From IMG/VR virus record IMGVR_UViG_3300045902_000319, positions 1 through 37,579 of that record: a DNA stretch of 37,579 nucleotides, one strand, 5' to 3'. The position numbers were made by a program, and so were the translations under genes. The stretch comes from a virus. The notes below the pieces were generated by a model. That model was not told where the DNA came from and made no database searches. It saw only the letters and a list, made by a program, of their open reading frames with translations. The first letter of the stretch is position 1. Every line of letters starts with the position of its first letter. Positions 1 to 37,579 of this stretch are shown here, one piece after another.

Positions 1-25
1 ATAAATTTATTTAGCTTTTTAAAGC
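1..25 (+). repeat. Terminal direct repeat and leader of the first gene
   Basis: The first 19 bases are identical to the last 19 (37561-37579) and to 6320-6338. The following bases (TAAAGC, then a GGGAG ribosome site) also match the continuation of the internal copy at 6339-6345, apart from one missing A. This shows that the contig end runs straight into the contig start. It supports a circular or terminally redundant molecule, although an assembler breaking at a repeat could give the same picture. Confidence 0.8.
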
Positions 26-39
26 AAGGGAGAATAATT

Positions 40-294
40 ATGGGAACAAGAGAATTATTAGAGGTAGTAAAACAGAAAGTGGGGGATAGGGGAACTGCAA
101 AATTAGTAATAGAAGGGCGTTCCGATGATCTTAAATATACAATATCTGTAAATGGTGAATTTTTTGAAATAAATTTTTACAAAAATGGCTATCGACTAAA
201 AACGGCTTATTCCAATCAAATTGTCGACGAAAATTTCTGTACTGATCTAAAATTATATCAGGATATTTTGGATTTGTTACAAAAAGGAGAATAA
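40..294 (+). CDS. Hypothetical protein, 84 aa
   Basis: I do not recognise this protein. It starts with ATG 11 bases after GGGAG and ends three bases before the next gene, whose own GGAG lies in its last codons, so the two are co-transcribed. It is a mixed alpha/beta soluble protein without membrane segments: an N-terminal helix, then alternating short strands (around KYTISVNGEFFEINFYKNG) and a C-terminal helix. Its position just upstream of the recombination genes and behind the leader shared with 6359 suggests an early accessory role, which is inference. Confidence 0.75.
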   Translation: MGTRELLEVVKQKVGDRGTAKLVIEGRSDDLKYTISVNGEFFEINFYKNGYRLKTAYSNQIVDENFCTDLKLYQDILDLLQKGE

Positions 295-296
295 CA

Positions 297-563
297 ATGA
301 AATTAAAATTAGACAACACGGAAATTTTTTATTTCTGGATTAAAATCAAAAAAAAATCTAGGAGTAAAAATATTAGTATTAGGTATTGTGTGGAGGGTTG
401 GAAAGATATTTCTGAATATGACAGTCAAAAAATTATTGATGTTACTATTCCAGAAAAACAAAAAAAAGTTTTGAAAAAAATTTTTGACTATGGGTGGACT
501 TTAGAATGCGGGAATCCATACGAATTGGATCGAGTTGAAAATTATATTAAGAGGTTTTTGTGA
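297..563 (+). CDS. Hypothetical protein, 88 aa
   Basis: I do not recognise this small, basic, lysine-rich protein. An AAAGGAGAATAAC ribosome site sits directly before ATG 297. Its TGA stop at 561-563 overlaps the ATG of the exonuclease gene by one base (TGATG), so translation of the two is probably coupled. It has no membrane segment. The location immediately ahead of the exonuclease and annealase pair hints at an accessory recombination role, but the sequence shows no motif that proves it. Confidence 0.75.
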   Translation: MKLKLDNTEIFYFWIKIKKKSRSKNISIRYCVEGWKDISEYDSQKIIDVTIPEKQKKVLKKIFDYGWTLECGNPYELDRVENYIKRFL

Positions 564-1429
564 TGGAAAGAAAAAATTTTATTGGTGGGTCCGATATTGC
601 AGTAATTGCAGGGCTCTCAAAATATAAAACCCCGCTGGAATTGTATTTAGAAAAAAGAGGGGAAATAAACCCCTCGGAAGATAACAGAATTTTGAGACTC
701 GGTAGAAAATTGGAATCTTTGATTGCAGAGGAATATACAATCGAAACAGGCGAAAAACTGAGAAAGGTAAACAAACCACTAGTAGACAAAAAATACCCTT
801 TTTTGCAGGGTCATATTGATAGATTAGTAGTTGGCAAAAATAAATTCTTGGAAATCAAAAGTACACGCTTTGCAAAAAAAGACGAATGGAATGAAAATAA
901 AATCCCTGACAGTTACATGCTTCAAGTACAATTTTATTTTGGTTTATCCGATTTTGAGGAATGCGCTGTTCCACTGTTGGAAGCTGGACAAAGTTTAAAA
1001 ATTTATCGAGTTGAAAAAGATGAGGAATTGATTAGAAATATAAAAACTCTTGCTATTGATTTTTGGGATAAAATCCAAAAAGGCGAAATACCTGATCCAA
1101 TCTCAGAAAACGATTGTAAACTTTTATACGATACAAAAAAAGGGAAATCAATTGTAGCAAACTCAGAAATAAGTCAAAAAATTATTGATTTGAAAAAAGC
1201 AAAAAGTGAAATAAAAAAATTTGAAAAAATTGCAAGTGATCTATCAAATGAGATTAAAATTTATTGTCAAGATAATGAAATTTTGGTCGATAACAATAAT
1301 ACAACTCTAGCAACTCTGAATATAAGCAAATCCGAAAGAATCAATTTGGATCGACTCAGGAAAGAACAACCTGAAATTGCTAGAGAGTACACTGAACAAA
1401 GCAAAACAATTACACTGAGAATAAAATAA
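563..1429 (+). CDS. YqaJ-type viral exonuclease (lambda Exo-like)
   Basis: This is probably a 5'-3' double-strand DNA exonuclease that makes single-stranded tails for the annealase encoded next. The N-terminus has the YqaJ signature (IGGSDIAVIAGLSKYKTPLE, then LYLEKRG). The PD-(D/E)XK core follows as HIDRLV (catalytic Asp), LEIKST (catalytic Glu and Lys) and QVQFYF (conserved Gln). The C-terminal third (about 200-260) is helical and lysine-rich. I chose ATG 563 over GTG 560 because it overlaps the upstream stop and has GAGG 9 bases before it. At 288 residues the length is normal for the family. The pairing with a Bet-like gene 12 bases downstream is the classic phage recombination operon. Confidence 0.9.
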   Translation: MERKNFIGGSDIAVIAGLSKYKTPLELYLEKRGEINPSEDNRILRLGRKLESLIAEEYTIETGEKLRKVNKPLVDKKYPFLQGHIDRLVVGKNKFLEIKSTRFAKKDEWNENKIPDSYMLQVQFYFGLSDFEECAVPLLEAGQSLKIYRVEKDEELIRNIKTLAIDFWDKIQKGEIPDPISENDCKLLYDTKKGKSIVANSEISQKIIDLKKAKSEIKKFEKIASDLSNEIKIYCQDNEILVDNNNTTLATLNISKSERINLDRLRKEQPEIAREYTEQSKTITLRIK

Positions 1430-1441
1430 TAGGAGAAAACT

Positions 1442-2239
1442 ATGAACAACAAAAACGAATTAGCAGTAGTCGAGGAAAAAACTTTACTAGATTTTTTATT
1501 GATTGGGAATCAAAAAATAAATGATCTCGAAAAAAAACAATTTATTGAGATTGCAAAGGCGTACAATCTCAATCCCTTCAAAAGAGAAATTTATTTACAG
1601 GCTTATGGGGAAGGCGAATATCGTACACTATCAATTACAATTGGATATGAGGTTTATCTAAAACGAGCTGAAAGAACGGGGTTACTCGACGGTTGGGAAA
1701 CAAGGATTTTTAATGATGAAAGCGATCTTTGTTGCGAAATTACAATTTATCGTAAAGACAGGAAATTCCCTTTTAAACACACAACCTATTTTTCCGAGTG
1801 TGCACAAAGAAGGAAAAATGGAGATCTAAATGTTTTTTGGAATACTAAACCGAAATTTATGTTAAAAAAAGTAGCAATAGCACAAGGTTTTCGGTTATGC
1901 TTCCCAGACGAACTGGGTGGCATGCCTTACACTGCCGACGAATTAGGTGAAATTGAAATCAATCCAGTACAGGAACAAACAACAAATTTAAAAGATAAAC
2001 TAAAGAAAAAAATTGACTCGATTGAAACAATTGAACCAAAAGAAGATAGCCCACAAATCAATAAATTTATTACTGAGTTTGAAGGTGCGGTAAACCTTGC
2101 CAACGATTTAGAATCACTAAACAGAGTAAGAGAGCACTACAAAGAAGAATACAGGCTGAGATTCGGGAAAATAAATATTTCTGACGCAACAAAGATGAAA
2201 GAAATTTTTGACAACAAAAAATCACAACTAGGAGAATGA
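1442..2239 (+). CDS. bet: Single-strand annealing protein, Bet/RecT family
   Basis: This protein should anneal complementary single strands during phage recombination and end repair, together with the exonuclease encoded upstream. The core, about residues 20-165, matches the Bet family: LNPFKREIYLQAYG, YLKRAERTGLLDGWE, an EITIYRKDRKFPFKH strand, and the block WNTKPKFMLKKVAIAQGFRL followed by CFPDELGGMPYTADEL. The C-terminal 90 residues are charged and less conserved, as usual for a partner-binding tail. AGGAGAAAACT precedes ATG 1442. The family assignment is strong; the choice between Bet and wider RecT naming is one of convention. Confidence 0.92.
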   Translation: MNNKNELAVVEEKTLLDFLLIGNQKINDLEKKQFIEIAKAYNLNPFKREIYLQAYGEGEYRTLSITIGYEVYLKRAERTGLLDGWETRIFNDESDLCCEITIYRKDRKFPFKHTTYFSECAQRRKNGDLNVFWNTKPKFMLKKVAIAQGFRLCFPDELGGMPYTADELGEIEINPVQEQTTNLKDKLKKKIDSIETIEPKEDSPQINKFITEFEGAVNLANDLESLNRVREHYKEEYRLRFGKINISDATKMKEIFDNKKSQLGE

Positions 2240-2240
2240 T

Positions 2241-2444
2241 ATGAGAAAAAATTGGTCAAACACAGATTCCAACGGCGAAGAAAAAAAACAAAAAGAGTAT
2301 ATTATTTTTGAGCCTGAATATATTGATGCAGATGGAATCGCTAGAGTAGTAGAGATTGCAACAACCTCGAAAGATATAGCAATTGAACGGGCAAATAAAG
2401 GTCGAAAACTAATCAATATCATTGACAACTTAAGGGGGAAATAA
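2241..2444 (+). CDS. Hypothetical protein, 67 aa
   Basis: I do not recognise this protein. It starts one base after the annealase stop, with AGGAG inside the last annealase codons, and ends two bases before the DnaB-like gene, so it lies in the same operon. A polar N-terminus with a KK patch is followed by two predicted strands (EYIIFEPEYIDADG, ARVVEIATTS) and a helix (DIAIERANKGRKLINIIDNL). A role in recombination or replication is inferred only from position. Confidence 0.75.
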   Translation: MRKNWSNTDSNGEEKKQKEYIIFEPEYIDADGIARVVEIATTSKDIAIERANKGRKLINIIDNLRGK

Positions 2445-2446
2445 CA

Positions 2447-3343
2447 ATGAAAAAAAATGATGATAATTTACAGACTATTAAATTTATAACCCACGGAAAA
2501 ACAGAACAAAATACTATAGAACACTATAAAAATATTATCCCTAGTTACTCAGTAACTAACCTAATCCCCGAACAAATTAAAATCCCTACTAGTGCTATAA
2601 CAGTAGTTTGTGGTAAAAATAGTCACGGCAAAACTCAGTTAATGGCTAACTTATTTGTGTCCGATCTAATAGCCGATCGGAAAACTCTGTTTATAACACT
2701 GGAAGAAGATATATTTGAAATAGCTGGAAAAACCAGAAAAATCTATACAGCTAGTTACGGAGTCGATAATCAGGACGTAAAAAATAGATTTTACAATTGC
2801 CTACAAAAATCAAATATAATCGGACAGGTAGGCTGGACTATTGATACTATCGAGGCTATACTGTTAGAGGCGAGCTCTCAAAAATTCGAAACTGTCTATA
2901 TTGATTGTATCCAAAAAATCAGACCGCCAATCAATAGCCGAGCGTTTAGTCGACAATTGGAGTTAGCAGAGATTAGTAGTAGGATTTTATCAATTGCAAC
3001 TAGCAGGAATCTAGCAGTAATTTTGGGAGCTCAATTAAACAGAGAGAAAGACCGTGAACTAGAACCAATATACGAAAATCATATCCGAGAATCAGGGGAT
3101 ATTGCTTTTGATGCGAATTTGATTATAGGTATTCAGAGATTTGGAAATAAATTATTCCTAAACACAGCTAAAAATCGAAATGGTGAAAAGGACAATTATT
3201 GGATATTAGAAAATCAACCCAATCAATTATTGACTGGACTAAATAGACGTAACCCACTAGCAATCAGTTTTGACGAGTGGAAAGAAAACTGTAATGGAAG
3301 TAATGACAATAAACAAAAATACAAAGGTAGGAAATTGACATGA
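2447..3343 (+). CDS. DnaB-like RecA-fold ATPase (phage replicative helicase)
   Basis: This is a RecA-fold ATPase resembling the C-terminal motor domain of DnaB helicases, without the usual DnaB N-terminal domain (298 residues against about 450). Walker A is GKNSHGKT at 56-63, and Walker B ends at Asp153 (TVYIDCIQ). The DnaB motif-3 equivalent is ILGAQLNRE at 192-200. RESGDIAFDANLIIGI at 214-229 and AKNRNGEKD at 241-249 match the lreSGdIeqdAD and iaKnRnG blocks of DnaB. It would unwind the phage fork or act as a RecA/Sak4-like recombination ATPase; the SGDI and NRNG blocks favour the first. The gene contains no GTAC at all, unlike the structural genes. Confidence 0.85.
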   Translation: MKKNDDNLQTIKFITHGKTEQNTIEHYKNIIPSYSVTNLIPEQIKIPTSAITVVCGKNSHGKTQLMANLFVSDLIADRKTLFITLEEDIFEIAGKTRKIYTASYGVDNQDVKNRFYNCLQKSNIIGQVGWTIDTIEAILLEASSQKFETVYIDCIQKIRPPINSRAFSRQLELAEISSRILSIATSRNLAVILGAQLNREKDRELEPIYENHIRESGDIAFDANLIIGIQRFGNKLFLNTAKNRNGEKDNYWILENQPNQLLTGLNRRNPLAISFDEWKENCNGSNDNKQKYKGRKLT

Positions 3344-3396
3344 AACACGATATTTGGAAAAATTTTTATAACGATTGGAGAAATTCTAAACAATGA
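3340..3396 (+). CDS. Possible tiny ORF, 18 aa
   Basis: A short frame starts at ATG 3340, overlapping the stop of the ATPase gene (ATGA), and is preceded by AAAGGTAGG at good spacing. Its own stop at 3394-3396 overlaps the next start by ATGA. The chain of two ATGA junctions suggests translational coupling. It could be a real leader-type peptide (MKHDIWKNFYNDWRNSKQ) or simply a reinitiation bridge. No function can be given. Confidence 0.35.
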   Translation: MKHDIWKNFYNDWRNSKQ

Positions 3397-3554
3397 GAAA
3401 TTTACTAAAAAAACTTATTAAAAGTAGAGTTGCGCTAGTACACAAAAATGGCTTCGTAAGAGTTTATTGGGAAGAAAAATTTATTTTAGGTTTTAGAGTA
3501 TCAAGCCGACTGAATAGATACATAGCAGGAATAAAAGGAGAAAACAATGAATGA
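3393..3554 (+). CDS. Small basic hypothetical protein, 53 aa
   Basis: This frame begins with ATG 3393, overlapping the preceding tiny frame, and has GGAG about 13 bases upstream. The product is strongly basic at the N-terminus (MRNLLKKLIKSRVALVHKNG) and has three short predicted strands. It overlaps the next gene start by eight bases, and that gene's AAAGGAG lies inside it, as is typical of compact phage operons. I do not recognise the family. The charge would suit nucleic-acid binding, which is inference. Confidence 0.55.
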   Translation: MRNLLKKLIKSRVALVHKNGFVRVYWEEKFILGFRVSSRLNRYIAGIKGENNE

Positions 3555-3801
3555 AAAACTAGAAAGAGTCAATAAATTATTATCCGAAAATCTTTTGGAT
3601 AGAAACAATAACAAAATAACAGTAACACCTATTGTAGGCGACACTGTTAAAGTCGAGGATCAATGGGAGTGGGGTCAATTAAATATTGACAAATTGATTG
3701 CAGACCTAGAAAGCCCTTCTTTTGATTTAGAAAATTTCTGGAATTCATTGCAGACTTTTCCAAAAGAATCAAAGAGGATAAAAGTAAAAAAAAGTAGATA
3801 A
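3547..3801 (+). CDS. Hypothetical protein, 84 aa
   Basis: I do not recognise this protein. A strong AAAGGAGAAAACA site precedes ATG 3547. It contains a central WEWGQLNIDKLIADLE segment and a basic tail ending in KRIKVKKSR. There is no membrane segment or cysteine cluster. It is the last gene of the operon that starts at 40 before a 99-base gap. Confidence 0.7.
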   Translation: MNEKLERVNKLLSENLLDRNNNKITVTPIVGDTVKVEDQWEWGQLNIDKLIADLESPSFDLENFWNSLQTFPKESKRIKVKKSR

Positions 3802-3900
3802 TAGTATAATTTATTTTCGCTTGCTAAAAGATGCGGAATCTTTTTGTGAGCGTTTAAATAGATTCAAAGAAGTTTATCAAATAATAGGAGAATAAAAATC

Positions 3901-4101
3901 ATGGCAAATTTTTGGAAAATATATATTTCCCTTTTTTTACTAGCTTTAATTATAGGCGGCGGTTGTTCTGTTCTTGCAACGCAAGATAAGGAATTTATTT
4001 TAAAGGTACAATTTAAAGAAAAAGAATCTTGTGATACCTATATGAGGAAATTTATTTCCAGAGGCTTTGTAGCGAACTGTGAGGTTATATCTTATGAGTG
4101 A
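3901..4101 (+). CDS. Small membrane-anchored or exported protein, 66 aa
   Basis: The N-terminus has a positively charged Lys6 followed by a hydrophobic stretch (IYISLFLLALIIGGG) and a cysteine at residue 22, then a polar 40-residue domain with two more cysteines (SCDTYM and VANCEV). This fits a signal peptide, a single anchor, or a relaxed lipobox (IGGGC). The last two cysteines could form a disulfide outside the cytoplasm. ATAGGAGAATAAAAATC precedes ATG 3901. The function is unknown; superinfection exclusion is possible for such phage membrane proteins, but that is a guess. Confidence 0.65.
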   Translation: MANFWKIYISLFLLALIIGGGCSVLATQDKEFILKVQFKEKESCDTYMRKFISRGFVANCEVISYE

Positions 4102-4243
4102 AAGAGTAAACAACATTTTATTTGAAGTAGTGCAAGAAGGAACATCTTTTCTTGTACTTGCCAACGGTCAAGAAATTTTTGCCTCTAAAAACAAAGTCGA
4201 GGCTGAAAGATATTTTTTTCAGACAATAAAAGACTTTTCTTAA
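4094..4243 (+). CDS. Small hypothetical protein, 49 aa
   Basis: ATG 4094 lies inside the end of the previous gene (8-base overlap) with GAGG nine bases upstream. The product (MSERVNNILFEVVQEGTSFL and onwards) looks like a small alpha/beta protein with a conserved-looking ANGQEIFASKN turn and an amphipathic C-terminal helix. No family is recognised. It ends 28 bases before a strong hairpin that probably closes this transcription unit. Confidence 0.6.
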   Translation: MSERVNNILFEVVQEGTSFLVLANGQEIFASKNKVEAERYFFQTIKDFS

Positions 4244-4270
4244 ATTGCATACCAACCAAAATTTTAAAAA

Positions 4271-4300
4271 TAGCACTTCCCCGAAATCAGGGAAGTGCTA
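4271..4300 (+). terminator. Perfect 11-bp stem-loop before the replication gene
   Basis: TAGCACTTCCC (4271-4281) pairs perfectly with GGGAAGTGCTA (4290-4300) around an 8-base loop. It is preceded by A-rich sequence and followed by AACAATTTATTT, so the U-tract is weak on the plus strand. It probably ends or attenuates the operon from 40 to 4243 and separates it from the replication initiator. Confidence 0.6.
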
Positions 4301-4326
4301 AACAATTTATTTACAAGGAATTATAT

Positions 4327-5193
4327 ATGAATCAAGACAAACAACGAAAAATTGAATTTACAGGTCAAGATGGATTTACTACTGTGTACAACTCTTTTGT
4401 TAGGGATTCAAATTTGAGTTTTAAAGCCCGTGGGTTAATGCTATGGATACAAAGCCATGATCCAGAAAAATTCAAACTCTCAAAGGGTAGTTTTCGGTCG
4501 GCATCCAAAAAAGATGGAACTGAGTCTATAAATTCCGCAATCAGAGAGTTAAAAGTACAAGGATATTTAGAGATAAAAAGAGTCAGAGACGAAAAAGGGG
4601 TTTTTATTTGGGTATATAGATTTCACAAAGGTGGTCAAAAACTTTCCTTAGTACAAGAAAACAAGAAAACCGATCAATCCATAGGGGGGAAATCCATCGA
4701 TGGGTTTTCCATGCATGGGTTTTCCATCGATGGGAAACCACCCCATATAAGAAATAACAAAGAAGAAATAACAATTAAAGAAAGAACAAGAGAGAGTAAT
4801 AGAGAACACGCTCGCTCGGAAACTTCAAATAGGATTGAAAATATTTCGTACAAGGAATGTCTTAGATTGTACAACGAATTTGCAAATAAACCGCAATCAA
4901 TATCTGACTCAAAGCTTGTTAATCAATTGCTTATGCGAAATGAAGACCCTTCCAGTACACTAGAATTATTAAAAGACGGGTACACGAAATTAAAAGAGAT
5001 AGAAAAAAATTATTTATCACTATCTGATTTTAACCGTAAAAAAGTATCAATTATTTTAGATGCAATGTACATTTACAACAACTACTCTAAAATTTTTGAC
5101 GTGTTCAACGAAATTCCTAAAGATAAACCAAAACAATCCGAGAATAAAACTAATTCTAATTGGATGCTACAATTAAAAAAGGGGGCAAAATAA
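4327..5193 (+). CDS. Replication initiator / replisome organiser
   Basis: The first 100 residues look like the winged-helix domain of phage and plasmid initiators: YNSFVRDSNLSFKARGLMLW, a helix pair with SKGSFRSASKKDGTESINSA, and the wing KVQGYLEIKRVRDEKGVFIWVYRF. Residues about 118-137 are a five-residue repeat (SIGGK, SIDGF, SMHGF, SIDGK) encoded by 15-bp DNA repeats, an arrangement seen where the origin lies inside the initiator gene, as in lambda O. The C-terminal half is helical and charged and may contact the helicase or its loader. ACAAGGAATTATAT precedes ATG 4327. GTAC density rises sharply from this gene on. Confidence 0.8.
   Translation: MNQDKQRKIEFTGQDGFTTVYNSFVRDSNLSFKARGLMLWIQSHDPEKFKLSKGSFRSASKKDGTESINSAIRELKVQGYLEIKRVRDEKGVFIWVYRFHKGGQKLSLVQENKKTDQSIGGKSIDGFSMHGFSIDGKPPHIRNNKEEITIKERTRESNREHARSETSNRIENISYKECLRLYNEFANKPQSISDSKLVNQLLMRNEDPSSTLELLKDGYTKLKEIEKNYLSLSDFNRKKVSIILDAMYIYNNYSKIFDVFNEIPKDKPKQSENKTNSNWMLQLKKGAK
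4679..4738 (+). repeat. Four 15-bp iterons, candidate replication origin
   Basis: Four exact 15-base periods lie at 4679-4693, 4694-4708, 4709-4723 and 4724-4738. Units 2-4 each begin with a 10-base palindrome: CCATCGATGG, CCATGCATGG, CCATCGATGG. Unit 1 (CCATAGGGGG) is degenerate. The period equals five codons, so the repeat shows in the protein as well. Iterons inside an initiator gene are the known layout of lambda-type origins, and AT-rich sequence follows within 50 bases. Confidence 0.7.
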
Positions 5194-5194
5194 T

Positions 5195-5710
5195 ATGTTG
5201 GAAAAAATTTATTTAGACGATAAAGAAATTCAGGACTTACTCGAAACAATGAATCGAAGTTCTAAAATTATCGAAGTAGATAAAAATAGTGAACAACAAA
5301 AAATATTTAATCAGTATGAGAAGGAAATTTTGAATCTTGGATTAGAAGCAGGATTAAAAACTTGTATTGTCAATAAATTCGAAAAACACTCACAACGGGA
5401 AATTTATATTTCCTATCTGAGACAAGAAGCAAATTTAATTTACTCGAAAGAGGAGTACAAGTTTTCAGTTTTTAATGAGTTGGAATTTTTAAACGATAAT
5501 TTATTTCCAGTCTCAGAGTATACTAAATCTAAAGTTATTTATTTCAAAAATTTATTTACTGGTTCAGTGAATCAATACAATAGAAATAAATATTTATTGC
5601 TGTGGGAACGACTGTTTGATTTGAGAAAATCTAGAATCTATATTTTTGAGACCTCCGAGAAAGAGCCAATCGAAGAAGTGAAACAATATTTAACCGAAAT
5701 TATGGAGTAA
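5195..5710 (+). CDS. Hypothetical protein, 171 aa, downstream of the initiator
   Basis: I do not recognise this protein. It starts one base after the initiator stop, with AAGGGGGC at the right distance, so it is co-translated with the initiator. It is acidic, almost wholly helical by composition and lacks Walker motifs, so it is not a DnaC-type ATPase loader. The position beside an initiator would suit a non-ATPase helicase loader or replication accessory factor, but nothing in the residues proves it. The operon ends 122 bases before the next gene, with a fresh promoter between. Confidence 0.7.
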   Translation: MLEKIYLDDKEIQDLLETMNRSSKIIEVDKNSEQQKIFNQYEKEILNLGLEAGLKTCIVNKFEKHSQREIYISYLRQEANLIYSKEEYKFSVFNELEFLNDNLFPVSEYTKSKVIYFKNLFTGSVNQYNRNKYLLLWERLFDLRKSRIYIFETSEKEPIEEVKQYLTEIME

Positions 5711-5741
5711 AAAAAATTTAAAAAAAGCAAAAAAAAATATC

Positions 5742-5793
5742 TTTTTCGCTTGACAAGTTTTGTCAATTTGTTACAGTGTTTTTATAGGCAAAT
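5742..5793 (+). promoter_or_regulatory. Promoter and operator, copy 1 of an exact 52-bp repeat
   Basis: TTGACA at 5750-5755 with TACAGT 16 bases on, and overlapping TTGTCA at 5760-5765 with TATAGG 17 bases on (5783-5788), give two possible sigma-70-type promoters. The -35 region is itself an inverted repeat, TTGACAA-GTT-TTGTCAA (5750-5766), a likely operator. The 52 bases 5742-5793 are identical to 36287-36338, and both copies are followed by an ACCGATAAGGAGA leader, so the genes at 5833 and 36362 are probably controlled together. Confidence 0.8.
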
Positions 5794-5832
5794 CGGATAA
5801 GCCAACAAAAACCGATAAGGAGAATAAAAATT

Positions 5833-6258
5833 ATGAAAACTTTATATAAAACAGAACAAGAGGCTTTTGAAACAGTAGAGAAAATTAATGAAATTTTGAG
5901 AGAGGTTGGATCAAATAATACATACAATTATTATGATTCTGGTCGTGGTTATATTGTAATTACAGACGGTTCTGGTGTAGATGCAGAGTGCTACAATCCA
6001 TCCGATTGTAAAAAATTTTATCGTGAATTTGTGGATATTTACAAAAAAGAGGGTTATATAATCGACGCTTCTTATTGCGAATCTCTGAGAGATGTAACAC
6101 AAATTATCTCTCCTAATAGAAACAACGATAATTGGGGTTTACCTAGCTATCACCTAGACAAACAGGGAAGAGTTTATAAACACCCATTTTTTCAAGAACC
6201 TCGAATCAAAAGGAGCAAATTTGCCTATCTAACAAAACATAAAATTCAAGAAGACTAA
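5833..6258 (+). CDS. Hypothetical protein, 141 aa, early-promoter gene
   Basis: I do not recognise this soluble, Tyr- and Asn-rich protein. ATAAGGAGAATAAAAATT precedes ATG 5833. The N-terminal 80 residues read as an alpha/beta domain (helix QEAFETVEKINEILREV, strands NYYDSGRGYIVITDG), and the C-terminal part is basic. It stands alone between a dedicated promoter and a hairpin terminator, so it is probably a strongly expressed single-gene unit. Its promoter twin drives an unrelated, acidic protein at 36362. A host-takeover or early regulatory role is inference. Confidence 0.75.
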   Translation: MKTLYKTEQEAFETVEKINEILREVGSNNTYNYYDSGRGYIVITDGSGVDAECYNPSDCKKFYREFVDIYKKEGYIIDASYCESLRDVTQIISPNRNNDNWGLPSYHLDKQGRVYKHPFFQEPRIKRSKFAYLTKHKIQED

Positions 6259-6265
6259 AATTTCT

Positions 6266-6288
6266 AAGGGGTGAGTCAATCACCCCTT
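6266..6288 (+). terminator. Hairpin after the 5833 gene
   Basis: AAGGGGTGA (6266-6274) pairs perfectly with TCACCCCTT (6280-6288) around GTCAA, followed by TTAAG. The surrounding text (AAATTTCTA before the stem, AATCT after) recurs at the hairpins 36789-36810 and 37504-37521, so these form one family. It most likely ends the transcript of the preceding gene. Confidence 0.65.
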
Positions 6289-6304
6289 TAAGAATCTGAA
6301 TAAA

Positions 6305-6345
6305 TTTATAAAAAAATTTATAAATTTATTTAGCTTTTTAAAAGC
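6305..6345 (+). repeat. Internal copy of the contig-end leader repeat
   Basis: Bases 6305-6338 are identical to the last 34 bases of the window (37546-37579), and 6320-6345 match the first 25 bases with one extra A. The element contains two TTTATAAA palindromes separated by four A and then an AGCTTTTTAAAAGC near-palindrome. It sits directly before the ribosome site of the 6359 gene, exactly as the junction copy sits before the gene at 40. It may be a shared promoter or operator. Confidence 0.75.
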
Positions 6346-6358
6346 GAAGGAGAAATAA

Positions 6359-6544
6359 ATGAATTTTGACTTTGTGCTAGCTGCAATAAATTGGATATTT
6401 ATCTCAGTTGGCTGTATTTGGCTATTAAAAATAGCTAGGATTGAGGACTCTAGGAAGGAGCATTTTTTAGGGTGGCGAATTGATGAGCGTGGGAATTATC
6501 ACGAAATAAAAAAAGGGGAAAAATATTGGAAAAGAAATATTTAG
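6359..6544 (+). CDS. Small membrane protein, 61 aa
   Basis: Residues 5-25 form one hydrophobic segment (FVLAAINWIFISVGCIWLL), followed by a polar, basic cytoplasmic-type tail (RIEDSRKEH and later GEKYWKRNI). GAAGGAGAAATAA precedes the ATG at 6360, within this interval. The function is unknown. It shares its leader with the gene at 40 and overlaps the next frame by 19 bases. Confidence 0.6.
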   Translation: MNFDFVLAAINWIFISVGCIWLLKIARIEDSRKEHFLGWRIDERGNYHEIKKGEKYWKRNI

Positions 6545-6699
6545 GAATAGAACTAAAAAAACTTAGTACATGGCAATTGCAATACCTGAAAAACAACAGG
6601 AAAAATATTGCCAAAGTGTGGGAAGAATCTGGAAAAATTAAAATCCAGTACACAAATGGGTTTACTGATACACTGCAAATAGGCTCAAATCGTCGCTAG
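6526..6699 (+). CDS. Small hypothetical protein with TTG start, 57 aa
   Basis: A TTG at 6526 preceded by AAAAGGGGAAAAA opens a frame of 57 residues (EKKYLGIELKKLSTWQLQYL and onwards) that overlaps the end of the previous gene. TTG starts with good ribosome sites also occur elsewhere in this genome (29417, 30568), which makes this one plausible. It is basic and mixed alpha/beta, with no recognised family. Confidence 0.55.
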   Translation: MEKKYLGIELKKLSTWQLQYLKNNRKNIAKVWEESGKIKIQYTNGFTDTLQIGSNRR

Positions 6700-6723
6700 G
6701 ATTGATTTGTAGAGGTTTTTAAG

Positions 6724-6747
6724 TGGTAGGGTGCACTACCCCTACCA
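6724..6747 (+). promoter_or_regulatory. Inverted repeat in the leader of the 6771 gene
   Basis: TGGTAGGG (6724-6731) pairs perfectly with CCCTACCA (6740-6747) across TGCACTAC. It lies 24 bases before the start of the repeat-protein gene, with only ACATGTTTTTAGGAG between, so it may be a terminator of the upstream genes (a T5 run follows) or an operator. The CCCTAC/GTAGGG theme recurs at 33022-33043. Confidence 0.5.
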
Positions 6748-6770
6748 GTACATGTTTTTAGGAGTAAAAG

Positions 6771-7061
6771 ATGGATGAAAGAAAAATAAATATAAAAAGA
6801 CGGTACAACGATAATGGGGACCTTATTTCCGAGAATCATTACGAGTACAAGAAAGGTCAAGAAATTGCTATTAGTAAATATATATACACGTATACAAATA
6901 AAAATTTGGTATCTGTGGAATATTACAGAATTAAAGGGGATGCAGAATTTTTGGTATGGAAATATAAATATTTATATGATAGGTGGAATAGAACAAAATC
7001 AGAATCAAAATATTTTTACGAGAAAGGGCGAGAATTTCTTGCTTGGAAATTTGAATATTAA
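6771..7061 (+). CDS. Short aromatic-repeat protein, paralogue of the 29049 gene
   Basis: The 96 residues are built from about three units of 28-30 residues of the form YDxxGxLISENxYEYKKGQE followed by an IAISKY or FLVWKYKY strand. They resemble the YD/MORN-like beta-hairpin repeats of RHS and YwqK-type proteins. A longer relative with the same units (KEYKYDKRNNRI, ILLWRNEYKYD) is encoded on the other strand at 29049-29417, so these are paralogues within one phage. TTTAGGAGTAAAAG precedes ATG 6771. The role is unknown; binding to a surface polymer or another protein is conceivable. Confidence 0.7.
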   Translation: MDERKINIKRRYNDNGDLISENHYEYKKGQEIAISKYIYTYTNKNLVSVEYYRIKGDAEFLVWKYKYLYDRWNRTKSESKYFYEKGREFLAWKFEY

Positions 7062-7073
7062 AGAGGAAAATTT

Positions 7074-7346
7074 ATGGGTAAACTAGAAGAACTAAAAAAA
7101 ATTATGGAGGCTAGTAGTACACAAAACAAAATAGAATCTAGGATTAGTACAAGGATCGAAAATTATTGCCTAGATATTTATTTTGAGTATAGGGGGGACA
7201 TTTCTTATGTGTGTACTAAAGATTTTTATGGATTTATTGAGACATCTAAATTAGATTTTTATTTGAATTGGAGTGTGTTTAAAATTATTGGAGAGTCCAA
7301 GACGATTGAATGTATCAAAAATAATTTATTGGAGAATAGGCTATGA
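7074..7346 (+). CDS. Hypothetical protein, 90 aa
   Basis: I do not recognise this protein. AAAGAGGAAAATTT precedes ATG 7074. A helical, lysine-rich N-terminus is followed by three predicted strands (IENYCLDIYFEYRGDISYVC) and an aromatic C-terminus. It follows the repeat protein by 12 bases and shares ATGA with the next gene. Confidence 0.65.
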   Translation: MGKLEELKKIMEASSTQNKIESRISTRIENYCLDIYFEYRGDISYVCTKDFYGFIETSKLDFYLNWSVFKIIGESKTIECIKNNLLENRL

Positions 7347-7483
7347 GCGGAGAATATGCAATAGAAATACTAAAAAGAAATATCAAAACGATAGATGTAC
7401 TAACCCATGTGCAGTTTGTTTATCGTCTTATGTGGGCTGATAGATTGAAACGGTTTCCAGAAAGTGGAAATAGTAAAAATTAA
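7343..7483 (+). CDS. Small hypothetical protein, 46 aa
   Basis: ATG 7343 overlaps the stop of the previous gene (ATGA), and TTGGAGAATA precedes it. The product (MSGEYAIEILKRNIKTIDVL and onwards) is a short amphipathic helical protein with no recognised family. It is the last gene before the structured non-coding interval upstream of the terminase. Confidence 0.55.
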   Translation: MSGEYAIEILKRNIKTIDVLTHVQFVYRLMWADRLKRFPESGNSKN

Positions 7484-7490
7484 AAAAATC

Positions 7491-7519
7491 TTGACTAATT
7501 ATGTACTATCAAGTACATT
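7491..7519 (+). promoter_or_regulatory. Promoter with GTAC operator palindrome
   Basis: TTGACT (7491-7496), a 17-base spacer and TACATT (7514-7519) form a good sigma-70-type promoter. The perfect inverted repeat TGTACT-ATCA-AGTACA (7502-7517) overlaps the -10 box, a typical repressor-site position. Transcription would start near 7526, with no gene before the terminator at 7655. Confidence 0.65.
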
Positions 7520-7572
7520 GTTTTTGTTGTTGTATATTGTAAACTCCTTTTACGTGTGCAATTTCTAAAACT

Positions 7573-7610
7573 ACTTCCTAGACTCGCTTTGGTCGGTTGG
7601 TCTAGGGAGT
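7573..7610 (+). repeat. Stem-loop with 11-bp arms
   Basis: ACTTCCTAGAC (7573-7583) pairs with GTCTAGGGAGT (7600-7610), with only one G-U position, around a 16-base loop (TCGCTTTGGTCGGTTG). It is not followed by a T-run, so it is more likely an RNA structure or protein site than a terminator. Confidence 0.6.
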
Positions 7611-7654
7611 AGCCTAGTTCTGTTTTTCATTTTTCCATTATTTATTCTCCGATT

Positions 7655-7673
7655 GCCCGAAAGGGCTTTTTTT
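7655..7673 (+). terminator. Rho-independent terminator
   Basis: GCCC-GAAA-GGGC (7655-7666) is followed at once by seven T (7667-7673) and further AT-rich sequence. The stem is short but has the stable GAAA loop also used in other hairpins of this genome. The orientation is rightward, ending transcripts from the small-gene operon and from the promoter at 7491. Confidence 0.75.
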
Positions 7674-7761
7674 ATTTTATATTTTTTTTCAAGTACAATA
7701 AAAATTTTTGTTTGACTTTTAGATACTAGGGGGGAAAATACTTTCGGAGAATAAATCCCCC

Positions 7762-7822
7762 CCCGCTTTAGTGATCGAAAATTTACTGGGATAAATTTTT
7801 GATCTTTGTCACACTAAGCGGG
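7762..7822 (+). repeat. Long composite inverted repeat, candidate packaging site
   Basis: The outer arms CCCGCTTTAGTG (7762-7773) and CACTAAGCGGG (7812-7822) match except for one bulged T. The inner arms GATCGAAAATTTA (7773-7785) and TAAATTTTTGATC (7792-7804) match with one G-T position, around a CTGGGA loop. The whole forms a stem or cruciform of about 24 bp. It stands about 170 bases before the terminase start. A role as cos/pac or as a regulatory RNA is inferred from position and structure. Confidence 0.55.
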
Positions 7823-7942
7823 TTTCACTCCTTCTAATAAAAATTTTTCAAAAATTTCTGAGCACAAAAAAGACAGGTTATCCTAGCTCTTTCTAATAAT
7901 CGAGTCGGGGACAAATTGTCACCTACTCAAAATAAATATTTG

Positions 7943-7972
7943 TTGACAAAAACCTAAAATCTTGTTTAGTAG
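7943..7972 (+). promoter_or_regulatory. Promoter for the packaging and structural genes
   Basis: TTGACA (7943-7948) and TAGTAG (7967-7972) with an 18-base spacer lie just upstream of the terminase. The predicted start near 7979 leaves only about 14 bases before ATG 7993, without a Shine-Dalgarno site. The -10 box is less certain than the -35. Confidence 0.5.
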
Positions 7973-7992
7973 TGTACAAGATTTATTGTACC

Positions 7993-9513
7993 ATGGGCGA
8001 CGAAAAAACGAAAAAAAAACGAGGCAACAAACAGAACCTAAAAATGTTTTCGTCCACATACCAACCTAAAAAAAATGGACGACCTAAAAAAATTCCTGCC
8101 TTGGAAGAATTGTTTAAAAAGCATATGCTTGAGGAATCGAAGGGGGAAACTGATTTAGATAGAGTAATAAAATCCCTTAAAAAAAACGCAATAAAAGGCG
8201 ACATCCAATCTATACAATATCTACTAAACAGAATTTACGGTAAACCTAGAGAACAAAAAGAAGAGAAAGAAATAGAGTCAAAAGAACTTAGTACAAGATG
8301 GCATTATGAACATAGACCAATAGGCATACAGTGGGATATATACGAGGCAAACAAAAGATTTATTGTACTAAATGTGGGTAGACAGTTTGGGAAATCAGAA
8401 TTAGGTCAATTAAGATTAGCTAGGAGAGCAGAGGAAAAAGAAGGGGTGTACTGGTGGCTCTCTCCTACCTATTCACAAGCAAGGGTTGTTTTTCGAAGGT
8501 TTCTCAAAAACTTTAAAAAAATTATTTCCAAAGTAAACAAATCTGAACTAATGATCGAATTGTACAACGAGTCGGTTATATTTTTCAAATCGGAAGAAAA
8601 ACCAGATAACCTCAGAGGGGAAACACTTAATGGTGCAGTACTAGATGAATATGCTTCCTACAAATTAGATACATGGGATGAAATTATTAGACCTATGCTT
8701 GGTACAACAGAGGGATGGGTTGATTTTCTTAGTACACCAAAGGGGAAAAACCATTTTTGGAAACTGTACAATGACGCAAAGAAAGACCCTAATAATTTTG
8801 ATGTTTTTGAGTTTCCTTCTAATGCAAGCCCCTTTTTTTCACAGTCTGAATTTGATCTTGCAAAAAAATCTTTACCAAGTATAATTTTTGAGCAAGAGTA
8901 TCTAGCAAAATTTATTGATGACAATACAGGGGTTTTCCGAGGTTTACAAAATTGTATCTCAGATAGGTTAGTATATGATCCTAGTACACCAATCATTCAA
9001 AAACCATACGAGCATTATAGATATGTCATCGGGCTTGATATAGCCAAACATTTAGATTTTACAGTGATTACTGTATTTAATGCACATACAAAAGAATTAG
9101 TGTACTATGATCGGTTTAATCAAATGCCATACTCCTATATATCGGATAGGGTTGTTAGTGTATCCAAAAAGTACAACAACGCTCTAATCGTTATGGATGC
9201 TACAGGGATTGGAGACGCTCTAATAGAGTTAATACAAGGTCGAGCAGATTTGCTCCCAATAAAATTCACAAATTCAGTTAAGCAGAATTTAATATACTCT
9301 TTGGCTTTGGCAATCGAAAATCAAGAAATTACTTTACCAAACATTCCTGAAATGGTACAAGAAATACAAAACTATAGTTTGAAAATTCTTAGTAGTGGAT
9401 TGATTTCGTACAACGCCCCCGAAGGACAGCATGATGATATAGTGATTAGTATTGCCTTGGCAGTGAGTAGACTAAAAGAAGAAACTGTAAATATAGATAA
9501 TTTGATAATGTAA
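7993..9513 (+). CDS. terL: Terminase large subunit with an N-terminal DUF5681-like segment
   Basis: This is the DNA-packaging motor and nuclease. Walker A is GRQFGKSE at about 129-136. Walker B is AVLDEYA with Asp218 and Glu219. The RNase-H-fold nuclease has VIGLDIAKH (Asp349) and the C-terminal GQHDDIVIS (Asp481, Asp482). The first 90 residues (STYQPKKNGRPKKIP, then a helical DRVIKSLKKNAIKGDIQSIQ and LLNRIYGKP) resemble the stand-alone DUF5681 family, often found beside terminases, so a small-subunit-like part may be fused here. No separate small terminase gene is visible. I prefer ATG 7993 to GTG 7972 because the latter lies inside the predicted -10 region. Confidence 0.93.
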   Translation: MGDEKTKKKRGNKQNLKMFSSTYQPKKNGRPKKIPALEELFKKHMLEESKGETDLDRVIKSLKKNAIKGDIQSIQYLLNRIYGKPREQKEEKEIESKELSTRWHYEHRPIGIQWDIYEANKRFIVLNVGRQFGKSELGQLRLARRAEEKEGVYWWLSPTYSQARVVFRRFLKNFKKIISKVNKSELMIELYNESVIFFKSEEKPDNLRGETLNGAVLDEYASYKLDTWDEIIRPMLGTTEGWVDFLSTPKGKNHFWKLYNDAKKDPNNFDVFEFPSNASPFFSQSEFDLAKKSLPSIIFEQEYLAKFIDDNTGVFRGLQNCISDRLVYDPSTPIIQKPYEHYRYVIGLDIAKHLDFTVITVFNAHTKELVYYDRFNQMPYSYISDRVVSVSKKYNNALIVMDATGIGDALIELIQGRADLLPIKFTNSVKQNLIYSLALAIENQEITLPNIPEMVQEIQNYSLKILSSGLISYNAPEGQHDDIVISIALAVSRLKEETVNIDNLIM

Positions 9514-9528
9514 TTTATAAAAAAAAAG

Positions 9529-9556
9529 TTGACAATTTTTTGTAGTACATTAAAAC
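9529..9556 (+). promoter_or_regulatory. Promoter for a probably leaderless transcript
   Basis: TTGACA (9529-9534), a 16-base spacer and TAAAAC (9551-9556) place the transcript start at about 9563-9565, on the ATG itself. No Shine-Dalgarno sequence precedes that ATG. TAGTAC (9543-9548) and GTACTA (9560-9565) form an inverted repeat around the -10 box and may be an operator. Confidence 0.5.
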
Positions 9557-9564
9557 AGTGTACT

Positions 9565-9966
9565 ATGGAAAACCTCGTACTAAATATAAGTCTATTAAAT
9601 GGAACAACAGATGAAATTAAGCTCACTTCTAAAGCGAGGTCATTATCTATCGAGGAATTCCTGAACGATTCTATTGTACTAAATAACTCTGAAAAAATAA
9701 TTGATATTGATGCATTAGATACAACCGATATTTTAATTGTCGAGGCAACGTACAATGTGACAGATTCTATTGCAGGAGTTAGTCAGGGAGAGGACGCACC
9801 CTTTTCACTCAAAAAAACAATAGGATCTAATCCAGAAATCTTGTACCCTAAATTAAAGGGGATTGCAGTAATACAGTTAGGAGAAAATATTTCTTCTTTG
9901 AAAATTTTAACCGATTCGACCGTTGACGTAAGAATTAAATATTATATAGGATCATATGCTATCTAA
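9565..9966 (+). CDS. Beta-rich hypothetical protein between TerL and portal, 133 aa
   Basis: I do not recognise this protein. It has a regular beta-strand pattern (NLVLNISLLNG, TDILIVEATYNV, KGIAVIQLGENI, VDVRIKYYIGSYA) and few lysine-rich helices, so it may be a virion or cement-type protein. I start it at ATG 9565; the TTG at 9529 would be inside the promoter -35 box. It overlaps the portal gene by 11 bases, which places it in the head operon. Confidence 0.7.
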   Translation: MENLVLNISLLNGTTDEIKLTSKARSLSIEEFLNDSIVLNNSEKIIDIDALDTTDILIVEATYNVTDSIAGVSQGEDAPFSLKKTIGSNPEILYPKLKGIAVIQLGENISSLKILTDSTVDVRIKYYIGSYAI

Positions 9967-11221
9967 ATTAAAAAGATTGTTTAAAATACAATCGTACACA
10001 CCGCTTACCTCAGATAGTACAAATATTATTACATTTTCAACTCGTACTAGTAGTAATGGGATCGGGACAAATAGCGAAGTCTTAAAATTGTACCAGAACC
10101 TAGGTTCTTACGGTTCTTCTTTAATCCGTACAATAATTGATTATCGAAAATCTTGGATTGTAGGGAACGAGACAACAGTAACAAGCGAAGATCAAAACAC
10201 TCAATTATGGATAAACAATTTCTTTCAGTACAATAAATTTGATGTACTAATCCAAAAAATGGCTTTATTTTCCGAGTTAGAAGGGAAATTATTAGTTGCC
10301 TTGAACGTTAAAAGGGAAGGTACAGAGACAAAGATTAAACCAATCTTGATGCCTGAATATTTGTACAATTATACGCTAATATCAAATCAGTACAATGAAG
10401 TTGAAAAAGTTTCTTACTCAGTAGATAATCAAGAGTTTGTTTTAAATTCAGATAGATTTTCTTATTCAAAATTTTATTTACTAGATTCTGCTAATCAAAA
10501 GAACTGTCCTTCTATCCATGCATATATAGTAAAAGATTGTATAGCAATTGATGACCTCATGAATACATGGTTTGAGATTATCGAAAAGTACAAGAACCCA
10601 ACTTTATTTTTTGAAACACAAACAAAACAGGATGCAAATTCTTTTGTCGAAATGCTAAAATCAAAAATGCCTAATGGATGGAAATTTGGCTCAACTGTTG
10701 CGTTTAATGCGAAGCCACAATTGATCCCATTCCCTTTGGATAAAACAGAATCAATTGAGAAGGCAATAATAATTATACTACAAAAAATTTCCTCACATAC
10801 AGGAATACCTGTGTACCTTTTAGGTCACCCTGAAATTACTAAATCGTATGCGACAGCGAGCGAAACATCTGAAAGTATTAAAGCAAAAACATTGGTAGAG
10901 AGATTATTGATAAAATATCAAATAGAGGATATTGTAAATAAATCTATTGTACTGTACAATAACTCGACTGCTAGCAATCTTGTACCAAACGTGACCTGTA
11001 CTATTCCACCTGCTTCAAATACAGAAATCCAAACAATAACAAATTTTTATAAAGATTTATTTGATCGAAAAGTTATTTCCAAAAAAACATTACAAGAAAT
11101 TGTCCCTAATTTAGATCCTATTTTAGAGACAGAGCGACTAGCAGAGGAAGAACAAGAGAACTCTAATATAATTTCGAGTAATATTCAAAAAGGGATCGAA
11201 ATGGTGAGTCAAAATGTTTAG
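9956..11221 (+). CDS. Portal protein
   Basis: This should form the dodecameric portal ring through which DNA enters the head. Evidence is the position after the terminase, the 421-residue length and portal-like blocks: GSSLIRTIIDYRKSWIVG (N-terminal helix), FDVLIQKMALFSELEGKLLV, a central NWFEI-type helix (MNTWFEIIEKYKNPTLFF) and the C-terminal ISSHTGIPVYLLGHPE plus KAKTLVERLL crown-side helices. ATAGGATCAT precedes ATG 9956. The IPVYLLG block and helical stem resemble the SPP1 gp6-type portals; the exact subfamily is not certain. Confidence 0.85.
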   Translation: MLSKLKRLFKIQSYTPLTSDSTNIITFSTRTSSNGIGTNSEVLKLYQNLGSYGSSLIRTIIDYRKSWIVGNETTVTSEDQNTQLWINNFFQYNKFDVLIQKMALFSELEGKLLVALNVKREGTETKIKPILMPEYLYNYTLISNQYNEVEKVSYSVDNQEFVLNSDRFSYSKFYLLDSANQKNCPSIHAYIVKDCIAIDDLMNTWFEIIEKYKNPTLFFETQTKQDANSFVEMLKSKMPNGWKFGSTVAFNAKPQLIPFPLDKTESIEKAIIIILQKISSHTGIPVYLLGHPEITKSYATASETSESIKAKTLVERLLIKYQIEDIVNKSIVLYNNSTASNLVPNVTCTIPPASNTEIQTITNFYKDLFDRKVISKKTLQEIVPNLDPILETERLAEEEQENSNIISSNIQKGIEMVSQNV

Positions 11222-12302
11222 AAATTATTCCTATGAAATTCAATGTACTAATGAGGAAATATTTGAGATAGTTGATAAATCGAAACATCAAGAAATTATT
11301 TCCAAAGACAAAAATCCACTATACAAAAAATTTGTAGTCGCTCATGAAGGTGTAAGTAGACCTAGATTAGTAGGAGTTGGGAAATCTGTATTGAATTGGA
11401 CTAAAGAGTCAATCAAAAAAGTACATGATCTGTTGACCGATAACGTTTATGCAATTGCAGGACACACTAAAGACAACTCTAATTCCGAAGGGAAAAAGCC
11501 TCTGGCATATGTTGTTGGGAAAAAACTTGAACAAGTCGGTGGGAAACTAAGAACTGTTATTGCCTTGTACTTCCCCGATAAAGAACGCTCTAATTATGAT
11601 GTTATTAGTATGGAAGCAAATGGAGTACAATTAGATGAAAGGAATATCGTGAATGACATTCTTTCGATTCCTAGACTAGCATTAGGAAAATCTAATGAAG
11701 TGCAGCCTGCTTTCGAGGGTGCAAAACTGATTGGAGAATATCAATTTTTTGAGGAAATCAAAGAAGAAAAGGAAAAAAAATACATGAGTCCGAGAGAACT
11801 TAAAGAAATTATTCAGAGAGAAGGAATTCATTTTAGTCAATTATTTGATATTAAAGAGGTTATCGGAGAACCGTTCAAAGAACCCGACGGGAGAATCACG
11901 TTTATAAAAGGAGACGATCGTGTACTTGCGTACATAAATCGGGTTATTCCACAACCAGCTGAATTAGAGAAACAGTTGAAAGAGAAGGAAGATTTAATCA
12001 ATAAATTATCTACCGAAGCGAACAATTTTAAAAGGGAATTATATAAAACAAATTCGAAACCAATTTTGGATAAGTACACGAAAGAGCGAAACCTTTCTGA
12101 GATACAATCTAAATATTTGGAAAAAACTTTCCAAACTTTTGAACCCAATCCAGAACAAGATATTGAGAAACAACTTGATTTATGGAGTCAAAAACAATTG
12201 GAGAGTTTAAAAACAGTACTCGAATTACAGAGTCCAAACGTGGAAAACGTTCCGATTGTAAAAGAGAGTAAAGAAACTAGTAGTGAAAAAAATTATTTAT
12301 AA
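11214..12302 (+). CDS. Probable prohead protease-scaffold fusion
   Basis: This gene lies between portal and capsid, where protease or scaffold genes normally sit. Residues 1-190 form a compact alpha/beta domain (FVVAHEGVSRPRLVGVGKSV, VYAIAGHTKDN, KLRTVIALYFPD, YDVISMEANGV) with several conserved-looking His and Ser residues that could be catalytic. Residues about 240-350 are a charged coiled coil (AELEKQLKEKEDLINKLS) typical of scaffolds. I cannot identify the catalytic set, so protease activity is inference; scaffold function is better supported. It overlaps the portal gene by eight bases. Confidence 0.6.
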   Translation: MFRNYSYEIQCTNEEIFEIVDKSKHQEIISKDKNPLYKKFVVAHEGVSRPRLVGVGKSVLNWTKESIKKVHDLLTDNVYAIAGHTKDNSNSEGKKPLAYVVGKKLEQVGGKLRTVIALYFPDKERSNYDVISMEANGVQLDERNIVNDILSIPRLALGKSNEVQPAFEGAKLIGEYQFFEEIKEEKEKKYMSPRELKEIIQREGIHFSQLFDIKEVIGEPFKEPDGRITFIKGDDRVLAYINRVIPQPAELEKQLKEKEDLINKLSTEANNFKRELYKTNSKPILDKYTKERNLSEIQSKYLEKTFQTFEPNPEQDIEKQLDLWSQKQLESLKTVLELQSPNVENVPIVKESKETSSEKNYL

Positions 12303-12313
12303 GGATTGTACCA

Positions 12314-12481
12314 ATGGCTGAAACTAAAGAGCAAACTTTAAAAGACTTGCAAGAAAGAATTTCTGTTCTGGAAAATCAATTGGAAGAAAAAACCAAAAAT
12401 CTAGAAAAGAAAAATAAATCTATTGTTGTAAAACAAGTCGAGTTTTCAAACTCGGTACAACCAGACCCAAAATTTAACTAA
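12314..12481 (+). CDS. Small coiled-coil protein, 55 aa
   Basis: ATG 12314 follows AAGGATTGTACCA. The product is a single heptad-type helix (LKDLQERISVLENQLEEKTK) with a basic region and a polar tail. It sits between the scaffold-like gene and the decoration gene, so it may assist head assembly. No family is recognised. Confidence 0.6.
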   Translation: MAETKEQTLKDLQERISVLENQLEEKTKNLEKKNKSIVVKQVEFSNSVQPDPKFN

Positions 12482-12496
12482 AGGAAATAAATTATT

Positions 12497-12877
12497 ATGG
12501 CATGGCGTGAATATTGTGAACCTTCCGAGCTAACAACTATTAGAGTTGTTACAACGGCGGATAAAACAAAAGGGACAGTTGAATTGGTAGAAAATTCAAT
12601 TGGTTATTGGCTGGATTCGGTCGACTATGATGCGGGGAATACTGCTGAAAAAAATACTGGTTTACTAGTGGTAGAAGGCGGCAGAATCGAGGTGGATGCA
12701 GCAACTGGTACATACAATGCGGGTGATACTGTTTTTGATTCCAGTACAAGCCCAACAGGTGTAGTCAATTTGACTAGTGGCTCGGGTAGAGTTTCCGTTG
12801 GTGTTGTACTAGAAAAAAAAGTTCTTGCTGCACAAGGGAAAATCTTTATCAAATTTAAAGGAATGGGTATCGTATAA
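12497..12877 (+). CDS. Head decoration protein, DUF2190-like
   Basis: The 126-residue protein is nearly all beta strands with Gly- and Val-rich turns (GRIEVDAATGTYNAGDTVFD, GVVNLTSGSGRVSVGVVLEK). This matches the DUF2190 and lambda-D-like capsid cement proteins encoded just upstream of major capsid genes. AAGGAAATAAATTATT precedes ATG 12497, and its stop overlaps the capsid start (TAATG). It would trim and stabilise the expanded capsid. Identification rests on fold-type pattern and synteny. Confidence 0.7.
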   Translation: MAWREYCEPSELTTIRVVTTADKTKGTVELVENSIGYWLDSVDYDAGNTAEKNTGLLVVEGGRIEVDAATGTYNAGDTVFDSSTSPTGVVNLTSGSGRVSVGVVLEKKVLAAQGKIFIKFKGMGIV

Positions 12878-13920
12878 TGAACATCGAAAAATATACGGCG
12901 TTGTACACGCCCTCAAGAATTGAAAAAATTACAAATGCACTTGTTGGCAAGGATCAGAATTTAAAAGCGATGGCTTTAAATTCTTTAAATCATTTTATGG
13001 CTGCTCCGATTGAATTGAATGTTGGTAAACAAGGGTTTGACATACAGGCGTTTACTAGAACTTCGGACATTCCAGAAATGTACACGGGAATCTATGACGT
13101 TTTCAATATCGTTGCTTCTTATGATCTCAGATGCGAGCAGGCATTTAAAACAAGGGTTTTCGACCAGTACAGAAATTTCTTTGAAATTGTAGATATTACA
13201 AACTACTTCTCTTTCGATAGATTGTACGAAGGTGAAAAGGTATCTATCAAGTACAACACTGGTACAAAGGCGGTTGTTTATGCGTCTAGTTATGCGGATG
13301 GATTAGCATGGACTTGGGAAATGCTGAAAAATCGTGAATACAGTACAATGATCGACAGTGCAGAGCAATTCAGAAATGCATGGTACATGAAAAGAAGTAA
13401 GGTTTTGTATGGTATTCTTTGTGATGCTGCTACAAGTTCAAGCAATGCAAACGGTGGTACAACAGTTCCTTATTCTACTGTTGGTTCAAACACGCTGGAA
13501 AAAGACATTCTGACATTGAGTGATTCAGTTCAAAAAATTATTGACGCTACAAAAGATTTGGGAATTATCCCAGATGTAGTTGCTGGAAATTATTTGATCT
13601 ACTGTCATCCAGTACATGAAGCGAGGTTAAAAGCTGCGGTTGCACAAACAACTCCGAACGCTGCGGCAGGTGTCACAAACATTAGAAACTTTACTGTACT
13701 CCCAACCACAAATCTGAAAAAATCAGATGGCACAGCAATTGCTAGTACAAAGGCAATTATGGTTTTACAGGGTGGCAAGATCCAAATGGGAGACAAAGAG
13801 TTACCTCAGTCGTACATGGCTGATGACATCACTTCTTTCTCTTCGATCATGACAGTGAAAGGGTCTTATGCTTGTGCGGTTGGTGAACCAAAGCAAACAG
13901 TTGAATTTGCATTAGCATAG
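12877..13920 (+). CDS. Major capsid protein
   Basis: The 347-residue length, the position after protease/scaffold and decoration genes, and the composition (few cysteines, balanced Ala, Gly and Thr) fit a major capsid protein of the HK97 fold. Visible parts are an N-terminal helix, a central EKVSIKYNTGTKAVVYASSY hairpin, a long spine-type helix (YSTMIDSAEQFRNAWYMKRS), a loop rich in Ser, Asn and Gly, and C-terminal strands around KAIMVLQGGKIQMGD. It starts within the stop of the decoration gene. I recognise the class, not a close relative. Confidence 0.85.
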   Translation: MNIEKYTALYTPSRIEKITNALVGKDQNLKAMALNSLNHFMAAPIELNVGKQGFDIQAFTRTSDIPEMYTGIYDVFNIVASYDLRCEQAFKTRVFDQYRNFFEIVDITNYFSFDRLYEGEKVSIKYNTGTKAVVYASSYADGLAWTWEMLKNREYSTMIDSAEQFRNAWYMKRSKVLYGILCDAATSSSNANGGTTVPYSTVGSNTLEKDILTLSDSVQKIIDATKDLGIIPDVVAGNYLIYCHPVHEARLKAAVAQTTPNAAAGVTNIRNFTVLPTTNLKKSDGTAIASTKAIMVLQGGKIQMGDKELPQSYMADDITSFSSIMTVKGSYACAVGEPKQTVEFALA

Positions 13921-13930
13921 GTACAACAAA

Positions 13931-14569
13931 ATGAAAACGACTCTCGATAACCTGAATATTTATCTAAGTACAAGATTGAATTCCGAGTCATGGGAATCGG
14001 GAGTCCTAAAGAGTAGTACAATAACAGGTGACTGGCTTTCATATGGAGATGGATTTCTAGTATCTTTTAACGGACAGGCAACGTCCGATATTATAGAAGG
14101 GAACTATATCTATTTCAACAAAAGACCTTTTGTTGTACTACAAGTGGTGAACAACAATAAAATAAAAATTGACAAATCATTTGAAATTTCAACTGTTCAG
14201 AAAATTTATAGGCTTACAAATGAACAGTACTTAAATAATTTATTGATAGACCAAAAACATTATTCGGCTTTAGTTACAGCTGAATTAAGAGTCACGAGTG
14301 GAAAATATTGGACTTTGCCAGTATTATGGAGTTCTAATGTTTATTTTGGGATCTATGAGATGGCTTTTTGGCTATATACAACAGGCGGGAACAATGAGGC
14401 AGTACAAGATATTAACAATGGGATCATAAAAAAGAAAATTGATGTATTAGAATGGCAGTACGATAAAGATGCTCAAAACTCTATTATTCCTGCTAGTAAA
14501 GAGACAATTGATTTCTTGTACGAATATCAAAACAGTATTGGGACTGGCGGGGGTATCTACGATTTATGA
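13931..14569 (+). CDS. Head-tail connector (adaptor) protein
   Basis: The gene directly after the capsid usually encodes the ring that attaches below the portal. This 212-residue protein has a beta-rich first half (DGFLVSFNGQATSDIIEGNY, RPFVVLQVVNNNKIKIDKSF) and a helical second half (YFGIYEMAFWLYTTGGN, KKKIDVLEWQYD), as in gp6/gp15-type adaptors, although it is longer than most. It ends in ATGA with the next gene. The assignment is by position and general fold. Confidence 0.55.
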   Translation: MKTTLDNLNIYLSTRLNSESWESGVLKSSTITGDWLSYGDGFLVSFNGQATSDIIEGNYIYFNKRPFVVLQVVNNNKIKIDKSFEISTVQKIYRLTNEQYLNNLLIDQKHYSALVTAELRVTSGKYWTLPVLWSSNVYFGIYEMAFWLYTTGGNNEAVQDINNGIIKKKIDVLEWQYDKDAQNSIIPASKETIDFLYEYQNSIGTGGGIYDL

Positions 14570-15513
14570 GCCCCGAAGAGAGAGAATTCCAAGATTTTTT
14601 GGATAAGTACAATATAATTTTACAGGAAAATTTAGCCCCGATAAATGAAAAAATAAAAAAATCAATCAATGAGGTATTGTATGGGAATCTATCCGATGAA
14701 GAAATTGAGAAAAGAAAACTTTTTATTTATACTCAATTGGAGACATTAGTAACAATTTTTACTATTTTTGTTTCACAGTCTATCCCAAGAGCATACAAAT
14801 TTGGTGCACAAGTGGCACAAGATTCTTTTAGTGGACTAGATAGAAGGGCTTTATCAATATTAGTTAGAGATGCAATAAATGATTTCCGTACAACTATAAA
14901 CAGTACAAGATCATATTTAACAACTTTTTTTGAGTTTAGTAAACAGGGTGTACTAACAGAATCACAATTGAGTGCATTAGTAGCACGAGGGATTTTGAAT
15001 GCAGGTGACTCTAGATTTGCCGATCAATTGATTAAAAGAAGTTTATCTGAGAAACTATCGGAAGGTTTTCTTGATAAAATAAAAAATGATACTAAAAAAT
15101 TTCGTTCAATTAGATACTCAGAGATTGAAAATAAAAATGTTTCTGAGTACATAAAAAATAAATTGAAAAGAGAATTTGAAATAAAATTCCAAGATGAAAA
15201 GTATCTACAAATTATTGATAAAAATGGGAAGGTAAGAAATTATAGAATCGACTACTATTCTGAATTAGTGTCTCGTACACGGATGGCGGATGCACAAATC
15301 GAGGGAGTTATAAAAGAAAGTGAACAAAATAATATATTTTTGTTTAGGGTTACTAGTCATGGTACAAAAACTCCTATCTGTAAAAAACATGAGGGTGTAG
15401 TTTATACGAGTGATCCACTAAATACTGAATACGAATTTTTAAGCAGTGAGAATAAACCAACATATCATCCGAATTGTCAGCATGGGTTGCTCCCATATGT
15501 TCCGAGGTTTTAG
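14566..15513 (+). CDS. Minor capsid / head morphogenesis protein (SPP1 gp7 / Min_cap2-like)
   Basis: The C-terminus carries the signature of phage minor head proteins: YYSELVSRTRMADAQIEGV, then FRVTSHGTKTPICKKHEGVV, and HPNCQHGLLPYVP, with Cys and His residues placed as in Phage_min_cap2 and Mu-F-like domains (possible zinc site). The N-terminal 200 residues are helical. These proteins bind the portal and may enter the cell with the DNA. Here the gene lies after the capsid rather than next to the portal, which is less usual. Confidence 0.75.
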   Translation: MSPEEREFQDFLDKYNIILQENLAPINEKIKKSINEVLYGNLSDEEIEKRKLFIYTQLETLVTIFTIFVSQSIPRAYKFGAQVAQDSFSGLDRRALSILVRDAINDFRTTINSTRSYLTTFFEFSKQGVLTESQLSALVARGILNAGDSRFADQLIKRSLSEKLSEGFLDKIKNDTKKFRSIRYSEIENKNVSEYIKNKLKREFEIKFQDEKYLQIIDKNGKVRNYRIDYYSELVSRTRMADAQIEGVIKESEQNNIFLFRVTSHGTKTPICKKHEGVVYTSDPLNTEYEFLSSENKPTYHPNCQHGLLPYVPRF

Positions 15514-15515
15514 AA

Positions 15516-15800
15516 ATGTCACTTTATAGAGTGAGAATAGTCAGAGACGAAAACACACAAGAAGAAATTTCCAGAGATATATTAGATATATCTAATGAAA
15601 CTTTTTACTCTACAAATATTACCGAGGAAGCACAGCTACCAGACGAAACATTAGAATATCCTAATAAAATATTACTAAAACCTAATATAGATATACAATT
15701 TGGAGATTGGATTTTAAAAGATGGACTGGAATTTAAGATAAAAAAAATAAATAAAATTATTTACAATGGTGTACAATATCTCATAAAGGTAGAGTACTAA
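15516..15800 (+). CDS. Head-closure / head-tail joining protein, 94 aa
   Basis: I chose ATG 15516, preceded by CGAGGTTTTAGA. The small beta protein (MSLYRVRIVRDENTQ, IQFGDWILKDGLEFKIKKIN) has the strand and turn pattern of head-closure proteins (SPP1 gp16 / HK97 gp9-like), which typically include a GDWI..DG..Y.I hairpin. It sits between the minor head protein and a gp10-like gene, the expected place. Identification is by pattern and position. Confidence 0.6.
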   Translation: MSLYRVRIVRDENTQEEISRDILDISNETFYSTNITEEAQLPDETLEYPNKILLKPNIDIQFGDWILKDGLEFKIKKINKIIYNGVQYLIKVEY

Positions 15801-16246
15801 TGCTAGAATTTATTGTAAATTTGAATAGATTTAAGGAAAATCTAGAGAAAGAATTTGATAGTGCAATTAAAGATGCCTTGTACCATACAGGGGTAATTGC
15901 ACTTGAAAGGGCTGAAAAACTTGCCCCAATAGATAGGGGGGACTTAATCCGATCAATGGGGATTGCAGTTTCTGGAAGGATTAAACTTCTTGGAAGTGGT
16001 TCTGAAAGTACACCCGATGTTTCAGGTATGGATAAATACGAGTTACGAATAAGTGCCAATACATCATATGCCTATGAAGTACACGAATTTTATGATGAAA
16101 AGATCCCAGGTGAAAAGAGTTCCCAAAAGTGGGGAATCCCTAGAAGTAAGCAAAAAATTTACGGTTGGAAATTTCTTGCAAGGGCTTTAAATAATAAGGA
16201 CACATTAGATCAGTTTGCGAGGTTCTTAGATGCTAGATTGGATTGA
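15800..16246 (+). CDS. HK97 gp10-like tail joining protein
   Basis: The N-terminal helix followed by ALERAEKLAPIDRGDLIRSM is the hallmark of the HK97 gp10 / SPP1 gp16.1-17 family (many residues, then AP.dTG.LR.S). A beta domain ending in ANTSYAYEVHEF and a C-terminal KFLARALN helix complete the fold. It helps complete the tail end that joins the head. Length (148 residues) is normal. The start overlaps the previous stop and its end overlaps the next gene by 17 bases. Confidence 0.85.
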   Translation: MLEFIVNLNRFKENLEKEFDSAIKDALYHTGVIALERAEKLAPIDRGDLIRSMGIAVSGRIKLLGSGSESTPDVSGMDKYELRISANTSYAYEVHEFYDEKIPGEKSSQKWGIPRSKQKIYGWKFLARALNNKDTLDQFARFLDARLD

Positions 16247-16616
16247 GAATATAAAAACCTATCTATTAGAACAACCTAATATAGTAAAAGAATTTGGTAA
16301 AAGAATTTATATTCAGAGTGTACTAAATGAGGACTCACAAGATTTAATTTGTATTGTACTAAGAGAATTTAACAGAAATGAATTTATATCTACTAAGCCT
16401 CAGATAAACAGTAGACTACAAATTCAAGTCAACCACAAATCAGATTTTGATTGCTACAAAGCAGGAAAGGTTTTATATAATTTATTAAGCGAAAAATACA
16501 AAGTAGTTCTAGGAGGACGTTTATTTTTAAAAATTCGTCCAATTGATAGTCCAACCCCACTTGGAAAGAGAGGTGGTAGCTATCAGTACACAATAAATTT
16601 TGAAATAATAACTTAA
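16230..16616 (+). CDS. Tail terminator / completion protein (DUF3168-like)
   Basis: The 128-residue protein has the alternating helix-strand pattern of tail terminators: an N-terminal helix (WIENIKTYLLEQPNIV), strands DLICIVLREF and SRLQIQVNHKSDF, a YKAGKVLYNLLSEKY helix and the final SYQYTINFEIIT strand. Tail terminators commonly end with such a GG.Y....F.I segment and lie directly before the major tail protein gene, as here. It caps the tail tube at the head end. Confidence 0.7.
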   Translation: MLDWIENIKTYLLEQPNIVKEFGKRIYIQSVLNEDSQDLICIVLREFNRNEFISTKPQINSRLQIQVNHKSDFDCYKAGKVLYNLLSEKYKVVLGGRLFLKIRPIDSPTPLGKRGGSYQYTINFEIIT

Positions 16617-16627
16617 AGGAGTTATAA

Positions 16628-17434
16628 ATGGCTATTTTATATCCAGCAAGAGAAAAATTTTTACAAGGCTCTTCAATTTTTGGTTCTAAAGATGGGGCAT
16701 TGGGACCCGCAAATGCTTATTGGAGAACTGAACCTCAAGCAAATTTGACTGGTACAATTTCAGTTACTGGAACAACTGTTTCAGGTACTGGTACAGCGTT
16801 CACGACTGAATTAGAGGTTGGAGATTGGGTTGCATTAGGTACAGGTAATGTTATTCGTCAAGTTGCATCAATTGCAGATAACGATGACATGACGCTTACA
16901 GAGAGTGCAACAATTTCGAGTGGTAGTACAATTAAAAAAGTTGTTGCTATCCCTCTTGGAAGAACTGGAAAAATCAGTATTCAGGATGGCGATAAATGGG
17001 CGGAAATTAAATTTTCGCAACAAGGCGACTCTCCCGCAAATATGGTTCGAGTTGGGAATGAAACCATGGTTGAAATTGAAATTGCAGAGGCGGCGGCTTC
17101 TTTGTTGTACTCTTTGAACGATTCGTACAACGTCCAAAAGACAGGTGTAAATATTGTATCAATGGCAAGAACACTTAACATTGGTACAAGGCACTCGGAT
17201 ATTTGGAGACAATTGACAATTGTGAAACTAGTTGGTCAAGGTGATTCAAACGAAAATTTGGAGATTGTACACTTCCCGCTTGCAGCCCCTGATTTCGAGA
17301 CAAAAATCGACTTTGATGCATCTAGTCAACAACTTATTCCAGTAAAATTTAACGTGTACCCAGATTACACAAAACTTATCAATGGTAAGCCTGTTATTTG
17401 GTACAATGAAGGTTTCACTGGTTTCGATGCATAA
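16628..17434 (+). CDS. Major tail protein
   Basis: This is the tube-forming tail protein, judged by its place between terminator and tail chaperone and its 268-residue length. Residues about 38-92 show an inserted beta domain of the type SGTGTAFTTELEVGDWVALG followed by RQVASIADNDDMTLTESA, which is common in phage tail and surface proteins. AAAGGAGTTATAA precedes ATG 16628. A GAAA-loop hairpin follows and may reduce transcription into the chaperone gene, giving the excess of tube protein that virions need. Confidence 0.85.
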   Translation: MAILYPAREKFLQGSSIFGSKDGALGPANAYWRTEPQANLTGTISVTGTTVSGTGTAFTTELEVGDWVALGTGNVIRQVASIADNDDMTLTESATISSGSTIKKVVAIPLGRTGKISIQDGDKWAEIKFSQQGDSPANMVRVGNETMVEIEIAEAAASLLYSLNDSYNVQKTGVNIVSMARTLNIGTRHSDIWRQLTIVKLVGQGDSNENLEIVHFPLAAPDFETKIDFDASSQQLIPVKFNVYPDYTKLINGKPVIWYNEGFTGFDA

Positions 17435-17444
17435 CAAAAAAAAT

Positions 17445-17462
17445 AGTGGGGGAAACCCCACT
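17445..17462 (+). terminator. GAAA-loop hairpin after the major tail gene
   Basis: AGTGGGG (17445-17451) pairs perfectly with CCCCACT (17456-17462) around GAAA, followed by TTATAGG. The U-tract is short, so it is probably a partial terminator or an RNA-stabilising 3' structure for the highly expressed upstream genes. Confidence 0.6.
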
Positions 17463-17479
17463 TTATAGGAGAAAAAAAT

Positions 17480-17905
17480 ATGGAAATAAATTCTTTACCT
17501 TACATTTTAGAAATTGATAAAAACAGTATACCAACTGTAGATGCGAGAAATCCATTTGTAAGTTATGATCTTGAGCAAAAAAGAAAAATTCTGGAAGAAA
17601 GAGTTATACAACATGACAAATTGTGTACTGAATTAGGTGAACGACAACTCACAGATGAAGAAGCAATTTTAGTCAAAAAATCATTGGATTTAGTTATAGA
17701 ATCTCAGATAGATTACTACTCGGAATCAATAATTGATTTCCAAAAATATAAGGATATATTCAAAAAAATACCTTCATCACAAATTGCTGAATTGAACTAT
17801 AAATTACAGATTTCGCAATTCGGTGGTTCATCTGAAAAAAAAAATCACGTTGGGGATACGAAAAAGAAAGGCTCATCTCAAAAGGGTACAAAGAAAAAGA
17901 AATAG
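17480..17905 (+). CDS. Tail assembly chaperone, gpG-like
   Basis: The 141-residue protein sits between the major tail protein and the tape measure, the universal place of the tail chaperone. It is helical (EQKRKILEERVIQHDKLCTE, SLDLVIESQIDYYSESIIDF) with a lysine-rich tail ending in KKKK. A run of ten A in its last quarter lies where the -1 frame becomes open, which suggests the G / G-T frameshift of lambda-type tails. The protein should bind the tape measure during tube assembly and be absent from the virion. TATAGGAGAAAAAAAT precedes ATG 17480. Confidence 0.8.
   Translation: MEINSLPYILEIDKNSIPTVDARNPFVSYDLEQKRKILEERVIQHDKLCTELGERQLTDEEAILVKKSLDLVIESQIDYYSESIIDFQKYKDIFKKIPSSQIAELNYKLQISQFGGSSEKKNHVGDTKKKGSSQKGTKKKK
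17835..17844 (+). promoter_or_regulatory. Probable -1 ribosomal frameshift site (A10)
   Basis: Ten A in zero-frame context GAA-AAA-AAA-AAT provide slippery heptamers of the X-XXY-YYZ type (A-AAA-AAA or A-AAA-AAT). It lies two bases after the last -1-frame stop and about 60 bases before the zero-frame stop, the expected place in a tail chaperone gene. Transcriptional slippage on A10 could have the same effect. Confidence 0.65.
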
Positions 17906-18150
17906 ATAGTTTCTCTCTTTATAAATTAAATTATAAGATAAAATTTCTTGACATGTTCGAAGTCGAGAAAAATTTAATGTTGCTTCAAATATTCCATGGG
18001 GACACAAAGAAATTATTTACAGATTTAGAAAAAAAATTTACAAAGTACAACGATTATTTTAAAGAAAATAAAATTATTGACTTTGAAAAGGTTGACAAAA
18101 TACGGAAAGGATTGTACGATTCTTTAAGGTTCTTATATGGCGACAGTTGA
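17836..18150 (+). CDS. T domain of the tail chaperone, reached by -1 frameshift (G-T fusion)
   Basis: The -1 frame is open from the TGA at 17833-17835 to the stop at 18148-18150. It reads as a coherent domain (WGYEKERLISKGYKEKEIDS, then LYKLNYKIKFLDMFEVEKN). Its only later ATG (17953) has no ribosome site. Slippage on the A10 run (17835-17844, zero-frame GAA AAA AAA AAT) would give a fusion of about 223 residues starting at 17480. This matches the known G/G-T organisation. The T part would recruit the tape measure or the tube protein. Confidence 0.75.
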   Translation, partial: KKKSRWGYEKERLISKGYKEKEIDSFSLYKLNYKIKFLDMFEVEKNLMLLQIFHGDTKKLFTDLEKKFTKYNDYFKENKIIDFEKVDKIRKGLYDSLRFLYGDS

Positions 18151-21100
18151 AAGTATTCATGCTAGTCTAAAAATAGATACAAAAGATTTTATTAGAGGCA
18201 TTAAAGATGCCTTTGGTACAGCAAACAAAGAAGCAAATTCTTTCCGTGATTCCACGGAAAAAGTTAAAGATAATTTTGATAATGTCACTAAGGCAGCCAA
18301 ACAGACAAAAGAAGAAACTAAAAAACTTGGTAAAGAAATTTCTGACTTACCAACTCAGAAACCAAAGGAATTGACCGATATTTTTAGGAATCTTGGTACA
18401 AGTTTAGGGATAGGGATACTTGCCAAAAATATAGTAGATGTAGGTGGGTCTTTTGAGGCTACCATGTCTAAGGTCAAAGCAGCAACGGGGGCAACAAAAC
18501 AGGATTTGGCAAAACTTGAAACTGTTGCAAAAGATTTAGGTAGTACAACAACATTTAGTGCAAGCGAAGCGGCTTCCGCAATGGTAGAACTCGGGAAAGC
18601 TGGTTTGAGTACACAACAAATTATTGAAGGTACAAAAGATGTGCTAAGTTTAGCAACGGTTGGAGAATTATCACTAGCCGAAGCCGCAACTATAGCAGCC
18701 GATACAATGAGCCAATTGAATTTAACAGCAACAGACACGGGAAGAATTGCCGATGTTATGGCTAAAGCTGCAAACTCTAGTACAATTAGTGTACGAGAAA
18801 TGGCTGAAACTTTTAAAATGGCTGCACCTAATGCTGCAATGTTAGGAGTTTCGATTGAAAATTTATCTGCAATGACTGCAATTTTGGGAAGTGCTGGTAT
18901 TAAATCCAGTACAGCTGGGGAAAAATTGAGGTCAATATTTTCTAGACTATCTGATCCAACCAAAGAGGCTTCCAATTTATTAAAGCAGTACAATATTGAA
19001 GTTTCAAACTCTAATGGAAGTATGAAATCAATGTCTGAAATTTTTGGACAAATGAAAAATAAACTTGAGGGTCTCGGAGATGTACCAAAGGCTAAAATTC
19101 TTTCTGCAATTTTTGGAATGGAGAACGTTGCGGCAGGTTTAGCACTGATTAAATCGGGTAAAGAGGGAATTGACGATATGACCGAAAGTTTGAAAAATTC
19201 TGCTGGTTACTCGAAACAATTTGCCGATATTGCCAACGACAATTTTGTTGGCACATTAAAAAGCATGCAATCTGCTCTAGAAGGTGTTGTACTTGTACTA
19301 TGGGAGGAGATGAAGCCTGCATTAACTTTGATGGTACAAGGGATTACTTCTTTATTGTCTGGAATAATTGAATTTGCAAAAGAAAACCCTGCTTTAACAA
19401 AAACAATTTTACAAGCTACTCTTGCAATGGTTGGTTTAGTTGCTATAATTACAGGTGCAAGTGGTCTAATTACAGCAATGAATACAATGGGAATTGGTAT
19501 AATGGCTGCAAATGTTAAAGTTGCTTTATTTGGTACAACACTGCAAAGAGAAGCTTTAGCTGCTAAGGCGAAATGGTTGGCAATATTAGGTCCATTTGCT
19601 CTAGCTGCTGGTTTAACTGCGATCACATTGACTCTTACGTACAATATAATTGAAAGAAGGCAACAAGAAAAAGTTGAAAGTGCTGGAAATATGGGTACAA
19701 TTGCGGGAGTACAAACTGCATTGGCAAACAAAGATGAAGCTGAATATTTGTTAAGTAATTTGAATAAACATAAAAATGCAATTCGAGCCGCAACAGGTGA
19801 CACTAAAAAATATAATGAGGCTATTGATGCTTTAGATAATCGTCTAGGATCTCTAAAGGTTTCTCTAAAAAATGTCAGCAGGGATTATTTAGGAATAGGA
19901 CCTAGAAACCAAGACGAAATCAATGCAATATTTAACAATTTTGAAAAGGGTCTTACTAGTATAATTAAATCATCGACACAAGTACAAGCCGCTGCAAAAC
20001 CAGCGGCGGCTGGCATTAGGTCAATCGGTAATTCGGCTGCTAGTACAAATAAAGATTTGACTGATGTCATCACAACAGGGAAATTATTAGAAAATCAATT
20101 TGATAAACAAGTTTCTTTTAAAGCGGAAGTCGATGTAATAAATATTGATAACTCAAAAAAAGAAATTGAGGAATTGTCTAAAAAGTACAAGGAATTAGGA
20201 TACGAGTTTAAAGCTTTGGGATTTAAACCAGATAGCGACGGTAAACAAAAACTTGAATTTGAGTTGACGGCAACAACCTCTAACACTGTAAACCAAACAG
20301 ATGTACTATTGAGAAATACTAAAAACACATTAGGAAATATTAACAAAGAAGTAAAATTTTTATCTGTAAATAACAAAGATTCATTTAATAAAAAATATCC
20401 AAATGAGTTTTATGACTCTCTTGTAAATATAGGAGAGATATTATCTGATATTGGGAAATCAGATTCTTTTGGTCAAAAATTTATATCTAGTTTAGAGATT
20501 GCGAAACAATCAGTACAATCAATAGGGAATCAATTTACAAAACTACTCCAAAGTCAAGCAAATTTTGCACAAGCCAAACAACAAAACTTTTCGCAAAATT
20601 TAAGATTCATGACTGACGGTCTTGTACAGTTTTTAGATAATCAAACAAATTCTCAATTGTCCGCAATAGAATCAGAAATACAGGCAATCATTGATAAACA
20701 AAATGAAATTGAAAGATTAGAAAAACAACATCAAGAAAGGATGCAAGAAATTATTGACTCTTATAGAGCACAAAGAAGTCAAGAACTAGATAATGAATTT
20801 AATTTAGAAGTACAAAGAATGAACGAGGAATTTAGAATAAAACAGGAATCACTAATTGCTAACACGTCGAGCCAAGCGGAACAAGCTGCAATAATTGAAT
20901 CAATTGAAAATGACCGTTTGAATAGTATTGAGAATTTGCGAGCACAATTTGATGAACGATTGAGAATGGACACTGAAAATAAACGTAAACAAGAAGAGGA
21001 AAAACTAAAAGCCGATAAAGAAAAAAATTCCAAAAATAATGAAAATGATCTACTTACACTAGAACAATTGAATGCGAAAAAAGAGGAATTAACACGAAAG

Positions 21101-21643
21101 AGTGAACTTGAAAAAAATAGAGTAAAAAAAATGAGTGCTTTAATTGAGTGGCAAGCTGGAAAGGCAGCATTTGAAGCAAATAAAAGATCACAAATAGCAC
21201 AAGCACAAATATCTATGATGAGTACAATTTTGAGTGGTGTACAGGCATGGGCTATGCTCACAGCTCAAACTGGTGTACTAGGTCTAGTCTCGGGAGCTGC
21301 ATTTTTGGCAACAATAACTGGTTTGGCATTAGGAGCAGGATCAATGGCAATTAGTACAGCACAAGCACAACAATATCCTCCTCCTCCAATATTTATGTCT
21401 GAGGGTGGTACTGTACCTGGTGTTGGTAATACAGATAGTGTACCTGCAATGCTGACTCCTGGTGAATTAGTGGTAGATAAAAGTACAACTAATCAATTGC
21501 AAGAAAATTTGAAAAATGGCGGAATGGGTACAATGAACATTACTTTAAATAATTATATACAGGGTTCAAACTCCGAGCAAATAGCGGATGAAATCAGTAC
21601 AATATTATTCGATAGAATAGAAAGAAGGTTTATGAATGTCTAG
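18137..21643 (+). CDS. Tape measure protein, TP901 family
   Basis: With 1168 residues this protein sets tail length; at about 1.5 angstrom per residue it predicts a tail near 175 nm. Residues about 90-330 contain the TP901 core (GGSFEATMSKVKAATGATKQ, DLGSTTTFSASEAASAMVEL, MLGVSIENLSAMTAILGSAG). Hydrophobic segments follow near 415-500. A long coiled coil spans about 830-980 (EIERLEKQHQERMQEIIDSY), and a glycine-rich end includes SEGGTVPGVGNTDSVPAMLT. ATG 18137 overlaps the chaperone T domain by 14 bases. The protein fills the tube and is expected to enter the host envelope at infection. Confidence 0.93.
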   Translation: MATVESIHASLKIDTKDFIRGIKDAFGTANKEANSFRDSTEKVKDNFDNVTKAAKQTKEETKKLGKEISDLPTQKPKELTDIFRNLGTSLGIGILAKNIVDVGGSFEATMSKVKAATGATKQDLAKLETVAKDLGSTTTFSASEAASAMVELGKAGLSTQQIIEGTKDVLSLATVGELSLAEAATIAADTMSQLNLTATDTGRIADVMAKAANSSTISVREMAETFKMAAPNAAMLGVSIENLSAMTAILGSAGIKSSTAGEKLRSIFSRLSDPTKEASNLLKQYNIEVSNSNGSMKSMSEIFGQMKNKLEGLGDVPKAKILSAIFGMENVAAGLALIKSGKEGIDDMTESLKNSAGYSKQFADIANDNFVGTLKSMQSALEGVVLVLWEEMKPALTLMVQGITSLLSGIIEFAKENPALTKTILQATLAMVGLVAIITGASGLITAMNTMGIGIMAANVKVALFGTTLQREALAAKAKWLAILGPFALAAGLTAITLTLTYNIIERRQQEKVESAGNMGTIAGVQTALANKDEAEYLLSNLNKHKNAIRAATGDTKKYNEAIDALDNRLGSLKVSLKNVSRDYLGIGPRNQDEINAIFNNFEKGLTSIIKSSTQVQAAAKPAAAGIRSIGNSAASTNKDLTDVITTGKLLENQFDKQVSFKAEVDVINIDNSKKEIEELSKKYKELGYEFKALGFKPDSDGKQKLEFELTATTSNTVNQTDVLLRNTKNTLGNINKEVKFLSVNNKDSFNKKYPNEFYDSLVNIGEILSDIGKSDSFGQKFISSLEIAKQSVQSIGNQFTKLLQSQANFAQAKQQNFSQNLRFMTDGLVQFLDNQTNSQLSAIESEIQAIIDKQNEIERLEKQHQERMQEIIDSYRAQRSQELDNEFNLEVQRMNEEFRIKQESLIANTSSQAEQAAIIESIENDRLNSIENLRAQFDERLRMDTENKRKQEEEKLKADKEKNSKNNENDLLTLEQLNAKKEELTRKSELEKNRVKKMSALIEWQAGKAAFEANKRSQIAQAQISMMSTILSGVQAWAMLTAQTGVLGLVSGAAFLATITGLALGAGSMAISTAQAQQYPPPPIFMSEGGTVPGVGNTDSVPAMLTPGELVVDKSTTNQLQENLKNGGMGTMNITLNNYIQGSNSEQIADEISTILFDRIERRFMNV

Positions 21644-22412
21644 CTATATTGTACAAAATCGTAAAGGTGAAAATCTAGTATTCGATAAAAGTTATAAAAA
21701 TTCTCCTATCGAATTAAGTTTGAAAAATGAGATTTTGGATAAATACAGGCAATATGGATCGATTGCACAAGGTGATCAAAAATACTCTTCCAGAAAATTG
21801 AGTTTTAATTTTGATCTTATAGCAACCAACCCATTAAATTTTCGATATGAAATGAATAAAATTTCATCATTTTTTAATTTACTGGACTCCCCATTTTATT
21901 TAATAAATCTATCGTACAATATAAGGAGCGAGGTAAGACTCAATAAATTAAAGCCAAATTTTAAAGAAGGTCTTGAGGAATTGATTGCACTAAATTCAGA
22001 GATTGAATTTGAATTATTGGATGGATTGTTTTATACTAACACGCCTCTTGAAGCTGAAATAAATTCAGTAGTACACAATTCAACTTTTGAATTACCAATT
22101 TCAGCCGAGGCGAAAGAGGCATATGGTCAAATTGAATTTACTTGCGTACAAGATTGTAATGAATTTGCTTTACTAAATACAACAACAGGTGAAAATTTCC
22201 AAATAAAAGAAAATGGTTTTGTCGCTGGTAAAAAAATTATTGTTGATAATGATAAGGGCTTGTGTTTTTTTGAGGGAAACCAAAGACCTCTAATTATGAC
22301 AAGTGGTTCTTTTATGACATTCAGGAATGGCAACAATTCTTTTAAATTTCAGACTCCTACAATAGGCATAGTCAATATAAAAATTATTTACAGAGAGGGA
22401 TTTGATTACTAA
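21636..22412 (+). CDS. Distal tail protein (Dit-like)
   Basis: The gene after the tape measure normally encodes the hexameric hub that starts the tail tip. This 258-residue protein has a beta-rich N-terminal domain (RKLSFNFDLIATNPLNFRYE, then IRSEVRLNKLKPNFKEG) consistent with Dit, and a C-terminal beta domain (GENFQIKENGFVAGKKIIVD) consistent with the galectin-like part. The overlap with the tape measure stop is eight bases. Identification is by position and fold-type pattern. Confidence 0.7.
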   Translation: MSSYIVQNRKGENLVFDKSYKNSPIELSLKNEILDKYRQYGSIAQGDQKYSSRKLSFNFDLIATNPLNFRYEMNKISSFFNLLDSPFYLINLSYNIRSEVRLNKLKPNFKEGLEELIALNSEIEFELLDGLFYTNTPLEAEINSVVHNSTFELPISAEAKEAYGQIEFTCVQDCNEFALLNTTTGENFQIKENGFVAGKKIIVDNDKGLCFFEGNQRPLIMTSGSFMTFRNGNNSFKFQTPTIGIVNIKIIYREGFDY

Positions 22413-22933
22413 TGATTCTCACTGGTAAAGAAATTATTTCTAATATTAACAAGGGAAACATAGTAATAAAACCTTTCGATAAGTCGCAATTAAACCCAAA
22501 TTCATATAAATTACGATTGCATAAAGAACTTTTAGTATACGATTCTTTCCCAATTGATATGAAAGAAAAATCAAGTACAGCAAAAATTGAAATTCCTGAA
22601 AGTGGTCTATTACTAAATCCTAATACACTATATCTTGGAAGAACATTAGAATATACTCATACAGAAAATCTTGTACCAATGATAGAAGGTCGATCATCTA
22701 TTGGTAGGCTGGGAATGTTTGTGCACATTACGGCAGGCTTCGGAGATACTGGTTTTACTGGTTATTGGACACTAGAAATTTCTGTTATCCATCCAACTAT
22801 TATCTATCCCGAAATAGAGATATGCCAAATTTTTTACCATACAGTACAAGTGGAAATTACTAAATACTCATCTGGAAAATATCAAAACAATAGAGGAATA
22901 CAGGCTTCCCTACTATACAAGGAATTCGAATAA
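22412..22933 (+). CDS. dcd: dCTP deaminase (Dcd/dUTPase superfamily) inside the tail module
   Basis: The enzyme converts dCTP to dUTP, feeding thymidylate synthesis. Diagnostic parts are LNPNSYKLRL (27-36), the nucleotide-binding EGRSSIGRLGMFVHITAGFG (92-111), DTGFTGYWTLEISV with the catalytic Glu at 122, and the C-terminal GKYQNNRGIQAS. The TLE context and HITAG block favour deaminase over plain dUTPase; a bifunctional form cannot be excluded. It is joined by TAATG overlaps to tail genes on both sides, an odd place for a metabolic enzyme. Together with ThyX (29410) it gives a dCTP to dTMP route. Confidence 0.9.
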   Translation: MILTGKEIISNINKGNIVIKPFDKSQLNPNSYKLRLHKELLVYDSFPIDMKEKSSTAKIEIPESGLLLNPNTLYLGRTLEYTHTENLVPMIEGRSSIGRLGMFVHITAGFGDTGFTGYWTLEISVIHPTIIYPEIEICQIFYHTVQVEITKYSSGKYQNNRGIQASLLYKEFE

Positions 22934-24798
22934 TGGATATTGGGTACATCACTAGAAGTGCAAGTACATACGGTGGCAACTGGAATAAAATAAAGGGTCA
23001 ACCAAGAGAGTACACAATTTTCAATTCGTATAGTGAGGCAAATACAGGTGTACTAAGGGTATCAACTTTAACGGGTGCATTAGTTGGGAATATTTCTTTG
23101 ACTAACAGGAATACAAAATTTGTAGAAGGGATTTTTCACACTACACCCGATGGATCAGAAAGTTTTTCTTTCAAATTAAATTCACTTCCTGATTTTCCTA
23201 TATTACGTTTTTCTAAAGTTCAAATAGCACTAAATGAAAATAAAATATTTTCTGGCTATATCTCAGAGATTCCAGAACAAGGGACAAAGAGAAAAAACTA
23301 TTTTGAGTACAAGGGCTTTGGTACTGCGAAACTTTTAGAAAAACAAATAGTACAAAACGATCTTGTTTATGACATTAAAAATATTACTGTTTCTGGTTCA
23401 AATATGGTTATTGAATCCACTACTGATCTAGATTCTAGAGTACAAGTAAATAGATATGCAATTGTCAAAGGGGCGGCTGAAAGTAACAATAATATTTCTG
23501 GGTACATTACTAATGTTTCTGGACGTGAAATAACTTTACTAAATCCCGCTGCAATTGCTCAAACAATTACAATAGGTCAAATTTGGGTTTTACCCGAAGA
23601 ATGGTCGGGCTATGGTACAGTTTTAATTAGCGACTTATTCCGTCAAATAGTCACAACCTATGCGAACGAGTTACCAATAAATTATGTACCAGAAAAGATT
23701 TTTGATACTACTGGATTTACAACGGGCGGCGGTCGAGTTGATTTTCATGGGAGTACACTGAAAAAAGTTTTTGACAATATTAAATTGATGCTTGGAAATT
23801 CCTTTGATTTAGGAGTAGATGAAACTGACTCATTTTTTCTTAGACCGAAACCAACGAATACATTAGGACAACTCCATTCAGGATGGCAAGTACAAGAACC
23901 AGACATAAAACTAAGAACAAATAATATAATAAATTTTTGTATAGTAAACAGAAAGCAAATATCTAATAAAAATGCAAGTACAACTATTGGAGCGACCAGT
24001 CAAGATTTAACAAGTCAAAAAAAGTATGGGCTATTTAAGAAAGAAATTGAAGTGCCTTCTTATATGTCCGATTCTCTTTGTCAAATAATTGCAGATCAAA
24101 AAGTACAAGACTATAAAGAACCCAAGCCACAAATAAACCTGAAAAATCTTGACTTAAAATATTATCAACATGGTTATTATAATATAGTAAGCGAACAAGA
24201 TGAATTTATTTTTGACCTCGACGATTTCGAATCCTTAACAGGGTGGAATAGTGATCCATTAGGAGTAACGACTACTCTTGATAATGATGTACTGATTTCT
24301 GGCGCATACTCTACAAAATTTCTTTTGACTAGTGATTCAAATGGAAGTAAAAAAATCAAAACAGTTGATTGGAAATTAAATTTTGGAAAAGAATTATTTC
24401 TTTGGGTGTATCAATCTACTCCTAGCCAAATACTAAGATTTTATTTTGGAGAAACATCACATACAGAAAATTATTTTGATATTTTCCCGAGTGTAGCAAA
24501 TTCTTTCTTCCCAGTTGTTTTAAATATATCTAATTTAGGTTTATCTAAAATAGGAGAAATTGCTTTCGAGTTTTCTAATGTATCCACTAGTACAAGTATT
24601 TACATTGACAGAATGCAAGTTCTTGACTTTGGTAGTATTAGGTATCGTTCGTACACAAAAAAAGTTGTTTATAAATTTTTGACAAGAAAGAGTGTTGTAG
24701 ACATTGAATTTGGAGACGATAACCCAAGAAATTTAGAGGACTTTATGAGCGGAGTACAAGGTCAAATAGAAAGTAGCAAACTAATAACAAAGGACTAA
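22933..24798 (+). CDS. Tail-tip / baseplate hub protein (Tal-like)
   Basis: The 621-residue protein follows Dit (with the deaminase between) and begins with a beta domain. VQIALNENKIFSGYISEIPE matches the hub-type motif seen in Tal and gpD-like proteins. A middle segment with STLKKVFDNIKLMLGNSFDL resembles hub domain organisation. The C-terminal third has a carbohydrate-binding-like beta sandwich (STKFLLTSDSNGSKKIKTVD, LFLWVYQSTPSQILRFYFGE). It probably closes the tube and carries receptor-binding parts. The start overlaps the deaminase stop. Confidence 0.7.
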   Translation: MDIGYITRSASTYGGNWNKIKGQPREYTIFNSYSEANTGVLRVSTLTGALVGNISLTNRNTKFVEGIFHTTPDGSESFSFKLNSLPDFPILRFSKVQIALNENKIFSGYISEIPEQGTKRKNYFEYKGFGTAKLLEKQIVQNDLVYDIKNITVSGSNMVIESTTDLDSRVQVNRYAIVKGAAESNNNISGYITNVSGREITLLNPAAIAQTITIGQIWVLPEEWSGYGTVLISDLFRQIVTTYANELPINYVPEKIFDTTGFTTGGGRVDFHGSTLKKVFDNIKLMLGNSFDLGVDETDSFFLRPKPTNTLGQLHSGWQVQEPDIKLRTNNIINFCIVNRKQISNKNASTTIGATSQDLTSQKKYGLFKKEIEVPSYMSDSLCQIIADQKVQDYKEPKPQINLKNLDLKYYQHGYYNIVSEQDEFIFDLDDFESLTGWNSDPLGVTTTLDNDVLISGAYSTKFLLTSDSNGSKKIKTVDWKLNFGKELFLWVYQSTPSQILRFYFGETSHTENYFDIFPSVANSFFPVVLNISNLGLSKIGEIAFEFSNVSTSTSIYIDRMQVLDFGSIRYRSYTKKVVYKFLTRKSVVDIEFGDDNPRNLEDFMSGVQGQIESSKLITKD

Positions 24799-24805
24799 TA
24801 ATAAT

Positions 24806-25816
24806 ATGGCTCTAACAGGTGATTATTTTACAGATTGGAGACGTGATCCAATAGACAATAGTTTTTATCCCGAAGAAATTACAGCTGAACCCAACAACGT
24901 TGTAATTATATCAGGTACAAATGGTAGGCGTGGCTTTTATTTAATTGAAGTCCCAAGCCCTGATTTCCCAGTTACAATTACGAGAACCCATATAGTCGAT
25001 GGTAGCGGAAATATTGTACCAGATCCGAGTCCACCTATATATACACAGGTAAGTGGAAACCCTTCTAGTGGTGAGTATGCGGTTAATTTTGAACGTGGTT
25101 TAATTATTCTGAATTCAGATGAGTACAATAATACTTATCAAAAAGGTAGTATTTTTAATGTTGCTTACTATGGGCTAGGCTCTCAGATGAACGTAAGAAA
25201 CACTCTATATATAGAAATTAGTGTACTAAATACAAAATTGTCTGTTAACGGTTCTTTGCCTATGACTGGCAATTTGAATTTAGGGAATCAAAAAATTATT
25301 TCTTTGCTAAGTGGTACAGCCCCTAATGATGCCGTAAACAAATCTCAATTAGATTTAAAGGTTTCCAAATCAGGTGACTCCATGACTGGTTCGCTTGCAA
25401 TGGGAAATAATAAAATTACAGGTCTTGCAAATGGTACAGCCCCTAATGATGCCGTAAACTATAGCCAACTTGTTTCGAGTTCATTTTTTGGAGTACATCA
25501 ACAAAGTGGATCAGCAGGGACTAATACAGTCACAGCGGAAGCTAAATTGTATGATTTTTTTTCTAGTGGTGGTGGTACATTTATTTACGATATTACAGGA
25601 TTAAACGATATAAACGGTACAATATTCTTTGTTTATTGTGTTGGGTCGATTCCTACACTTACGGCACAGACTGTGGAAGTGAAAATAAATGGTACAACAA
25701 TTTTTGCAGATCAAACTTCCAACGGTGGGAATGTGTCCCCTTTAAATTATAACTATATTAGGATTGTTTTCAAACATTCTGGTACATGGTTTTATAAGGG
25801 GATTTCAGGTACATGA
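24806..25816 (+). CDS. Tail fibre / tip protein with LPMTG repeats
   Basis: The N-terminal 140 residues form a beta domain (VVIISGTNGRRGFYLIEVPS, GEYAVNFERGLIILNSDEYN). Then come two copies of a 40-residue fibre unit (LPMTGNLNLGNQKIISLLSG with TAPNDAVNKSQL, and SMTGSLAMGNNKITGLANG with TAPNDAVNYSQL), typical of trimeric phage fibres. The C-terminal part is a beta domain that could bind a receptor. A 28-bp stretch is identical in both units (25312-25339 and 25432-25459), pointing to recent duplication. The stop overlaps the next start (ATGA). Confidence 0.8.
   Translation: MALTGDYFTDWRRDPIDNSFYPEEITAEPNNVVIISGTNGRRGFYLIEVPSPDFPVTITRTHIVDGSGNIVPDPSPPIYTQVSGNPSSGEYAVNFERGLIILNSDEYNNTYQKGSIFNVAYYGLGSQMNVRNTLYIEISVLNTKLSVNGSLPMTGNLNLGNQKIISLLSGTAPNDAVNKSQLDLKVSKSGDSMTGSLAMGNNKITGLANGTAPNDAVNYSQLVSSSFFGVHQQSGSAGTNTVTAEAKLYDFFSSGGGTFIYDITGLNDINGTIFFVYCVGSIPTLTAQTVEVKINGTTIFADQTSNGGNVSPLNYNYIRIVFKHSGTWFYKGISGT
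25312..25459 (+). repeat. Two identical 28-bp copies inside the fibre gene
   Basis: Bases 25312-25339 and 25432-25459 are identical over 28 bases, including the wobble positions of TAPNDAVN codons, and lie exactly 120 bases (40 codons) apart. Identity at silent positions suggests recent duplication or gene conversion; it could also support in-frame expansion or contraction of the fibre. Confidence 0.8.
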
Positions 25817-26097
25817 TTCCTAAAACACTAAATTTAACATTGACCAAGGGTGACACGTGGGAAATAAATTTCCCTATAAGAAATCTTATTGGTTCAACTA
25901 TATTTGCTCAGATAAAAAATAAGGGGATGGATTTCTCTATGAGTTTTAACAGTACAATAACAACAAATAATTTATTGCTATCTATGAGTGCATCAAATAC
26001 AAATACTTTGAAAGAATCTTTTTATCTATATGATGTGAGAGTAAAAAGAGGCAGTACAATAAAAACTGAATACAGGGGAGCTATATACATTTTATGA
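25813..26097 (+). CDS. Small beta-sandwich tail protein (BppU-N-like), 94 aa
   Basis: The protein begins LTLTKGDTWEINFPIRN and ends in the strands LYDVRVKRGSTIKTEYRGAI. The same layout (Y.GDTLQIVFENV near the start, LYRYDLRISRDGIINADYFG later) forms the N-terminus of the next protein. These are probably baseplate attachment domains like the N-terminal domain of BppU-type proteins. It is joined by ATGA overlaps on both sides. The fold assignment is inference from the pattern. Confidence 0.6.
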   Translation: MIPKTLNLTLTKGDTWEINFPIRNLIGSTIFAQIKNKGMDFSMSFNSTITTNNLLLSMSASNTNTLKESFYLYDVRVKRGSTIKTEYRGAIYIL

Positions 26098-27731
26098 TAG
26101 GAAATTTATATCCAAAAAATAATAAATCTATAGAGGTTTATAGGGGGGACACTCTCCAAATTGTTTTCGAGAATGTACCTGAATTGACTACACCCTCTAT
26201 CGTAACAGTACAATTTCAGGTGAGGCTTGCCCCTGACCAAACTTTACTAATCAATAAAGATGTACTAATTTCAGATCCTGCTAACGATTGGGCTAATGGG
26301 CGTGTTGCAGTAAATTTGACGAGTGGTCAGACACAGGGTTTAAAACCAGATACATTGTACCGATACGATTTAAGAATTTCTCGTGATGGAATTATAAATG
26401 CAGATTATTTTGGAAATTTTTATTTAGTCGGTGATATATCTGGAACGGATACAATTGTAGACCCTGTAAGTGTTGGAGATATTTATACAAATTTATCTAG
26501 TAGTACAACTGGTAAAGGTGCATCTTTAATTGGCGTGCTATCGTCTTTTTGGACTTCTATTGTCGGTACATTGACAGTGGAATCTGTTTTGCAATGGTTG
26601 TACAATAACACTCTGAAAAAGATCAATCCATTTACTGGAAATAAATTATTAAGAAGTGACTCGACCGATCAAAATATAGTTGTTGAAACTGGAATTGCAG
26701 TCTCTGGAAATAATTTATCAAATGTCTCTTCGATTGATATAAATGGTCAATATCTAAAAAATGGTGTACCAATTAATACCGATGACATTCCAGAGGGATC
26801 AAATTTATATTACACACAGGCTAGGTTTGATAGTGCATTTAGTGCTAAAAGTACGACAGATTTAAGCGAAGGTTCAAATTTATATTTTTCAAATTTGCGT
26901 GTACTGGATTATTTAAAAGTGATCCTTTCGAGTGCTGGCGACATTCTGTATCGTGATAACTCGAATAATATTGCAAGGTTACCAGTCGGGACAAATGGTC
27001 AAGTGCTTCAATCGAATGGCACACTCCCTGTGTGGTCATCGGCATCCTTAGCAGGCTCTTTGCCTATTGGTACAATAATTGCTTACGATGAATTCGGTAC
27101 ACTTTCACCCCCTTTTGGCTCAGAATGGATGGGATGTAATGGTCAACTTTGTACCGATACTGGTAGCCCGTACAATGGTTACCGTGTACCAAATTTAAAC
27201 GGAGCAACAATTACTAATATCCCTGTTACAGCAGTAAATAATACTACAAAAATAGTTACAGTATCGGTACAAAATGCTAGGGCATTCTCTATAGGTGACA
27301 CTTTGAGTTTCAATATAAGTATTCCAAATGCAGTTGTTAAAAATGTAAATTTCAGCACTGGCGAAATTACAATAGGAGATTCTACTGTTTGGAATGCTTT
27401 AGCCAACTTTGCACTTACAACACATAATCTTACAGGTATAACTACAATTACAGCACTTACAGGTGTAAAAAGATATTTGAAGGGTGGTGATGGAGCAGGG
27501 TCAAATATTGATACTTTTCAGGGGCACAGAATGAGCCCATTACATCCACAATACCTATTTTACGGGGCTGGAGGTACTGACAATATCTCGACACCTATTT
27601 CAGGTACAGGTTTTGGGACTATTATAACGACTGGAGATCCTGTTAACGACCCATATAACGGAACGCCTAGAACTGGTCCGAGGACAGAACCGCCGAACTA
27701 TTCAGTAATATATTTAATTAAAATAAAATAA
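26094..27731 (+). CDS. Receptor-binding tail fibre with collar domain
   Basis: This is a 545-residue fibre. Residues 1-115 form a beta domain homologous to the preceding small protein. The shaft (about 150-320) includes two units of the EGSNLYYTQARF type (EGSNLYYTQARFDSAFSAKS, EGSNLYFSNLRVLDYLK). The C-terminus is a phage tail collar domain (LPIGTIIAYDEFGTLSPPFG, EWMGCNGQ, YRVPNLNG; final RTEPPNYSVIYLIKIK). About 80 residues (ITNIPVTAVNNTTKIVTVSV onward) are inserted inside the collar after PNLNG, which is unusual. It is the likely host-recognition protein. Confidence 0.8.
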   Translation: MIGNLYPKNNKSIEVYRGDTLQIVFENVPELTTPSIVTVQFQVRLAPDQTLLINKDVLISDPANDWANGRVAVNLTSGQTQGLKPDTLYRYDLRISRDGIINADYFGNFYLVGDISGTDTIVDPVSVGDIYTNLSSSTTGKGASLIGVLSSFWTSIVGTLTVESVLQWLYNNTLKKINPFTGNKLLRSDSTDQNIVVETGIAVSGNNLSNVSSIDINGQYLKNGVPINTDDIPEGSNLYYTQARFDSAFSAKSTTDLSEGSNLYFSNLRVLDYLKVILSSAGDILYRDNSNNIARLPVGTNGQVLQSNGTLPVWSSASLAGSLPIGTIIAYDEFGTLSPPFGSEWMGCNGQLCTDTGSPYNGYRVPNLNGATITNIPVTAVNNTTKIVTVSVQNARAFSIGDTLSFNISIPNAVVKNVNFSTGEITIGDSTVWNALANFALTTHNLTGITTITALTGVKRYLKGGDGAGSNIDTFQGHRMSPLHPQYLFYGAGGTDNISTPISGTGFGTIITTGDPVNDPYNGTPRTGPRTEPPNYSVIYLIKIK

Positions 27732-27744
27732 GGAAAAATATAAT

Positions 27745-28188
27745 ATGGCTTTTTACAATTTAAATAGAGTTTACAAAGAACATAATAGGAATGAAACCGT
27801 TTGGTACACAGATATTGAGTGCACTCTCCCTGAAAAAGAAGGGTTTGAAAGAGTGTTCGATATAGAAAATAGTAAATGGATTTATCAATCTATTGAGACT
27901 AAAGATTGGAATAAATACCTATTTGATATTGGACTCCTAAAACTTTCCGAGTATGAAAAATTTGATTCAGATTGGAACATTGTACAAAAAACACAAGATG
28001 AACTTTTGTCTGAAAATATAATTACTAAACAAGAGTATAATAGACAAAAGATTGCCGAAATAGATTACAAATTGTACCAATTAGATATAAAATCAGTTAG
28101 ACCTCTGAGAGAGGGGAACATTAAAAAGATACAAGAACTTGAATTAGAAGCTGAAAAACTAAGGATAGAAAGAAAGAAATTTATCTAA
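27745..28188 (+). CDS. Possible tail fibre assembly or fibre-associated protein, 147 aa
   Basis: It follows the collar-domain fibre by 13 bases with AAGGAAAAATATA before ATG 27745. The N-terminal half is mixed (VYKEHNRNETVWYTDIECTL). The C-terminal half is helical with EIDYKLYQLDIKSVRPLREG, which resembles the helical end of tail-fibre-associated proteins (I..LD.KSIRALRE). Fibre assembly chaperones often occupy this place. Identification is moderate at best. Confidence 0.5.
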   Translation: MAFYNLNRVYKEHNRNETVWYTDIECTLPEKEGFERVFDIENSKWIYQSIETKDWNKYLFDIGLLKLSEYEKFDSDWNIVQKTQDELLSENIITKQEYNRQKIAEIDYKLYQLDIKSVRPLREGNIKKIQELELEAEKLRIERKKFI

Positions 28189-28189
28189 A

Positions 28190-28936
28190 ATGGACATACA
28201 ATATACAAAAATTTACAAAGCACTTTTCTCGAATTGGTTTTGGCAATTTGTTATTACAGGTGGTGGTATATTAGGAATTCTTAAAATAATGTTATGGGCA
28301 CAAGGTCTGAGGATAATAAGTTTTTTCCGAGTGTACAAGGACAGAAAGAAATTTCTTAACCATCAAATATTTACTAAAATTAGGCATATACTTTTAGGAA
28401 AGTACATTGAAAACTCTATTGTAGATATTGCCAAGAAAAGAATTGCGAGAGAGGTATTGAGTATAGAAATTTATGTAATCCAACAGATAATTAAAAATAA
28501 TTTGAAATCTATTTTTAAGAATAATTTTATTGAATACCTAAAATCATTCCCAGAATTCTCAAATGATAAATTAGTAAAATTATTTATTAGAGAGTATATA
28601 GAATCTAGGGAATACGTCGAGACACGAGCAAGGAATAGACTAACAAAAAATAATAATATGAGCGATGATGACTTTGAAAGGCTCTGGAACGTGTACTCTG
28701 AATTTACGACAACCTATGAAATCATACTCCATGAAAGCTTGAATAGTTTGTACGATCATAAAAATGTGTACGCTACACTATGGGATATATTAAGAGTTTT
28801 TGAAATAATAGTCGAAACAATTTATAAAACAATTGGGAGCAAATTTAATCTAATGAATGGTCGGATAGATTGGGTTCGGTACAAGAATTATATAATAGGT
28901 GAGGATAAAAAAAGGACTAATTTTAATAGCCCTTAG
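28190..28936 (+). CDS. Membrane-anchored hypothetical protein, 248 aa
   Basis: I do not recognise this protein. One hydrophobic stretch near residues 14-38 (NWFWQFVITGGGILGILKIM) is followed by about 200 residues of charged helices (KKRIAREVLSIEIYVIQQII, YETRARNRL-type segments). The gene starts one base after the previous stop with only a weak ribosome site, so it may be translated by coupling. The last gene of the rightward structural run, it could be a lysis or exclusion protein, but nothing specific supports either. Confidence 0.6.
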   Translation: MDIQYTKIYKALFSNWFWQFVITGGGILGILKIMLWAQGLRIISFFRVYKDRKKFLNHQIFTKIRHILLGKYIENSIVDIAKKRIAREVLSIEIYVIQQIIKNNLKSIFKNNFIEYLKSFPEFSNDKLVKLFIREYIESREYVETRARNRLTKNNNMSDDDFERLWNVYSEFTTTYEIILHESLNSLYDHKNVYATLWDILRVFEIIVETIYKTIGSKFNLMNGRIDWVRYKNYIIGEDKKRTNFNSP

Positions 28937-29048
28937 AATTTATCTCTTATCTATTAGGATTTACTAATTACAAAACACAACAATCGTTATTTAATTAGGA
29001 AATAATTTATTAAATACCTCTGCAGTCTATAGAAATAATTTATTTGAT

Positions 29049-29417
29049 TTAATATTCCTGTTTATTTATAAGAACTTCTTCCCCGTCTATAATTTTATAG
29101 TGTTCTTTACAGACCAATTTGTTTTCAGAATTATATTTATATTTATATTTATATTCCCAAAGAAGAACTTCTTCCCCGTATTTTGTTGTATATTCTGCCT
29201 GATAAATTTTATTATTTCTTTTATCGTATTTGTATTCGTTTCTCCATAGAAGAATTTTGTTCCCATCTTGTATTTTATAATATGCAACTTGAATCCTATT
29301 ATTCCTCTTGTCGTATTTGTATTCTTTTTTATAAACAAGAATATCTTTGCCACCATGTAATTCGTAATATGCTTCGGAAATCAAATTCCCTTTTTTATCG
29401 TATTCCCTTTTATTCAA
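29049..29417 (-). CDS. Aromatic-repeat protein, paralogue of the 6771 gene
   Basis: The 122-residue protein consists of about four units of 27-30 residues (KEYKYDKRNNRIQVAYYKIQ, DGNKILLWRNEYKYDKRNNK, GEEVLLWEYKYKYKYNSENK), a YD-like beta-hairpin repeat with regular Tyr, Trp and Lys. The gene at 6771 encodes a shorter relative on the other strand. It starts with TTG 29417, overlapping the end of ThyX, behind GAGAAAGAG. There is no signal peptide. The function is unknown; the repeat fold suggests a binding role. Confidence 0.7.
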   Translation of the reverse strand: MNKREYDKKGNLISEAYYELHGGKDILVYKKEYKYDKRNNRIQVAYYKIQDGNKILLWRNEYKYDKRNNKIYQAEYTTKYGEEVLLWEYKYKYKYNSENKLVCKEHYKIIDGEEVLINKQEY

Positions 29418-30300
29418 ATCTCTTTCTCTTATTTAATGTATTTGGATTTACTAATAAACCAAGTTTATAAAATTTCTCTTTTAGTTCTCTGCCTTCCCTA
29501 TCCGAAAGGTTTCGGAGTAAAAAATAATAATCCTTGTATCTTCCATCTATAAAACAAGAAATAATTTCTTGCTCTAACTTACTTAATCGTATACTACCTA
29601 TAGTATAGTCTTTAAAAGCCCTATATGTGATTGGACACCATAAGTACAAGATTTGAAATATCTTTCTGGCATATTGCCTAATTTCAAATTGTGCATGAGA
29701 ATCCATTCTGAGAGTTAAAAAATTCAATAGATTGTGTAAATCTATTTTCCAGTAAGCTTCTGTATAGGTAGATAGAGGTAAATCTTTGCGAGCTTGTTCT
29801 CTTGCCATTCCCTTGTCGATTCTCTCTTTGTAAACCGATATGATTTGTGATTGCAGTTCTTTCTCTTGTTTAGAAAAATATTCACCTTCGCTAGAATCAA
29901 AGAATCCACTGCTACCTTGTCGATTGGATTTTGATTGTACTCTCCAATCTTTTGGACTTGTTGTTTGCATAGAGTCAATCGCCAATGAATATCTTGTAGA
30001 ATATTCATTCACATTTGCAGTGCGATGCCTGATCCATTGACGCCAAGTGTCCATTGGTACACGGATATGCAATTTAATTTCGCACATTTCAAAGGGAGTT
30101 GTGTGTCGATTTCTTAGTAAATACCTAATCAAATTCGTATCGCTGGAAATTGTTTTTGTACCACTCCCATAAGATACTCTAGCCGCTTGTACTATTGAAT
30201 CGTCTGTACCCATATAATCAATTACTCGGATAAATCCATCATTCAAAACATTGTACTTTTTACCTAAAATTTTGTTTAGGTTTTTGCTTTCTGCTCTCAT
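29410..30300 (-). CDS. thyX: Flavin-dependent thymidylate synthase
   Basis: ThyX makes dTMP from dUMP using methylene-tetrahydrofolate and FAD. The signature RHRx7S is present at 91-101 (RHRTANVNEYS), preceded by RHTTPFEMCEIKLHIRVPMD (65-84), which contributes FAD and substrate contacts, and followed by SHAQFEIRQYA near residue 200. A length of 296 residues is normal. TAGGAGAAAAAA precedes its ATG at 30300. It complements the dCTP deaminase at 22412, so the phage directs pyrimidines into thymidylate for its AT-rich DNA. GTAC remains enriched in this leftward gene, in the sense orientation. Confidence 0.95.
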   Translation of the reverse strand: MRAESKNLNKILGKKYNVLNDGFIRVIDYMGTDDSIVQAARVSYGSGTKTISSDTNLIRYLLRNRHTTPFEMCEIKLHIRVPMDTWRQWIRHRTANVNEYSTRYSLAIDSMQTTSPKDWRVQSKSNRQGSSGFFDSSEGEYFSKQEKELQSQIISVYKERIDKGMAREQARKDLPLSTYTEAYWKIDLHNLLNFLTLRMDSHAQFEIRQYARKIFQILYLWCPITYRAFKDYTIGSIRLSKLEQEIISCFIDGRYKDYYFLLRNLSDREGRELKEKFYKLGLLVNPNTLNKRKRFE

Positions 30301-30316
30301 TTTTTTCTCCTATTTA

Positions 30317-30568
30317 TCATAACTCTTCGTGTAAAAACTCCCTTGCATTTGGAAAAATATCAAATAATTCTTCTTGTTCTTCTTCGTAAAAAAATCTACC
30401 TATATCGTAATTTATCCCATTAGCAAGGTCTTCGTCCCAAATTCCTTCGTGAATTTCATAATCTTCTTCAGTTAAGATCATGAGCACAACAAAATAGGTA
30501 TTCATTCTTAAAGGGTATGCTTTTTTTAGGGCTATATCTATTGCGTCACGTTCTTTAGATAAATTCAA
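30317..30568 (-). CDS. Acidic hypothetical protein, 83 aa
   Basis: TTG at 30568 with GGAGAAAATAA before it overlaps the stop of the upstream gene (TTGA). The protein is very acidic, with long stretches of Glu and Asp (TEEDYEIHEGIWDEDLANGI, FYEEEQEELFDIFP). It has no recognised domain. Such acidic small phage proteins are sometimes DNA mimics or inhibitors of host enzymes; that is only a possibility here. Confidence 0.65.
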   Translation of the reverse strand: MNLSKERDAIDIALKKAYPLRMNTYFVVLMILTEEDYEIHEGIWDEDLANGINYDIGRFFYEEEQEELFDIFPNAREFLHEEL

Positions 30569-30897
30569 TTATTTTCTCCTATAATAATATTTATATCTTT
30601 ATAATAATGTATATATAAAATACAATAGCCCTTTTTGAGTCCCTCGGAATCCTGTAAAATATTTACTATTTGACCTGCAATAAAATTACCAGAAAATTCA
30701 TCTGACTCAGGGGCATGCTCTTGTAAAATTATCCAATCCCCTATTTGATAATTTCTATCGTTTTTTCTTAACTCCCAATTTTTTTGACCTTTCAGAGTTT
30801 GTTGGAAGAATGGGTTAGTACATTTCAATTTATGAAAATTGAATCTTTCGCCACCTTGTTCAATTTTGATTCCTTTCTTGTTCTTTTTTATTCTCAT
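30565..30897 (-). CDS. DUF3850 / ASCH-like protein, 110 aa
   Basis: The core HKLKCTNPFFQQTLKGQKNW followed by ELRKNDRNYQIGDWIILQEH is the conserved pattern of DUF3850 in the ASCH/PUA-like superfamily (HxLKxxxxFFxxxxxGxKxxELRKNDRxYxxGD). These proteins are thought to bind RNA or modified nucleotides. The GYCILYIHYYK end also fits. AAAGGAGAAAATAA precedes the ATG, inside the 55-bp duplicated promoter region. Confidence 0.8.
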   Translation of the reverse strand: MRIKKNKKGIKIEQGGERFNFHKLKCTNPFFQQTLKGQKNWELRKNDRNYQIGDWIILQEHAPESDEFSGNFIAGQIVNILQDSEGLKKGYCILYIHYYKDINIIIGENN

Positions 30898-30901
30898 TTT
30901 A

Positions 30902-30956
30902 TTTTCTCCTTTAATAATAATATTTATTATCGGGTTAATTAAAAAATACTTTACAA
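30902..30956. repeat. 55-bp divergent promoter repeat, copy 1
   Basis: This segment is identical over 55 bases to 32947-33001. It carries the ribosome site of the leftward gene (AAAGGAG on the minus strand), an AT-rich leftward promoter region with a TTAATTAA palindrome, and at its right end TTTACAA, which serves as -35 in both directions (TTTACA rightward, TTGTAA leftward). It couples DUF3850 (left) with the holin (right). Confidence 0.8.
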
Positions 30957-30978
30957 GAAATATGTACCATAGTACAAT
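30950..30978 (+). promoter_or_regulatory. Holin-amidase promoter, probably leaderless
   Basis: TTTACA (30950-30955), a 17-base spacer and TACAAT (30973-30978) form a near-consensus promoter. The predicted start is about seven bases on, at ATG 30985, and there is no Shine-Dalgarno site. GTAC occurs twice in the spacer and -10 region. It probably serves as the lysis promoter. Confidence 0.65.
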
Positions 30979-30984
30979 AAAAAA

Positions 30985-31248
30985 ATGAAATTTGACTACT
31001 CAGATATAGCAAGCAAGGTTTATTCGAGATCATTTTTTGCAGTGTGTGTATTTATACTACTATCTCTTGGTATAGCAATTTTTAATCAAGATGATATTGT
31101 TGAAATCATGAAGATTGTACTGGCATTTGTAAGATATGCTCTAGCTCTATACGTTGTACCAGTATCCTTACAGATTGCAGGTGAATATGCTAAATTGATT
31201 TATGAAATTTTAGGGAATAAGGAAATTAAACGTGAAAGTAAAAAATAG
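30985..31248 (+). CDS. Probable holin, 87 aa
   Basis: Two hydrophobic segments (about 17-34, SFFAVCVFILLSLGIAIF, and about 43-66, MKIVLAFVRYALALYVVPVS) separated by a short acidic turn, and a charged tail ending in KEIKRESKK, make a class II-type holin profile. The endolysin gene follows with a 17-base overlap. It would form lesions in the inner membrane and release the amidase. Confidence 0.75.
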   Translation: MKFDYSDIASKVYSRSFFAVCVFILLSLGIAIFNQDDIVEIMKIVLAFVRYALALYVVPVSLQIAGEYAKLIYEILGNKEIKRESKK

Positions 31249-31804
31249 TTTGTTGGATAATGCAAGCTTTAAAAAAAGCCCAAATATTGGATCAACTTTA
31301 AACCCGATTGGAATTATATTGCACTACACTGCAAGTCCATCTTTGGGTAGTGCTGTAAATTGGATATGCAACAAAGAATCGAAAGTAAGTTACCATGTAC
31401 TAATTGGGAGAGATGGAAAAATAGTACAAACTTGCCCATTTAATAGAATTGCTTGGCATGCTGGAATCTCTGAGTACACAATTGGAAATAAAAAATTGAC
31501 TGGCTTGAATAATTTTACAATTGGAATTGCACTCGAAAATATGGGATTGTTACACAAAAAAGGGAATGTTTTTTGTGATAGATTGACTGGTCTAGTCGTT
31601 ACTGATTACACAGTTGTAAATAAAGAAGCTTGGCATAATTACACTATTATTCAATTGGAAACTTTAAACAATGTACTAAAAGTTTTGTGTACTCACTACA
31701 AAATACAATTTGTTGCGAGTCATAGCGAGGTGGCACAAGGAAGAAAAATTGATACAGGTGCTTTGTTAGATTTAAATAAAATTAGGAGAGATTTAGGTTT
31801 ATGA
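31232..31804 (+). CDS. Endolysin, N-acetylmuramoyl-L-alanine amidase (Amidase_2)
   Basis: The enzyme cuts the bond between muramic acid and the peptide. Zinc ligands are visible as His31 (ILHYTAS), His164 (ASHSEVAQG) and Asp174 in GRKIDTG, with Tyr54 (SYHVLIGRDG) and WHAGIS as further family motifs. At 190 residues it is a single catalytic domain without a wall-binding module or signal peptide, as in T7 lysozyme-type and AmpD-like endolysins. I use GTG 31232 behind AAGGAAATTAAAC. The typical GRKxDPG motif has Thr in place of Pro. Confidence 0.92.
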   Translation: MKVKNSLLDNASFKKSPNIGSTLNPIGIILHYTASPSLGSAVNWICNKESKVSYHVLIGRDGKIVQTCPFNRIAWHAGISEYTIGNKKLTGLNNFTIGIALENMGLLHKKGNVFCDRLTGLVVTDYTVVNKEAWHNYTIIQLETLNNVLKVLCTHYKIQFVASHSEVAQGRKIDTGALLDLNKIRRDLGL

Positions 31805-31980
31805 TAAATTTCAGAAAATTAAATAAATATAAATATCAATTGAAAGAAAATATTGAGCCTTCTCTAGTACATGATGCCTTGACGCAACTTTGGGAAAATA
31901 AAAAATTGACTGATTATCAATACCAGTTAGCAAATGATTTTTTTAGGTGGCACTTTATGCGTTGTACTTTTTTGATTTAG
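31801..31980 (+). CDS. Small protein at the end of the lysis cassette, 59 aa
   Basis: ATG 31801 overlaps the amidase stop (ATGA), so it is co-translated. The product (MINFRKLNKYKYQLKENIEP and onwards) is basic at first and helical later, without a clear membrane segment, so it is not an obvious spanin. No family is recognised. It ends 16 bases before the convergent leftward GIY-YIG gene. Confidence 0.6.
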   Translation: MINFRKLNKYKYQLKENIEPSLVHDALTQLWENKKLTDYQYQLANDFFRWHFMRCTFLI

Positions 31981-31996
31981 GCAATAAAGATTGTTT

Positions 31997-32470
31997 TCAG
32001 ACTGCATTAAAAATTGGATTCATATCATAGATAAGCTTATGTTCTTTTAATTTATTTTCTTCATAGTCTGAAATAACTATTAAACTGAAATATACATCAA
32101 AATTCCAAATTAAGTTTTCACATAAAGCATCAAAATATTTATCATACCATGTACCATTTTTTATATTTTGATACTGGTTAAACCTAGTTAAAAATGTAAC
32201 TGTCCTGCCAGCATATAATGGAATAATTACCTCATTATCATTTTCCAATTCTATTCTATTGTAAAAAACATATAGTCCTTTATCTCTCTTTTCTTTGTAT
32301 AATTTCTTTATTAAATCATTTGATTTCTTAGGTATTTCATAGGTATCATACCAATTTGCATCTAAAAATTTTTCATCGTAATAGGTTTCTTTATATTCCG
32401 ATAAATAAGATAAAAAATATTTTAATTTTAAAATATCTCGTAATGTAAGTTGTCTTCTTTGTAATCCCAT
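31997..32470 (-). CDS. GIY-YIG superfamily nuclease-like protein
   Basis: The GIY and YIG strands are represented by GLYVFYNR (65-72) and PLYAGRTVTFLTRFNQY (84-100) with the conserved Arg, and the metal-binding Glu is probably E143 in LKEHKLIYDMNPIFN. The N-terminal 60 residues are helical. Stand-alone GIY-YIG proteins in phages include homing endonucleases and repair-type nucleases; no DNA-binding NUMOD domain is visible, so the role is open. It stands next to the lysis cassette in the leftward direction and has AAAGGAAAATAA before its start. Confidence 0.7.
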   Translation of the reverse strand: MGLQRRQLTLRDILKLKYFLSYLSEYKETYYDEKFLDANWYDTYEIPKKSNDLIKKLYKEKRDKGLYVFYNRIELENDNEVIIPLYAGRTVTFLTRFNQYQNIKNGTWYDKYFDALCENLIWNFDVYFSLIVISDYEENKLKEHKLIYDMNPIFNAV

Positions 32471-32557
32471 TTCATTTATTTTCCTTTATCATAAAATATT
32501 TTTTTTACTAAAATCAAAAAAGAGTTAGTTGTTGTACTGTGTATTGGTTTTACTATT

Positions 32558-32944
32558 TTATTTTATAAAAATCTTTACTAATTCTCCATTTTCGTAGATA
32601 TTCCCAATAACTTCAAGGTCTAAATGTACATAATTTCCCAAAAAATTATAGTCAGAACCAACCAAACAGAATGAGCCATTTAAAAAAGTAACTTCATGTA
32701 AAAATGTTTTGCCATTTATATTTATCCTAACAATATCATTTTCATAAATTTCTTCACCATTTTTATCAAATAAACCTGTAAATTGAATGAGTTCATAAGT
32801 TTCTTCTTTAAGTTCTAAAACACCCGACCCGCATTCCGTATCTTCACTACAAACTTTCCCCAATAAATTTATAAGTATATTTTTATTAGGAGCAACCATT
32901 TTTTTTGCTATTTTATCCCAAAGCCTATATTTAACCGTTCTCAT
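32558..32944 (-). CDS. YopX family protein
   Basis: The pattern MRTVKYRLWDKIAKKMV, then YELIQFTGLFDKNGEEIYEN, DIVRI, and a final HLDLEVIGNIYENGELV is that of the YopX family, frequent in prophages and phages and of unknown function. The protein folds as a beta barrel in known structures and is thought to be multimeric. AAAGGAGAAAAAA precedes its start, inside the second copy of the 55-bp repeat, so it is probably co-regulated with the DUF3850 gene. Confidence 0.88.
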   Translation of the reverse strand: MRTVKYRLWDKIAKKMVAPNKNILINLLGKVCSEDTECGSGVLELKEETYELIQFTGLFDKNGEEIYENDIVRININGKTFLHEVTFLNGSFCLVGSDYNFLGNYVHLDLEVIGNIYENGELVKIFIK

Positions 32945-32946
32945 TT

Positions 32947-33001
32947 TTTTCTCCTTTAATAATAATATTTATTATCGGGTTAATTAAAAAATACTTTACA
33001 A
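32947..33001. repeat. 55-bp divergent promoter repeat, copy 2
   Basis: This segment is identical to 30902-30956 and lies directly upstream of the YopX-like gene (leftward). To the right it again supplies TTTACA (32995-33000), but no good -10 follows at 17 bases, so the rightward activity of this copy may be weaker or need an activator. The sequence after 33001 diverges from copy 1. Confidence 0.8.
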
Positions 33002-33017
33002 AAAATACTAAAGTTTT

Positions 33018-33049
33018 TCTCATACCCTACCGTAGTAGGGTATATGAGA
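33018..33049 (+). promoter_or_regulatory. Inverted repeat covering the start of the membrane HTH gene
   Basis: ATACCCTAC (33022-33030) and GTAGGGTAT (33035-33043) are perfect arms around CGTA. The pairing can extend to TCTCAT and ATGAGA with a 2-base bulge, which would bury the ATG at 33044. No Shine-Dalgarno site precedes this ATG. It is a candidate operator or a hairpin that controls translation of the gene. Confidence 0.6.
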
Positions 33050-33829
33050 ATAATATTTTCTTTTATTGTACTAATTATTATTACTATCGTGGAGTATGCA
33101 CAACTAAACTCACTATTCAAAATAGTGTACTCTACTCCTGAAATATTATCTGGATCAATTACTCTTATTATTTTGTTTGTGAGTATTTACGCAAACAACA
33201 AAAACTTAAGATTTTTCGGGAATTTATTTTTTATGTTTCTTCTTGTACTCTCCTATCTTTGGAACGTGGATAAAGATTTTGTGGAACTAGACAAAAATAA
33301 ATCTAGCGAAATAAACGAACTGTACAAAGAAATTAAAAGTACAAGAAAAAAAATTGACTTAGAGAAAAATACTATTGTTTGTTACACCCCAAAGAGTGAT
33401 TTAGAGATTCCTAGTTTTAATCAGTGTATTTATAGACGTTCCGAAAGGGCTAAAGAAATTATTGCAAATAAAACACGTTGGGAGAAAGAAATTTCCGAGT
33501 ATCAATCTAGACTAGAAAGAGTAGATCAGAAAGAAGCCAGAAAAGATATTGCACTAATAAAAATCTTCATAGGAATAATTATTAGTACAATCTTTTCTTT
33601 TGCTTCGCTTGTTTCGTGTACTATTATTAGAGAGTATATCTCTGGAAGAAAAACAGATTTGAAACGGGAACAAATAGATGAGCTAGAAATATCTATCCCT
33701 GAAATCAATTTAGAGTTAGAGCAAAAAATAAAAAATCTTAGGGAATCAGGATTATCTTTTGGGAAAATTGCGGAACAACTCAATTTATCTAAATCGACAG
33801 TGCACTATTTGTACAATAAAAATAACTAG
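33044..33829 (+). CDS. Membrane-anchored helix-turn-helix protein
   Basis: Three N-terminal membrane segments (about 1-20, 37-52 and 55-73) are followed by a charged, helical region (about 80-165) with two cysteines. A fourth segment (about 172-195, ALIKIFIGIIISTIFSFASL) leads to a cytoplasmic-type C-terminus. That C-terminus ends in a clear helix-turn-helix (RESGLSFGKIAEQLNLSKST and VHYLYNK, about 232-258) of the resolvase/Hin type. The combination suggests a membrane-bound DNA-binding regulator or a protein that tethers phage DNA to the membrane. A triple 11-bp repeat starts at the end of the gene. I know no described family for it. Confidence 0.75.
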   Translation: MRIIFSFIVLIIITIVEYAQLNSLFKIVYSTPEILSGSITLIILFVSIYANNKNLRFFGNLFFMFLLVLSYLWNVDKDFVELDKNKSSEINELYKEIKSTRKKIDLEKNTIVCYTPKSDLEIPSFNQCIYRRSERAKEIIANKTRWEKEISEYQSRLERVDQKEARKDIALIKIFIGIIISTIFSFASLVSCTIIREYISGRKTDLKREQIDELEISIPEINLELEQKIKNLRESGLSFGKIAEQLNLSKSTVHYLYNKNN

Positions 33830-33854
33830 ACGGTTACTGGACGATTATTGGACG
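33822..33854 (+). repeat. Three tandem 11-bp repeats
   Basis: The units are ATAACTAGACG (33822-33832), GTTACTGGACG (33833-33843) and ATTATTGGACG (33844-33854), consensus RTTAYTGGACG. They span the end of the HTH gene and the leader of the next. The 11-bp period puts each unit on the same helix face. The same motif recurs twice at 34494-34525. Confidence 0.7.
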
Positions 33855-33862
33855 GTCAAAAA

Positions 33863-34492
33863 ATGGGACAAGAGAATTTTCAGAGTAAACAACAAAACAA
33901 TTTCACGGGAACTTTAAGGGAATTTATCAAGTATACAATTATTCTCGTGCTAGTTCTTTTGATGATCCCACTATCCTGTATAGGCGTAAGAGAGTATTTT
34001 AGGAATAGACCTATCCAAGACAGTGAGTATCTAGAGGTATTTAAATTTGTTTTTTGGATTTCTTTGTCCTTTGTTGTACTAGGGTACACTATTAAATTCT
34101 TGTACTCTATACTAGACTATATTGCAAATAAAAGAATCGAAAGAGTTTTTGCATCTAGGGAGTCAGGAATATCCCCTACTCTAAAGAGTGACTCGGAAAT
34201 TTATCCAGAAAAACAAGGGGAAAAAGATAAAAAGGGTAATAGGGGAGTGGATGAAAAGAAGGTTAGTGAATCTGAAAATATTAGGTACAAGAAAGAACTT
34301 TGGGATTTATATTTTAACGATTTGAAAGAATTTGACGTTCGAATCGATCAGTCTGGGAACAAAGAATTTATTAATATAAGCGAGGATGAGCGGGCAGAAC
34401 AAACAAACAATTGGATAGATAGGATTGGGAAATCATATGATGGGAATTTTATCTTGGCTTTCAGCGAACTTTCAGGCAATTTTAAGAAATAA
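33863..34492 (+). CDS. Two-pass membrane protein, 209 aa
   Basis: I start at ATG 33863 (a TTG at 33848 is possible but lies in the repeats). Two membrane segments (about 22-42 around IILVLVLLMIPLSCIGV, and about 61-83 around FVFWISLSFVVLGYTIKFLY) are followed by a polar, probably cytoplasmic, domain of about 120 residues with Lys, Glu and Asp. No family is recognised. It follows the membrane HTH gene and overlaps the next gene by about 55 bases, so the group may form one membrane complex, which is inference. Confidence 0.65.
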   Translation: MGQENFQSKQQNNFTGTLREFIKYTIILVLVLLMIPLSCIGVREYFRNRPIQDSEYLEVFKFVFWISLSFVVLGYTIKFLYSILDYIANKRIERVFASRESGISPTLKSDSEIYPEKQGEKDKKGNRGVDEKKVSESENIRYKKELWDLYFNDLKEFDVRIDQSGNKEFINISEDERAEQTNNWIDRIGKSYDGNFILAFSELSGNFKK

Positions 34493-34835
34493 ATTTACTG
34501 GACGATTATATAAATTTACTGGACGATTTATAAAAAATACTAAACAAAAAGGTACAAAACAATTGATTACAGAAAGCACAGTACAAGAAATAAAAAAAAT
34601 AGAGATAGGGGAAATTTTTAAATTGGCTCTAATTGATTTACAGCTAAGAAACCAACTCCAATCGAAAGGGCTAGAATTGTCTTTGGAAACATTGATCCAA
34701 GGTTTTATTATTCAAAATTATTTTATAACAAAACTTGGATTGGAAAAACATCTTTCCGAGTTTACAAAAAATATTCAAGATAAAATGTCAGAGGTCGATA
34801 ATGATTTGAGGAGTGTACAAGATGAGCAGGACTAG
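34437..34835 (+). CDS. Hypothetical basic/coiled-coil protein, about 132 aa
   Basis: The frame overlaps the preceding gene at its start; ATG 34437 or 34440 are the only good starts, with GGATTGGGAAA upstream. The N-terminal part has a short hydrophobic stretch (GILSWLSANFQAIL) and two copies of a KFTGR motif that reflect DNA repeats in the gene. The rest is helical (EIGEIFKLALIDLQLRNQLQ) and ends in an acidic coiled coil. The start is uncertain and the function unknown. Confidence 0.5.
   Translation: MMGILSWLSANFQAILRNKFTGRLYKFTGRFIKNTKQKGTKQLITESTVQEIKKIEIGEIFKLALIDLQLRNQLQSKGLELSLETLIQGFIIQNYFITKLGLEKHLSEFTKNIQDKMSEVDNDLRSVQDEQD
34494..34525 (+). repeat. Two TTTACTGGACG repeats 21 bp apart
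   Basis: TTTACTGGACG occurs at 34494-34504 and 34515-34525, embedded in near-identical 21-base units. It matches the RTTAYTGGACG consensus of 33822-33854 at all but the first base. The 21-bp spacing equals two helical turns. They lie inside a coding region, as sites for a repressor or tether might. Confidence 0.65.
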
Positions 34836-35148
34836 AGACTATTTTGTAGCATTAGAATTTTTAAAACAATTTGTTGGATTAAACAACATGACTCAAGAAG
34901 AAATAAATATTCTTATCAAAAAGGTAAAATTATTTATTGATAAGACAGAACCAAAGAAAAATAAATTTTATAATTACATTAAATCTAGAATCCAAGTCGG
35001 GGACATTATCAAACTTTCCAAATTGACTGGAATTCTAGATGCAACGATTTCGTACAATATAAAAAACGAAACTACGTACAAGGGCAGGGATAAAGTTTTA
35101 TATGAGGCTTTTTTAAAAATTGAATCTGAAAGGAATAAGTTAAAATAA
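34822..35148 (+). CDS. Small putative DNA-binding protein, 108 aa
   Basis: ATG 34822 behind GAGGAG is preferred over GTG 34813. The C-terminal half contains a helix-turn-helix-like stretch (VGDIIKLSKLTGILDATISY, then NIKNETTYKGRDKVLYEAFL), as in small phage regulators. The N-terminal half is helical and basic (LIKKVKLFIDKTEPKKNKFY). It could be the repressor or activator for the repeats or promoters found nearby, but the HTH match is modest. Confidence 0.55.
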   Translation: MSRTRDYFVALEFLKQFVGLNNMTQEEINILIKKVKLFIDKTEPKKNKFYNYIKSRIQVGDIIKLSKLTGILDATISYNIKNETTYKGRDKVLYEAFLKIESERNKLK

Positions 35149-35349
35149 ATGGAGCGTACTGTTTGTTTTGAAGTTACTGATCTCGGAACTGAAATCGAAT
35201 TGATTGAAGATGAAATTGAAGGAAAAAACCATTATACAATTTACAGTAATCGTACGCCAATTGAGCAGGGTGTACGACTGGAAACAATGGTTAGATTATT
35301 TATAATAAAGTACAACGAACAGGTTGCGAGAGAGAAAAGAGAGGGTTAA
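35149..35349 (+). CDS. Hypothetical protein, 66 aa
   Basis: The gene begins at the base after the previous stop, with GAAAGGAATAAG upstream. It is a small beta-rich protein (CFEVTDLGTEIELIEDEIEG, HYTIYSNRTPIEQGVRLETM) with a basic helix at the end. No family is recognised. Confidence 0.65.
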   Translation: MERTVCFEVTDLGTEIELIEDEIEGKNHYTIYSNRTPIEQGVRLETMVRLFIIKYNEQVAREKREG

Positions 35350-35354
35350 ATAAA

Positions 35355-35513
35355 ATGCAAAAGAGTATTGAACGTACAACAGTTGAAAAACAAATTGATT
35401 CTCCAAAATTCAGGGAAGAGGAAAAATTTTCCAAACTCGAAACTACAATTATTTTAGGGTCATTCCCTTTTTTATTGGTATCATTTTTTATTGATTTTTT
35501 AAGGAGTCTCTAG
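35355..35513 (+). CDS. Small tail-anchored membrane protein, 52 aa
   Basis: ATG 35355 follows the previous stop by five bases, with GAGAGGG upstream. The first 30 residues are charged (TTVEKQIDSPKFREEEKFSK), and the last 22 contain one hydrophobic segment (TIILGSFPFLLVSFFIDFL), a tail-anchor layout. The TAG stop overlaps the GTG start of the next gene (TAGTG), which implies translational coupling. The function is unknown. Confidence 0.55.
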   Translation: MQKSIERTTVEKQIDSPKFREEEKFSKLETTIILGSFPFLLVSFFIDFLRSL

Positions 35514-35701
35514 TGGACGATTTAGAATTTAATTTGAACCCGAAAACAATTACTAAGCTTATTGAAATTGGTGTACTAAAAATCGGTAAGCTTAGTAAAG
35601 AAATTATTGTCAATCATACTGAATTTAACAGGATTGTAGAGATAGGAATTGAAAGCTACAAATCTAGAATAGATAGAAATATAGGAGATAATAACGGGTG
35701 A
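35513..35701 (+). CDS. Hypothetical protein with GTG start, 62 aa
   Basis: AAGGAG six bases before GTG 35513 supports the start. The protein (LNPKTITKLIEIGVLKIGKL and a helical end) looks like a small helical or winged-type protein. Its stop overlaps the GTG of the nuclease gene (GTGA), so it probably accompanies the nuclease. No family is recognised. Confidence 0.55.
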   Translation: MDDLEFNLNPKTITKLIEIGVLKIGKLSKEIIVNHTEFNRIVEIGIESYKSRIDRNIGDNNG

Positions 35702-36114
35702 AAAAATATAAACTAAAATCTTTTACTATTTCCGAAGAACATTTACAAATCCAGTGCAACGATTTTTTGAAAATAAAATATCCTGAATTAGATAGATTAT
35801 ATTGGTTTAATTCCCTGCAATCTATTAAATTATCTATTGGAGCAATTGCGAAAGTTAAAAGAAGCGGTGGGTTAAAAAAAAATTTACTAGATTTTTATTT
35901 ACTAAAAAATAATGGCAAGTACTGTGGGTTAGTAATTGAATTAAAAAAAGAAAGCCCTTATAAATTAAATGGACAATTGAAACAAGACGAACACCTCGAA
36001 AATCAGAGAGACACAATCGATTTGCTTTTAACCGAGGGATATTATGCCAAATTTTGTTGGGATTTAAAGGACTTCCAAAACACTATAAGATTATATTTAG
36101 ACAATAAACTTTAA
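35698..36114 (+). CDS. VRR-NUC domain nuclease
   Basis: The 138-residue protein has the layout of stand-alone phage VRR-NUC nucleases, PD-(D/E)XK enzymes that cut branched DNA such as Holliday junctions. Visible parts are EEHLQIQCNDFL (Glu14), VKRSGGLKKNLLDFYLL with Asp65, GLVIELKKE with Glu81 and Lys83, NQRDTIDLLLTEGYYAKFC (Gln103 and the GY.a motif) and the final DFQNTIRLYL. The usual PD appears as LD. GTG 35698 overlaps the previous stop. It would resolve junctions made by the exonuclease and annealase. Confidence 0.82.
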   Translation: MKKYKLKSFTISEEHLQIQCNDFLKIKYPELDRLYWFNSLQSIKLSIGAIAKVKRSGGLKKNLLDFYLLKNNGKYCGLVIELKKESPYKLNGQLKQDEHLENQRDTIDLLLTEGYYAKFCWDLKDFQNTIRLYLDNKL

Positions 36115-36286
36115 AATACTAAACAATTAGATAGTAAAATTTAAAATTTATTAGGAAATTTCGCTATTTTAGAAACAAATGTTTAGTAGTAATATTGCGA
36201 AAATCACTAAAAAACCCTGTATAAACCACTAGGAAAAATAGTATAAAAACTCGAATTTTTTTTAGATTTTTAGAACTTTTTTTTTA
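36115..36286 (+). other. AT-rich non-coding spacer before the second early promoter
   Basis: About 170 bases without a plausible gene separate the nuclease from the 52-bp promoter repeat. The end is very T-rich on the plus strand. I see no strong hairpin; the T-runs may act as an upstream promoter element or a weak terminator. Confidence 0.55.
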
Positions 36287-36338
36287 TTTTTCGCTTGACA
36301 AGTTTTGTCAATTTGTTACAGTGTTTTTATAGGCAAAT
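36287..36338 (+). promoter_or_regulatory. Promoter and operator, copy 2 of the 52-bp repeat
   Basis: This copy is identical to 5742-5793, including TTGACA (36295-36300), the inverted repeat TTGACAA-GTT-TTGTCAA (36295-36311) and TATAGG (36328-36333). It is followed by ACCGATAAGGAG and the gene at 36362. Exact identity across 30 kb implies recent duplication or strong constraint. Confidence 0.8.
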
Positions 36339-36361
36339 AAACCGATAAGGAGATTAAAACA

Positions 36362-36781
36362 ATGGAAACTAAAAACAACCAACAAGCTGAGAAAAAAGAG
36401 AAACTATTTATAGTAGAACCATTTGATTATCCCAGAGAAGATAATCAAATTTTAACAGAATCTGAACTTGAAAAATTCTGGAACGATTTGGCATACGACT
36501 ACGAATGCGAAATTGAAGAAGTGAAAAAAAAATACAGGGTGACTGAATACAAATCAGTTGAGGATTGTAAGGGAGTGTTTGAACTTCGCGATTGGTTAAA
36601 CTTTTTAAAAAAAATTCGTATACGCAATATTCCTCTAATCGATTGGGTAGACACCTGCTCGCTCCCCACATTCGGAGAATATGACGGTGATACAGACGGA
36701 ATATATTCGTGGGACGACGAGTATTTTTTGAAAGTAGATAACGAGTGGTACCTAGAATCAAGAGAGGAAGAAGAAGACTAA
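36362..36781 (+). CDS. Very acidic hypothetical protein, 139 aa
   Basis: The gene is driven by the second copy of the early promoter and has ATAAGGAGATTAAAACA before ATG 36362. The product is rich in Asp and Glu, with many Trp and Tyr (FWNDLAYDYECEIEEVKKKY, GEYDGDTDGIYSWDDEYFLK), and ends in ESREEEED. Strong negative charge and early expression are typical of phage proteins that mimic DNA and block host restriction or other DNA-binding enzymes; here this is only a hypothesis. A hairpin terminator follows. Confidence 0.75.
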   Translation: METKNNQQAEKKEKLFIVEPFDYPREDNQILTESELEKFWNDLAYDYECEIEEVKKKYRVTEYKSVEDCKGVFELRDWLNFLKKIRIRNIPLIDWVDTCSLPTFGEYDGDTDGIYSWDDEYFLKVDNEWYLESREEEED

Positions 36782-36788
36782 AATTTCT

Positions 36789-36810
36789 AGGGGTGGAGAA
36801 ATCCACCCCT
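36789..36810 (+). terminator. GAAA-loop hairpin after the acidic protein gene
   Basis: AGGGGTGGA (36789-36797) pairs perfectly with TCCACCCCT (36802-36810) around GAAA, followed by TATTG. It shares the AAATTTCTA..GGGTGGAGAAATCC theme with 6266-6288 and 37504-37521. Confidence 0.65.
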
Positions 36811-36812
36811 TA

Positions 36813-36851
36813 TTGACACTTTTTAAAATTGGATGACATTAATAGTATAAG
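36813..36851 (+). promoter_or_regulatory. Promoter for the zinc-finger gene
   Basis: TTGACA at 36813-36818 directly follows the hairpin. Possible -10 boxes are ATTAAT or TATAAG at about 36838-36851, neither at ideal spacing. The leader repeats the ACCGATAAGGAGAATAAAA seen behind the two 52-bp promoters, so this is a third, diverged member of that early set. Confidence 0.45.
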
Positions 36852-36878
36852 AAACAAACCGATAAGGAGAATAAAACA

Positions 36879-37142
36879 ATGATATTTTTTAAGTTAGATT
36901 TAGAGGAAGTTCGAGAGAGATTAGGAGTTACATACAACAAAGAGGCAGGCGGTACACATAAATGCCTGCTTTGTGGTAAACCTATTAAAAAACAAGATTT
37001 TGAAAAAGGGAAATTTGTCCACATGGATACAGATGGATATTTAGTCCCTACGGATTTAGAGGTCGAGAATTCTCAGGGTCTTCATCCTGTTGGTCCTGAC
37101 TGTGCTAGAAAATTAAATAATTTGATAAAAATTGCTAATTAA
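36879..37142 (+). CDS. Small zinc-binding protein, 87 aa
   Basis: A treble-clef or ribbon-like metal site is suggested by HKCLLCGKPIKK (CxxC at about 29-32) and GLHPVGPDCARKL (His and Cys at about 69-75), with the conserved-looking HPVGPDCARKL ending. ATAAGGAGAATAAAACA precedes ATG 36879. Proteins with this HPVGPDCA signature occur in phages and bacteria without known function. It may bind nucleic acid or a host protein. Confidence 0.7.
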   Translation: MIFFKLDLEEVRERLGVTYNKEAGGTHKCLLCGKPIKKQDFEKGKFVHMDTDGYLVPTDLEVENSQGLHPVGPDCARKLNNLIKIAN

Positions 37143-37153
37143 GGAGAAATAAC

Positions 37154-37477
37154 ATGAACAAACAACTAGAAGAACAAACTAAGACACAAATAAAAATTAA
37201 AAAATTTAAACACAAATTTTTAACACGTAAGGTGTTTATTTATAAAGCATCTGACTATGAAGATGGGTTTCTAATTGCATCGATAAATACAAAAGAAGAC
37301 TTGCAACGATGGTTGACAAGACATAAAATTCATAAACAAATAGCAACCGTAGAGGTAACCGCTCCGCTTGTTTATTGGTATACAAATAAATCTGATAAAT
37401 TGATGAAAAAAATTATTGAGAACGAGCTAGGCGTTTCGGTTGATTATATTAATGTTTTGTGTAAAATTGATCGGTAG
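37154..37477 (+). CDS. Hypothetical basic protein, 107 aa
   Basis: I do not recognise this protein. AATTAAGGAGAAATAAC precedes ATG 37154. The N-terminus is strongly basic (KTQIKIKKFKHKFLTRKVFI) and the rest alternates strands and helices (GFLIASINTKEDLQRWLTRH). It is the last gene before the hairpin and the junction leader. Confidence 0.7.
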   Translation: MNKQLEEQTKTQIKIKKFKHKFLTRKVFIYKASDYEDGFLIASINTKEDLQRWLTRHKIHKQIATVEVTAPLVYWYTNKSDKLMKKIIENELGVSVDYINVLCKIDR

Positions 37478-37503
37478 TAAGATGATTAAAACCCTACAGT
37501 ATC

Positions 37504-37521
37504 GGGTGGAGAAATCCACCC
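37504..37521 (+). terminator. GAAA-loop hairpin near the contig end
   Basis: GGGTGGA (37504-37510) pairs perfectly with TCCACCC (37515-37521) around GAAA, followed by five C and four T. It belongs to the same family as 36789-36810 and 6266-6288 and probably closes the early unit before the junction. Confidence 0.6.
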
Positions 37522-37545
37522 CCCCCTTTTAAAAATCTAAACAAG

Positions 37546-37579
37546 TTTATAAAAAAATTTATAAATTTATTTAGCTTTT
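37546..37579 (+). repeat. Contig-end copy of the leader repeat
   Basis: These 34 bases are identical to 6305-6338, and the last 19 equal bases 1-19. Together with the preceding hairpin they reproduce the order hairpin, leader, ribosome site and small gene that occurs at 6266-6360. The contig therefore probably closes on itself here. Confidence 0.8.

Follow-up and report, generated by a model that had tools for sequence, protein, structure and literature searches.

Gene organisation of the phage genome

The window, the whole 37,579-base phage sequence analysed here, carries an early rightward block, a main rightward block that extends from the replication initiator to the tail genes, leftward genes including thyX, and further rightward genes towards its right end (Table 1). 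Eight structural proteins are syntenic with those of a Leptospira-type prophage (L094) at 23-44% identity, and one tail protein matches, among plasmids, Leptospira only. A dCTP deaminase gene lies within the tail module, which together with thyX suggests a phage-directed supply of dTTP.

Several repeats were observed. The contig begins and ends with the same 19 bases, which may reflect either a circular genome or a break at a repeat; the 19-base sequence recurs once more, beside a hairpin. Two identical 52-nt elements, with an inverted repeat (TTGACAAGTTTTGTCAA) and promoter-like hexamers, lie upstream of genes, and a 20-nt stretch of this element was not found in other viral contigs. A 64-nt repeat, its two copies 97% identical, is found upstream of two of the leftward accessory genes and may serve mobile gene cassettes as a common promoter.

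Table 1. Features of the window. Synonymous occupancy is the motif-bearing share of the positions at which VGTACA/TGTACB is possible without a change of the protein.
Feature	Position	Strand	Synonymous occupancy
Contig ends, identical over 19 bases	1-19; 37561-37579
Early block: RecE-like YqaJ nuclease, RecT, DnaB-like helicase	40-4101	+	8/32, poorly filled
Main rightward block: replication initiator, terminase, portal, capsid, tail	4327-28936	+	183/351 (52%)
Identical 52-nt elements	5742-5793; 36287-36338
Further copy of the 19-base end sequence	6320-6342
Intergenic motifs, including the inverted pair TGTACT (7502) / AGTACA (7512)	7396-7697
Large terminase gene	7972-9513	+	11/18
Tape measure gene	18137-21643	+	31/41, best-filled long gene
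dCTP deaminase gene	22412-22933
Tail protein matching Leptospira	22933-24798
Other leftward accessory genes	29049-29417; 30317-30897; 31997-32944	-	2/20 together
thyX	29410-30300	-	7/16
64-nt repeat	30899-30962; 32944-33007
Right-hand rightward genes: amidase and unknowns	30985-35701	+	24/47 (51%)
Protein with C-terminal HTH	33044-33829
Right-end genes	35698-37477	+	1/13; motif obs/exp 0.7 (dinucleotide model)

An asymmetric word enriched on double-stranded DNA

The window contains 281 copies of GTAC, compared to 133 expected from a maximal-order Markov model (z 16.0), 70 from a first-order Markov model and 109 from base composition. It ranks first of the 256 tetramers under the maximal-order model, and the runner-up reaches z 6.5. 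When codons were shuffled with every protein kept unchanged, 264 coding copies stood against 117 expected (z 18.6, again rank 1), and the excess is present in all three reading frames (observed/expected 83/39, 94/50 and 87/28). The GTAC enrichment claimed in the preliminary description is thus real and stronger than first stated: neither the Markov background nor codon shuffling explains it, and unrelated tetramers are not equally enriched. Its count of 13 GTAC at 8281-9513 of the terminase gene was exact.

The enriched unit is not the palindrome, as had been supposed, and is instead the asymmetric VGTACA with its reverse complement TGTACB. An A follows or a T precedes GTAC at 265 of the 281 sites, giving GTACA on at least one strand. 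Relative to codon shuffles, VGTACA is enriched 3.5-fold (153 versus 43 expected) and TGTACB 4.4-fold (72 versus 16), the palindrome TGTACA reaches just 1.6-fold (23 versus ~14, with a recount on automatically called ORFs), and VGTACB is depleted (16 versus 44.5, ratio 0.36). Sites with both flanks, TGTACA, number 22 in the window versus 68 predicted if the flanks were independent. The palindromes AGTACT and GGTACC are also under expectation, and GTATA and TGTAT are depleted. The control palindromes CTAG, TGCA, AATT and ATAT have no flank dependence of this type; for GATC and TTAA, some avoidance of their self-complementary hexamers was seen. Since VGTACB depletion is common to Leptospira phages and plasmids, the special feature here is the VGTACA excess, in either orientation. 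The word has ~240 copies, or ~6.5 per kb with both orientations together.

GGCC and CCGG have zero copies in the window (27 expected each), and GCGC and CGCG almost zero, so ordinary site avoidance is present beside the accumulation of VGTACA. Among phage contigs with related terminases, CCAGG/CCTGG is ~3-fold enriched in three (L168, L172 and L174) and absent in two (L145 and L147), and in another (L166) CCGG is 3.9-fold enriched.

Codon choice follows the motif. Val codons are GTA 71% of the time when C follows and 32% of the time otherwise. For Gly, the share of GGT is 67% when AC follows and 23% when A and a different base follow, and Lys codons are AAG in 11 of 24 instances preceding TAC versus 6 of 169 preceding other codons that start with T. 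These choices move via transitions and transversions alike, and a single mutation bias is therefore insufficient. Tyr after G is TAC in 87 of 121 cases genome-wide, versus 118 of 407 after other bases; with the codon shuffle, this bears out the earlier proposal that codons are chosen to create GTAC. The Tyr counts first given for the terminase agreed with ours after G (TAC in 6 of 7, from position 8281); after other bases we counted 5 of 14 from 8281 and 7 of 18 over the full ORF. The order of amino acids is biased as well (z 4.5-6.1): the rightward genes between 4.3 and 35.7 kb hold 397 possible sites versus 313 in shuffled proteins (z 6.1), and the early and leftward genes hold 81 versus 80.

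Both orientations are enriched alike, with reverse-complementary flank preferences. Outside the hexamer, weaker preferences were found for T before it and for A/C, then not-A, then not-T after it, and flank weights trained on one orientation predicted the other (z 5.7 and 4.9). In 3.2 kb of intergenic DNA, 17 motifs were counted versus 2.0 expected (8-fold), with zero VGTACB. This replication of the flanks, the intergenic enrichment and the biased amino-acid order indicate that the signal acts on double-stranded DNA. GTACA does prevail in the sense direction, as had been noted (9 of 13 GTAC in the terminase, 5 of 7 sense GTAC in thyX). This trend is due to the A-richness of sense strands: the two strands have 144 of 296 (49%) and 72 of 162 (44%) possible sites filled, and occupancy is unpolarised.

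Filling along the genome and among relatives

Synonymous occupancy of VGTACA is 47% genome-wide. The enrichment was originally placed over most of the genome, with coordinates that proved right: about half of the possible sites are filled from 4.3 to 35.7 kb, versus 20% in 1-4.3 kb and 35.7-37.6 kb combined. Given the identical 19-base ends, these two poorly filled stretches may form one continuous block if the molecule is circular. Leftward genes overall have 10 GTAC versus 9.5 expected. Gene direction was rejected as the cause of poor filling, because the leftward thyX gene is normally filled. By analogy with Chi, which is scarcer in recently acquired genes (PMC8022716), it is natural to infer that the poorly filled blocks are recent arrivals.

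The word was looked for in related replicons. The GTAC z-score is +16 here versus -2 to -6 in most Leptospira replicons, and a codon-aware test found no VGTACA excess in the sampled Leptospira plasmids and phages. In the Leptospira replicons sampled, a Synechocystis plasmid and two enterobacterial phages, 3-9% of the possible VGTACA sites are filled. The nearest hint came from Leptospira kobayashii plasmid pE30-1 (motif-versus-VGTACB z 2.7, flank-score z 2.05) and is unconvincing after multiple tests. Scans of genome contigs found no relatives, and no phage with VGTACA excess was found among viral contigs searched by terminase, capsid, ThyX, tail and minor capsid sequence and by operator pattern. 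As the structural genes are Leptospira-like and the enrichment is absent from the sampled replicons, the host is probably a Leptospira relative outside the sample or an unusual lineage.

Candidate explanations and comparison with known words

Two known accumulated words served as yardsticks by the same measures. HIP1 (GCGATCGC) in the Synechocystis plasmid pSYSM has an occupancy of 57%, and the order of amino acids is biased towards it (49 possible sites versus 22 expected, z 5.9). Chi in phage SfV fills 21 of 44 sites (48%), is polarised (16/26 versus 5/18) and is without amino-acid order bias (z 1.0). In phage HK620, with an annotated anti-RecBCD gene, Chi fills 1 of 37 (3%).

With half of its possible sites filled, at a density as for recombination or methylation landmark words, the genome has probably been shaped as a whole by a DNA-reading protein or a repair process. 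Our preferred reading, which we hold tentatively and which could well be wrong, is that VGTACA is an iterated recognition word akin to HIP1, established by a putative DNA-binding or DNA-modifying protein that is likely encoded by the host. The core 5'-VGTACA-3' with its weaker flanks would be an asymmetric double-stranded recognition motif iterated across the phage and read by a sequence-specific host protein. DNA richer in sites might be favoured because the mark protects or organises it; alternatively, mark-directed repair might retain every mutation that creates a site. The mode of action would be like that of the HIP1 words of cyanobacterial genomes, and filling would still be incomplete in the early block and in most of the leftward accessory genes because these arrived more recently. 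Several observations count against a HIP-like motif. VGTACA is non-palindromic, whereas HIP words are palindromes, as are the sites of their methyltransferases. Leptospira plasmids and phages, to which the structural genes are most closely related, are not enriched by the codon-aware test, and the poor filling of the early block requires a separate explanation. A six-frame search of the window also turned up neither a DNA methyltransferase nor a member of the Vsr family, confirming for methyltransferases what had been noted before.

A recombination signal of the Chi type, at which a host RecBCD/AddAB-type enzyme would stop degrading and start recombining so that copies benefit the phage, seems unlikely. 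In its favour, Chi-like words are asymmetric and 5-8 nt long, and Chi is scarcer in genes of recent acquisition (PMC8022716); VGTACA is an asymmetric word of this length and over-represented at the DNA level. Phages rich in Chi have been documented as a class (observed/expected 2.4-3.1), and Chi motifs are known from lambdoid phages without a RecBCD inhibitor (PMC3784561). SfV reaches a similar occupancy, HK620 with its anti-RecBCD gene does not, and one plasmid of Leptospira biflexa has an annotated set of recBCD-like genes. Several results point away from such a signal, however. VGTACA is unpolarised after composition correction, its density is ~10 times that of Chi in SfV, and it affects amino-acid order as SfV Chi does not; moreover, the phage carries its own RecE/RecT-type genes, and VGTACA stays at the baseline level in L. 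biflexa p74. If the motif were instead the site of a phage-encoded DNA-binding protein, acting in compaction, silencing or packaging, enrichment would be limited to the phage lineage. The graded flank preferences, as at protein binding sites, the best filling in the structural module and the phage protein with a C-terminal HTH are consistent with this explanation. We nevertheless consider it quite improbable, as ~240 sites far exceed known phage repressor arrays, the motifs are spaced with just a little more regularity than if they were placed at random on the possible positions (p 0.015), and no candidate protein is tied to the motif. Dimeric spacing and helical phasing were rejected, as no clear preferred distance between motifs emerged.

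The main idea of the preliminary description, a methyltransferase or restriction-modification system with palindromic GTAC specificity, is very unlikely to drive the enrichment. In its favour, the structural genes are Leptospira-like, and Leptospira genomes were reported in 1993 to be modified at GTAC; against it, Leptospira plasmids and phages are GTAC-depleted (z -3 to -6), and GTAC outside VGTACA/TGTACB is depleted here too (0.36). A plain GTAC (RsaI-type) site was rejected on the depletion of those GTAC that have neither a 3' A nor a 5' T. There is hardly any likelihood that VGTACA arises by mutation bias (Vsr-type T:G repair) or an RNA-level signal. Depletion of GTATA and TGTAT and the majority of sites reading GTACA in sense would agree with such an origin, but transversion routes are also used (Val GTA versus GTT, Lys AAG before TAC), both orientations and intergenic DNA are enriched, and the Vsr family was not found in the window. 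Vsr-like C-to-T repair was rejected on the transversion routes of synonymous choice, and an RNA-level signal was rejected because the orientations are equal with reverse-complementary flanks and enrichment extends to intergenic DNA. Among the causes proposed at the outset, the RNA signal and the plain GTAC site thus fall away; a modification system or host signature remains, for which the cognate word would be VGTACA.

A more far-reaching reading is that asymmetric VGTACA is read in a Leptospira-like host by a hitherto undescribed system that marks DNA or directs repair by such marks, and that resident phages have been selected to accumulate the site until half of all possible positions are filled; this reading is possible, though we would not expect it. 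If true, VGTACA accumulation would run counter to the avoidance that recognition sites usually undergo. Of the words that accumulate genome-wide where others are avoided, those known are mainly Chi and HIP1. With ~240 copies of a single asymmetric word, and late proteins apparently biased to accommodate it, this 37-kb phage is small enough for full study. VGTACA also offers a handle on its recogniser and host, through a search for a spirochaete-like genome that shares the word.

Compared to known systems, VGTACA has the four-base core of the GTAC modification reported for Leptospira, and the structural genes are related to Leptospira plasmid-prophages; the word here differs in that it needs one flanking A and avoids two, and Leptospira replicons are GTAC-depleted. 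HIP1 is alike in an occupancy near half (57% versus 47% here), in amino-acid bias and in the lack of polarity. HIP1 and the alternate HIP words, however, are GC-rich palindromes of cyanobacterial cellular genomes accompanied by methyltransferases (PMC4390886), whereas VGTACA is A+T-rich, asymmetric and known here from a phage genome. Chi in SfV resembles it as an asymmetric DNA word in phage genes with comparable synonymous occupancy, and differs in being polarised, in its density of ~0.6 per kb and in leaving amino-acid order unbent.
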